From positions 14,418,922-14,482,921 of the forward strand of contig NC_092678.1 of assembly GCF_964355755.1 (NCBI RefSeq): a stretch of 64,000 bases of DNA, read 5' to 3'. The notes below the pieces were generated by a model. The model was not told the origin of the DNA. It saw only the letters and a list, made by a program, of their open reading frames with translations, and ran no database searches. This DNA is from Antedon mediterranea. Taxonomy: Eukaryota > Echinodermata > Crinoidea > Comatulida > Antedonidae. This document shows positions 1 to 64,000 of this stretch, piece by piece. The stretch's first letter is position 1; the number at the start of each line of letters is the position of its first letter. The translations under genes and the position numbers were made by a program.

Positions 1-288
1 AACGAACTGCTAAAAGACAGATATGAAGATGCCGACCACAATGTAAATTCTTTCTCTCCATATCGACAAAAGTTGATTAAATTCGGTAAAGCACTTTCTG
101 AAGAAAATATAACAACGCTTACTCATCTTAAAGGTTTTTCAAAGAAACAACGTAAGAACCAGTGGACTATGATACTAGATCTCGACCGAAGACGTATCAT
201 TACAGAAGAAGGATTGCCATCATTTATTGATGATTTAAAGGAGAATGGAATGAGTGTTGTTGCTGAACAGTTAGAAGATCCAATTTAG
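1..288 (+). CDS. 3'-terminal exon of a death-fold (DED-like) protein, partial
   Basis: The frame is open from base 1 to a TAA-class stop at 286-288, giving about 95 residues with no in-window start. The chain is helical and charged: FGKALSEENITTLTHLK, then a MILDLDRRRIITEEGL segment, then FIDDLKENGMSVVAEQLED. The spacing of Leu/Ile-rich helices, with an acidic-basic LDRRRIITEEGLPSFIDDL stretch, resembles a death effector domain; a CARD or generic death fold is possible. The domain class is my inference from pattern, without a search. It is a last exon because only non-coding AT-rich DNA follows. AATAAA signals at about 562 and 749 could end the transcript. It may belong to an upstream tandem relative of the ankyrin-Roc-COR gene in this window, since such genes often end in death-fold domains. 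Confidence 0.6.
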   Translation, partial: NELLKDRYEDADHNVNSFSPYRQKLIKFGKALSEENITTLTHLKGFSKKQRKNQWTMILDLDRRRIITEEGLPSFIDDLKENGMSVVAEQLEDPI

Positions 289-3200
289 CAATAACGACGG
301 GTATTACTGATGTCAATCTACAATTGAATTATTGGTGGTTAATTAAGATTAGAATCATAGACGTTTTTAAATCATTAAAAGTAACAATGAACATTAATTT
401 AAACTTCCTCAAGCATACAATTTATTAAAAACATTGCAGTGTATACTATTATTATGTAATTAGTAAATCAATAGTGAAACTCAAAGTAGAGAAGTAGTAA
501 ACCACCCACATTATTGGTACGGGTTATCTTTTACATCAATGACGTACATTTAGTATACTCAAATAAATTGATAACAATAATACACTACAATGACGCAGAA
601 GAAAATACATCAAAATAAGTATGTATTGTATAACGTAAGTTGTACCATTTTCAGATGCATAAGCCAGTGCTACAGTATCGTATGTTATTTGTTATTTGTA
701 GTAAATCGGATATAATCGAATCGAAAGTACGGATATACGTGTTTGTACAATAAAACAAAGTAGGACTTTATTCCAATAACGACCTTGGTATAAACGATAA
801 TGTATTTGTTTCCAAAATCGTTAACCATAATATCTTTGAAGTATTAGTGAACTTCCGCATTGGGACGGTAAACCAAAACAACGAGACGACAATGTATACA
901 ATCGATTAAACTGCATATGCCTATTAAGCCCAGTGTATTATGTTCCGTTTATTATCGGTATTGTATTTGGTAGATTTAACGTTCAAGCATGCGGAGCTTG
1001 CACAGTTTATGACATCATTTGTAAAACTTTTCAACAATAAGTGCGCGGTAGCATACGTTGTTTTTTTGTCAATTGTTGTGTAACTGTCATATTGTATCAT
1101 ATATTATGTGAATTCAGTTTGATTCGTATAGATTGATTTTTAAAATAATTGTTTGTAGATTATTCCTTATTACCAAAGACGTATAGCTAACGGAAAATGT
1201 AATCAGTCACGCCCGCCAAACCCGCGGAAAGACTTTTGTTGTATTCGAGTATAGTTTTTTTTCGTTGAGTACTTAATTTACGCAGTATTTTCAGCTTTGT
1301 TACCGTTTTCTATTCGAATGAGTTTCTGTTGAGCACAATCTGTTTACAATTTACCGTTCATTACAGAAACCACTTTCAAAAAATGTATGTTCACTTCAAA
1401 AGTTCCTAATCGAATACGACAATGCTTAAAAGTCAATAAACCGTGTGACCTTGTTCGCATCCATACATTTCGTTATATTTGTTTAAAAAAAACATATGGC
1501 CACCTTTAATTTGCCTTAAAGTCGTGTATAACTAAGGTTTGTTTCAAAATGCATGCCACGTCATACTGATACCATAAATGGCTTCTATAACATTATTTTA
1601 ATGGTTGACATATATTTTTCAGTGAAATGAGATTTATAGCTGCCATTTTAACTTTCGTTTTTAGACAAATATTAAAAATTGGTGAAATAAGCAATAGACC
1701 AAACAAAATAAGTATTGGCCTAACTGAAGTGCCAGGATAAGGCTGGAAAACAATATCAGTTATTTAATAATGGAGTATATTTTCTTTAAATAACATGTAA
1801 ATAGCAACCTAAATTGTACGTACTATTTAACATTTGTATTCATATTATCACGTCTGTTTTGTTATAATTTGTTGTTGTGTTAATCTTTGATTATAATATT
1901 TCTGTCAATTTTAATAACTTGTAATAAATGCCATTTTATTTTTCATTTTCAATTTTTTATTAATTTTATCTCAATTGTATTCAAATCTATTATTTTATTT
2001 AAGCCAATATGTTACTATAAATGTACCGGCCTCTAAATAATTTGTTTTTACCGAAACATTTCTTAATACACGTAACATAAATTTAAATGTATTGATATAT
2101 CTTTAAAATGTCTGTCTATTGCGCTCTCTTGGTATATTTTTTATGTCAGAGTTTCAGAACCTGTCCACACATATAGAGTAAGCCATGGCGTACATCTTGC
2201 GCGTGAACCAGGTAGTGGCGTTATTAACGCAACTCACTCTATGCTCTTTCATCTAAAAGCCCATGAATTGTTTAAGATAAAATAAAGTAAACAATGGTCA
2301 AAAGCAGAGTGTTTTCATATCAAGCGCTGATTATATTTCAAAAAATGGTTTAAAAAAAAACAAACAAATGGTCATCAAGACAGTGTAAAATTTAATAAGG
2401 AACCCTGGGTTTAACTTTTAAAACGTAAGCGATACTTGGACTTAAAAGAATTTAAAATAACGATTTATATTATTGTTAGTTTTTTTGTGAAATGAGGAAT
2501 ACGTTAAATCGCGTTGAATTCCCATAGAGATACCATAATATAGGCTAGTTAAGATGAGATATTTGTACACAGTATCTAAATTTAAGATTACACATTGTGT
2601 TTGTTCTTTATGTTGTTATACACATAGGCCTACATTAGTGTACATAATATGCAAATGAAAGTGTATTATCAAGACATTTAGTTTGAGTATAACGTTGCAC
2701 AACAATAAATTACATTTATATTATTATATACTCTATCATCGTTTTTTTAAAGTAATTAACTCCCTGTTAAAACCAATATGATGGATAATGGCTCATTTTA
2801 ATGAGTTCTTAGAATACACCCAGGATGATTTGTTGTATTATCAATATGGCTTTCGCGTCACAAGTTTTTTTGGAAAGACACTCAAATGTTATTACTTCCT
2901 GGGTTTTGCCTCTTTATTATTTATATTTAAATTATTATCTTGTTTACTTTGAAAGAGAAAAAAATAAATGTTATTATGAATAAATGAATATAAAGTTGCC
3001 TTATGAAATATATCATTAAAGCACTTTCTATTAAAAGATACGGTAAAATAGATTCATATTTAGCTAGTTTGGAAAGTATCAGTAAATGCAATGAAACCAA
3101 TTTAAATCTCTTCGTTCACAAATGAATTAATAACTTAGAGAAGTATGCATAATTCAATATATATATATATTATATATTACTACCAAATCCACTAGTAGCG

Positions 3201-3313
3201 TTGATTTTGTGGACACTATAGTGACCATAGAAAACTGACCTATTCCGTTAACCCACGGATAAAAATGTGTACCTGCTCCCCGACACTGTACTAAAAACAT
3301 ACCGTACAGTCAA
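289..3313. other. 3' flank / intergenic, no gene seen
   Basis: AT-rich sequence downstream of the death-fold exon. I see no coding pattern on either strand. AATAAA hexamers at about 562 and 749 are candidate poly(A) signals. Around 2165-2250 a short imperfect inverted pair (TATAGAGTAAG / CTCACTCTATG) flanks a GC-richer stretch and could be a small MITE. Around 3158-3178 there is an (AT)n tract. Confidence 0.5.
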
Positions 3314-4400
3314 GCATTAGGTATCAGACGTATCTGTTCTTCAGATTTAGATTTTCAGAATCGTACCGAAGAACTAACCGGACATCTCCGGAATAGAAAT
3401 TACAAGAAGGAAAACATCGAAACTGCTATTAAGAAAGCAAAAGATATTCCTCGATGTCAAACACTGACGTACAAACCACGTCAGCCAAATTTGACCAGAG
3501 TGTCATTGGTCACAACCTATCACCCTAGGTTGCCTCCATTACGGGCTATTATTGAGAAATATATGCCCATTCTACAGTCCACAGAACCTATCAGGACTGT
3601 TTTTCCGGAACCACCCAATATTGCATTTCGTAGACCTCCCAACCTTCGTGATATATTAGTCAGATCCAAATTTAAGAGTTAAATTAACTCTCATGACAGC
3701 CACGATCTGGGCAGTCACCTTTGCGGCAAAACTTGTTCATTGGTTGATTCTACTTAAAAAGTTAAGAGTAACTAAACTGGCCGCAATCAATTAATAGTCT
3801 AACCAAAAACGTCATTTATCTCACATACTGTAATATTTGTGGCAAACAGTACGTCAGGGAAACAAAAAAACTCTCCGTATGAGAATGACACAACACAAAT
3901 CAGCTATCAAAACATTAAAGCTTGATCAACCTGTAGCCGAACATTTTAATTCAGCTGGTCACTCGATTGTAAATTTCAGAGTTATTGCAATAGACCACGA
4001 TGTCAAATGGAGCGACAAAACTCGCAAAGACAAAGAAAACCACTGAGAATTACAACTTAAAACTACAAAACCTTTTGGAATTAACATTAGGAACATACTC
4101 CCAGATCGGTAAAATTATTCCATTGACTACCAACATTTAAGTTTCAATATTAACCACCATTGAAGCTGTTTTTTAGTATCATTCCCAGCTACCTTCTTTG
4201 TTTTCAACTCTTATTCAGACTCCAACCTCACACCTTTTGTTGTATTTCTTTTATTCCTGTCCACCCAGGCAGCACTTGCCAGTTTTTATACTACGACGTT
4301 ATCCAAATTCCTTCACTTGCACTGATGAAGGGCTAGTGTTGCCCGAAAGCTCTGCTAACTTTTCTGGCTGTTTTACTTTATCGTTTTGATTTAGCTTTTC
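3314..4400 (+). mobile_element. Penelope-like retroelement remnant (RT C-terminus plus GIY-YIG)
   Basis: One frame from about 3314 to 3682 reads a Penelope-type RT C-terminal tail: LGIRRICSSDLDFQNR, then YHPRLPPLRAIIEKYMPIL, then FRRPPNLRDILVRSK. After a gap of about 120 bases a GIY-YIG endonuclease follows. Its start, YCNICGKQYVRETKK, is in one frame and its continuation, MTQHKSAIK ... QPVAEHFNSAGHS, is in the next frame (about 3810-4046). That is a frameshift near 3865, and a stop at 4044-4046 cuts the conserved tail. The upstream RT core (fingers/palm) is missing, so the copy is 5'-truncated and dead. A hammerhead-like motif lies just downstream, as expected for this element class. Confidence 0.8.
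4322..4357 (+). ncRNA. hammerhead-ribozyme-like motif of the Penelope-like element
   Basis: CTGATGA at 4322-4328 is followed by one extra A, a GGGC/GCCC stem (4330-4333 with 4341-4344, 7-base loop), and GAAA at 4345-4348. A 3-bp stem, AGC with GCT around a TCT loop (4348-4356), then places a UA cleavage position at 4356-4357. This matches the type I hammerhead with a minimal stem III known from Penelope-like elements (established knowledge). The extra A after CTGATGA and the lack of an obvious stem I suggest a decayed or weak ribozyme. Confidence 0.55.
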
Positions 4401-5839
4401 GCTTTTTTTTTGTATCTCCATTGAATTCCAGCCACTGATACCCACATCATTGTCATTTTTTCAGTAACTTCTTCATTTGTATCGATTTGTACATCTTTGT
4501 ACGTCTTTATCTTGGTCGTATTATGTACTTTCAATCATTTCAAACTAAAGTAAATTTTAAAATAATTAAATGTATACAGTTTCTTCTTTTCATCTTTAAT
4601 TCTATTATTTGGTGCACTGAGTTTGTTTTGTGTGCTGGGGAGGGAATATTCCTAGAGAAGACATGGTCAGTAAGTAATTAGGTGGTTTTTGTTCATCCTC
4701 TGAAATCTGTTAACCTTATTGTAGCCTAGGCTAACGCATAAAAGTTCCAAACACGCCCACCAAGCCCGCTTCTAACAGGGTATGCTAACTAATATCTCGA
4801 TATAACGGTCACGCACTGTTAATGACCTTCCCCTTCGTCATCCATGGAGGAAATATATAGATATATATTATTTCCTCCATGGTCTACCGTCCTGTGTAAA
4901 GTCCCTATTATTTATATAATATTCCTTAGCAATCCTGGGCTTTTGTTATAGTGTAGTCCAGTACAGACAGGAACAGAAGCACCGTAGTAAGCACCCAGTT
5001 CTAACGGAAGTACTGTAGGCTATATTATTTAAATGAAGGGAGCACAACATTATGGTGAGTCATTAAGATTGTTTCTGATACAAAAATAGGTCTTATATGC
5101 AAAATAAAAATAAATATTAAAAATATGGAATTGTTCCACGCGACAGTCGTCATATCGCATGTTTTCCTCCGCACTTACTTGTGACTCCAAGGTAATATAA
5201 TACAATTCTCGCGCAATTGGTGGAAAATTTTCCGGGGAAAGTTTCCCCCTTTTGTAGTGTAACCGTCAGACTTTACCCATGCCGAATGTGTAACGTTATT
5301 AGATTTCCTCAAAAGAAGGGAAAATTATAGTTTCCCACTCACAATCCTAAAAACTTACACCCACATTGAAGGAAAAGGAGAGTTTACTCCAAGGAGGAAA
5401 CAAATTTACACAAAAATATGGTGTAAAATCAGAATGATTTTTTACAGTGTATAAGCGTAATACTCCAGCACAGACGATTGGTAACGCCACTGTTTCACCC
5501 GCGACATCCATCTGTGACCTTTGTGATATGCTTTACATTGCTGGTATCCGTTTAGTAAAAATACAAACTCTTCACAAATCAGCATTTCATGCATTGCAGC
5601 AAAGTAGAAAGATCCGGATGTTGTTAAAAGGATTGTCCTTAAAAAACAAGTCCAATAGTCCAAATTAGACATAATAGGAACAGCTACCTATTTATTTAAA
5701 ATCCAAGGTATCATAATATAACCAGTCTCAATCCACTTACTTCTTCTTCTTCTTCTTTCTTGTGGAGATCCAAGAAACATTTATTATACATGACCTTTGG
5801 CCCAAATAATATATATAAATGGTAGTCACTTTTATATTG
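4401..5839. other. intergenic, no gene seen; short hairpins and (CTT)n
   Basis: I see no coding pattern. It holds a 14-bp perfect inverted repeat at 4842-4882, a hairpin near 5420-5450 (TGTAAAATCA / TGATTTTTTACA) that looks like a transposon end, and a (CTT)n tract at about 5740-5760. Open frames on both strands at 5442-5672 overlap each other and show no family pattern. Confidence 0.4.
4842..4882. repeat. 14-bp perfect inverted repeat with AT-rich loop
   Basis: CCATGGAGGAAATA at 4842-4855 is the exact reverse complement of 4869-4882, with a TATA-rich loop of 13 bases between. It could be a foldback MITE remnant or a cruciform-prone site. I see no gene it would serve. Confidence 0.6.
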
Positions 5840-7603
5840 AGCTATTTATTATCCACCGTCTGCCGCTAATGCGGATTTGTTGATTGAGCACATTGTTGAT
5901 ACAATTGATAACATTCGTTCTATGGATTTCGCTGCTCCTATTGTTATTTTGGGTGACTTTAATGACCTAGATCTAGCTGAGCTGGAAGTGAATGTTGGAC
6001 TGTCGCAAGTTGTTAACTTTGCTACACGAAAGGATGCCCTGTTGGACAAGATATTTTTGAGTCGTGCTGATCTTTACTATCTTCCGCAACGCTTAGCGGT
6101 CGGAGTGACCATAATGCCATCCTATTGGAACCACTGATGGAATTACCTCAGCACAAGCGTCTATCAGTGCGTTCTCAGCCATATCGTGACTCCTCTGTTT
6201 TGTCCTTTGGCCAATGTGTTACAACCCATGAGTGGAATGATGTGCTGAATATTGAGGACGTCAATCGAAAAACCAAAATGTTCTCTTCAATTTTGAATGG
6301 TGCTTTTAACAAGATCTTTCCTGTGCTAATTAGGAAAAAGTGCATTGCTGACAAGCCCTGGATGTCCGACAAGATTCGAAGATTAATTGACTCTAGACCA
6401 AATTTGTTTTGTAGGTTTGGTAGAACGGATGAGTGCCGTTCAATTCGCAAATTAGTCCAAGATTGTATTAGAAAGGCTAAAAACAAATATTATTGTAATT
6501 CCTTATTAAGTCTTAAACGTAACAACCCTGCCATGTGGCATAAAGGTATTAAACAACTATGTAATCTTAAGACTAAACTGCCTCTGAGATTAATGCCCAT
6601 TTCTCTAGTGTTTGTAATGCCATCCCTCCTCTTAATTTAAACGATTTGCCTGCTTATCTCCCAGCCCCTGGGCCACCACCTTTAATATATGCTGGTCAGT
6701 TCCTAAAAGCCCTTTGTAATCTTAAGCCTAACAAAGCTGGCCATCCAGATGAACCCCCTATTAAATTATATAGAGATTTTGCTCCTGAACTTGCTGAACC
6801 TGTTGCGGATATCTTCAATCATGCATTGAAAGATGGTGTTTTCCCCGACCTTTGGAAAAGGGCTACTGCTGTTCCCATTCCTAAAACTGTGAATGCTAGT
6901 TCTGTCTCTGACCTTAGACCTATTTCCCTTACCTATATTCTTGCTAGGGTATTTGAATCTTTTATTGTTAAGTGGATTCTTGAAGATATTAAGGGTAAAT
7001 TAGATTCTCGTCAATTTGGTAGTAGGAAAAAGGCTTCCTCAATTCAGTCTTGTTGACTCTACACTCAAAGATGTTGAGAAGGGTAAATGTTATGTTAACC
7101 TATGTGCCACTGACTTTACTAAAGCTTTTGATTGTGTTGATCATAATGTTATTATTATAAAGTTGATTGAACTGGGTGTGAGGTCGTCCATAATTCCCAT
7201 CGTCTGCAGCTTTCTCACTTCCCGTTCTCTCAACACCAAGTTTGCTGGGATTCTGTCATCTTCCAAGTCACTGACTTGTGGGGTCCCACAGGGAACATTG
7301 CTTGGCCCTGAACCTTTCCTAGTACTTATTAACGATGCTTGTGTTGATTGCTGCAGACGATGGAAATATGTGGATGACCTCACCCTTGGGGAGGTCATTC
7401 GCAGAGGTGATTTGCCTTCCATGCAATCCCTGTTAGATGATCTGAGTGTTTGGTGTTCATCCAATAATATGATACCCCAACCCTCCAAATGCCATATCTT
7501 GGTTGTCAATTTTCTTAAGGACAAGTCGGATGATATTATATCGCCTTCTTTTAGTCTGAGTGATTCCATTTTACAAGTAGTTGATCACATGACGCTTTTC
7601 AAA
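5840..7603 (+). mobile_element. LINE A (CR1/Jockey-like), 5' part: EEP endonuclease and RT
   Basis: The C-terminal half of an exonuclease-endonuclease-phosphatase domain is visible: PPSAANAD near 5850, VILGDFNDL near 5945, and SDHNAILLEP near 6105 after a frameshift. A linker with repeated Trp/Lys motifs follows (6125-6640). The reverse transcriptase follows: LKPNKAGHPDEPP, LRPISL, then after another frameshift near 7040 ATDFTKAFDCVDH, GVPQGTLLGP and the catalytic YVDDLTLGE (about 7360-7390). Three frames are used, so it is a dead copy. The frame breaks at about 7604 where an antisense LINE has inserted, and it resumes near 8988. Confidence 0.9.
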
Positions 7604-7896
7604 TTCAAATAAACATTTATTTCTTTCATTCATATTTGAGTAAAAAACATTATAATTTCTGATATTTTATAAACAAATATTTTTTTTTTTTAGAGATATA
7701 ATACAGTAAATCATAATGTATAAAAAGATGATTCAGTTATATACAAAATGAAAGAGGCAAAAAAACCCAAGAAAGTATCGATCAATTGGAAAAAAAATCC
7801 AATTGAAACTTGTATGTTGGGAAGCCATGTAAGAAGATTATATACTTAAATATATAAATGTAAACATATAACTACACAAACACATATAGATCAACA

Positions 7897-7936
<40 letters not shown>

Positions 7937-8987
7937 GAAGCAATTTCGAAAAAGTTTCTAAAGTTAAAAAAATATTACAGAATAGAGAAAACAATTAGTT
8001 ATAATTTGAAATAAGATATTCTTTAAGTTTAAAAGAGAACATTTTGCTAGAAGACGATGATGAAATTTCGGGAGGTAGATTATTGAATAGTTTAGAACCA
8101 CTATAGCGAATGTTATGTTTCATTTTAGTTAGTTTAGGTTGTAGAAGATGAGGTCCCGTGATGCTCTTGTGTTATACGAATGGATTTCAGAGTTAGTTGA
8201 AAAATTACAGGAAAAGTTAGAAGGCAGTTTGGAATTAATATGTTCATAAACGAAAATGCATTGTTGGAGTTTATTAATATCGTGCACAGTTAAGAGTTTA
8301 AGGTTATAAAAAAGGATATTAGTATGAGCAAGACGTGAGTTACCCGAGATAAGACGAACAGCTTTCTTTTGAAGGACGTGTATTTTATTAAGATTTGAAG
8401 GGTAATTATTGGCGCATACAATGTTACAGTAACTAATAAAAGGCAGAATAAAGGAACAGTAAATATTGCGTAAAATTTGAGACGGTAAAAAGGAAGACAG
8501 ACGATAAAGTATGCCAATGTTTTTAGAAATTTTTAATTCAATTTCTTTTATATGATTTTTAAAATATTTAGCTCTTGGTCAATTAAAACACCTAGAAATT
8601 TGGTTTGCTTAACATGGGGAATTACTTGATCACCAATCAGAATTTTATGAGACTCGTCGGTCAGTTTTTGATGACGTATTCCAAACAACATAAAGGTGCA
8701 TTTACTTAGGTTTATTGAAAGTTTATTCACATTAAAATAATCGTTAATATTAATTAATTCTTGGTTAAAAGTATGAAAAATTGATTGAAAGTTAACACTT
8801 TTATAAACACTTGTATAAATATACACGTGACAAATGGTTTAATCAGAAGTGTTAATTTGGAACTGATGCGCAAAAATAGCAGATTAAACGATTATAATAA
8901 AGTATATCAATAACTATAGTAATAAGAATAATAATACAATAGTTTAAAATTAAGATTTGCCAATGTCAGAAATAGAAAGTATAGGAG
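7604..8987 (-). mobile_element. LINE B, 5'-truncated, inserted antisense into LINE A
   Basis: Reading the minus strand from about 8826 down gives the end of an RT domain: INDYFNVNKLSINLSKC, QVIPHVKQTKFLGVLIDQEL (8548-8826). A C-terminal LINE tail in another frame follows: IGILYRLSSFLPSQILRNIY, FILPFISYCNIVCANNYPSN, LQKKAVRLISGNSR (about 8290-8517). The 3' UTR holds a (CA)n tract and ends near 7604 beside an AATAAA-like end. The catalytic YADD is not intact, so only the 3' half was copied. It splits LINE A between MTLFK and LGVIIQNDL, and so is the younger of the two. Confidence 0.85.
7896..7930. repeat. (CA)n microsatellite
   Basis: A run of about 17 CA dinucleotides inside the 3' UTR of LINE B. 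Confidence 0.95.
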
Positions 8988-9715
8988 TTCTTGGTGTAAT
9001 CATTCAAAATGACCTGAAATGAGAACTTAACACTAATCATATTGTGTCTAGAGCTTCTAGACGTTTATTTTCCTTTTGCATTTTGAAGAAAGCAGGTATC
9101 TTAATTAATGATCTGTTGACTGTTTATATGGCGTATATAAGACCTATTTTAGAATATGCTGCCCCTGTTTGGCATGGCGCTATCACTAAGGACATGTCCA
9201 AGTCTATTGAAAAGGTACAAAAGAGAGCTTTGCGTATCATGCTAGGTAACAACTATTTGTGCTATGATCATGCATTGTCTATTACTGGTTTACCTACTCT
9301 TGTTGAGAGAAGACACAAACTTGTGTTGTCTTTCTGGGAAGGCTTATTAAAATCCGAGCTGTTTAGAGAAATACTTCCCCCTCTTCATAAGCCAGCTCGG
9401 TCTCTCAGATTCAACCGCTTTCTAGAAGTACCTCATTGTAAAACCAGCAGACTTAGGTCGTCTCAAGTTCCCACTATGGTGGATATAATTAATATGCACC
9501 ACTAGCTCTATTTTAGATATGTAATAAGTGAATGTTTTAAGGTTTTTTATTCATCTATGTTTTTAATTTTATGGTACGATATCTAATTTTAATAAGATGT
9601 TTCTATTTTTATAGCAACTTTAACAAATTTTTAGGCATTTGTAATACAATTCATTTCAGTCCTTGACTGCCGTTTTATATACCGAATAAAAAAATATATA
9701 TATAATGTAATACAA
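8988..9715 (+). mobile_element. LINE A, 3' part: RT thumb, C-terminal tail and 3' UTR
   Basis: The + strand frame resumes with LGVIIQNDLK, one stop, then SRASRRLFSFCILKKAGI, YMAYIRPILEYAAPVWHG and IEKVQKRALRIMLGNNY, ending at a stop at 9503-9505. Residue pattern and order match the tail expected after the RT core at 7300-7603. The 3' UTR ends near 9700 in GAATAAAAAAATATATATA. Confidence 0.85.
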
Positions 9716-9719
9716 TATT

Positions 9720-10383
9720 AAATACATATCAGTTAAGTGCGTTTAAAAATTCTGTTCTACGTTTAAATGAAAAAAATAAATATTTTCCAAGTTTAACAAT
9801 AAGATCAGTATTTGTGGTAGACATAAGATAAATATATTTTAATTTAGTTGGGTTGTTTGTATAAAAGGAAAACATATATTTAGTTCTAATATCTGAATAA
9901 AATGGACAAACTAAAGTGAAATGATAATCATCTTCAATTGATTGTAAAGCACATAATTTGCAAAATCTTTCATTTCTATTTATACAATTCCATCTTCCTT
10001 TTTCAATTTCTAATTCAAAAATTCCTAGTCTTATCTTAGTCATAATTTGTCTATGTTTGTAATGTGTTACTTTAGTTAGATATTCTTCAATTCCAAAATT
10101 ATATTTAATGTGCTTGTAATATTGGAGCTTAGAGTGTAGCCTAGTATCTTCGTCATTCAATGTCTGTAAGCCTTTGTTTAAAATTTGAAATAAAAGTATA
10201 TACATTATTAACCTGTTGTGAGTACCATATGTTACCAAATCCATTTATGCATAGTATTTGTTTTACGTCATTGGCCCAACATTGCTCATGTCTTTGAGCT
10301 TTTCTATATTGAAAATCATAACATTGTTTAATAAATGTGTCATTGGATTTGGATTACTCTTAGCCAGTAACGAATTATATTAA
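9720..10383 (-). mobile_element. LINE C, 3' part (C-terminal zinc-knuckle region)
   Basis: The minus strand ORF at 9729-10244 contains MTKIRLGIFELEIEKGRW, ERFCKLCALQSIEDDYHF and LVCPFYSDIRTKY. This is the C..C...H....C knuckle typical of the end of this LINE class. Upstream on the minus strand (10244-10383) RYWLRVIQIQ and a shifted QYRKAQRHEQCW continue it. It is split from its 5' part by the Helitron at 10384-11697. Confidence 0.85.
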
Positions 10384-11697
10384 CTAGATGGTACGCTCGC
10401 TTCGCTCGCGTACCATCTAGGTCGTGCCCACAGATGGTTCTCGAATACACAGTAATTTCAGCGTAACAAAACTGGCCATTTCAAATGTACGTACCGCAGG
10501 ACTATATACATTGTCGTTTACAGAAACGAATAAATAGACACAATGATTTATGTAGTCAACTAAAATTAGCACCCTGGGAATTACTTCCGAAGGAGAAACT
10601 TATCACAAAATCAAGTTTTTGATTTGGACTCATTTAAAGAAACCCAATTTGTGTTTTGTATGTAACATTAGGGTTGAGGGATGGGAAAGCGGATAGGTAC
10701 AAAGAGGAACAATTTTTAAATATTATTATTCTTTATCCACTCAGTAACGAAATATTTTTTTCATGTTTTATAGGCCTATAAATAATATACCTCTAAATAC
10801 AGTAAAACATTTGCGATTTAATACTTTTTTTATTTTATTTATTTATTTATTTCTTTTAAATATTAATTGTACACTAATTTTCCCCGTGTATGGCAAGAGA
10901 TTCCTAATTATATTAGAGAACATTCTTTATTTAGTTTAGTTAACACTGTCACTGTCATAATCGATTGAAATATTAAAGTACCATGTCACGATACACAACT
11001 ACGACGTTTATATTTGGTAATCATTAATTAATACAAACGTTGAGAAAGAACTGTCAGTATAAAGTTTATTTGTATATAATAATGTGTTTATATATCTAAC
11101 AGTAGAGCCTATCCACAATCTCGCAAGTTTATTCTCAAAGGGCCCATATATTTACCTACCGTATGTGTTAAACCAAAGGCTCATAAATTTACCTACAGTA
11201 CTTGTGTTAAACCAAACTCTGGCAGACTGAGAGATTGGGATGTTCCATTCATCGCAAATCAATAGATTTGTATATCGTATATTAAATCTATCAAAATAGT
11301 ATTTTTTAAAGAAAATCGGCCTGTCTTCAACATTATGATGGTGTACTCTAGCTGTTGAACCGGTTTTCAGCCATTAAAAACAATTATCGTAGGAGGAGAT
11401 AGGAAAATGCGAAGCCTCCTCGCATTTTTGTGGCGGGTATTTTTCAAGACGGACATCCATTAGACAGTGTATACCACGATCGGAAAACACCCCTATTTGG
11501 GGCAAATCGTTGAACCTAAATTCGTTTTAATCGTCAATAACTAATTATCTAACTTAATTTAATTAGTAAACAGGGTTACATCAGGTGGTTAAAATCAGTA
11601 CCGAAAGTACGAACCAACTTTATATACCATCGAGTACAAATTCGAAAAGTAAGGCGCGATTTACCGAATTTTGCCCTTACGTAAATTTATATATAGA
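10384..11697 (-). mobile_element. Helitron H1, non-autonomous
   Basis: Read on the minus strand it starts TCTATATATAAATTTACG and ends in a hairpin followed by CTAG. It sits between A (10383) and T (11698), the A^T target rule of Helitrons. The 3' hairpin stem is GATGGTACG/CGTACCATC (10385-10420). Length is 1,314 bp. I see no Rep/helicase coding. Removing it joins the two parts of LINE C in one continuous frame. Related copies are at 40170, 46116, 47311 and, partly, 23858. Confidence 0.85.
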
Positions 11698-12125
11698 TGA
11701 TAATTTGAATTTGGATAGTAAATCTTCCACATTCTCCTCTCACTGCAACACTTGGTGCAGAATTACCTATTTCTAGAATGTATTTACAGAATCTTAGATG
11801 AACTTTCTCTAATACTGATATATCATTTAAACCCCATATTTCGCTACCATAAAGTAAGATTGGCATAATCTTAACATCAAATATATGGTTCCATATATTA
11901 ACTTGGAGGTTACCAAAACGCCTATGGGTCAATCCCTTTAATGTGAACAAAGCCTTATTAGCTTGTTGACAATTGTATTATTTGGCTTTATTCCAATTAC
12001 CATTTGAGTTGAAAACAACTCCTAAATATTTAAAGGATTTGACAATGTCAACTGTATTTCCATTGTAATTCCATTTTTCAAATTTGTTAAGATATATCCA
12101 CTTACAGTATTAACATTCCCAAATT
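11698..12125 (-). mobile_element. LINE C, 5' part
   Basis: Minus strand from about 12115: KWNYNGNTVDIVKSFKYLGV, one stop, QANKALFTLKGLTHRRFGN, FDVKIMPILLYGSEIWG, LEKVHLRFCKYILEIG and GECGRFTIQIQII. This is the RT thumb and post-RT region of the same LINE family as 33405-34960. It joins 9720-10383 across Helitron H1. The 5' end is truncated. Confidence 0.85.
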
Positions 12126-15074
12126 AACAACTAAATCTGTTAATTGTTCAATAAAACCGTTAACGATGTGTTATTATAAAGTGTGAACTTGGAGTGTATT
12201 ACTTATTATTATTATTATTATCATAAGTGTGAGTGGGGGTAATTTCATTTAACTTAATAGGTATCTGGCCTTTAGCTTTTGTTTTTCATGTGGACAACTG
12301 TCCGGGTGTTAAATGTTTTTATAAATATATTTCTGTATATTTTGTCAAATGTGTGGAAAATACATAATAACCAAACGAACAATAGTATAGTTTACAGTAC
12401 TGTAAGGCCTACCGAACCAGCTACTTAACAAATTAGGTATAAATGCTGCGGCAAGACTGGAATTAAACAGTTATCTTTAGGCCAATTTCAGGACGACAAA
12501 ATTATGTCTATTGAGGACGACGTCTAAAGTTTGATATGTATGCCGCACTAAACGTCAAATTAAAACAATAGGCATACTGCATGGAAACTGCATTATACGA
12601 TCCGATATTATTTATTGTCATGTTTAAAAACAAGGTACAAATGAAATGTGGTTGGTTGATTACATGTAATTAGACAAACGAATACAAAACAATGCGTCGT
12701 TAACAAGTGATTCTAAAGAGATCTTACAAATTTGCTATTAGGCCTAAAGACATGCTTTTACAGTACAGCTCATTACCCTATGTTCAGAATTGAATACGGA
12801 ACCTCTTATTGGTATGTATATTCTCTGTTTGGCCATTAATGTATTTATATTATTGTGACAATGCCGTTTCAATTTCATTAATAAGGTTAATATTTTTAAT
12901 CAAGTTTTACAGTTAGCGGGACCAATGTTTAATTCATTCAGGGAATATATTACAGTTATTTTAGTTTTTGTATTTACCTTTAATAGAGAGTATTTTGTTA
13001 GTTTTGCTTGTTTGTTTGTTTGTTGTAGACACCTAATTTAAAATCAAACCAAACCGTCACTTTCACAAATTGTAGGTACTTGTTGTGATAAATAAAATTT
13101 TCCTGACACTTCTGGGTTGGTTTACTTAGTTAAGTGGCTTCCGGGTACGCGTGCCCTAATTCGGCAGCATTGTTGTTTTTAATCATGCTTAAAAAAACTA
13201 CAGAGGGCGTTATCGAGTCAATTGAACATACATGATGAGATAAAGTTATGCTTGTTGCTTTTCGCGCCACGGCTTTAGCCAGCTATATCTCCAGAGGACT
13301 ACTCATTCAGAAGCTATATCAAGCGGAAAGCTTGTTATCTACAGCTGACATTGTTGGTATTTTGTAAACTCGAATAATTGATAGGTCCAAACTTCTGGAC
13401 CCAAGAAACGTCTGGAAAAATAGAGTTTGTGAAGGCTCACGGTTGAAAGATTTTGGATTCTCGCTCTTTGATTGGTTAACTTGCCGCGAATCAACACAAA
13501 GTGAAGTCACGATTGACTGATGACTGCATGTCCAACACACGGGAAAATATATATTGACATTTTTTTAATATTAGGTTAAATAAACACTCTTTTTTAATTA
13601 TTAAACATGTAATATAATATTTGATTACATTTTACAATGTTTTTACAAAATATATTACTAAAAACTTAATTTTTTAAGTTCATACAATTGCCTAATGAGA
13701 GTGAAATTTAGTTACTTCGTTTGTGAATAAAATTGATTATTTTCGGCGATGTTTTGGAACCTATATTTCGAAAACTACAAATCTGATTTTCGTAATTCTT
13801 TCTTTATTTTAAAATTGATACAAATTATCAACAGGGATTGTATGCTATTAACTTTTAATGTTGCATCATTATCCCTAGCTATGTAGTAGGCCTATTTACA
13901 TGTGGGCCGGTTCAATTTAGGGAGTAATTAATGCTCCTACCATGACCTATAAATTAAATTCTCCTACCCTGGAATATATAGGCCTACATATACTGTAGTT
14001 TAGTTTATGATTATATTTATTTTATTATTATTATTTTTTTTTACTGTTCTTTGTTAAAATATGTTTTATTTGTTAAATACAGTTTTAGAAAGTGCACACT
14101 CATACAAACGTTTACTTGCTTTTTCACGCAATGTTCCCCAAAAGCCTAATTATTTTCATTGCAAATATATTAAGACAAAGTTGCAAAAATTATTGCCATA
14201 TTGGTGTTAGCCAAGTTAAGCCTCGTAGCCTAGCCAATGCATGTTTTGCATCAGCAGTAGAGGTATCATATGCCAGACAGGAAATGCCAAGAAGCTCATG
14301 AATAATGACTTCCATAGAAATTCCCTAACAACTGAAAAGGGGATTTAACCCTGAAAAAAGACAAATTATCAAAGTATTCTATTCTTTTTAAATTGGGTTA
14401 TATTGATAAATATTACGTTGGGCATTTATTTTCCCATCATCAACATTAGTTGACATGGTGATACAATGTTAGAAATGTAATTATTGGCTCAGACCTTTAA
14501 GAAAAGATGTATATTTTAGTTTTGACTGGTAGGCCTATTCACGCCCTCATGCATGTATTTGAATAGGTGCTCAAGCTTATAATCAACGTTATAGTGTTGT
14601 ATAGTTTCAGTAAATCGTAAACCTGAACAGACCGGACAGAAAATACCCACATCATTAATGAAGAAGTGAACGGCATTTGCATAGTCTAGAGCTTTATTGC
14701 TAGTAGATGATATATAATTCGTTAACATGATGATTTCAACTCTAATTTTATAAATAATACGTATGATGTTAAACAGTAGTCAATGTAATATAGATATTTA
14801 CTCAAAGTCTATTATTATTAAACTAGATATTCATTCATTTCCGTCTGTTTGGTAGTCATGCGAAACCTCTTTATTTTAAATGATAACGACCGAGTTCACA
14901 ATCACAATAGTCCTACACTTTATTTGTTTAAACAAAACGCTACGGTTATACAGAAGAAAGCCTCAAATATGTATGGGTTTAGTAAACGTAGCCATTATAC
15001 TATTTGAGTGTCGTGAAGTAATGTAAGTTGTTTTAGCTTCTACTGATTAGTTTTTTCCTATGCTAGTTTAAATG
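12126..15074. other. no gene seen; part of a diverged duplication
   Basis: AT-rich DNA with an (ATT)n tract at about 12200 and a (GTTT)n tract at about 13005. A SINE-tail scrap (TCATTACCCTATGTTCAGA) lies at about 12768-12790. Blocks at 12800-12930, 13110-13265 and 14040-14275 recur at 15420-15540, 17310-17455 and 15630-15855/17480-17650 (see the duplication entry). No coding pattern holds on either strand. Confidence 0.5.
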
Positions 15075-15365
15075 AAGTTTGGTAGTCGAGTGGTTAGGAC
15101 ACTTTACTGTCACCCAGGTGGTTAGAACACCTGACTGTCACCTATGTGGTTAGGACACTTGACTGTCACACAGAGAGACCTTGGTTCAATTCCCCACAAC
15201 TCTCAGTCTACTCAGCTGTAAATGAGTACCTGGTTGAAAATACTAGGGAAGATATGGTGGCGTGGACAAGAATTTGCTACCCTATCACATAATGCCGAAG
15301 CATGTCGAATTAGCTCATTACCCTATGTTCAGAGTTGAATACGGGACCTTTACCTTTTCAGTATA
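15075..15365 (+). mobile_element. tRNA-derived SINE with three box-A-like modules
   Basis: A tRNA-like head starts GGTAGTCGAGTGGTTAGGAC at 15081. The module GTGGTTAGGACAC..TGACTGTCAC occurs three times in tandem (about 15090, 15118, 15147) before a single B-box-like GGTTCAATTCC at 15183-15193. The body contains CAGCTGTAAATGAGTACCTGG and ends near TACCTTTTCAGTATAAATAAAATAAAC. The family is unknown to me. The triplicated box A is the odd feature. Confidence 0.75.
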
Positions 15366-18190
15366 AATAAAATAAACTGTTTGAATTTTGTTCATCCATG
15401 TTTTTGTTTCATTTGCTCGCCTCTTGTTGGTATGTATATTCTCTGTTTGGCCATAATTGTATTTATATTATTGTGACAATGCCGTTTCAATTTCATTAAT
15501 ATGGTTAATATTTTCAATCAATGTGCAGTTTTAAAGTTATTGGGACCATATCGCAAATAGCGATGTTGTTGTGGCCAAAGTGCATATCGGCCTCTTTCCT
15601 CCAATACTCTTTACGTTTATCTGTTATTTGTTAAAATTATTATGTTTTATTTGTTAAATACAGTTTTAGAAAAGTGCAAAATAATATTACGTTTACATGC
15701 TATCGTATGCAATGTTCCCCAAAAGCCTACTTATTTCTTTGCAAATGTATTAAGGCGAACTCTACAAAAAGTGCAACAATTATCATCACCTTAGTTTTAG
15801 CCAAGTTAAGCCTAGCCTAGCCAATGCATGTTTTGCATCAGCAGTAGAGGTATCATTGCGTGAGGGACCAAAATGTGGTCAAAACCCCCACTTTCGATGT
15901 TTGTTCGTTATACAAATTTCTGTTTCTGCACGTAACCATACGTATGTGGTATCAAAATGATGGCAATTGTATCCGGAAGGTTTTAAACTACATTTAAACA
16001 AATTCCTTCGACTCCTGGGGTTTTTGTGGGAGGGGTGGGGGGGGGGGGGGGTGGTGTGGTGGTTTGTGATGTCATTTTTTGCTAGGGCTCGGGGTTGTAG
16101 GCTATCGAATTGTGAAATTATACTACAAAAGTTTTACAGTATTTTAATTATCATCAGAAAGGCGTATATATTTTATTCATTAACCAATAATAATGACACC
16201 TATTCATTTACACATTTAGCAAAGTACTTTAACCATATCCAGCTATGTATCGGTCTCTTTACTTGGATTGTCTCATTACAGACATCCATTCCTGTGTGAA
16301 CATATACACGTTATTTACTGTTACTGTGTTCTACTACCAAACACATCATCCTCTAGGATCCAAGTTAGGGGCCAAAATGTGGTCAAAATGATCCACTTTC
16401 ATTGTTTCATTATAACAATTTTTGTTTCTGCATGTAACAATACAATTGCGGTCATCAAAATGACCGCAATTGTACCGGGAAGGTTTTAAACTACATTTCA
16501 AAAAGTACGGGATTTGGTGGGGAGATGGGGTGTGGGAGATAGGGTGTGGGAGTTGGGGTTCAGAAGATAGTGGGGATTGCTTTGGCTAGGGATAGTAGGC
16601 TATCAAAAATTGACCAGAATTGTGGTTGGAAAATTGTTGTTTTTAAAGAAAAAGAGTGTGGGGTGTTATTGAAGAGGGGTGGGAGTGGTGATTATAGGGA
16701 GGTATTTATGTTATGTACTGAGAAGGCTTTAAACTGGGGCGGGTATAATTGCTAGTACTAGTATAAATGACATTCCGAATGTAATGCAGCATACTATGTT
16801 ATTGTTGAGTTGTTTTTTTATTTTGTTCAGACATGTTTTTGTTGGTATTTATATTCTCTGTTTGGCTTTGGCTTATTTCAGTTTTTATTTAAATGTATGA
16901 AGGTTCAATTAATGTACAGTTTTCGGGAACCATTAAATGTTTATCTTATTCAGCAGGCAAATGAATCCATTTATTTTCAGTGTAATGTTAGCTTGTCTTT
17001 TTACTTTTAATAAAGCGTCTACTATGTCAAGTCCTTGTTTGATTTTGTCACTTTCACAAATTATAGGTAATTTTAATAATAACAATAATTTTCCTGACAT
17101 TTAATAAAAAAAAATCCTTGCAAACGCAACATGCACGTAAGTTAGTATGATAGTAAATTGTTGTCATGCTATGACCTGAAGCATAATTTGCTTATAGTGC
17201 TGAATTGTGCCTATTATTGTGTTATAATAATAATAATGATAATAGAAATTGTTGTCTCTTACGCAATCAGACAATTTCCTCGTTAGATTTCCACGGGATG
17301 GCCGTAAAAACTCGTTTTAGGGTTGATTTACTTAGTTAAGTGGCTTCATTATTTTTATTTTTTTTCAATTAGGTTAAGGCAGAAACTACAGAGGACGTTA
17401 TCGAGTCAATTGAATATGCAGGAGATAAAGTTAGACTTGTTGCTTTTTGTTATCGGATTAGCGATGTTGTGGTCACAGTGTTTATCGCCCTCTCTCACCC
17501 GATCCTCTTTACGTTTATTTTTATTTAAAAGCAAAATTTGTCTTTTGTTAAATTTAGTTTAGGAAAGTGCACAATCACAGAAACAACTTTTACATGCTTT
17601 TTGACGCAATATTCCACAAAAACCCTAATTATTAATTTTCTTATTAAGTATTAAGGCAAACTCTATTTTTGAGAAATGAAAATAATAAATATTATTAAAA
17701 GTCTTCATCTGAAGAAAATGTCTGTAATAATTTTCATAAATCAAATTAACACGATAGTCTTAATAATATTTTTGTAGATTTTGTTCTGTTTTATTGCACA
17801 CGTAGGGTTCTTGTCCTGTATCTAACAGAATGTCACGTGCTCTTATTAAGAAATATATTGTACTTAATATGCTTTTGACAACTGAATATTAAATACTATT
17901 GTTCACTATAGTATTGCTGTATACATATATATTATTGTTGTATCAAAAACTAGTATTGTAATAATAATATTTAAATTCGATTAATGATATTTTCTTCAGA
18001 GAAACAAATCTAAACTAAACCAGCAAAGAAAAGCTTTATGAAAACTCAGTATAGTACTTAAGATGTCGGGGTGAGTTGTAAAGTTGAAGAACAATACTAT
18101 ACGAAAACGGCTACGAAAAACATCAATCATTGGTTGTTTTTTTTAAATATTGATGTAACTTATTTTATATTTCATATTTGACCGTTACAG
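15366..18190. other. no gene seen; upstream flank of the ankyrin gene
   Basis: Duplicated blocks as above, a G-rich tract at 16026-16062 and G-rich DNA at 16500-16740. No exon could be supported. The first exon(s) and promoter of the ankyrin-Roc-COR gene should lie here or further upstream, because the exon at 18191 starts inside a codon. Confidence 0.4.
16026..16062 (+). repeat. G-rich tract with a 15-G run
   Basis: GGGAGGGGT followed by 15 G and GTGGTGTGGTGG. It is capable of forming a G-quadruplex. It sits at the end of one of two copies of the 'CCAAAATGTGG' repeat. Confidence 0.7.
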
Positions 18191-18278
18191 ATTACAAGAT
18201 GCTTTTAAGATGAATGACTTGCAACAAATTAAAGAAATATGTCAGAAAACTCCAGATCTTTTGAAAAACAAAGATAAG
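18191..18278 (+). CDS. exon: N-terminal ankyrin cap
   Basis: Acceptor TTACAG and donor GTAAAA bound it. The frame reads LQDAFKMNDLQQIKEICQ then PDLLKNKDK and ends in phase 0, running straight into GYTPLH of the next exon. The helix pattern (A.KMNDLQQIKEIC) fits the outer helices that precede an ankyrin TPLH turn. The first base completes a codon begun in an unseen upstream exon. Confidence 0.65.
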
Positions 18279-21200
18279 GTAAAACAAAATATAGGCTTTC
18301 CATATTACTAATAAGAAAGTATAGTCATTCAATTAGTTCCAAGAAGACAATACATTTATGTAAATTGTAAACTGTAATCATTATACCTATATTCAAATAC
18401 AATGAATACTGTTTAATATCCGGGATCAATAACATATGCTTCAGTGACGAATGCTGCAAATTAAATAGAAATTAACTACCTGACAAACTACTTAAATCTG
18501 TCAAAGTATTTAAAAAGTTGTATAAAAATAATTTGCTCTTAACTTATCAATGAGTGTTACAAATATGTTTACATTTACATTGTTTTTTTGCTTTTTTGGT
18601 TTTATCGCACTATCTTTGAGTTCATATGCCAACATGTTTAGCTAGTATTGTCTCGTCCTGTGCTTCAATTATGTTTGTATCATGTATTAATTATTTTGTT
18701 AAGGTGGCCAAATATTGTACGAGCTTTGCTCTTTTTTGGTCATCCTTCCATTTTTGCTATATATTCATGACACTTGGTTATATTGGAAAATAAAAACTGA
18801 AACTGAAACTGAAACATCAGTACTTACTGTTATTGTTTGTCCTACATTATGAGATCGGTGTACAGTTACTATAAAAGGTTGGACAAATAGTTAGACGGTC
18901 AGAACATTGTATACCTCCATGGTCAGAATGACAGTTTCGAAGTCAAGAGCCATATTTTGTATGTTTTGAAATAAAAAAACTTCAAAAGCATAATTGAGTT
19001 CATCTAAATCCAATCTAGTAAGACTTTTTCGAAATAATTATACAGATAATTTATAACGGTGACTAGACTCGACAATAACAACAATGTATTCACTTTTTTC
19101 TCTTATCATTAAAGTTATAACAATTATTTACTTCAGGATTGTACAATAATTGTTTATGCTTTTGTTTTTCATGATTTCTAAGATCAGCATGTTATTAAAC
19201 GTAAAGCATAAATGTAACTGATTTTAGTAATATCATAACAGTGTTGAACTTACAAAAATTGTCAATGTAACATGAATACAAAACATGTTTGCATTACAGC
19301 TGTAATCTATATTTATAAACTACATGGTTATGATTTCTTTCTAGTTTGGATACACTCCTCTACATAAGTATTTACTTTGTGCCAACCCTACAACAGAAAT
19401 AGTGGCTTGTCTCATACGGCATGGCGCACCAGAAACACCACGAACTACGGTAACATACAATTATAGTATGTCTATTATGTCATTATCGGTTCCAGCAAAC
19501 ATCTCTATTACATTTATGACGTCTCATTTATAATTATTATGAATTATGTAGAATTAGTTATTACAAATTCAAAAACATTTATTGAATAAAAAATTAATTT
19601 AATTAAAAACTATATTGTGTATACATGCCATGAACACATTTTGAAGTGCGTCTCGCCAATTATGACGTAATATAATCGATTGATTCACACATTTGTATTA
19701 CAAATAAATAGTAATTCTTCACTTTATCAGTCTAGTTTGTTTAAGTTGGTTTAAATAATATAATAATTATTCCTTGAAATAATTTTATTTGGGTCCTATT
19801 TTATATAAAGGCGTACATTTATTTTTTTATCCAATCAAGTACGATAGATAAGCACGAAATAAAAAAGTAAATACTACGTCGTTTTGCAAGCGTACCGGTT
19901 TTCAAGAACACTTTTGTTAGTTGCGTTGACGTTGATGCTATATATAACAAGCCAGATGTGTTGTAAATAAAGTACAAAGTGAATGTAGCTGATTTGTATT
20001 GTTTTGTACACTCAGAAGATTTTTGTCAAAACAATGTAGAATTTACAACCATTATTAATGTGGCATGACCGAAATATATGTTTGCCTTACAGCTGGAATT
20101 TATATTTAAAAATTACTACATGATTATGATTTCTTTCTAGACTGGAGACACTCCACTACATACGTATTTATTCAATGCCAACCCTACAACAGGAATAGTG
20201 GCTTTTCTCATACGAAATGGCGTAGCAGTAACATCAAAAAATAAGGTAATAATACAATAGTAGGTCTAATTATGCCAGTATTAATAAACATTATCGGTTT
20301 ATCTGTCTAGATTTTTTTAGTTTTTTACAGAAGATTTTGTCAAAGCAATGTAGAATTTACGACCACTATAATTGTGATTGTTTTACAGCTAGAATTGCTA
20401 TTTATAAATATGATTTCTTTCTAGTATGGAGACACTACACTACATAGGTATTTGCGATATTCTAACAGCAATAGTGACTTGTGTCACATAGTATGGCGCA
20501 TCAGTAACATCACAACATGTAGTAATGTACATACAATCATAGTGGTATTTATGTCATTATTATGAAAACAGTATCTGTTCCAGCAAACATCTCTATTTCA
20601 TTTATAATTTGTCATTTATAATTAATATTAATTATTTTGAATTATTTATTTCGAATTTTAGAAACAGTTATTGAATGAAACAATAAATGAAGACATGCCA
20701 TAACCGACAGGTGTTTTTAGAAACAATATTACATAACATAAAGTCAATTATGACGTCATATAAATCGATTGTCATTCACACATTGTATTACAATTATAGT
20801 AGCACTTCAATATATCCGTCTAGTTTTTTAAGATGGTTTAAATAATATAATAATTATCTTTGAAATAACTTTATTTGGGTCCTATTTTATATAAAGGCGT
20901 ACATTTTCCTTTTTTTTATTCAATCAAGTACGATAGATACATACGAAATAAAAAAAGTACTTACAATGACATTTTGCAAGCGTTCCGGTTTTCAAGTACA
21001 ATGTTGTTAGTTGCGTTGAAGTTGGTCAGTACGGCCATGAATGTAGCTGATTTTTATGTTTTGTACTTTCGGAAGATTTTGTCATAACAATGTAGAATTT
21101 ACAATCATTATCAATGTGGCATGACCGAAAAATATGATTGTATACAGCTGGAATTGATATTTATAAACTGCATGCTTACGATTTCTTTCTAGAATGGAGA

Positions 21201-24200
21201 CACTCCACTACATATGTATTTACGATGTGCCAACCCTACAACAGAAATAGTGGCTTATCTCATACAACACGGCGCATCAGTAACGTCACAAAATAAGGTA
21301 ACATACAACATTATAGTAGGTTTATTATGCCAGTATTAATAAAACATTATCGGTTCCAGCAAACTTCTCTATTCCATTTAAGACGTCTTATTTATATTTA
21401 ATATGAATTATTTAGAATTAGTTATTGTAATTTCAAACACAGTTATTGAATAAAACAATTCATTAAAAACTATTTTGTAGACGTATGCCATGAACGATAT
21501 GTTTTTGTACAATGTATTATTCTATAAGTGTAGACGATGGTTCTCGAAATAATAATGATTCGGGTAAAAAGGTTTTAGAAGGACGTTTTCCTTGTACGTT
21601 TTCTGTCGGTTACCGGTATTGAACATGCTTGACATTCGTTAAACTAAACCTACTCTGTTTCACAGTGTCTTAGATGATTAAAAACATTTTAATAAAGTAT
21701 AGTGTTTATTGTTTGGTAGGGCCCTTAAAATGAGAGGGGGCGAGGTGGAGTTCAATTGAGGGAGGTGCTTATTCGAATGATATGTTTAATTTTTTAGTCT
21801 TAATAAAATAAAATGGTAACATTTATAATCACATGGAATCCTCTACTACAAATAGTATAACTGTGTAATTATAAATATAATACAATATTGTGTGTATTAT
21901 AAATGTGGATGAGAGTTTATTAGATAGTTGGGTAGGGGGGGGGGGTTATTATTCAAAGTGATGTTTTATTGGAGAGGCGTTTATTCAAATAAATACCATC
22001 CTAATAATTAATACATTATTTAACTTAAACAGCTTTTAAAACAATGCAATCATAGTGGTATTTATGTCATTATTATGAAAACAGTATCTGTTCCAGCAAA
22101 CATCTCTATTTCATTTATAATTTGTCATTTTAATTAATATTAATTATTTTGAATTATTTATTGCGGATTTTAGAAGCAGTTATTGAATGAAACAAAAATG
22201 AGACATGTCATAACTGAAATGTGTAGAAACAATATTACGTTACTTAATGTCAATTATGACATAATTATAATCGATTTTCATACACACTGTATTACAAATA
22301 TAGTAGCACTTCGATATATCTGTCTAGTTTTTTAAGTTGCTTTAAATAATATAGTAATGAACTCTTGAAATAATTTTATTTGGGTCCTATTTTATAGAAA
22401 GGCGTAACTTTTCTTTTTTGATTCAATCAAGTAAGTATTCCGCCAAGTATTGCAAACGTACCGCATTCCAAGGACACTGTTATTGACGTTTGTCAGTACG
22501 GTATGCTATATGTAACAAGCCAGATGTTTTGTAGATAAAGTACAGAATGAATGTAGCTGATTTGTATTGTTATTTACATTCGGAAGATAATAATGTAGAA
22601 TTTACAACCATTACTAATACGGCATGACCGAAAAATATGATTGCATTACAGCTGGAATTTATATTTATAAACTACATGATTATGTTTTCTTTCTAGTATC
22701 GGGACACTCCACTACATAGATATATATTAAATGCCAACCCTACAATAGAAATAGTGGCTTGTCTCATACACCATGGCGCAGCAGTAACGTCACAAAATGA
22801 GGTAATGCACATACAATTATAATATGTTTCTTGTGCCAGTTTTAATAAAATCTTATCGGTTCCAGCAAACATATTTATTCCATTTATAATTAATATAAAT
22901 TATTTAGGATTATTTATAGCAAATTCAAAAACAGTTATTAAATAAAATGATTAATTAATTAAAAACTATAATTTTTAGACATGCCATGAACGATATATGT
23001 TTGTAGAAACAATTATTTCATAGTATACTAAGTGCGTCTCTCAAATGACATCATATAATATAAAAATAAAACTATAATTTAATTCGTCATTTTTACGAAT
23101 TATAGGTGTTCATTTTTATAATTTTATTGATAATAATATTTTTTAAACATGCACGTATGTTAACATACAATTGGAAAATGTTGATGTATGCCATCCTATT
23201 ATACGCTTATAGTGCTGTAATATAAAAAAAAAAAAAATACTTACTCCTACGTTTTGCAAGTCTACCGGTTTTCAAGTAGACTGATTGTTAGTTGCGTTGA
23301 CGTTGGTCAGTACGGCATGTTATATGTAACAAGCCAGATGTATTGTAAATAAAGAACGAATGAATTTAGCTGATTTTAATTGTTTTTACACAAAAGAATT
23401 TACATTATTAACGTGAAATTGAGATATAATTATAAACATGACTATGATATCTTTCTAGAATAGAGACACTCCACTACAATTGTATTTACGATGTGCCAAC
23501 CTTAAAACAGAAATAGTGACGTGTCTCATACAGTATGGCACATCAGTGACATCAAAAAATAAGGTAGTGCACATACAATTATACTAGGTATATTATTTCT
23601 ATATCATTTATGACGTCTCATTTATAATCTACTATAATTAATGCCCGTCCATATTTTTGTATAATTATTGTAATATTGTTGTATTATGTTGGAGACCCCT
23701 TTGGAAAAAAGCTTCTGCTTTCCATGCTTATTTTATTGTCTAGTCTTGTATTTTTATATTTAATGTTTCTCTTTTTATTTCATTTACATTATACTGTTTT
23801 ATATATTTGTACTGTATTTGGAAAGCAATAAATATTACTTACTTACTTACTTACTTCAATGGGTATGAGCCCCGCTATTTTTCAGCAAGGAAATCATTCA
23901 ATATACAATGTATACCATGACCGGAAAACTTCCTTATTTGGGGAAAATCGTTGGACCTAAATTCGTTTTATTAACTAATCAATAACTAATTATCTAACGC
24001 AACTTAATTAGTAAACAGGGTTACATCAGGTGGTTAAAATCAGTACCGAACGTATAAACCAAATTTACCATCGAGTTAAAATTCTAGAAGTAACGCGCGA
24101 TTTTCCGAATTGTGCCCTTAATGTAAATGTGTATATTACACCTATAACGTACGTATGAACTGCGCCAAAAACCTACCTTATCCACTTTATTTTGTAACAT

Positions 24201-27200
24201 ATTACAATTGATTGAATTATTTAGAATTACTTGCTGCAATAATTATTTAAAGTAATTATACAAGATCCTACATTTCTTGTGAGATTTGTATATTGTGCAA
24301 ATTAATTATTGTTCAACCATGTTTTATGTGGACCTGTCATTATAAAATAGTTATTTACGCCCGTATTCTTAAACCGGACTTTAGTCGTAGACTTTAAAAA
24401 TGGTGTCATTTTAATTCATAAACCGAACTTCAACTAAATCGTAACTAAATCAGGCCAACTTCGACTAAATCGAGACGGTTTTTGATTTTTTTTTTGTCCT
24501 GGAAGGGGCAGGCTAAATGGTCGACTAAATGGTTTTTAAACGATGTTTATGAAAAACGTAACAGTCATTGAGTTGTTGGCCAGATATTGAAGAATGAAAT
24601 ATCTATTTTGATATTAGCTTAATTAAATATACATTGGTATAAGTTTTAATAATGAAAATCATCTTTATTTACAACTGTATACAATTTACATTATTTTCTT
24701 TGCGCAAGTCCGACTTGAACTACGTCACGCCATAGCGACAATGGGAGATGTGGAAATTCACCACGCGATGGAATGTTTAGGGTGGGTGGGCCTAGCGCCT
24801 TCTTGTCACGCTATGAAGTGCGTAGTTCGCGATCATACTTTGTGGGAGGCCTAGAAAATATGAAAGTTACTGTACGCCATGGTTCCTAAATATATTTTGA
24901 AGATTTTGTTTGTTGTTAATCAAAAGTACTTCACTGTTAAATTAATACTGATCTTGAATTTTAAGTTATAGCTCGAACTACGATTTTTTCAGTCGAACTT
25001 TGAACTACGACTAAAGTCCGGTTTATGAATATTATTATACGGGCGTTAGAATCATGACTGAAAGTAAGAGAATGCACAGACAATTGATATACTTTGGTCT
25101 ACGTTCACAACATATGCACCAGCAAAACCTTTTATTTCAATTTCTTTGTGTATTATTATCATTACCTAACTATTATTATTTATTAATTTCTGCAATACAT
25201 ATGTATAAACTCCATGATTCTAATTTCTTTATAGGACGGAAACACCCCACTGCATGAATACATGCGTTCAAATGGACCTAATTTAGAAGCAATAGACTAT
25301 TTCATGAAGCAAGGTGCATCAGTAAGAGCACTAAATAAGGTAATATATGGCAAGAACAATAGTTATTCTAGGACAAAAATCTGAAAAGATGCTTAGAAAT
25401 CAAGTTAGGGGCAGTGGAATGTTAGAGGCTGTCAACATAGCCTTCTGATCACTCTAAGCTCTGTTGACACTTAATATTTTGTCTCGTCTTGAAATGGCGG
25501 CCATTTTTCAAAATGGCTTTCATTTTTATATACAATGTGCATAAAATCGGATCTAAATAAGGTAGATGCACGATCTTGGTGTCTAAACACATGTACTTCA
25601 GACACGGAATCCATTAGGCCTTGTTGACACTTCTTTTTGGCTTTATATTGAAATGGCGGCCATTTTTCAAAATGGCGACCAATTATATAAAAATGTGCTT
25701 AAAATCTAAATATGGTAGATCTACCATATTTAGATTTTAGGCACATTTTTTTTTCGTGAATATATTCACGATCTTGGTGTCGATACACATGTACTGTAAT
25801 AGGTTTTTTTTAAACTACTCGTATCAAAAAACCTTAAATCAAATATTTTCCTCTTGTACAAAAATGGAGTTTTTTGGACAAGTTGTTTTCAAACAGTTTC
25901 AGTTTACTTGTTACTTTAAGACTGCTCGCCGGCTTTTTGAAAATTCACTATCTTTTAAGACTAGCAGGTCTAAAAACAATACTAAAAATTGGTCCAAAAT
26001 TGGGACCGTGGTCCGGAATGCCCCAAAATTTAATGGAGTGGTACTTGACCACAAATCTATCTAACCCTAATTTTGGTAAAGACCTTGCAATAGCTTTTTG
26101 AGTAATCCTGCAAACAAACAGACAAACAAACAAATGAAAGCACTCAGAAACTGATTACTTGGCAAATATATATCAATTCAATTCAATTCAATTCAAAATT
26201 CTTTAATCATCCCACACGGGGCAATTCAACTAAAAAGGTCTGGATTAAAATGATCTTACAAAATATACAAAATATCACAATACACAGAACAACAACAACA
26301 AAAAAAGTCAAGTCAATGTTCAAGAATTTAAGAGTCGAATAGCCACTGGCAAAAACGAATTCCTTTTCCGGTTTGTTCTACATGCCGGGCATCGAAAGCG
26401 ACGCCCATGAGGCATGAGCTCGAAATCACTGAACAAGGCATGGTTAATATTTTTTAGAATAGCTCTACTTTTTCTACTGATAGGGAGCATGTTGAATGAT
26501 ACAATTTTTGGTTTTAGGTATTATCTTTACATGGTTCAAATCATGGGGTTTATAATTTATTAGGTACGCGATAGACTACATATATCTCCTTAGCGGAGGT
26601 AAATAATATTAGTTTATGTAATAGGAGAGCCTAAAGTCAAGATGAAACATCTGTGAAGTTACATGCAAATGGATTCAACAAAAGCTGAGGCTTTAAAATC
26701 CTAGTCATGGCTCTATACAAACTAAACCTTTACCAATTTTGTGAAACAAATTCCAGATTGACGATTTCATGAACAGATAAATTAGGCAACCATTTTGAAA
26801 AATGTTAGCTACTGTGCATTTAACTTAAAAAATTAATTAATCAAACTATTTAAAGTTATTTATTATATATTTAATGGATTTCTTGCCTGAAAAAAACATT
26901 TTGTTTAGACACCAAGATCATTTATCTAGCCTAATTAGTTACACTTTTAAGCACTTTTTAGAAAAATTATGCAGCAAACCCTTTCACTGCGGAAAATATA
27001 TTTAAGAAAAATATATGATATTTTAAGAAATTGCAAAATACTAATTGAGATAATTGGGTAATTTTTTTTTGGTGTGAGATGGGCAAATGGTTAGTCTAAG
27101 GTTAGGAATTTGCATATTGATGACGTCATGTGACGTCAATACAAGTATTTTGGATTTCGTTTTTTTTTATTGAATTAATGATAAAAACTATATTTTCTTT

Positions 27201-30200
27201 AAGAAATTCTTATGGAATACGTTTTTCCAACTTGATATTGATGAAGATACGTATAACAAATAAGAAAAAAATGAAATATTTTATTTTTTTGCGTGTTGTG
27301 ATAAACACGATGTTGCCCTATTGGGGCGGGTACATTTTGTTACATTCAAAATGGCCGCCATGACGCTACTCAAAACAACTTTCCAAGATAGAAATATTAT
27401 TATATACTATACTATATATAAAATAACTATAGAGGGCGCATGATTTTCAAGACGATAATACAGCCTTAAAGGGCGGTTTTTTTTTCTAGAAAAAAAAATT
27501 TTCATGACTTGCAAAAATATTCAAGTTCATCAAAAAAATATAGAGGGTGCTATATATTATAGGCAAATAGGATTAAATCATTGTTTTGCCCATACCTTGT
27601 ATTACCGGGTAGCGATATTTTTTTACGCTCAACGAAACTGCCAGCTAGCCAGAATACTGTTTTCTGATTGGATGTTGATGTCATGTGAGATTTTCAAATC
27701 ACTCACACATGCAGTTCGCCGCAGTAGGTAATTCCCCCTCGCAATCTCCGATCGGTTGCGACTCGCACTGCTCTAGGCTAGCAATTTACGTGTTGTAGGA
27801 ATCGTACATTCCAATGGCTCGCTGCCTGAGAGCACGCTGCCGGCCTGAAACAACTACTAGCTCCTTGCACAACAGAGAGGCTTGAAATTTCCCGCATTTT
27901 TATCGTGTCGCCATCGTTGACATTTTTTCGTAACATTTATTGCTCTTTTCTATGTAAAATGTTTGAGATAAAATAATTATAAATAAGAGCGGCTAAACCC
28001 AAAAAGCGGAAACTTGTGAAGGGTTTCTTGGAAGTATTCACTTTCTCTCGCCATGGAGTAATCTAATTAATTAATTTAATTTCCATGGAGGAATTCGCCT
28101 CTCTTAATGTTTATTTACGTTTCGCGTACGACGTTCATGCATTAATTTCAATTTCACGTGGAAAAACATGATTTATGCGAAGCGATAAGCAAGTCGCGCC
28201 GCGGTAATCTTTTTAGGACCTTCATGACGGCAACATCGGGTTGGCACGGTCAAAATACACTTTTGTCATCGTCATCCTTTTATTTACTGACAAAAAAAGC
28301 TCTATTCCTTTGGCAGAATTACAAGCAACAATTCATTTAAATATATATTTATAAGTCACAGGGAAATAGTGTTTGTGATTATTTATTATCATTTTTTGAA
28401 AATGTTCAACAAATGATGTTGGATCATAAACAAAAACAAATTGACACCATCCAGACCAACGTTGTATCGCCAATGCGTGATTTCTTTATTATCCACGTTA
28501 CAGTATTATCCACAACGATAATCGCTCATGAAAGAACTCGAACCGAGGGCTCCAGCGTAATAGGTTAAAGCCTTACCACTAGACCAAACATTTCGGTTGG
28601 CAAACGCTGTTTACACTAATTATTTAATCTTTCTACATGCTTATATAGCGCCCTCTATAATGTTCCCTATTATGTCATAATTATTCATGAATTATTCATG
28701 ATTTCTGCCCACGTTCGTCCTGGAAATAAAAATGACGCCAACCGGTCGGAGAGTGCGAGGAGGAATTACCTACTGAGGCGAACTGCATGCGTGAGTGATT
28801 TGAACATCTCACGTAACATCAACATCCAATCAGAAAACAGTATTCTGGCTAGCTGGCAGTTTCGTTGAGCGTAAAAAAATATCGCTACCGGGTATACGCA
28901 GTGAAAAGGTTATTTAAAAAAAATAGCAGCCAGTTAAGCCTAAATACAATTATATTTTAACCTAATCATTATAAATCTAAAGATCGTGAATTTACCATAT
29001 TTAGATCCGATTTTAAGTGGCCGCCATTTCATTATAAAGCAAAAAATGAAGTGTCAACAGGACCTAATAAATTCTTTGAAGTACATGTGTTTAGACACCA
29101 AGATCATGTATCTACCTTATTCCGATTTTATGCACATTTTATATGAAATTAGCGGCCATTTTGAAAAATGGTTGCCATTTCAATACGAGGCAAAAACTAA
29201 AGAGTCAACAAGACCTAATGGATTCCATGTCTGAAGTACATGTGTTTAGACACCAAGATTGTGTATCTACCTTATTTTTTTTTTGTCTTTTGTGAGATTC
29301 ACTTACTTTTATTTCATTCTTTACAATTGTTACAATAATCTATATCAATTTTGTTTCAGTAGAAAACTATCTCTGCAGCTTAAAGTTTTTTTTGTTTTTC
29401 TTATTGTTAGTCTTTTACATATATAAAAAGTTAAAGCATTTAAAAAAATAGACAAAAGTTATATAAAAGTATACATCACATAATATAGGTTCACAATTGC
29501 CATTACAACATCACAAAATAAAATATACTGTAACTCATATAGCACCAGTAAATAAAACTAGTAAGGTAGAAGCCATACTAGAATACTAAGTATTGTGTCA
29601 TAAAAATATTTTCTCGTGTTTTTAGCCTGTTATTGTTTAACAATTATACATTTTTACATTGCTAAAATAATATTTTTTACTGTTTCCCATTTTTTTATGC
29701 TTTCCTCTCTTTTATACACTATATCACATTCCATTCTGAATAGAATTCCTTGTTTAAAAGATTTCCATAAATTAAAATAACTTATATTTGTAACATCAGC
29801 CAGTATCTTTTGTTTATAAACCGTGAAAGCAGCAAATGTATATATAAAATCAGTAAGAATATTTCTTGTTCCAATTACCAGATTTTGAAAAGACATGTTT
29901 ATATGATTGGTACCTTTTAAAACAATCTCTATTTTTGTCCAAAAACCTTGAATAAATTTACAAGTAAAAAACATATGCTCCTCATCTTGTACCTCTCCAC
30001 ATCTACCACATATATCATTATCTTTTAGTTTCCAGATAAACAACCCTTTGTTTGTTGCTAAGATTCTATTTAACAGTTTGTAATTAAAGTGTATTAATTT
30101 TTTATCTTTCATTTTACAAACTTTAGATAACCAACATGACTTCCAATCAATATTCAAATTATGAAAATGTTTTTCCCATTTTCTTTGACAAAACAGAGAT

Positions 30201-33200
30201 AAATACTCTTTGTTGTGATGTCCTTATATCTATTCTTAATGACATTTTCTGTTATATTATAATAACAATTTTCCTCGTATTTGATTATAGTTTTCCATTG
30301 TATTGGTATCGCTTTTAATAAGCACATGTATTCAGTTAACCAGTTTGCTTTGTACTTTAATTTTACCAACAATTCTTTTGAAGTTATGAATCTATTTTCG
30401 TTTATAATATCCTTCACTAAAATAATGCCACATTCAATCCAACGTTTTGATTGGTTTTTAAGTTGTATTAACTTATTACCTTATCTACCTTATTTAGATC
30501 TAATTTTATGCAACATTTTATATAAAAATGGCGGCCATTTTGAAAAATGGCCGCCATTTCAAGACGAGGCAAAATATTAAGTGTCAACAGGGCTTATAGT
30601 GATCAGAAGGGATTAATAAGGATATCTGGCTATGTTGACAGCCTCTAACATTCCACTCCCTCTAACTCAATTTTTTTCGGATTTGTTGCCTAGACTAAGT
30701 AACCTATCTCACGAAGCAAGCCACTTTTATCAGTAAAATTGCAAAATAAGAGATAATTGATATAATTCGGTCTACGTTCACAGCATATGACCAGCAAAAC
30801 ATTTTATTTCAATTTATTTGTGTATTTGTTATCATTACCTAATTTTAATTATTTGCTGCAATACACTGTATGTATACACTTCATGATTTACAATTTCTTT
30901 ATAGGACGGAAACACCCCACTGCATGAATACATGCGTTCAAATGAACCTACCTTAGAAGTAATAGACTATTTCATGAAGCAATGTGCATCCGTAACAGTA
31001 CTAAATAAGGTAATATATGGCTAGCTAGATATAATGTGTATGATTACACCTAACGTATGTCTGCGCCGCAAACATATCTTATCCACTTTATTTTATATAA
31101 ATTACATAATAGTAAAATAACGCTTAAAAAAGAACGACGTTTCGACTCCATCATGGGGTCATTATCAAGTCCAATCAAGACATTCTAAAAAGCAAATAAT
31201 TACATAACACACGTCAAGGGTCAAAGTTTAAATAACAAACTGCCTATTGTCTGACATCCTGTTAAATGAAAAGCTTGGCTTTAGAGTCACATTGTTTATT
31301 CAGACTAGGTTTTAATTGTCTGATGTAATTCATAAATAAGACAGTCACGTTTGTGTTTGCATTTCCTAAGTATAGGCTACTAAAACATGAATTAATTCTA
31401 CTTGTATTAGCAATCGCATTAAGATCCTTTAAATGCTGAAATATTAAACATCTATTATGTTCAACATTTGTGCTATATGTCAACGACATGGAATCGGCCG
31501 TTGATTGTGAGTTGTTGCTATATACAGATGATTGCCTCTTCTCTAACACAATGTCATTATGACTATGGGTGCTGTGTATGGTACTCATGTGCAAATAAAT
31601 ATATTAAAAATAGGCTACAGACGTCTCAAAACAAAACTATTAGGTGCATTTCGAACCTAGGACCACGGTCTCATATAGGTATACATGAGTTTGTCAACTT
31701 AAATTTGTTGCCAGTTGACCTAAAGTGCTCCAACTTACCTGGATACAAATACCCTGACGAGACAACGTCACAATCACAATGCAAGATTTGCTAGAGACAG
31801 CATTTCGATCCAAATTCTAGTCATAGGAACTTCACTTCCTTATTTTGTTCAAAGCTCCTCTTCATTAAAATCATTTAAACAGAGATCTAAAGGTTATTTT
31901 TGTGAAATTCTTAGATTAAGAGACATTTAATTTGCTATATGTTTGTGTATTATGTTTAAGTAATTGTGGTTTCCTTGTTTATTTTGTTATATTTTTTTAG
32001 GACCACAATGGAAATACGTTTGCCGTCTCGGTACTTTTTTGTGTTTTTATCCTATGATTTTATGTCAGAATAAAGAAATAAATAAATAAAATAAAACAAT
32101 GCGTTGGTAGAGGTGTCGGCATGTATATCCAACATAACTTACAAAGTAACATTCAAATGTATACACAACACATTGCAATTGCTGACTTATTATAGTTTGG
32201 TTCCTTTTTCCTTTTTAATGTTATCGGTAACTTTTCTACCTGTGAATACAGGGACATACAATGTTTTTTGTTAATCTTTTAACATAGTTGTTTGTCATAG
32301 GTGTCGCTTGAACGAGTTCACATTTTTTCTGGTCTTTGAATGGCAGGATGATTCGGACTGTTTTTTTTCAGTTTTATTATGTGTTTCACTTAGTTCAATG
32401 TTGTTATTGCTCTCTGTTGCTTCTGTGGTGTTTGTTATTAGTGTATCTGGATATTTCAGACCCTTACAATCTTCCTTAAATTATTAATTATATACATTCT
32501 TCATTAAATAGATGGTGGGTCGACGATAACACAATTACAAATCTCCAAATCTTTGATTATAAGCATTCCTAAAAAGTGATTGAATTGTTCACATCATGTT
32601 CTATTGTAAACGCTATCGCAGGATGGAACCAAAAATTCAACTAGATTGGGCATAAATACTAAAATGTCATCAAAATACCGCTTGTAGTATTTGTGCTTGT
32701 TTATTTACTTATTTTCAATCTTTCTACATAGGAAAAAAACAACCATATAAGTATAACAGGGGAGTAGCGGAAAAGCAAAAGTATAAAACTGTCATCTTGT
32801 GATGTGCTTGACCAGCCCCTGTCAACTTGAACGATACAATAAAACCAACATTAACAAATTTTGAAAAATACATAGAAAAATATGGTATAATAAAATGTTA
32901 ACAAAAGTGTTATAAAAATGCAATTGCTATCTGAACAATCTGATTGTGTAAAAGTTAAAAATTCTGATTGTATAAAAGTTAAAAATTCTTATTGTATAAA
33001 AGTTAAAAATTATGAATGTATAAAAGTTAAAAATTCTGATTGTATAAAAGTTAAATTCTGATTAAAGTTAAAAATTCGTAGAGATTCAATGCGTTCCTCG
33101 ATGTGGAACATAAATACATTTGCCATAAGGGATCCAATTGCAACTCCGTACAAGTTACCATTAAATTATAATAGCTGATCTTGCGTTGATATACCGAAGA

Positions 33201-36200
33201 GTGCAATTGAACCGTCCTTATATAAGTCTAGTCCATAATTATCGTTGAACCAGTTGTTAGTAAATGCTTTATCCGCGATAATTTGAATTGTCTCGGTTAA
33301 AGGAACATTCGTAAATAAGGACGAGTTCATCTCTTTAACCGAGACAATTTAAATTTAAAAATACTACAAGCGGTATGTTGATGACACTTCAGTAATAATA
33401 TCCCCTATCTTCTTCTTTCCCTTTCCAAGGAATTTCTTCAATCTAGTATATGGGCCATTGGCCATAGTACAAAAGATAATTATTTAGCATTATTAAGATT
33501 ATTAAAGTATACGTAGACCTATAACTTAAGATAATTATTTCTTATTTCAAAAGCAAAGTATACATTTATTCCTAAATTACAAGTAAAGTTTGTGTTTGAA
33601 AGTAATAAACATAGTTTTTTAATAGAAGAATAAACACAAATAAATCTCGGAATAAATTTGTTTCTTAAATCATTATAAAATGTACATTGTAAAATACAAT
33701 TATTCCTCAACAATATTATTTTTACATACTTTACACGTTCTTTCTTATATCTTTCTAAGCCTTCCAATCTCGCATTTTCAATTTTAAGTTCTAATATCCC
33801 TAAACGTAAATTACCGTTTTCTTGATGATATTGATAAAATGATTAAAGATATTTCTTTTTTATAAAGAGAAAAGGACCTTAACTTATGATGTAAACTAAA
33901 TTGTTAACCGCATTTTTGTTTTTCAATATCACATAAGCGTAATTTTAAATCTTTCAAAAATAAACTGTTATTATTAACAAATTGTTGTAACCAAAACCAG
34001 TAGAAAAAAGTAACTGATTGACCTGTTCTCATTACGATTAACTTTTCTAAGTTGAAAACTCATAGCACTTAAAATAAATATATAAAGAAAATTGTACATC
34101 TGTAACCAAACAATCCAAAACAAGTCGTAATCTACCTAACTCGGAAATAACAGCGGCATTTGGTGCATTTTTTCCAACTTGCAACAAATATCTGCAAAAA
34201 TTTGCAAATTGTCTGACATTCCCCATATTTCGCTTCCATAATTTATAATAGGAAGTATTTTCACATCAAACATATGGTTGCATCTATTTTTTGGTAGAAC
34301 AGATAAGTTACGATAAATAAATGAACAGAATAAACTTTGGATTGCTTTTTATTGATTGTGATTACTTTGTACCATAAATCATTTGAACTTAAAATAATAC
34401 CAAGGTAAGTAAATACAATATAAGAATTTGTAATTGAATATTTTTATGTTCCTTAGATTACGGTAATTTTTGAAAACAATATTTTTTTTATTTTTTAATA
34501 TTTACAGTAAGTTTCCAGGTATCACAGTAACGTTCAAATGCATTAATACATTTTTGGAGACCTTTCTCCGTATCACTCCCGAACAAGCACAATGTCATCT
34601 AGGTAAATATGATGAATAATATAGCAATATCGAATTTGAATATTTTCGTTTACCTGAATAAGTGTGTCACCTAAATTATTAATGTAAATTTTAAAAAGTG
34701 AAGACGAAAATGAAGAACCTTGTTGTATTCCAATCGAACACTTAAAAGAGGGTTCTTTAACTTTGATTTCAATACTAAAGGCCGGCAATTGGCATATGAT
34801 CAGATTCAAAAGAAGAAGAAGATATGCATTTAAATGCCAGGTGCGGGCAAAACATTTCTATTGATCATACATTCCAATAATTATCGATCTATAGTTTCCC
34901 CTATCTTTCATAATTTTTGGGATTTTATTTGTGTTACACGAATTTGTTGAAAATAAGCCCATTCTTATCAGTGGGGGATAGTTCAAATTACACAGTAAAA
35001 CCTCTATTCTTTTGTACACAAATTTTGTAAATAGAGAGGCATTTTAAAAAGCTATGAAAAATAAATGGTTTTCTAAAAAATGTTATCAGATGATTAAATA
35101 TAGGTAATATAACTTGAATATTACATTTCTGATATTTTTATTCAACTTCAGATTTTTATTTTCATGCTATAGCAAAAATTATCCATCGTATATACACCAT
35201 CTTTTTTCACCGTCTAGGGAGTCACCAGACATGTTATTACATGAAAAAAGTCTTCCTGGGTTTTATGGAAGAATTTTGTCCAATTTTGTATTTGACCATA
35301 TTAAGGGAAATTCATGTTTTTTCGTCTCGATTTATGTTACAAATATTCGATTTATGTACTATTAACCAAACATTATATTTAAAATTCATGCCTGTACCTG
35401 AGCTTTAAAGGTGAATTTGTAAGAAGGTAGTCACAGACTAGAAACAGCCAATGCATTTTTGGTTTTCTTTTGATCCATCCTGCGATAGCGGTTACAATGG
35501 AAAATGTTGTGAACAATTCAATCCCTTTTTAGGAATGCTTATAATCAAAGATTTGAAGATTTGTAACTATGTTAAATCTGGAAGAAAAACTATCGTCGAC
35601 CCACCATCTATTTAATAATGAATGTGATAATTTAAGGAAGAGTTTAAGCGTCTGAAATATCCAGACGAACTTTAAACCAACAGAGAGAAATAACAACACT
35701 ACACAAAGTGAAACAAAATGATAAAACTGAAAAAAAAACCAGTCCGAATCATCCTGCCATTCAAAGACCAGGCAATTGAGAAACTCGTTCAAGCGACAGC
35801 TATGCAATCTAAGTAAAATATTAAACAAAACCTGTGTCCCTGTATTCACAAGTAGAAAAGTTAAGGATAACATTAAAAAGGTAGAAAGAAAACCAACTAT
35901 AATAAGTCAGCAGTGTGCTGTGTATACATTTGAATGTGACCTGTGTGATGCAAGTTAGGTTGGATATACATGTCGACACCTCTACCAACGCATTGTTGAA
36001 CATTATAGATGTTTAATACGACAGTATTTTAAAAGGATCATATTTAATGCAATTGTTAAATCCAAGTAGAATTAATTCATGTTTTAGTATTACTTAGGAA
36101 AAAAAACAATTTGAGTGTCTTATTTATGAAATGCTATACATCAGACAATTAAAACCTAGTCTGAATAAACAATGTGACTCTGCTAAAGCTAATATTTTCA

Positions 36201-39200
36201 TTTAACAGGATGTTAGTCAATATGCATTGTGTTATTTAAACTTTGAACCTTGGCTTGTGTTTTACCCTTTCACACCAAAAGCAAAACAACTCCGGAAACA
36301 TTCCGATGTTGACGCCCCGGTGTTTTGGTGTGAAATGTAAAATCAAGCAACCCCGGAGTTTAAAACTGCGGGGTTGAAAAGCTGAAACATTCCCCGGCGA
36401 GCGAACTTCGGGGACACCCCGGTGTTTTGGTGTGAAAGGTACCAACAGCAAATTATGTATCTTTGCCTGATTTTTTTAAAACTTAAACTGTAGTTGAAGA
36501 ATAAGATTATTAAAAACAAATATTTAGTGATCTTTTGAAATTTGAGTTTCTTTTTATTGAAAAATATTAATTTTTAAAATGACTTCCTATTCCAAACAAT
36601 TGGTGACCTTGGAGAGGTTGAACGCATTTTTTGGCTGGCTAGCAACCATACAGCGCCACCTACCGTCCACGCAGCGCCACCTACCGTTGTGACGTTAGCA
36701 CCGCAGAACTTTATGTAAACAAACAAAATAGAGGGTGACATTTAAAATTTTATTTTATAAACCCCGGTGTTGCTAGGTTGATGTGAAAGGGGTATCTCCG
36801 GAGTCTTTTGCTGTTTTGAATGGTCATAAACCCGGAGTACCTCCGGAGATCACTCCGGAGTTTTGGTGTGAAAGGGGTATTATATAATTAGTTGCTTTTT
36901 AGAATTTCCTCATTGGAATTGATAATGACACCATGATAGAGTAGAAACGTCGCTCTTTTTAAGCCTTATTTTTCTATTACATATTGCAATTGATTTAGTT
37001 ATTTAGAATTACTTGCCGCAATAATTAGTTAGTAGTAATTAAACAATATAAACAAGACAGGTACATACTGTCTTGTAATCTACCTCTACTCTACATTTAG
37101 TTAGATACCATCTTGTTAAAGATATAGCCTCTCTTTAGCGACAACCACCAATACCCCTTTATTTAATTTAGTGACCACTTCTTTTAAAGAACAACTACCC
37201 CTTGTAAGGATCCATCTCTTTTAAAAGACCACCACTCGTAAGAAAGGTGGTTCCTATGATGTAGGCCTATGAGTCACATAAGAGTTTAAAGGACTTTGGA
37301 AACCATAATCAATTCAAACATACACTTAAAAACATATTCTGCATTGCTATTATGATTTAATTAAGATCTGCTTGTTAATTGATTTTTAATAATAATTTAT
37401 TTATATGACAACAACAACAAATCATGTTATCAGTAATTGTATCTAACATTGTCATTTATAAGAATATTTATATTTGATGTTTATGATTTCTTCACAGAAT
37501 AGAAACAAACCGATAAATATTTATCTGGAGCGTGATGACGTTAAATTAGAGATATTGTTTTGTCTGATAACCAATGGTGTATCCCCCACATTAACAAAAG
37601 AGGTAATCTTAAGTTTTATTCTATAAAAATTTAAATTGAACGTCATCTGAAAATAGTACACGTTTGCTTAATATTATTATTTGTTTTGCTTCGTTATTGT
37701 TCATCATATTATTCTCTTCAAATGCAAGAAGGTAATGTAACATGATGGAACTGCTCTTGGTATAAATAAAACATTTTAGCTACTTTCGGATAATTTGATT
37801 TAAAAATATTTATTTATTAAAAATATATCATTTTTTATTTTTTTTAGGAAGGAAGCAATGCTCTACATGTACATCTAAGTGGTAGATATGTTAAACCTAC
37901 GTTAGAAATAGTGACTTATCTCATTAAGCTTGGTGTTACTCCAACATTACAAAATAAGGTAATGTACATAAGAGTGGGCCTATATTCCCGGTGGCATTAT
38001 GTTTTTTCCTATCCAATTAAGGCAGAAATCATGAAGAATCCATTACCTTAATTAATTGGTATTATAAAGAATTGCATGGATAGCTGATCTACTTCCTAAA
38101 TAACTAAACGTAACCCTCTAAATATTCTCTCTCAACTATTACTCTACAAAAAAAAAACATGTTCTTGAAAGACCTCGAATCAAAGGCTCCAGTGTAGTAG
38201 GTTAAAGTCACTAGACCAAACATTTCAGTTGGCAAACGCAGTTCACACAGATTATTTAATCTATATGCATGCTTATATAGCTCAATCTATAATGTGCCGT
38301 ATTATGTCATAATTATTCTAATGAATTATTCATGATTTCTGCCATACATTGTATATGATAATAATTTATTTATATGACGAAAACACCCCACTGCATGAAT
38401 ACATGCGTTCAAATGAACATACATAAGTAGTAAACTTTCTTACGAAGCAATGTTCATCAGTAACAACACTAAATAAGGTAATATTGGGCTAGAGAACATT
38501 TCAAAAAAGGGAAAGCACAGACAATTGATATAATTTGGTTACGTTCACAACATATGCATCAGCAAAACCTTTTATATCAATTTCTTTGTGTATTACTTAT
38601 CATTACCTAACTATAATTATTTTTTGCAATACACTGTATGTATACACTTCATCTATATATAAATGATGGTTAATTCTGACATAGGCGAACAAAATGGAAA
38701 AACTTCGGTATAAATCTCCGCCTTGGATACCTACCTTATCTTTCTTAGATGTACCGCGAAACCTAGATTTGATAACATTAGTTTTCAGTACTACGCTATT
38801 GTTCCATTTTTGTCTTTAACAACGACAAAATTTAGCGTTACCTATCGAAATTTGTGGATATCACAGGGTTATTTTCACACTCTCGCGCTGTTGTTCAACT
38901 GGCTACCGAGTCCGTCACTTCTGGCAAAATGGCCGTTGGTGGCGTCATTCAATATTAAATACAAATATTTTATATTTAGTGGTTCAACGAATCGTGAACT
39001 AGGCCTATAATTTATTTGTTTTATATTCAACTATCAATTACAAAGGCCTTTACTTTACGTGAAATACAATTTGTTTTAGTAATTTAACTATTATTTATGC
39101 TATTTATTAATCATTTTATCAAATTTAGGTGCGATTCAATGTTACTATAGGAGGCTAATTGAACTAATTAATTATGCTACTATTAATCATTTTATCAAAT

Positions 39201-42200
39201 TTAGATGCAATTCAATGTTACTATAGGAGGCCTGGTAGGCCTACCAGGGAACAAGATGTTGTTGTCATGATGTATTGTGATCGTTCACGATCGCTCACTG
39301 TCACCTACTTTGATAACTATGCTTTTGGTCTCTTGGTAGGGTCACGTTAAAGACTGTTTCAGTGATTGATGACCCATATTAACGGTTTCCTCTTGTGTGT
39401 AACGTTCACATAATATATATAATAATATAATATGTATATTATACGTATACTGTTCTTTAAAATTATATTATTTGTTGTAATAACAATTGTTGTAAAGTGT
39501 TTACATCATTACAGGAGAATCAATGTACATTTTTTTGTAAACTGTAAATAAATCTATTGAGTCCCTTTTCCCTTTTACGTTTCTATAACCACCGATTGCT
39601 GTCAAGTTCAATTACCAGAGGCGTTGGTCATGTTTCGAGAACCATTTGGGTAAACCCACTACAGGGTGCGCGAGCAAACCTTCTAGTGATTATAATTTAT
39701 TTATAGAACGGAAATACCCCGCTGCATGAATACATGCGTTCAAATGAACCTACCTTAGAAGTAGTAGACTATCTCACGAAGCAAGGTGCATCAGTAAAAG
39801 CACTAAATAAGGTAATTTATGGCTAGAGATAATATATATGATTACACCCATAACGTACGTATGATTCTCACCGCAAACACATTCTCTTATCCACTTTATT
39901 TTAGGCCTATATCATATTACAATTGATTGAATTATTTAGAATTACTTCTACAATAATGAATTAGTAGTAATAAAAAAAAGATCATATTTTTTTATTCTCT
40001 TTAATTTCTTTAAAGGACGGAAGCACCCCGCTGCATGAATACATGCGTTCAAATGAACCTACCTTAGAAGTAATAGACTATATCACGAAGCAAGGTGCAT
40101 CAGTAACAGCACTAAATAAGGTAATATTGGGCTAGATATCATTTTTAAAATAATGGAATGCACAGACAATCTATATTTAAATATACGTAAGGGCAAACTT
40201 TGGTAAATGGCGCATTACTTCTAGAATGTACTCGGTGATATATAAAGTTGTTTCATCTTTCGGTACTGATTTTAAACACCTGTTGGAATCATGTTTACTA
40301 ATTAAATTGAGATAGATAATTACTTATTGACAATTAAAACGAATTTAGGTTCAACGATTTGCCCCAACTATGGTTATTTTCGGGTCGTGGTATACACTGT
40401 TTAATGAATGTCCATCTTGAAAAATAGCCGCTCACAATAATACGAGGATGCTTCGCATTTACCTATCTCCTCCGACGATTTTATTGTTTTTAAATAGCTG
40501 AATAACTGTTGATCAGCTCGAGTACAGCGTCATAAATTTGAAGACTGAAAAAAACTATTTTGATAGATTTAAAATACGTTTAATATACAAATGTATTGAT
40601 TTGCGATGAATGGAACATTCCAAACTATTTGGTTAAACACAACAAGTAGGTAAATTTATGGGCCCTTGGAGAATAAACTTAACACCTTAAGATATAGTAT
40701 TGCAATACTATACAACATTGTAAATACGTATTAACCGCTTTTGGTCCCCATTTGAATCGCAAAGTTCTTACTGTGAGTGTTGGTACTGTTATGTATATAT
40801 AAACATATACAATAAACTTTATTACCGTGAGTGTGGGTAGGCCCTACTGTTATATTATAAACACATAATATACAAATAAACTTTATTACTGAGAGGGCTT
40901 CTCAACGTTTGTGTTAATTAATAATTACAAACAATATAAACGTCGTAGTGGTTTATCGTTACAAGTACTTTACTATTTCAATCGAATATGACAGGAACAG
41001 TTTTTACATATATACATAATTTGTTACTGTATTTAGTGGTATATTATTATTTATAGGCCTATACAAAATTACAACAATATTTTCGTTAGAAAGTCCCTCA
41101 ACCCTAATGTTACATACAAAACACAAATTGAGTTTGTCTAAATGAGCCCAAATCAAACATTTGTGACATATTTCTCTTTCGGAAGTAATCCCCAGGGTGC
41201 TAATTTTGGTTGACTAAATAAATCAACGTGTCTATTTATTCGTTTCTGTAAACGACAATGTATTATATTCTTGTATTTAAAATCCACATTTTTTTAAACT
41301 CTGAAATTACTGTTTATTCGATAACCATCTGTGGGCACAACCTAGATGTTACGTCATCATCTAGTTGATATAATTCGGTCTACGTTCACAAAATATTCAC
41401 CAGCAAAACCTTTTAATTCAATGTATTTGTGTATTATTTATCACTATCTAACTATAATTATTTGCTGCAATACACTGTTTGTATAAACGTCATGATTATA
41501 TTTTTTTAAAGGACGGAAACACCCTGTTGCATGAATACATGCGTTCAATTGAATCTACCTTAGAAGTAGTTGACTATCTCGTGAAGCAAGGTGCATCCGT
41601 AACAGCACTAAATAAGGTAATAATGGGCTAGAAATCATTTTAAAATAAGGGAATGCACAAACAATTGATATACTTTGATCTACATTCAAAACATATGCAC
41701 CAGCAAAACCTTTTGTTTTAATTGCTTTGTGTATTATTATCATTACCTAACTATATTTATTTGCTGCAATTATACTGCTTGTATAAACTTCATGATTATA
41801 ATTTCATTAAAGGATGGTAACACACCGCTGCATGAATACATGCGTTCAAATGAACCTACCTTAGAAGTATTAGACTATTTCATGAATCAAGGTGCATCCG
41901 TAACAGCACTAAATAAGGTAATAATGTGCTAGGGATAATTTATATGATTATACCTATAACATGCGTATGATCTGCGCCGCAAACATATCGTATCCACTTT
42001 AAATATTTAGTAGCAATTAAACAAGATACTACAGTTATTGTGAAATTTGTATATTTAGCACACATTCATTTAGACTAGACAAAAAGTAGTGAGCCCTCTA
42101 GCGGTCATTTGTGATTTCTGAGATTCATCGAAGCGCGACAACATCACCCGGAAATGATGTGAATTTAAAATTTTAATAGGGGTTAAACTCTTTTAACCAA

Positions 42201-45200
42201 TTGAAAGCCTTAAATTATAGTTCCTTATGAATAATTCATGAGAATAATTAAAGCAAGGGTTGAAGAAGCATGTGACTTGGTTTTTGGAACAGGATAGCAG
42301 TTATGATCGTGTCAGGTAATCATTGAATTTGCTCTTCTTTTTGTTAGATTTTATACGGTTTTTATCAATAATAATATTGTACATTTTTACGAGACCATAA
42401 AAAAATTCCTCAATTTTTGAGTAAACAAGTGACTAAATAAAAAGTTACTATGTAATGTAAATATTCGTTTGACAAAAAATGGGCATGTTGATATTTTCAG
42501 GTATTTTTTAAATGGCGATTGAAATAGGTAAACAAATCACATGTATAACGGTGGTTTGTGCGAAGCTTGGCCTAGCCTTGATGGTCCAACTCGTACTGCG
42601 TGTTAATCAATGCGTATAAGATACACACGTAGTCGTTTAGGCCAATTTTTTTACATGTTTATTTATTAATATTAGGCCCCATTCTCATTTATTTTAATTA
42701 ATGTACTGAATGTACCACACTTTACAACTCTATATAAATTAGATTTTGTACTTGTATTAAATTCAAACGTTTTATGGGATTTAAAACATTAAGCTAGGCC
42801 TTGTAGTAGGCCTAGGACCACATGCTAGGTTTTTCAGCCTAATTTATCATGCAGTATACCTCTAGCCCATCTTTCAAATACATATTTAAATTAACATACT
42901 TTTTATATTTCTATATTTTTTATAGGATCTGACTCCAGAAAACATTTGCATCACTTGAAAGCGGCTATTTATGGACAGCATGTTGACATTCAAAAAAATT
43001 TGACCAGCTCTTATTAATTAAATGTCTTTTAAATTAAAGGTTTTCATTATAATGAAATGTACGGTGACAGAAATTTAAATGATTCTCATAATTGAGGTTT
43101 CTCATAGATTTAATATTGAAGGTAAATAAATAAAGCTGTTTGTTATTCTTGCCTTTAGAAATAAACATGTTGTTAGTACTATATTATTAGGCCTAGGCCA
43201 TTATACAAATTAAAACTAAAAAATACAGTAATCATATTTAAGGCCTACACACAGTACCTTACTTATTTGATTTTTTTCAAATATTTAATTGATGAAATAA
43301 ATGAGTTTGACTTTTCAATTAGTTGCCATTTTATTAGTTTCTGTGTGTTTTTATTTATATTCTTAAAACAATTGTATACAACAACTTTAAAGTATTGCGC
43401 AGAAGTGATCAAATTATAGTAGGCCTATGTGTATGTTATTGTCGCTTAAAATTATGCAGTTAAAGTATTTGATTTTAGGGTGACAGAAACGGTTAGGCAA
43501 GAAAAGAAATAAATTTGGGAATTTTGTTATGCGGTAAAAACAATTAAACATAATTTACCCCTAATGCATGTAAATGTAGAAAACATTTGCTTATGTTAGC
43601 GCGACCGAAACTCGCTACTGGGAATAGAGCCTGCAAAAGCGACGCGTACATCGGGCACCGGTGGAGCGCGATCGATAGTAAATATACCCGATTTCAAATG
43701 ATCATAAAATTCTTTTAAAAAATATCAACATTTTGATTTTTTGAGGATTAAAAGTAAAGATATTGAAATTTAACATAATATTTACAAATATGTATTTAAA
43801 AATTCGGAAACAATTTTAGCGTGATATTAAAACAAACTTTTTAGAGTTCCGCGATTTCCTACGCAGGATTTGTTTGTTTTCATTGTTAATGGGCGAATGT
43901 TACCTAAACTAGAATCGTTATAAATCTTTTAAATTTGTATTATAAGTAATTTCTTTAGTATTCTTAGTAACATCGAATGTCTCTAATTAACTAGCAGTTA
44001 TTTATACTAACTATTGTTCAATAATAAGCGTTGTATGAAGTGAAAATCTATAGTAATAATGTTCTTAGTCAGTTCGTCTCGCTCGCGTGAAGTCTTCGGG
44101 TTTCTCAATACAATTCTCAGCGGTAAAGATAGGCTCGCGCTAATGTTTAAATCAAAAGCGCTCTCAAAACACTTTTTGTCCAAAATTCGCAATATGACGT
44201 GAGTGTGAGCAATGAAATTATTAATTTTACTATGTTTTATGTGGACATATCATTATAACAGAGATGAATTTAGAATCATGACTGAAGCAATGTTCACAAT
44301 AACCTGTATGTATAAATTACACGATTATGATTTCCTTTTTTCAGTAAAATTGCAAAATAAGGGAATGCATATGCCAGTTATATTATTTTGTCTACTTTCA
44401 CATCATATTCTAAAGAACAAAAAAACCCTTTTATTTCAAATTGTTTGTGTATTTTTTATCATTACCTAACTATAATTATTTGCTGCAATACAATGTATGT
44501 ATAAACTTCGTGATGATAATTTCTCTATAGGACGGAAATACCCCGATGCATGAATACATGCGTTCAAATGAACCTACCTTAGGAATAGTGAACTACCTCA
44601 CGAAACAAGGTGCATCCGTAACATCACTAAATAAGGTAATATAGGGCTACAGATAATTTATATGAATACACCTATAACGTACGTATGATCTGCGCCCCAA
44701 ACATTTTACCTTATCCACTTTATTTTATATCATATTAATTGTTTGAGTTATTTATAATTACTTGCTGCAATAATTATTTAGTAGAAATTAAACAAGATCC
44801 TACAGTTCTTGTGAGATTGGTATATTGAGCAATGATTTTAGTAATTTAAATATGTTTTATGTGGACATGTTATAATAAAATAGTTGAATTTAGAATCATG
44901 ATTGAAAGCAATGTTCACATTAACCTGTATGTATAAACTACAGGATTATGATTTCTTTTTTTCAGTAAAATAGCAAAATAAGGGAATGCACAGACAATTG
45001 ATATAATTCGGTCTACGTTCACAAAATATGCACTAGCAAAATCTTTTATTTCAATTTCTTTTTCTTATACTTATTCTGTTATTGCCAAATATAAAATACA
45101 TGAAGAACATGAAATACACAAAAACAAAAGAACCAACTGAGTGAGCTGGCAGGGGACACAACAGCGAACCTAATCACTGTGACTTAAAGCCTGTGTTCCC

Positions 45201-48200
45201 CACTCACCCAGTTTTACAAGCAATGAAAATGCCATCATAATATATAATATACCAAAATTCCAAAGTTAAGTTTAAATCATATAAATAAAAAAAAAATATA
45301 TGAATGATATAATATGAAAGTACATTAAATTATATACATATGCCTAATCATTATCGGATAACAAATTTATTTTAAGTTTAGCAAGGAATGTAGGGAAATA
45401 ATCCAATAGCAGGGAATCTTTCACTTCATCATGAATGTCTTCCCACAGTCGCGGGAAGACATGGATAACTGAGCGATGCAAACAGTTAGTCCGAGCATAC
45501 AACTACTTGAAACTTAAGGTTTCTTGACGTCGAGTATTGACGCACACATTTTCGCGAATACTTTTACAATCAATATAACCTATTAGTGTTTCACATACAA
45601 ATGATGTTAAAAGATAGCTTCTTCGGCTCGTTAGCCGGGGCCAATTGAATTGTTTTAATCTAACATCATACTCCATATCTCCTCTTCTCTGTTTCAATGC
45701 TAGCCGTGTGACTCTACGTTGAACAGATTCGATCTTATCAATCAATTTTACTGTCTAGGGAAGCCATGTGGGAATCGCATATTCGAGTATGGGAATGATA
45801 AGAACTCGGTATAATGCAAATACAGCTGCTGACGAGTTGCCCCCATTAATACTCGCAATATAACCAATCATCCAATTTGCCCTTGCAGTAACATTTTGTA
45901 GTATTTATCATGACCTAACTATACTTATTTGCTGCAATAACCTGTATGTATAAACTTCATGATTATAATTTCTTTATAGGACGGAAACACCCCGCTGCAT
46001 GAATACATGCGTTCAAGTGAACCTACCTTAGAAGTAGTAGTCTATCTCACGAAACAAGGTGCATCAGTAACAGCACTGAATAAGGTAATATATGGCTACA
46101 GTTAATTTATTTGAACTAGATGGTACGCTCGCTTCGCTCGCGTACCTTCTAGGTTGTGTCCACAGATGGTTCTCGAATACACAGTATTTTCAGCGTAAAA
46201 AATGTACGCACCACAGGACTATAGTACATTGTCGTTTACAGAAACAAATAAATAGACACCATGATTGATGTAAAATTAGCACCCTGGGAATTAGGCCTTG
46301 TTTTAAAAATGAGTTTTTATTTGAACTCATTTAAACAAACCCACTTTGTATTTTGTATATAACAATAGAGTTGAGGGATGGGGAAGAGAATGGGAAGAAC
46401 AATTTTAAATATATTCGCTATCCACTGATTAACGAAATATTGTTTTAAAGGTTTCATAGGCCTATCAAAAATATACCACTAAACACAGTAAAGCATTTAC
46501 GATTTATAATACTTTTTTCAAACTGTCCCTGTTATAGTCGACTGAAATAGTAAAGTACATGTAACGATACACCAGTACGACGTTTATATTTTTTATAATT
46601 TTTAATTAATACAAACGTTGAGAAGCAACTGTCAGTAATCTACCCACAGTCACAGTAATAAATGTTCTTTGTATATTTTGTTTATATATCTAACAGTAAC
46701 CACATTCACAGTAAGACAATTTCGATTCAAATGGTGACCAAAAATGGTTAATACGTATTTACAATATTATCAAAGTACTGCAATACTATATATAAGTTTA
46801 TTCTCCAAGGGCCATACATTTACCTACTTGTGTTAAACCAAGGGCTCATAAATGTACATACAAACTGTGGGAGAGATTTGAATGTTCCATTCATCGCAAA
46901 TCAATACATTTGTATAAACGTATATTAAATCTATTAAAATAGTATTTTTTTAAAGAAAATCGACATTATGATACTGTACTCGAGCTGTTGAACCGGTTTT
47001 CAGCTATTAAAAACAATTATCGTAGGAGGAGATATGAAAATGCGCAGTATCCTCGTATTATTGTGTGCAGGTATTTTTCATGAGGACATCCATAAGACAG
47101 TGTATACCACGATCGGAAAATTCGTTGAACCTAAATTCGTTTTAATTGTCAATAACTAATTGTCTAACTAAATTTAATTAGTAAACAAGGTTACATCAGG
47201 TGGTTAAAATCAGTACCAAAATTCTAACCAACTTTATATACCATCGAGTAAACATTCTAGAAATAACGCGTGCTTTACCGAATTTTGCCCTTACGTAATT
47301 TATATATAAACTAGATGTACGCTCGCTTCGCTCGCGTACCATCTAGGTCGTGCCCACAGATGGTTCTCGAATACACAGTAATGTCAGTGTAAAAAAACTG
47401 GCGATTTCAAATGTACGTACCACACGACTATAAATACATTGTCGTTTTCAGAAACGAATAAATATACACGATGATTAATGTAGTCAAGTAAAATTAGCAC
47501 TCTGTGAATTAGGCCTACTTCCGAAGCAGAAAATTGTCTTAAAAATGAGTCCACATTTTTTTCTTTGAAATATTTAAACAAACCCAATTTGTGTTTTGTA
47601 TATAACATTAGAGTTGAGAGATGGTGAAGAGGATGAGAAAAACAATTTTGTAATATTTTCTTTATCCACTCAGTAACGAAATATTGTTTTAAATGTCTTA
47701 TAGGCCTATCAATAATATAACACTACAGAATAACATTTACGATTTAAAACTTTCCTAAAACTGTCCCTGTTATAGTCAATTGAAATAGTAAAGTACATGT
47801 AACGATACACCACTACGACGTTTATATTTTGTATAATTATTAATTAATACAAACGTCAAAAAGCAACTGTAAGTAATACAGTTTTTATTTGTATATGTAT
47901 ATTTATACGTGTTTATATATCCAGCAGTAGAGCCTACCCACAGTCACAATAATAAATGTTCTTTGTATATTTTGTTTATATATCTAATAGTAACCATATT
48001 CACAGTAAGAACATTTTGATTCAAATGGCGACCAAAAATGGTTAATACGTATTAACAATATTATTATCAAAGTATTGCAATACTATATATCAGTTGTAAG
48101 TTTATTCTCAAAGGGCTCATAAATTTACCTACTTGTGTTAAACCAAGGGCTCGTGCATGCATTTACCTACAAACTGGAAGTCTGAGAGATTGGAATGTTC

Positions 48201-51200
48201 CATTCATCGCAAATCAATACATCTGTATAAACGTATATCAAATCTATAAAAATAATATTTTTTTAAGAAAATCGGCCTGTCTTCAACATTATGATGCAGT
48301 ACTCGAGCTGTTCAACCGATTTTCAGCCATTAAAAACAATTATCGTAGGAGGAGATAGGAAAATGCGATGCATCCTCGTATTATTGTATGTGGGTATTTT
48401 TCAAGATGGACATCCATTAGACAGTGTATACCACGATCGGAAAACACAAATATTTGTGGCCAATCGTTGAACCTAAATCCGTTTTAATATTCAATAACTA
48501 ATTATCGAACTAAATTTAATTAGTAAACAGGGTTACATCAGGTGGTTAAAATCAATATCGAAAGTACGAACCAGCTTTATATACCATCGAGTAAACATTC
48601 TAGAAATAACGCGCGATTTAAAGAATTTTTCCCTTACGTAAATTTATATATAGATACCTCTTTTAACGTACGCATGATCTGCACCGCAAATATATGTTTT
48701 CCACTTTATTTTGTATCATATAATTGATTGTGTTATTTAGGCTTACTTTCTGCAATAATTATTTAGTAGTAATTAAACAAGATCCTACAGTTATTGTGAT
48801 TGGTATAATAATTATGAAAGTATTAAGTTGACTATGTTTTATGTGGACATGCCATTATAAAAGGGTGAATTTAGAATCATGACAGGAATGCAATGAATGA
48901 ATGAAAGCAATGTTCACATTAACCTGTATGTATAAACTACACGATTATGATTTCTTTTATCAGTAAAATTTCAAAATAAGGGAATGCACAGACAATTCAT
49001 ATACGTTCACAACATATATCCAACACCAAAACCTTTTATTTCAATTTCTTTATGTATTATTTATGATACCTAACAATAATTATTTTCTGCAATAACACGT
49101 ATGTGTAAACTCTATGATTATACTTTCTTTATAGGACGGAAAAACATCACTGCATAAATAATTAGACATTTGAATGATAGTTGTTTAGCGATGTGTTTTC
49201 TCAAAAATGTGTAATCAAAATTCTATCAAATTGACTACGTCGTCCATGCACCATACATATACACTATACTAATACGAAAATTAAATTTCATTAAATGTTA
49301 CTTCAAACTTAATTGCAAATACAGTAACAAACAAAACCATTTTTTAACATTAATTATAAATACTATAACTTTAATGCGTGAATTAGTTACCTTTGAAGAG
49401 ACGTAGTTTATTATTGTCTGAGTTATTACCAGATTGAGGGCGCAGTTATTTTGTATGGAAGGCAGGCTGCACTCAATTTTAAGTTTATCCCGAGATATTT
49501 AGCTTTTAAAACGTATTTACAGATTGTTTACTATGTTTAAATTTAATTTATTAATTAAATAGTATATAGTGTAAGGTAATGATAGTTAATTATTATCGCA
49601 CTTATCATATCTTTATTACTTTTTACTAAGGCAAAAAAGGCGTAAAATGAGTTTCGTCACGTGATTGATGTAAATACGTCACCAACGGAGATACAAATTG
49701 GAGGGATGTTCATTCTATATTAAATTTACGGGGAAATTATGTTTATTTATCTCTTTTTTTACCCCATTACAAAATGTAATGTTTTGGTGTGATGTCACTT
49801 ACAACAAATGGCATCCAAATAATCAATAACTGGAAGAACACGACGCGGAATTGTCAACATTATTGTATCTTCCATAACACTCAACATCTCCTTAACACAA
49901 TACTAATAGATTCTAATAATATTCATGGTATGTGGTACTGATATTTTTTTACATTTAATAATAAATTTCGTGATAATAATGTTTTTCTCTATAGGACGGA
50001 AACACACCGCTGCATGAATACATGTGTTCAAATAAACCTACCTTAGAAGCAGTAAACTATCTCAGGAAGCAAGGTGCATCAATAACAGCACTAAATAAGG
50101 TAATATAGGTCTATAAATAATTTATATCATTACACCTAACGTACGTATGATCTTCGCCGCAAACATATCTTATCCACTTTATTTCATACCATATTATATT
50201 TGATTGAGTTATTTAGAATTAGTTGCTGCAATAATGAATTAGTAGAAATTAAACAAGATCCTACAGTTATAGTGAGATTAGTGTATTGAGAAATGAAATT
50301 ATTAATTTTTTAAATAAATTTTATGTGGACATGTCATTATAAATTGGTTGAATTTAGAATCATGACAGAAAGCAATGTTAGCAAATTAGTTTGGTCACGT
50401 GATTGATGTAAATGCGTCACCCGCTGAACTACAAATTAGAAGAATGGTCATTGTATATTAAATTTACGGCGAAATTATGTTTATTTATCTGTTTTTTACC
50501 CCATATTTAAAAATGTAATGTTTTGGTGTGATGTAACTTACAACATTCAAAAGCAAATACATGTTTTTTGGCTATACTAAAAATAGCTTCACACTTGACT
50601 ACATCATCTTCGGAATCACTCCAGAATCATCAAATGGAATCAAAAGCATATAACACATCTGACGTGTATGATTAATGAAGTGGGCTGAAATTGTTTAGAA
50701 CGCGGATGACCTAGATATCTAATATACTTTTATGTTTATAGGAAGGAAAAACAGCAGTATCCGTTTTAGAAGAAAATACGAAGATAGAAAAAACAAAACA
50801 AATCATGATTTTAGAGCATTTTGACAGTAAGTAAAAAATATTATATTAAAATTGAAGTTGATGTAACTTTAAATAGAAAAGGTTCTCCATATTAGCAATA
50901 CACATTTACATAAAACCATGAATTCGAAAACCGAAATGATACATGTATGTTATGCGTATTTTTTAAAATTTATAATTAGAACTGCTAGTTCCTCCAGAAA
51001 TATTTGCCATGGGTAAAGAGGCTATTAAGATATATAAAGATGAATTGAAAGATGGTAAAATTGCAGTTGTAAATTCAAGATGTATGTTTCTTGGGAAGGA
51101 AGGTGCTGGTAAGACAAGCTGCGTAAAGTCCATGCTTAGAGAGAGGTAACAAAATACAATTGATACAAATATGTGTTAACATAAGCTAATGGTATTAATC

Positions 51201-54200
51201 AATTATTTCAACGTAAATGTATACGTGTATTATGTTGACTAATGCTTTCCTCTCTTGAATTTGTATAATATAAAGCTTTTTAAAATTGATTTGTATCAAC
51301 TAGTTTGATAATTTCAATTTGTTAAACTTGCATGTTGGATGTAATGGATTAAAAGTATTTAATAAATTATGTATCAACTTCAACGTACATGTTTACAATA
51401 GATTCAACCCCAAAGAACAATCGACGGATGGTATAGTTACAGCCACCGTGTTTAAAGCAACTGGAGAGAGTAAATGGAAGAAGATTAAAGAGGAAAACGG
51501 TAAAGACAATGTGATGAACCGAACTGTAAATGTTTCTGTTGCTTCCTTTATTATCCTTATTTATATTTCTTTAACATTGATAAACTCTGAGTCAGAAATA
51601 GACACCGCGTTGTGTGAATGCTTAAATGATTGACATCACACAGTAATAGGCATGATACATGTTAACATTAATTCCGTCTTTCTGATAAACATTAAACAAC
51701 ATCTTTGTATACGATCTTCATTTTTTACCAATTGGTTTATTTATACAGATTCTGAGCTTACCAAGAAAATGCGTGAAAATGCATTAGCAGAAAAAGTTGA
51801 CAAAAAGTTAAAACAGGGTATGTACAGCAAAAATAATGGAAGCTTGTTAACATTTGAATGTATTTACTTTTCCTTTATCAATCATGATAATCGAAACTGT
51901 AGATTAATGATTGGATATTAAGGAAGAAAACCTAGATGATGGTATAACAAGGCCAACAGCCATTAAGTCGCGTGCTACAATGCATAGTGATACCGGACCG
52001 ACAGACAAACAGACCGACAGACAGACAGACCGACAGACAGACGGACCGACCGACATAGTGAATTATACTGACCGAAATTACTGAACATGTTTGAAAATGT
52101 TGAAATGTTTAAAAACATTTATATTTTTTTAATTTACGCTTGAGTAGCCTGTCACATTTGACGTGCTCGTATAACGTAATTTCGAGTTGAAAAGTAATTC
52201 AAGAAAACAGAAATCGGGCAAAAAGTGTGCGCAACAACATTTAACGCGCAGTGCGCGCGCAAAAATCTGCGCACTCATGGCAATTTTGTAAACGCTTAAA
52301 ATTGCCTGAAACGTACTCTTATTTCATCGAAAATAAATTTTGAAAATGTTAAGCGCGCGTACGCATGCGTTACATGCGCTACGCACGTCATTGTATTGCC
52401 ATATGATGATTTATGCCCTGAAATTTATGAGTACCAAATTTTATTTAATTGTGATTCATGGTTGTTAAAATATGATTACAAACGTGATTTCATTAAATCG
52501 TGCGTAGACCGCGTAATTTTTTATGGCGCACCGTGAAAACATAACCACATCGATTCCTGGCCATAAGGAATATTCTGTGAAAAATTTACTTAGCTAGATT
52601 AAACTGATATCAAGATAAGGTCATAAAGCGATAAAACGCATAGTGATACCGGACCGACAGACAGACAGACAGACAGACCGACAGACAGACAGACAGACCG
52701 ACCGACCGACTTAGTGAACTATAGAGTCGCTTCCACGCGACTAAAAATGGTGAACTTTAAAGTTCTTTTTAGGATCACCATAAGATAACAAAAAATCACA
52801 TGATTAATATCAATTTAAAAACATGACATTAAAAAAAGACAAATGAAAAGTACTGGCAATAGTAAATCATAGGATATTATTAAAAAACAAGGCCAACAGC
52901 CATTAAGTCGCGTGCTACAATGCATAGTGATACCGGACCGACAGACAAACAGACCGACAGACAGACAGACCGACAGACAGACGGACCGACCGACATAGTG
53001 AACTATACTGACCGAAATTACTGAACATGTTTAAAAATGTTGAAATGTTTCAAAACATTTATATTTTTTTAATTTACACGTGCGTAGCCTGTCACTTTTG
53101 ACGTGCTCGTATAACGTAATTTCGAGTTGAAAAGTAAGTCAAGAAAACAGAAATCGGGCAAAAAGAGTGCGCAATAACATTTAACGCGCAGTGCGCGCGC
53201 AAAAATCTGCGCACTCATGCCAATTTTGTAAACGCTTAAAATTGCCTGAAACGTAGGCTACTCTTATTTCATCGAAAATAAATTTTGAAAATTTTAGGCG
53301 CGCGTACGCATGCGTTACATGCGCTACGCACGTAATTGTATTGCCATATGATGATTTATGCCCTGAAATTTATGAGTACCAAATTTTATTTAATTGTGAT
53401 TCATGGTTGTTAAGATATGATTACAAACGTGATTTCGTTAAATCATGCGTAGACCGCGTAATTTGTTATTGCGCACCGTGAAATCATAACCACATCGATT
53501 CCTGGCCATAAGGAATATTCTGTGAAAAATTGATTTAGCTAGATTAAACTGATATCAAGATAAGGTCATAAAGCGATAAAACGCATAGTGATACCGGACC
53601 GACAGACAGACAGACAGACCGACAGACAGACCGACAGACAGACCGACAGACAGACAGACAGACAGACCGACCGACCGACATAGTGAACTATAGAGTCGCT
53701 TCCACGCGACTAAAAACTTAACAATTATAAAGAGGGTAAAATAGATTCACACTGATGATGGGTAATGCTTCTCGAAACATGTATATAGGTGTCTACAACC
53801 ATCGGTAACATCAGATTGAAACCTTCTGAAACGAGTTGTTTTATTTTCATGTTAATACGTCTAACTTCAAGTCAAAATGTTATTTTCGTGAACTTTAAAA
53901 ATTATTCTATTGATTTGAAATATGATTCCTCCCACAAAATAAAAATTTCTTATAATTAACATTTAAAGAAAACAAGCATGCCTGAAAACCTGGACAGCGA
54001 TCAAATGTGTTTTGTTTCCATGTGTTTTTTTTTATCCTACAATAGATAGCAATGAAAACCGGAGCCTTTGGAACAAATTCGAAGATTTTATAAGAAGTAA
54101 AATAGGAAGTGATGATTTAGAGAGTATTTCAAATGAAATAACTAGCATATGGGACTACGCTGGTCAACTGGATTACTATATAACGCATAGGGTATGCTTA

Positions 54201-57200
54201 TCAATATGTTAATTATTAATAAAAGTAGTATTATTAAAGTATGTAAATAGGATGTACATTGCATTTGACATTATCCCTACAATTAATAGGCAGGCGTGAT
54301 ATCGATATTACCGTTACCGAAATTGTATATCCATACAAACCTATTTTCTGCCGTAACGTAACCATCCCATTAATATGATTAATTCTTCATTATTATACTA
54401 TATCGTGGCCAATACAAGCTTAATGACATACTCCGGATAAATTTCCTTTTCACACCTGATTCATAACACGGGAATGACACTGGTTGCGTGTATTTACACT
54501 GCAAAATACCAACCCATGTAAATGTCCTAGATCAATCGAAATATCGCCCTATCACGCATGAAGAGACACCATAGTAACGGTCTGCTGATAATACCTCCCA
54601 CAATTTTGTTTTATGGCAATACACACACACATTAAGTCTACTCGGGAAGAATAATATCTTGAAATAAAAATGAATAACAAATAACAATAAGTTTTAATTA
54701 TTAAATAAGCGAATAAACAAAATCAATCTTATCCTAATTTTATTTAAATTAAATACTATAGTGGGCGAAGATAGTAAACAAACGGGTAAAAATACGCTGA
54801 GCGTTTTACACCGCAAACACGGGTTCATCCCGGAAGCGTCCCGGGTTGACTTGAGAATGGAGAATGCTCAAAATCATTAAATGCTACATTAATTGTCTGT
54901 GTTTTGTTCAGTTTTTCCTTACAAATACAGTGTCGTACTGCGTTGTGTTTAGTGCGTTGGATAAATTAGACGAACTAGCTAAAAGACGAGATCCAGCATT
55001 GGTAAGTTTAATAAGTTAGATTATGCTATTATATTAAAATGTAATATTAATAGTTTAATATAAGGTACGTAGGCTATATATAATACACTATAATATCCTT
55101 TTAAATCCATTTTACATTTAAAATTAGGGTCCATTAGGAATGACTAATTTGGACATAATTCTGTTCTGGGTAAGGTCAGTATATGAACATACTGTGGTAC
55201 AACATGCTTCAGGAAACACCATTTCAATTGATGGCAAAGTGATAAAATCGCCTCCCATCAGTTTGGTTGCTACTCATATAGACAAATTGCAAGGGAGAAC
55301 ATCAGAAAAGCTGAGAGAGGTAATAGCCACAATAAAATAGACAGATAGATTTAGGAATATATATTGATTATTTCTGTCTATTCGATTATAACAGTGTTTT
55401 ATTGAAGTAGCAGTTAATGTAAATACATAATTAATATACAGGTAATATAAAGAGCAATGGTCATAACGTTGAGTAATACAACATGCACAGATAAGAAGTT
55501 TGAGTGTAACATAATGGAATAAATATTATACTATAATATTTAAAAAAATTCCTGCGAGCTTTTTTTTCGGGAGAAAAACAAAGTGTATACATTATTTTGT
55601 GAGTCGTTAAAAATCATCAATACATACTGTTATGCGTTTGGGTAACGGTTTCACAAGACAATTTAAATATTAGGCACACATTTATCACATCAATAGAAAT
55701 AATAATATCAGAAAAAAGAGTGTGATTAAGTACTGATCAGTGCCGAGATTAGTGCTTCAACAATCAACAAACGTGTATAATGATAACGATAAGAGCATTA
55801 TATGTGTTTACAAATGAATGGTTTGTGTTGCAGGCTATGTACTAAATTGGACAGCCAACTATTTATCGACTTTATACTGTTATTAGACTTATAGCTTGAA
55901 TAGTGTGTGTTCGCAAAAATCTTTCTTACAAAGTGTTTCAATTCAATTGTAGTATTGAACCAGTATATGCTTATTTAAAATGAATCACGATACCCCGTAA
56001 CCGTATATACTGTATTATGTAAATATTTAACCAAACGGTTGCATTGAGTTTATTTCAGTATTGACACGAGCGTGGTTGTAGGCATAGTATGTATCGACAT
56101 AGAACATCTCACGTAATATCAGTTATCTAGCTTTGTATCATCTGGACCGCTAGGCATGTAGGCCTACCGTACATACGATTTCTTATTTAAAAATAGTAAT
56201 CCACTGAAACATTGAACATTGCATTTTGAATTGACAGACTTTAGCAGTAGGCATGGTTGGCAACATTAAACACACACTGCAATATATTACAGTTAAAAAG
56301 TATTAATTTGTTATAAACGTAAACTGTAACAATATTAATACATGTGCTGTTATTATTTGAAGGTTCAGAATATGTATAAGACCATTTTTGCTAAAATGGA
56401 AAGAATGGAATATGCCGAGCATGTAGATCGTGAAATGTACATGGTCAACAACACGGTGAAATCACACGAAGGTATTGAGAAACTTAAGAGAAACGTTGTT
56501 AGATACATGGATGTAATAGGGACGAAGGTCATTCCTCTAAAGTGGCTTGATTTTCAGGAAAGATTGCAAGGAATTGGAAAAACAAGACTTTGCATATCCT
56601 ATAATGAGGTAAATCTTGATTGTACTTCCATTGTATAATAGCAATATCTATTTCATACCATTTCTATGTATATATGATGGCAATTATTGTGTGCACAACA
56701 TATTTAAGGTATGCAAATCACGTGTTTGCTCAAGAATAGTGTGACTCGAAGACCGCCTCGCAATACGTACAGTTTGTTAGATGATAGTGTGTTATTTTGT
56801 AACTAACTAAAAACAAAAATATTGTAGAGATTTGCAATTCCCCTAAAAGACACTGTAGAAAAAACATTGTCATTTTTAGTATGATAGAATAACTATTTTT
56901 ATGTTTTCTGATTTACAATTTATATAAAAACATAATTTTGAATATGTGATTAAGTATGATTTTTACTATAGTATAGGTTTTGAAAAATACACTCTTTAAA
57001 TTGTATCACATTTGAAAAAAAATTGTTACCGCATTAATGATATTGTATCACATATCAAATTAATAGCATAATATGTGGATTTCTTTCTGCATGTAATGAT
57101 TTTTAATTAAATTGTTTAGTTTGAAAAAAATACACTACGTATTAATTTTACTTAATAGATTTTCCGATAGTTTATGCCCAATTTCGTCGCATTACCTTTA

Positions 57201-60200
57201 TTTACCAGGCGTTAATCACAAGGATTCATGTGTATTCATCGGCGAAACCTTCTTCATGGATCACTGATCTTAACTAAACATTAAAACTGCATAAGTTAAA
57301 ATCTGCAGAGTCACCGATGTCCAATGAGCTTAAGCTCATTTCTCATGTCGATGCCGTAGTTTTCAATCTCTTTTGATATTGTTGTCTCAGATATAATATA
57401 CAATATTGTGCTTTTTTTTAATAATTATATTTTCGGCAGACAATCCACAACTTCCCTGTGCAGAATATAATTTATCATTGTACTTCTTATTTCACAACTA
57501 ACAGTACGTCTACATCGTAGTTATTTCTTCATTGTACTTCGAGCTGCACTATGACAGACAATAATTATATAAAGTAAAACATTTACGTCAGCCTAATAAC
57601 CAAATAAACTATCAATTATTTAACGAAACAAAACATTTAAATACAAATACATCAAAACAACTTTATGCTTTAAACAATTGACGAGATTACACGTGTAAAC
57701 TAAAAATGACATTATACACTTTAATAGCCTACTGTGACTTGTAATTGGAAGTGTAATTACCTCTATAATGACTACTATTTTAGTTTGTTATCACAATGTT
57801 GTTATTTAAGTATTAGTCAATATATATAAAATCGTTTTGATAAAATGTATAATTTTGATTAGGCTACTCGAATTTGCACTGAATGTGGAATTTCCGAAGA
57901 AGCGATCATCGTTGCCATAAGGTAGATGAATGACATTGGAAAGATTATGTATTCCGAAAAAGACGAGAAATTAAAAAACACAGTAATAACTAATCTTCAC
58001 ACGATGATACAGATGTTGACAACTGTGATCACAGTATTTCCACCAGATATTGAAGATGTAAGTAGACAAATCATAATAATTATCATAGTATTAGAATAAG
58101 AAAAAAATAGATAAAATATAAATTCTATTTTGCTGAAAACTGGAGTCTTCAATTGTGAAGAAATTTGTAGTAATTATTGTGTATACTTACTTACTTATTT
58201 GTAAATAGAAGAAAATGAAGACGCTATGGAAAAGACTTGAAGAAGAAGGTATTCTTGAGGAAAAGTTACTACGTTATTTGTGGACAACTCAAAACCGAGA
58301 TCACTTCGAAATCTTCATTGAAGTGATGAGGGTGTTTTGGTTGCTCTATGAGAAGAAGAGTGTAAGTATTATGTGCATCAATTGATAATTATAAGATATT
58401 ATTCTCTCTCATCAATATTGTGTAATCACCAATGTTTATAATAACAGGTACAAGAAGGTAACCGTGAATTCTTGGTTCCATGTCGGATGAAAGTTTTTAC
58501 AAATACTAGTCTAGAAGTGACAAAAGATGACATGCATATGGTATCAATTTACCTGACTCCGACAGACTTTCTTCCTGAGGCTGTGTACCACACTTTAGTT
58601 GTTGTATTTCTTGAATTGATGAATGGTACAGATAGTGATGATTCAAAAGTGTTCCGGAATCGTAGTGATTTTGAATTTAAAGATCACAAAGTCAGTTTAG
58701 GTGCCGTACAAATTAATCGTGAAAATGAAAAACCACACGCAATTAAGGTAGGACAATTAATTGTTAGATATTTCTCACTATGTTTGTAGCATATAAATAA
58801 ATATTAGATCAATTATTATATATAGTGCATGTATTACTTATAGTACATAATGGCATAACGCATCTTGTACTACGCACCTACACCTACCAACTTAACATAT
58901 CTCTTATTAAGTAATGTTTACAACAATAACACAAATCAACCAACCAAATTAACTTTAATAAAGAGAAAGAAAGGCTTCATCAACAAACACTTACTTTTGA
59001 TTTACTTTTGTTTTATTACTTAATAGCTGCAAATATATCGTAGGACAGAAAATAGTTTCGACACAGAAGTTGGTGGCGCCAAACCAAAAAAACGACAACT
59101 GAAACCGAGTGTTTGCATGGAGGTAATCATTAGTATGCATGATATTAACACTCCTGAATAAAATGTAATGTAAATGTAAATTAAATGTAATATCGTACAC
59201 CACTTCCATGTGTTCAGGTACTAAGTTACTTGAGGGTCCAACTACAAACCGTATGCAACATATATGAACGTAGTGGTTACAATCTACGTGTGGTATGCGA
59301 TGCTTGTAATCCAAAGGAACATCACTTAGTTTACCTTGAAAAGTGTTTGAAGAATGATGTAGTTCCATGTGGAGAAGATACGACTATGAATACAGCTCAT
59401 ATCAAGCGATATTTTTCTAAAGGTAAATTTGTTTTCTGTTTATGTTCCTTCGTCAATTTCATTACCTCATCTTAATTAAATCTCAATCTTTTTTATCATC
59501 TTTATTCGTCATTACCATTGATAAATACATCAACAACACACTACAAAATGAACTTAACTCGTTTGAAAAATTAGGAGTCTAATGACAGGCGCCTAGCAGA
59601 AGTGTTTCAGTTATGCTTCACATGTCATTGACGTTATCGGTTTATATTTTAATCTTTTAAAGAGCTGCTATATTATTTCATTGAGAGTTTAACAATAATA
59701 CAGGTATCGCTCCCCTGTATTTCATTTAAAAAACTAAGATGTTTGTTCTTTTAGCAAAAGAGTATATAGCTCTTACAACTTTGTCACTCAGATACTGTGT
59801 CCGTGAGAGCTAATCTGTCACTAAACATTTGCAAGCTATTAGATAATTGAAATAATAGTACTATCAATATTTAAATTCAATATACAATACTGATATTACA
59901 ATTAATTACTTTACAATAGTTATACACACATGATACAATAATATTGGTAAATTTTCTCATATAAAATATGTAAAATCTCTACGATTTCTACAAAACAAAT
60001 GTTGCGTGGTAAAAATCCTCAGCCATCCAATCTGGCTCTTGAAAATAGTGTAGCTGCTCCTGTTGATTACTATATCGTCCAGTAGGCCTATTATGTCTAG
60101 AGACAATCAAAATAACCTGCATTTTACTTGTCTGCCACTACCTTTCCAGCACATAGGTTACTTTTTAAGTTCCCTGGGTCGTCGCAAATGTAAATACCAT

Positions 60201-60770
60201 TTATGTTTCTGGCATGATACGGGGTAATATCATTTTACTACTATAAATCATGTTAATTGTATTCCTATACCTATTATTATTTTCTATTACAAATAATACT
60301 ATACACTGTGTCTATAATTCTTGTGGGCACATCTAATATACTAGCAGTAGGGTAAATTAGCTTGGAAAGTTTCTATGTCCGTCACTTTACCAAAATACTT
60401 TATTACCAAGCTTTTAAGACGTTTTTAAATTGTTGATCTTTTCACCCCAATTATTTTGGGTTGTCAATGGAATTCTAAAACGTTTGATAAACCATCACTG
60501 CCTGAAGCCTTATTGGATTTCATTTTTAAAAAACGTGTTTTACATTTATCAATGTTTAGAATACATTCACATATTTCGTGTTCTTCTGATAAGACGCTGA
60601 CATTAGTATTATTTAGTAGGTAACTTAAAATACCTACAATTGTAGTTTCAGATCATTATATAATCATTATAATGTAACACAAAGAATCTAGAATTTATAT
60701 TTTTAATGGAAATGGTTATTGTATTGTTTATTTACAACAGGTGTTGTTGGGGCATCCAGTTCAACTACAG
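18191..60770 (+). CDS. ankyrin-repeat Roc-COR GTPase gene (31 exons in window, both ends open)
   Basis: Exons were read from splice signals and phase. There is one cap exon, 16 intact ankyrin exons and 14 GTPase/COR/tail exons, about 3.85 kb or 1,280 codons. Coordinates are 18191-18278; 19345-19449; 20141-20245; 21193-21297; 22697-22801; 23459-23563; 25235-25339; 30905-31009; 37498-37602; 37848-37958; 39707-39811; 40016-40120; 41512-41616; 41813-41917; 44531-44635; 45980-46084; 49995-50099; 50742-50826; 50980-51145; 51402-51499; 51749-51817; 54046-54191; 54912-55001; 55128-55319; 56363-56608; 57863-58057; 58209-58361; 58448-58747; 59027-59122; 59218-59422; 60741-60770. Phases agree across every junction. 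The product would be a cytosolic Roco-family switch: ankyrins bind partners, Roc binds GTP and COR dimerises (family knowledge). One in-frame TAG at 57923 in the COR exon makes this allele suspect. Exon inclusion is inferred, not shown by RNA. Confidence 0.75.
18540..18812 (+). mobile_element. LINE 3' UTR/tail with (CTGAAA)n end
   Basis: A T-rich non-coding tail ends GGAAAATAAAAACTGAAACTGAAACTGAAA-like, the short tandem terminus usual for CR1-like LINEs. No RT coding remains, so it is a deeply 5'-truncated insert in the first intron. Confidence 0.6.
19345..19449 (+). CDS. ankyrin exon 1 (family A)
   Basis: 105 nt, phase 0-0, acceptor TTTCTAG, donor GTAACA. It reads FGYTPLHKYLLCANPTTEIV then ACLIRHGAPETPRTT: one ankyrin repeat with TPLH, a second helix and the HGA turn. 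The last residues (ETPRTT) differ from the VTSxNK of its sisters. Confidence 0.8.
20141..20245 (+). CDS. ankyrin exon 2 (family A)
   Basis: 105 nt, phase 0-0. TGDTPLHTYLFNANPTTGIV then AFLIRNGVAVTSKNK. The acceptor TTTCTAG and donor GTAATA are intact. Confidence 0.8.
20425..20520 (+). pseudogene. broken ankyrin exon (family A)
   Basis: The acceptor TTTCTAG and the start YGDTTLHRYLR are kept. A deletion near 20460 compared with the sisters then shifts the frame, and the 3' end reads ACATGTAGTAATG where others have AATAAGGTAATG, so the donor is lost. It would not be spliced in. Confidence 0.75.
21193..21297 (+). CDS. ankyrin exon 3 (family A)
   Basis: 105 nt, phase 0-0. NGDTPLHMYLRCANPTTEIV then AYLIQHGASVTSQNK. 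This is the best match to the family A consensus. Confidence 0.82.
22697..22801 (+). CDS. ankyrin exon 4 (family A)
   Basis: 105 nt, phase 0-0. YRDTPLHRYILNANPTIEIV then ACLIHHGAAVTSQNE. The last codon is GAG rather than AAG, which leaves the donor (GAG|GTAATG) sound. Confidence 0.8.
23459..23563 (+). CDS. ankyrin exon 5 (family A)
   Basis: 105 nt, phase 0-0. NRDTPLQLYLRCANLKTEIV then TCLIQYGTSVTSKNK. The TPLH histidine is Gln here, and HGA is YGT. It is the last member of family A. Confidence 0.78.
23645..23865 (+). mobile_element. LINE 3' tail ending in (ACTT)n
   Basis: Non-coding tail CCCTTTGGAAAAAAGCTTC ... GGAAAGCAATAAATATTACTTACTTACTTACTTAC-type end. It is typical of a 5'-truncated CR1-like LINE insertion. 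Confidence 0.65.
23866..24135 (-). mobile_element. Helitron fragment H6 (5' end only)
   Basis: Matches the 5' region of the H1/H4/H5 family (AATGTATACCATGACCGGAAA, TCGTTGGACCTAAATTCGTT, GGTTACATCAGGTGGTTAAAA). The terminal TCTATATATA is eroded to TATACACATT-like text beside the host intron sequence ACACCTATAACGTACG. Confidence 0.7.
24358..25045. mobile_element. 688-bp MITE with TTA target duplication
   Basis: Inverted ends CGCCCGTAT...AAACCGGACTTTAGTCGTAG and its complement (24358 on, and 25010-25045). TTA flanks both sides (24355-24357 and 25046-25048). Sister introns show the empty site GAATTTAGAATCATG with a single TTA. A 3-bp TWA duplication suggests the PIF/Harbinger class (inference). 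No transposase was seen. Confidence 0.8.
25235..25339 (+). CDS. ankyrin exon 6 (family B)
   Basis: 105 nt, phase 0-0, acceptor TTTATAG, donor GTAATA. DGNTPLHEYMRSNGPNLEAI then DYFMKQGASVRALNK. It is the first family B exon, and its intron matches the later units. Confidence 0.82.
25691..25749. repeat. near-perfect palindrome
   Basis: AAATGTGC.TAAAATCTAAATATGG is followed directly by its reverse complement around a central TAGATCTA, with arms of about 28 bp and one indel. It lies where two subunits of the foldback element meet. A second small palindrome, TCGTGAATATATTCACGA, follows at about 25755. Confidence 0.8.
25950..26145 (-). repeat. dispersed repeat with (TTTG)n head
   Basis: On the minus strand it begins GTTTGTTTGTCTGTTTGCAGG, then ATTACTCAAAAAGCTATTGCA. 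This arrangement of a (TTTG)n/(CTGT)n tract leading into a fixed body is typical of dispersed invertebrate repeats. The open frame through it is not a gene. Confidence 0.5.
26165..26580 (-). mobile_element. LINE 3' end with (AATTG)n tail
   Basis: The minus strand reads NHALFSDFELMPHGRRFRC, then RTNRKRNSFLPVAIRLLNS and stop (about 26460-26325). A 3' UTR with CCCGTGTGGGATGATTAAAG follows, then four AATTG units at 26172-26195. The NSFxPxAIxxLN end is typical of CR1/L2-like ORF2. It is strongly 5'-truncated. Confidence 0.75.
27600..28895. repeat. inner inverted repeat (about 165-bp arms)
   Basis: The left arm at 27605-27765 (CCGGGTAGCGATATTTTTTT, CAACGAAACTGCCAGCTAGC, TTCGCC.CAGTAGGTAATTCC) is the close reverse complement of 28735-28895. 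Between the arms are about 970 bases with CCATGGAG motifs and a SINE. It is either a nested TIR element or the centre of the foldback element. Confidence 0.7.
28530..28715 (-). mobile_element. tRNA-derived SINE-like repeat
   Basis: On the minus strand, box A TGGTCTAGTGGTAAGGC (28570-28586) and box B CGGTTCGAGTTC (28533-28544) are about 26 bases apart, as in a tRNA. The similarity to the copy at 38165-38345 extends upstream of box A by over 100 bases, so the tRNA-like part is internal to the repeat. The flank GGTTCGAG..TTTC shows no tRNA acceptor stem. Confidence 0.65.
29276..30482 (-). mobile_element. L1/Tx1-like LINE, 5'-truncated, with 11-bp target duplication
   Basis: ATCTACCTTAT occurs at 29265-29275 and again at 30483-30493. 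The insert begins with poly-T on the + strand (poly-A on its own strand). Minus strand coding at 30154-30417 and 29654-30157 gives LKYKANWLTEYMCLLKAI, WKLKDNDICGRCGEVQDEEH and MFFTCKFIQGFWTKI: the C..C...H....C zinc knuckle and C-terminal region of L1/Tx1 ORF2. A frame change near 30155 separates the two parts. It lies inside a foldback-element subunit. Confidence 0.88.
30694..30750 (+). pseudogene. ankyrin exon relic
   Basis: ACCTATCTCACGAAGCAAG then TATCAGTAAAATTGCAAAATAAG resembles the last half of a family B exon (ACTATCTCACGAAGCAAGG...ATCAGTAAMAGCACTAAATAAG). The start and the donor (AAG|AG) are gone. It abuts the right end of the foldback element. Confidence 0.55.
30905..31009 (+). CDS. 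ankyrin exon 7 (family B)
   Basis: 105 nt, phase 0-0. DGNTPLHEYMRSNEPTLEVI then DYFMKQCASVTVLNK. The conserved QGA turn is QCA here (Gly to Cys). Confidence 0.82.
31465..32095 (+). mobile_element. CR1-like LINE fragment nested in the left Penelope arm
   Basis: LYVNDMESAVDCELLLYTDD (RT palm with YTDD, 31468-31533) jumps, after an internal deletion, to DYGCCVWYSC, LQTSQNKTIRCISNLGPRSH and FVNLNLLPVDL (about 31555-31730). The tail ends GAATAAAGAAATAAATAAAT at 32070-32090. The left Penelope arm reads continuously from ...ATGTTCAAC to AATGCGTTGG once it is removed. Confidence 0.8.
32941..33077. repeat. 24-bp minisatellite, about six copies
   Basis: Unit ATTGTATAAAAGTTAAAAATTCTG, with small changes and the last units shortened. 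It lies inside the RT part of the left Penelope arm. There is no spacer diversity, so it is not a CRISPR array. Confidence 0.9.
33290..33352. repeat. inverted junction of the two Penelope arms
   Basis: ATTGTCTCGGTTAAAG near 33291 is the exact reverse complement of CTTTAACCGAGACAAT near 33336. It marks the head-to-head point: the left arm's LTETI codons run leftward, and the right arm begins with the same codons, then jumps to the YYKRY motif. Confidence 0.75.
33405..34960 (-). mobile_element. LINE (same family as LINE C) nested in the right Penelope arm
   Basis: Minus strand from about 34930: IPKIMKDRGNYRSII (RT motif 1), then KCSIGIQQGSSFSSSLF and IYINNL and IYLDDIVLV (34573-34809). Further on are YGSEIWGMSDN near 34240 and LQCTFYNDLRNKFIPRF (33519-33767). 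Several frames are used. It interrupts the right arm between 33400 and about 35450; 34961-35449 is unassigned AT-rich DNA. Confidence 0.78.
36263..36879. mobile_element. 617-bp MITE nested in the right Penelope arm
   Basis: The inverted ends TACCCTTTCACACCAAAA and TTTTGGTGTGAAAGGGGTA are clear. The interior repeats CTCCGGAG/CCCCGG motifs, and an extra copy of the end motif occurs at about 36412-36438. The left Penelope arm provides the empty site (GTGTGTTATGTAATTATTTGC). The target duplication is short and uncertain (TT or TTA). Confidence 0.8.
37498..37602 (+). CDS. ankyrin exon 8 (divergent)
   Basis: 105 nt, phase 0-0, acceptor CTTCACAG, donor GTAATC. NRNKPINIYLERDDVKLEIL then FCLITNGVSPTLTKE. 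TPLH is KPIN, so the repeat is a degenerate but open ankyrin. It belongs to neither family A nor B. Confidence 0.75.
37848..37958 (+). CDS. ankyrin exon 9 (divergent, 111 nt)
   Basis: Two codons longer than the others but still phase 0-0. EGSNALHVHLSGRYVKPTLE then IVTYLIKLGVTPTLQNK. The NALH start and LGVTP turn link it to exon 8 (NGVSPTL). Confidence 0.78.
38165..38345 (-). mobile_element. second copy of the tRNA-derived SINE-like repeat
   Basis: TTTGGTCTAGTGACTTTAACC and TTTGATTCGAGGTC on the minus strand match boxes A and B of the 28530 copy, with box A shortened by three bases. The shared upstream body includes GAATTATTCATGATTTCTGCC. Confidence 0.6.
38376..38476 (+). pseudogene. broken ankyrin exon (family B)
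   Basis: The acceptor is lost (TATATGACG where sisters have TATAGGACG). It starts ENTPLHEYMRSNEHT, then a short deletion brings an in-frame TAA near 38424. The tail TTCATCAGTAACAACACTAA and the donor remain. Confidence 0.78.
38652..39686 (+). mobile_element. Helitron H2 (second subfamily), non-autonomous
   Basis: Starts TCTATATATAAATGATGG after A (38651) and ends GAGCAAACCTTCTAG before T (39687). Sister introns show the empty site ACTTCATGATTATAATTTC, so the insertion is exactly at A^T. Length is 1,035 bp. Its 3' region shares GAGAACCATYTGKG with the H1 family. The 95-codon open frame at 38723-39010 has no recognisable domain. An internal 75-80 bp direct duplication lies at 39097-39235. Confidence 0.85.
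39097..39235 (+). repeat. 75-80-bp tandem duplication inside Helitron H2
   Basis: TATTAATCATTTTATCAAAT.TAG.TGC.ATTCAATGTTACTATAGGAGGC occurs twice back to back, followed by a CCTGGTAGGCCTACCAGG palindrome. Confidence 0.8.
39707..39811 (+). CDS. ankyrin exon 10 (family B)
   Basis: 105 nt, phase 0-0. NGNTPLHEYMRSNEPTLEVV then DYLTKQGASVKALNK. It lies 20 bases after the end of Helitron H2, which split the polypyrimidine part of its intron; the acceptor TTTATAG survived. Confidence 0.82.
40016..40120 (+). CDS. ankyrin exon 11 (family B)
   Basis: 105 nt, phase 0-0. DGSTPLHEYMRSNEPTLEVI then DYITKQGASVTALNK. Only 204 bases separate it from exon 10. The acceptor is TTAAAG. Confidence 0.82.
40170..41364 (+). 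mobile_element. Helitron H3, non-autonomous
   Basis: Starts TCTATATTTAAATATACG after A (40169) and ends CGTCATCATCTAG before T (41365). The empty site ACAGACAATTGATATAATTC is present in several sister introns, so the A^T insertion point is certain. Length is 1,195 bp. It is H1-family DNA in the opposite orientation, with the GATGGTACG hairpin of H1 mostly lost. Confidence 0.88.
41512..41616 (+). CDS. ankyrin exon 12 (family B)
   Basis: 105 nt, phase 0-0. DGNTLLHEYMRSIESTLEVV then DYLVKQGASVTALNK. The TPLH proline is Leu here. Confidence 0.8.
41813..41917 (+). CDS. ankyrin exon 13 (family B)
   Basis: 105 nt, phase 0-0. DGNTPLHEYMRSNEPTLEVL then DYFMNQGASVTALNK. Its intron (196 bases) is an uninterrupted family B intron and serves as a reference for the others. 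Confidence 0.83.
42056..44206. mobile_element. unclassified 2.15-kb insertion in a family B intron
   Basis: Sister introns read GTGAGATTGGTATATTGAGCAATG; here the text is split after TATATT and resumes at GAGCAATGAAATT. The ends share a weak inverted match (CACACATTCAT / ATGACGTGAGTG, and GACAAAAAGT inside both). GC-richer patches lie at 42090-42150, 43595-43685 and 44060-44190. I see no transposase, RT or clear exon, although TTTTTATAG|GATCTGACTCC at about 42925 looks like a splice acceptor. Confidence 0.6.
44341..44361 (+). pseudogene. ankyrin exon scar
   Basis: A normal intron end (GATTATGATTTCCTTTTT) is followed at once by TCAGTAAAATTGCAAAATAAG and GGAATG. This is the last 20 or so bases of a family B exon with its body deleted and its GT donor changed to GG. 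Confidence 0.6.
44531..44635 (+). CDS. ankyrin exon 14 (family B)
   Basis: 105 nt, phase 0-0. DGNTPMHEYMRSNEPTLGIV then NYLTKQGASVTSLNK. TPLH is TPMH. Confidence 0.82.
44962..44982 (+). pseudogene. ankyrin exon scar
   Basis: TCAGTAAAATAGCAAAATAAG followed by GGAATG, with the same architecture as the scar at 44341, so the two were copied together as part of a repeat unit. Confidence 0.6.
45064..45902 (-). mobile_element. LINE, 5'-truncated, in a family B intron
   Basis: Minus strand: NWMIGYIASINGG, YRVLIIPILEYAIPTWLP, one stop, then KIESVQRRVTRLALKQRRG and YDVRLKQFNWPRLTSRRSYL (45503-45745). This is the post-RT tail of a CR1/Jockey-like LINE. The 3' end (GGCAATAACAGAATAAGTATAAG on its strand) abuts CAATTTCTT, and the host text resumes at GTATTTATCATGACC. 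Confidence 0.82.
45980..46084 (+). CDS. ankyrin exon 15 (family B)
   Basis: 105 nt, phase 0-0. DGNTPLHEYMRSSEPTLEVV then VYLTKQGASVTALNK. It is followed after 31 bases by Helitron H4. Confidence 0.82.
46116..47309 (-). mobile_element. Helitron H4, first of a head-to-tail pair
   Basis: The 3' hairpin end CTAGATGGTACGCTCGCTTC begins after A at 46115. The interior matches H1. The 5' end reads TTTACGTAATTTATATATA-like text on the + strand and lacks the final GA before the next copy starts at 47311. About 1.19 kb, no ORF. Confidence 0.8.
47311..48654 (-). mobile_element. Helitron H5, second of the pair
   Basis: Begins CTAGATGTACGCTCGCTTCG after A (47310) and ends TTTATATATAGA before T (48655). 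The flanks of the pair join as ATTTATTTGA|TACCTCTTTTAACG, matching the sister-intron site ATTTATATGATTACACC. Length is 1,344 bp. Confidence 0.82.
48960..48980 (+). pseudogene. ankyrin exon scar
   Basis: TCAGTAAAATTTCAAAATAAG then GGAATG after a normal intron end. This is the fourth scar of this type. Confidence 0.55.
49135..49175 (+). pseudogene. truncated ankyrin exon (family B)
   Basis: A perfect acceptor (TTTATAG) and GACGGAAAAACATCACTGCA (DGKTSLHK) lead into TAA. The rest of the exon and the donor are missing, so the exon was cut after about 20 bases. Confidence 0.75.
49657..50545 (+). repeat. 150-bp intron direct repeat around ankyrin exon 16
   Basis: GTCACGTGATTGATGTAAAT ... GTAATGTTTTGGTGTGATGT occurs at about 49657-49807 and again at about 50391-50541, on either side of exon 16. 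It marks the last duplication step of the array. Confidence 0.75.
49995..50099 (+). CDS. ankyrin exon 16 (family B, last)
   Basis: 105 nt, phase 0-0. DGNTPLHEYMCSNKPTLEAV then NYLRKQGASITALNK. It is the last intact repeat before the GTPase exons. Confidence 0.82.
50742..50826 (+). CDS. linker exon, ankyrin-like start
   Basis: Acceptor TTTATAG, donor GTAAGT. EGKTAVSVLEENTKIEK then TKQIMILEHFD. It starts like an ankyrin repeat (EGKTAV for DGNTPL) but becomes a charged helix. It ends in phase 1. Confidence 0.75.
50980..51145 (+). CDS. Roc GTPase exon with P-loop
   Basis: KLLVPPEIFAMGKEAIKIYK then IAVVNSRCMFLGKEGAGKTS and CVKSMLRER. GKEGAGKTS is a full Walker A (GxxxxGKT/S) that binds nucleotide phosphates, and the preceding hydrophobic strand CMFL is as in Ras-like folds. 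Phase 1 in, phase 2 out. Confidence 0.88.
51402..51499 (+). CDS. Roc exon, switch I region
   Basis: Completes Arg of LRER, then FNPKEQSTDGIVTATVFKAT and KWKKIKEEN. STDGI occupies the place where Roc domains have the switch I Thr (xTxGI). The donor is ACG|GTAAAG. The frame stays open past the donor but loses family pattern, so I end the exon here. Confidence 0.72.
51749..51817 (+). CDS. short charged exon within Roc
   Basis: SELTKKMRENALAEKVDKK then LKQ. A helical, Lys/Glu-rich insertion between switch I and switch II. The acceptor TTATACAG and donor GTATGT keep phase 1. Confidence 0.68.
51938..53716 (+). repeat. direct pair of about 830-bp repeats with (GACA)n at both ends
   Basis: Copy 1 is about 51938-52745 and copy 2 about 52885-53716. 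They differ at few sites and are separated by about 140 bases. Each begins AACAAGGCCAACAGCCATTA and ends AGTCGCTTCCACGCGACTAA, a 6-bp hairpin. Inside each, GCATAGTGATACCGGACCGA plus a (GACA)/(GACC) tract occurs both near the start and near the end. AAGTCGCGTG at the start mirrors CACGCGACT at the end. I see no ORF and cannot name the class. It lies wholly within one intron of the gene. Confidence 0.75.
54046..54191 (+). CDS. Roc exon with switch II WDYAGQ
   Basis: SNENRSLWNKFEDFIRSKIG then LESISNEITSIWDYAGQL and DYYITHR. DxxGQ followed by YYxTH is the hallmark of Roc domains (family knowledge). Phase 2 in, phase 0 out; donor GTATGC. Confidence 0.88.
54192..54911. other. intron, nothing further seen
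   Basis: AT-rich intron with a GC-richer patch near 54800-54850 (CCGGAAGCGTCCCGGGTTG). No exon or mobile-element coding was recognised. Confidence 0.4.
54912..55001 (+). CDS. Roc exon, post-switch II strand
   Basis: FFLTNTVSYCVVFSALDKLD then ELAKRRDPAL. It follows YYITHR directly, as in Roc domains (THxxFLxxxxxYxxVF). Phase 0-0; donor GTAAGT. Confidence 0.82.
55128..55319 (+). CDS. Roc exon with G4-like THID
   Basis: LDIILFWVRSVYEHTVV, then SPPISLVATHIDKLQGRTSE. The TH.D element replaces the NKxD of Ras and is usual for Roc domains. Ser-Pro-Pro before the strand is also typical. 64 codons, phase 0-0. Confidence 0.85.
55320..56362. other. intron, nothing further seen
   Basis: About 1 kb of AT-rich intron. 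No mobile element or exon recognised. Confidence 0.4.
56363..56608 (+). CDS. Roc/COR junction exon
   Basis: NMYKTIFAKMERMEYAEHVD, MYMVNNTVKSHEGIEKLKRN, then GTKVIPLKWLDFQERLQ. The VDxxxxxVNN...IP..WLxFxxxL order is that of a Roc end running into COR. Two acceptors six bases apart (56361-56362 and 56367-56368) keep the same frame; I list the longer form. Confidence 0.8.
56609..57862. other. intron, nothing further seen
   Basis: About 1.25 kb of AT-rich intron. No further exon or mobile element recognised. Confidence 0.4.
57863..58057 (+). CDS. COR exon carrying an in-frame TAG
   Basis: ATRICTECGISEEAIIVAIR, then TAG at 57923-57925, then MNDIGKIMYSEKDEKLKNTV and MIQMLTTVITVFPPDIED. The acceptor GATTAG and donor GTAAGT are good and the frame fits both neighbours. 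The sequence either side of the stop matches the COR pattern (helix, then HDxGxIxY, then a strand), so a sense codon was probably lost. A TGG to TAG change would fit, but other origins are possible. The stop may be an allele, an error or true decay. Confidence 0.75.
58209..58361 (+). CDS. COR exon
   Basis: KKMKTLWKRLEEEGILEEKL, LRYLWTTQNRDHFEIFIEVM and RVFWLLYEKKS. The W..L...GIL...LL..LW......F..M..F pattern is the helical middle of COR domains. 51 codons, phase 0-0, open frame. Confidence 0.85.
58448..58747 (+). CDS. COR exon, C-terminal (COR-B) part
   Basis: REFLVPCRMKVFTNTSLEV, then YLTPTDFLPEAVYHTLVVVF and VFRNRSDFEFKDHKVSLG. The YLVP start, then the DFLPxxxxHxL helix, then the strand pair fit COR-B. 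100 codons, the largest exon in the gene, phase 0-0. Confidence 0.85.
59027..59122 (+). CDS. exon after COR with a basic cluster
   Basis: LQIYRRTENSFDTEVGGAKP then KKRQLKPSVCME. KPKKRQLK resembles a monopartite nuclear localisation signal; that role is a guess. 32 codons, phase 0-0. Confidence 0.75.
59218..59422 (+). CDS. Cys/His-rich exon after COR
   Basis: VLSYLRVQLQTVCNIYERSG, LRVVCDACNPKEHHLVYLEK, CLKNDVVPCGEDTTMNTAHI. The CxxC...HH...C...C spacing (CDAC, HH, C, PC) suggests a small metal-binding fold of the sort that follows COR in several animal Roco proteins. It ends in phase 1. Confidence 0.8.
59423..60740. other. intron, nothing further seen
   Basis: About 1.3 kb of AT-rich intron. 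No exon or mobile element recognised. Confidence 0.4.
60741..60770 (+). CDS. 30-nt micro-exon linker
   Basis: GVVGASSSTTG spans acceptor CAACAG to donor GTATGT, phase 1-1. A Ser/Thr/Gly linker of this type is expected before a C-terminal domain. The next exon would lie beyond the LTR element, outside the window. Confidence 0.6.
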
Positions 60771-60828
60771 GTATGTTGTATATATTATTGTATTGGTTTA
60801 GATTAAGTGAATATTAATTAAAATGTAC

Positions 60829-60960
60829 TGTTACGGGCTCGCTCGTTAGGCTGAAACCAACAATAAGAACATAACAAAACACGTTGTAGTTGTCGTCCAT
60901 CTTTATTCATCTCCTCTCTTTTACTCTAGAGGGCTCACTTCCGTGTGACAAACCATCACA
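60829..60960 (-). repeat. 3' LTR (132 bp)
   Basis: On the element's strand it runs TGTGATGG...CCCGTAACA (TG...CA ends) and contains ATGAATAAAGATGG, a likely poly(A) signal. TGTAC just outside at 60824-60828 may be one side of a target duplication. The LTR is short for a Gypsy-type element. Confidence 0.75.
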
Positions 60961-60971
60961 CACCCCCACTT
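60961..60971 (-). other. polypurine tract
   Basis: AAGTGGGGGTG on the element's strand, directly before the LTR start TGTGATGG: the primer site for plus-strand DNA in LTR elements. Confidence 0.7.
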
Positions 60972-61223
60972 AAAGAACGTTTGATATGATTAAACTTATA
61001 ACTGTTTACTATAACATCTTAAATCTTTTCTTATACAGTAGTTATTTTAACAGGTCGTTGATATGAATTTACTTCAACTGCTTCTTTAAAATTTCACAAG
61101 TTATAATTACTTTAAATCCGTGTATGCCATTAATGCATCACTCTATCACAACTAACATATTATAATGAAATAAACACTTTTAAAATCAACAAAACTTTTA
61201 AAATCATTTCATGCATGTTTTAT

Positions 61224-61698
61224 CTAAACTCTTGACAAAGCGTCAGCTACAACATTGTCTTTTCCTCTGATATGATGAATTTCCAGATTCATTTCTTGAA
61301 CTGCTAAGCTCCATCTCAACAGGCGTTGATTCTTGTCCTTCATTCTTGCCAAGAACGTTAATGGGTTGTGGTCAGTCCAAACTATAATTGGAAACGGAGT
61401 AGATCCAAAATACACTTCAAAGTGCTTTAACGCTGACATCAAAGCTAATGTCTCCTTCTCAACAGTAGAATAACGTTTCTCATGCTGGTTGAATTTTCTG
61501 GAGTAGAAACACACAGGCTTGTCAACACCATTCGCGTCTGTTTGCGCCAACACAGCACCAGAACCAACATCACTGGCATCAATCATTAACGAGAACTGTT
61601 TATCAAATTGTGGAGCCATCAACACCGGTTCGTTTGATAACATTGCTTTAACTTTAATGAACGCATTATTGCATTCCTCCAACCACACACAACTTGCA
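61224..61698 (-). pseudogene. RNase H domain of the LTR element
   Basis: Minus strand: FSLMIDASDVGSGAVLAQT, ETLALMSALKHFEVYFG, IVWTDHNPLTFLARM and RGKDNVVADALSR. The Asp of MIDAS, the Glu of KETLAL, the Asp of TDHN and the Asp of VADALSR form the catalytic set. It ends at a stop at 61224. It is in a different frame from the RT because of a 7-T run at 61699-61705, where one base appears missing. Confidence 0.88.
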
Positions 61699-61705
61699 TT
61701 TTTTT

Positions 61706-62509
61706 CAGCAGATTCGTTAATGGAGCTACAAGCGTTGAGAAACTTCTGCAAAAACGTCGATAAAATCCAGCCATTCCCAGGAACCGCATTAACTCCTGCT
61801 TACTCTTTGGAACTGGGAAATCACAGACTGCCTTAATCTTAGCACTTAATGGTTTCACTTTTCCGCAACCAACTTTATGACCTAAGAACGCAATTTCTGC
61901 ACAGGAAAACTCGCTTTTCACCAAATTTACTGTCAACTTTGCAGCTGTCAACCTGTCAAACAATGCCTTAATTCTCTGCACATGGACATCCCATGTATCA
62001 CTATAAACAACCAAATCGTCCATATAAGCTTCACAACCCTCCAACCCTGAAATTATACCATTAACCAATCTCTGGAACGTGGCTGGTGCGTTTTTTAAAC
62101 CGAAAGGCATGACTTTATACTGATAAAGACCCATAGGAGTTACAAAAGCTGACATTTCTTTCGCACGCTCTGTTAAAGGAATTTGAAAGTAACCCTTTAG
62201 AAGATCAAATTTACTGACAAACTTAGCACTACCCACACGATCAATACAGTCGTCTATCCTCGGTATGGGATATGAATCTGTAGTAGATTTAGCATTAACC
62301 TTCCGATAATCAGTACAAAAACGATACGATTTATCTGGCTTCGGAACTAATATACATGGAGAACTCCAAGCACTGCAACTAGGCTCGATGATATCATTCT
62401 TAATCATGTAATCAATCTCATTTTGTAATATCTTCATCTTGAACGGATTTGCTCTATATGGATTTTGTTTTATTGGTGAACAATCAGCTGTCTTAACGTC
62501 ATGCTCCAT
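61706..62509 (-). pseudogene. reverse transcriptase of the LTR element
   Basis: Minus strand: KTADCSPIKQNPYRANPFKM, SCSAWSSPCILVPKPD, YRFCTDYRKVNAKS, SKFDLLKGYFQIPL, MPFGLKNAPATFQRLVNG, the YMDDLVVYS catalytic box and FLGHKVGCGKVKP. The motifs are Gypsy-like. Its frame leaves coding at the T-run at 61699-61705, beyond which the open frame to 61619 is noise. Confidence 0.9.
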
Positions 62510-62841
62510 TAAGTTCGTTCGCCTGGAACATCCGAAAACAACTGCAGATTTCCAAATATCAAACTAACAATTTCAACCTTACGATCACAAGATAAATGAC
62601 CAACTTTCTCTTCAATGTTTGCAAGAACATCTGAATTACTGAACTTAACACATGTATCAGGATCACCAAACTCTTCAGAATTCTCTTCAACAACACACGC
62701 AACTGGTGTTGACGTACAGGTATCACTATTATTTCTCGCTATGTATGGTTTCAACATGTTTATATGACGCAATCGCTTCTTCTTACGCCAATCTGGAGTA
62801 TCTAACACATAGTCAACTTCTCCTACTCTTTCTAATACTTT
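62510..62841 (-). pseudogene. integrase end (GPY/F region) and INT-RT linker
   Basis: Immediately after the stop at 62842-62844 the same frame continues KVLERVGEVDYVLDTPDWRK, then RLRHINMLKPYI. This is the GPY/F-type end of a Gypsy integrase (...VGEVDY..HINMLKPY). A spacer of about 65 residues, acidic at first, leads to the RT. No protease motif was seen in it. Confidence 0.8.
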
Positions 62842-64000
62842 TTAAAGACCAGCAAATCTTGCAGATAATGGTTGACTGGGAAGAGGCAATATAACTAACA
62901 CTTCATCACCTGAATTAAAGCTTCTCTTTTCTGATTTCCAATCAAACAATCTCTTCATTTTACCCTGAGCCTTCACAAGATTATTTCTAGCCATCTCACG
63001 AGCACGATTTAATCGATCACGAAATTCAGACACATAATCTAGTATCGATACAGACTTTTCTGCATTCCCTAACAGCCTTTCTTTGACTATTTTAAGAGGG
63101 CCTCGGACCGAATGACCATACACCAACTCAAATGGGCTAAACCCTAAGGACTCTTGCACTGTTTCACAAACAGCAAATAACAATAAGGGAACTCCCTCAT
63201 CAAATTCCTTTTCACATTGAAAACAATAGGTTTTAATCATATTCTTAAGTGTTTGATGAAATCTCTCAAGTGCCCCTTGAGACTGTGGATGGTAAGCACT
63301 TGAACTTATATGGGCAACACCTAACTGCTCTAAGACTTGTTTAAAAATCTTTGACATGAGGTTTGATCCTTGATCGGACTTAACAGCTTTAGGCAATCCT
63401 ACCCATGTAAAGAATTTCACCAATGCTTTAACAACATTCTTAGCTGTAATACGCCTAAGAGGAATCGCTTCTGGAAACCTACTTGATGCACATATTATTG
63501 TTAATAGATACTCATTTCCATTTTTAGTACGTGGTAATGGTCCCACACAATCAACAATAACTCTTGAAAATGGTTCACCAAATGCAGGAATAGGCTTAAG
63601 TGGGGCTACTGGAACCTTTTGATTAGGCTTCCCCACTACCTGACACGCATGACAGGATTTACAATAGTTAGACACATCTTTTCTAAGACCTGGCCAAAAG
63701 AAATGCCTGAGAATTTTGTCTACCGTTTTATTGACACCTAAATGACCTGAAAGAGGATCATCATGCGCAATACCAATAATATCATGACGGTATCCACTAG
63801 GAATAACTTACTGGTGAATCTCATTCCAAACATCACTACTTGGAATATCTGGTGGCCTCCACTTACGCATAAGTATGCCATCCTTTATATAATAACAAAC
63901 AGGAACAATAGACATTTCCTCTACAGAAAGAGCTTGCTGACCAAATGACACCAAATCAGGATCTTTACTCTGCTCTTCCACTAACCTAGACCGATTGAGA
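62842..64000 (-). pseudogene. integrase of the LTR element
   Basis: From the window end: MRKWRPPDIPSSDVW, a stop at 63808-63810, then the HHCC zinc finger (AHDDPLSGHLG ... CKSCHAC). The core has its acidic residues in VIVDCVGPLP, VKSDQGSNLM and QSQGALERFHQTLK (D, D, E). The C-terminal SGDEVLVILPLPSQPLSARF is cut by a stop at 62842-62844 where the GPY/F motif should be. Confidence 0.9.

Follow-up and report, generated by a model that had tools for sequence, protein, structure and literature searches.

What would an animal gene do with sixteen exons that each encode one ankyrin repeat, are these exons still being gained and lost, and does the gene that carries them still work? These questions are raised by a window of 64,000 nt (the whole stretch of DNA analysed) from the crinoid Antedon mediterranea, in which such an array precedes a Roc-COR GTPase. 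The answer that we consider reasonably probable is that an ANK-Roc-COR (ROCO) protein, from a tandemly expanded family, faces its ligands with this array, type A exons being the variable part and type B exons the constant part.

Anatomy of the array and its gene

The array holds 16 intact, stop-free single-ankyrin exons, supported by motif search, profile search and gene model; 15 of them measure 105 nt and one (37848-37958) measures 111 nt, and all are in phase 0-0, as an earlier note on this DNA had claimed, with AG upstream and GT downstream. The motif search recovered 15/16, and the divergent sixteenth (37498-37602) came from the profile search, whose DNA profile was built from the other 15; E-values of the array exons within the window range from 2.2e-11 (hit at 37484) to 1.4e-38 (45966). 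Since the neighbouring exons are also in phase 0 (18191-18278 at its end, 50742 at its start), gain or skipping of any array exon leaves the frame unchanged, and this second claim of the note is likewise borne out. Type B accounts for 9/16 of the exons. A phage search with one exon gave no match. Extended in both directions, the array yields a gene model of 30 exons that spans 18063-59422, has AG/GT sites and phases that agree, and comprises 1,241 codons and one stop. Its start, the array and the remnants are as follows, array exons resting on motif, profile and gene model unless otherwise indicated:

18063-18070, +, exon 1: start codon, 8 nt, ends in phase 2 (ATG and GTGAGT donor kept in sisters A1, A4, A8; gene model)
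18191-18278, +, exon 2: N-terminal ankyrin cap, ends in phase 0 (kept in A1, A4, A8; gene model)
19345-19449, +, array exon, type A
20141-20245, +, array exon, type A
20425-20526, +, frameshifted type A exon, stop-free in the shifted frame, also in sister loci (sister comparison)
21193-21297, +, array exon, type A
22697-22801, +, array exon, type A
23459-23563, +, array exon, type A
25235-25339, +, array exon, type B
30692-30750, +, array-exon remnant (profile E 4e-4)
30905-31009, +, array exon, type B
37498-37602, +, array exon, type C, divergent (profile, gene model)
37848-37958, +, array exon, type D, 111 nt
38376-38477, +, dead type B exon with an internal TAA and without its acceptor AG (profile)
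39707-39811, +, array exon, type B
40016-40120, +, array exon, type B
41512-41616, +, array exon, type B
41813-41917, +, array exon, type B
44341-44369, +, exon 3' remnant (profile E 2.5 alone; duplicated unit 44285-44408 / 44906-45029)
44531-44635, +, array exon, type B
44962-44990, +, exon 3' remnant (profile E 4.5 alone; same duplicated unit)
45980-46084, +, array exon, type B
48959-48988, +, possible exon 3' remnant (profile E 1.4 alone)
49122-49163, +, type B exon truncated by a stop 8 codons after its start at 49135 (profile)
49995-50099, +, array exon, type B

In addition, the array contains three exons with damage and, as short remnants, four more; the note had described these as broken exons and scars. 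Damage is plain in exon 38376 and in exon 49135, whose profile match stops at 49163. The break in exon 20425 is not recent: 3 further copies of this frameshifted exon occur at sister loci, stop-free between AG and GT over 99-102 nt, and the intron downstream is as conserved as the exon (96-97/100 nt), so that 20425 is an older dead exon copied with its unit. A functional exon in the shifted frame was considered and rejected, because duplication or gene conversion suffices to explain an equally conserved downstream intron. As to the scars, 30692-30750 is significant on the profile, whereas 44341, 44962 and 48959 are short 3' ends and weak when taken alone; what lends them credence is the position of at least the 44 kb pair, in register inside longer duplicated units.

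Downstream of the array, sister comparison and gene model together give these exons (for 51402-51499, the gene model and the P1 and P2 matches, which stop at the same point):

50742-50826, +, first exon after the array, starts in phase 0, probable C-terminal ankyrin cap
50980-51145, +, Roc P-loop exon (GKEGAGKTS)
51402-51499, +, Roc exon
51749-51817, +, Roc exon
54046-54207, +, Roc exon with WDYAGQ and THR
54931-55001, +, Roc exon SYCVVFSALDKLDELAKRRDPAL
55128-55319, +, Roc exon with THID
56363-56608, +, Roc-COR exon
57863-58057, +, COR-A exon, in-frame TAG at 57923-57925
58209-58361, +, COR exon
58448-58747, +, COR-side exon
59218-59422, +, last COR-side exon detected in the window

In Pfam, a spliced prediction with 11/16 array exons, an X at the stop and some ten intron residues after 51499 scores above the cut-off for every domain: ankyrin at 1.3e-41 (PF00023) and 1.2e-40 (PF12796, both above the curated cut-off), COR-A at 9.9e-16 (58.4 bits, cut-off 35.3) and Roc at 3e-7 (31.1 bits, cut-off 27), which places the gene among the ROCO genes. 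A GTPase does therefore stand behind the array, as the note had proposed, but its frame is interrupted by the TAG in COR-A. Two other readings of the exon limits were rejected: an end of the 51402 exon at 51525, because the phases require 51499, and a missing Roc exon, because the sister alignment shows that the 54046 exon extends to 54207 and joins 54931. Between the window copy and three sisters, dN/dS of the GTPase is 0.36-0.47, in counts free of the intron residues.

Sister genes and exon turnover

The ANK-Roc-COR family comprises 48 strong P-loop loci at E <1e-13, of which 11 (one with TAA inside) lie on the chromosome of the window (C9), 25 on C3, 7 on C11, 4 on C4 and 1 on C8. Over the 11 gene intervals of C9, best-candidate hits, from which partial, broken and weak ones were removed by hand, give 0-5 exons of class A, 1-7 of class D and 0-14 of class B. 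Exons from C9, C4, C3, C11, C8 and C1 were chosen from hit lists by similarity to the queries; among these, 39/40 further A-like exons and 17/18 from C3, C11, C8 and C1 are open and in phase 0, and the design seen in 16/16 window exons, one repeat per exon in a single phase and at near-constant length, recurs in them at 102-111 nt.

Are exons still being gained and lost, as the earlier note held? In sister genes they are: P1 contains a 3-exon tandem unit of 1,835 nt with 95.2% identity over 3,187 nt, internal duplications are found in P2 (90.5-92.4%) and P6 (90.2 and 92.9%), and A4 and A8, a pair with 98.5-99% identity, differ in the fourth type A exon, which is open in the former and carries a stop in the latter. 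The pair G1/G2 retains the same exon number, 6 and 6. Fresh gain or loss is not visible in the window, where unit pairs of at least 250 nt reach at most 86.9% identity in the repeat-unit comparison, with 88-94% over shorter stretches.

The sister genes finish in a death-effector-like exon. That of P6 scores E 0.003 and 18.2 bits against Pfam DED, below the cut-off of 35.9, and finds a single PDB chain up to E 10, at E 0.11.

Selection on the exon classes

The contact positions used here, where ankyrin repeats usually meet a binding partner and which are the ones diversified in DARPin libraries, are in a register consistent with the alignment of the array protein to a solved DARPin; the set was fixed before counting, after the exon sequences had been viewed. 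On C9, tree-based counts over 29 distinct type A exons give a ratio of 1.78 overall, 3.05 at the contact set (bootstrap 1.84-5.57; position shuffle p 0.008) and 2.70 at contact set plus loop (p 0.020). With silent changes counted inside the contact set only, the ratio is 2.45 there against 1.48 elsewhere. For the 19 distinct exons of C4, contact set plus loop gives 3.21 (1.19-17.6; p 0.005); with silent change taken from within the set alone, the local ratio drops to 1.30. Without the loop, the C4 contact set falls short of significance (shuffle p 0.078). In neutral simulations the contact values of type A on C9 and of C4 were reached in 0/400 runs each. The most variable positions include some outside the contact set, above all 8 and 29, and others such as 4, 6, 19 and 23 stay fixed in type A exons on C9.

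Type B exons resemble one another, evolve under purifying selection and show no contact-position excess (37 distinct exons; 0.53 overall, 0.36 at the contact set, p 0.92). Types C and D have ratios near 1. The recognition surface attributed by the note to the whole array is thus supported, as far as sequence goes, for type A exons only, and not for the 9/16 that are type B.

The type A counts on C9 are without L022 (broken), L024, L030, L035 (108 nt) and the A4 exon 14889906, as well as frameshifted exons and identical repeats (32 reduced to 29). For C4, removal of one identical sequence left 19 of 20; omission of loop codons brought eight exons of 108 or 111 nt down to 35 codons. The dN/dS, pairwise and later counts omit, from P1, its C exon as well as 14267897 and 14273986; from P6, one C exon; and from G1 and G2, the B exons of 108 nt.

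Function, rival readings and known systems

Each exon encodes one 35-residue ankyrin repeat, cut at the identical place in the solenoid. With the flanking exons in the phase of the array, duplication or deletion of exon-intron units would alter the length of the solenoid and leave the remainder unharmed. Type A exons, near the N-terminus, appear to have diversified along the ankyrin binding groove and, for that reason, most likely touch variable ligands; type B exons, mostly closer to the GTPase and kept alike, most likely give spacing or bind something constant. Ligand binding may switch the Roc GTPase, which might in turn drive a cell-death or immune response through the death-effector-like end.

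Is a recognition role needed at all? Symmetric exons drift readily, and a scaffold or spring varying in length only, by unequal crossing-over and neutrally, would fit the uniform, purified type B exons with their lack of contact excess; in the pairwise count of 14 type A exons, silent divergence at the contact set is also high (0.355, against 0.332 for replacement and 0.120 for silent changes elsewhere, on few silent sites). Such drift is nevertheless unlikely, as the neutral runs never reached the excess of amino-acid change that type A exons on C9 have at the contact set, which persists under both tree-based silent counts beside fixed positions. Quite unlikely too is a splicing cassette, in which exon subsets would differ by cell or transcript and many solenoids would come from one gene: the common phase 0 of the array exons and both neighbours would allow it, and PMC11378527 describes brown-algal ROCO genes with such exons as alternatively spliced, but the sequence bears no sign of subset splicing, and constitutive splicing explains the anatomy equally well.

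A further reading concerns the window copy and not the family: the gene may have turned into a pseudogene only recently, leaving the array as a relic with exons that have yet to decay. We give this an even chance. The COR-A TAG, unique among the four copies compared, stands where 3/3 sisters have Tyr, and two in-frame stops interrupt the next downstream homologous C-terminal exon, which lies outside the window at C9:14487126, so that this copy may be dead and probably no longer makes the whole protein; the three dead array exons point the same way. However, AG/GT sites and an open frame are found in 16/16 array exons, in the exons on either side and in all Roc exons of the model; a shortened ANK-Roc protein may still be made, the TAG could stem from an assembly error or be confined to a single allele, and the damaged C-terminal exon is assigned to this gene by position.

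For the family, the reading of the array as a ligand-facing arm can be set beside known systems. In DAPK1, ankyrin repeats precede Roc-COR as in the window gene, but it has a kinase domain and is a single gene, and we know of no exon array in it. Ankyrin-1, ankyrin-2 and DARPins are solved solenoids whose alignment with the array protein (11/16 exons supplied) keeps the register; they lack its GTPase link and have 33-residue repeats. The closest known system is exon shuffling in the LRR-ROCO genes of brown algae, reportedly treated in earlier work by Zambounis in 2012. The parts consulted of a later study (Teng 2024, PMC11378527) describe exon shuffling in an expanded family with putative pseudogenes, positive selection at the binding face and splice variants; the likeness lies in the family expansion, the putative pseudogenes and a ROC-COR GTPase behind a one-repeat-per-exon array of fixed length and phase, and splice variants are known in the algae but not in the Antedon family. 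The array operates in the manner of that system without belonging to it, since its exons are 105-nt, phase-0 ankyrin exons and not 72-nt, phase-2 LRR exons. Going by the same parts, the death-effector-like C-terminal exon of the sisters and the two exon classes under apparently opposite selection belong to the Antedon family and not to the brown-algal one. The ROCO genes of Trichoplax, at least 17 putative ones with death-fold domains, are also an animal expansion, in which the passages found by term in PMC4104024 name CARD, death, TPR and LRR and hold no exon array; the word "ankyrin" is absent from its text. Brown-algal work aside, no ankyrin exon arrays are described in the titles or abstract openings returned by literature searches.

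Tentatively, and with the chances rather against it, an ankyrin counterpart of the brown-algal system may have arisen independently in an animal lineage: a modular and expanding repertoire of intracellular receptors built on a ROCO GTPase. One ankyrin-exon arm would be variable and under diversifying selection, the other constant, and the output would be death-effector-like; the splicing choice of exons, or copy number differing between individuals, might add further diversity. Diversifying and conserved exon classes within one array offer a direct test of which part of the solenoid meets ligand. If the family works in this manner, two distant lineages would have built receptor repertoires alike, with one symmetric exon per repeat in front of a ROCO GTPase.

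The array and the copy that carries it

The window, C9:14418922-14482921 (GC 32%), lies in a 354-Mb genome of 18 contigs whose gene types hint at an animal; a COX1 search gave no match. The array of its ankyrin-Roc-COR (ROCO) gene comprises 16 stop-free single-ankyrin exons flanked by AG/GT, all 105 nt long except for one of 111 nt. Between them lie four short remnants, three of which are weak when taken alone, and three exons that are damaged. The earlier note had described this anatomy correctly in nearly every detail. The exon symmetry it reported extends beyond the array: all 16 exons are phase 0-0, the capping half-repeat exon 18191-18278 ends in phase 0, as a 5' comparison with sister genes shows (three of these, A1, A4 and A8, keep the start exon 18063-18070), and the first exon after the array, 50742, begins in phase 0, Roc and COR exons then reaching 59422. 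The gene model counts 30 exons and 1,241 codons with AG/GT sites and phases consistent throughout, the join after 54207 being based on alignment to sisters and a donor that reads GTT, and in a spliced prediction including 11 of the 16 array exons Pfam recognized Ank, Roc and COR-A, each above cut-off. When the 12 exons 3' of the array were sought by tblastn in three further sisters, all matched in P6 and in P2 (the last one partially in P2), and one of the 12, exon 51749, had no match in P1 at the cut-off used. At 46103-48652, a unit of intron sequence, about 1.2-1.3 kb long, is duplicated in tandem without an array exon (79.5% identity overall).

The earlier note set this array before a GTPase and overlooked an interruption in this copy: the single stop of the model, codon 978, is an in-frame TAG in the COR-A exon, where P1, P2 and P6 all have Tyr. 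Right of the window end, C9:14487126-14487578 is homologous to the C-terminal exon of P6 (86% identity over 684 nt), which is open over 195 codons with a weak death-effector match, and carries two in-frame stops; thus the protein behind the intact array is probably cut short. The stretch 59001-60828 is 97.2-97.3% identical to P1, against about 62-90% (protein) for several earlier GTPase exons, a pattern suggestive of crossing-over or gene conversion at the 3' end.

Other elements in the window are:
1-285, + strand: end part of a death-effector-like C-terminal exon (whole exon C9:14418688-14419137)
6071-9502, both strands: non-LTR retrotransposon reverse transcriptase-like frames, by eye
61227-63807, - strand: Gypsy-type retrotransposon frames, by eye from listed frames

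The first shares 61% identity over 93 residues with its P1 counterpart. The COR exons of P2 lie about 42 kb before it, and P2 has another such exon nearer to them, at 14382939. Such exons have at least 150 matches genome-wide (best 150 of 390 candidates), more than there are ROCO P-loop loci, many at just about 30% identity. A copy located behind P6 shares 95.6% identity with the stretch 60826-64000.

A family differing in exon number

Among 91 listed matches, 48 loci carry a P-loop (Roc) exon at E < 1e-13 (25 on C3, 11 on C9, the contig of the window, seven on C11, four on C4 and one on C8), the other 43 being more distant or matching the short 50742-type exon. The plasticity of exon number claimed earlier holds at family level: the 11 C9 intervals between P-loop exons contain 0-5 exons of type A (nearer the N-terminus), 1-7 of type D (111 nt) and 0-14 of type B (mostly nearer the GTPase), as counted in the best 107 of 613, 150 of 517 and 150 of 583 candidates, with types assigned from search matches and intactness checked for fetched loci. 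Several genes may share an interval, because COR exons lacking a strong P-loop also occur (e.g. 13234213, 15292797).

Repeat units reach 95.2% identity over 3,187 nt in P1 (a tandem unit of 1,835 nt), 90.5-92.4% in P2, and 90.2 and 92.9% in P6; in the window, none of the unit pairs of at least 250 nt exceeds 86.9% among 18 listed matches, and shorter repeated stretches attain 88-94%. On C1, three ankyrin exons of equal score spaced by 1,089 and 1,088 nt (8624552-8626830) form a separate, probably recent tandem array.

Two sister pairs are recent duplicates. G1 and G2 (blocks 95.1-98.0% identical) have six exons each within the duplicated stretch, and seven replacement and no silent changes in five exons; A4 and A8 (main blocks 98.5-99.0%) have three intact type A exons each, with one replacement and no silent change; their fourth type A exon is open in A4 and interrupted by a stop in A8. 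Judged from these sequences, exon loss is visible at 1-2% divergence, and rapid turnover is not.

Selection on the exon classes

Pairwise-count replacement-to-silent ratios were 1.26 for type A (16 exons), 0.52 for B (41), 0.87 for the divergent type C (seven) and 0.99 for D (nine); over eight GTPase exons they were 0.47, 0.36 and 0.38 against P6, P2 and P1, respectively. The contact set (positions 1, 3, 11, 12, 26, 33 and 35, expected to touch a binding partner; a second set adds the two-residue loop 13-14) follows the diversified positions of DARPin libraries; its register agrees with alignment to a solved DARPin, and it was fixed ahead of the site counts, yet after the exon sequences had been viewed.

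Tree-based ratios, with the whole-exon silent rate or in-set silent changes as denominator
Exons (distinct; overall ratio)	Set	Whole-exon	In-set (elsewhere)
Type A, C9 (29; 1.78)	contact	3.05 (1.84-5.57; shuffle p 0.008)	2.45 (1.48)
Type A, C9	contact + loop	2.70 (1.58-4.71; p 0.020)	1.90 (1.58)
C4 (19; 1.46)	contact	2.60 (0.71-15.0; p 0.078, not significant)	4.04 (one silent change)
C4	contact + loop	3.21 (1.19-17.6; p 0.005)	1.30 (1.07)
Type B (37; 0.53)	contact	0.36 (p 0.92, no excess)	0.48 (0.55)

The type A tree holds 201.7 replacement and 36.3 silent changes. In a neutral simulation (400 runs, two transition biases, assumed base frequencies), the type A values and both C4 set values were attained in no run, the overall C4 value in nine, and the overall type B value was exceeded in 398. 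Type A replacement at contact sites exceeds flanking-intron divergence (0.16 upstream, 0.22 downstream). Among 14 type A exons compared pairwise, in-set silent divergence (0.355) is as high as replacement (0.332). In the tree-based counts, two of the three most variable type A positions, 8 and 29, fall outside the contact set. The in-set silent counts and these two positions weaken the case for selection somewhat; it thus appears to be carried by type A on C9, and C4 leans the same way. The recognition role proposed in the earlier note therefore gains support from type A on C9 (contact set 3.05) and none from type B (0.36, p 0.92).

Dozens of type A-like exons lie at C4:15.9-19.7 Mb, many death-effector-like exons near them, on a contig with only four strong P-loop exons; the loop varies from two to four residues (105, 108 and 111 nt) in 20 fetched exons, and these exons perhaps belong to another architecture.

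A proposed modular recognition arm

The nearest known system is the exon-shuffled LRR-ROCO family of brown algae (PMC11378527; PMC4104024), which works alike, although its exons are not of the same family as these ankyrin exons. Ankyrins joined with death-fold domains occur in other animal families, according to PMC8195603. No announced ankyrin counterpart of the algal system was found in a search of mostly non-subscription literature, chiefly by title and opening of the abstract. Beyond the anatomy, family and selection, which are observed, we infer the remainder: on the best reading, the array would be a modular arm for recognition, its outer class A variable and its class B constant, placed before a switch formed by Roc-COR and an output of death-effector-like type.
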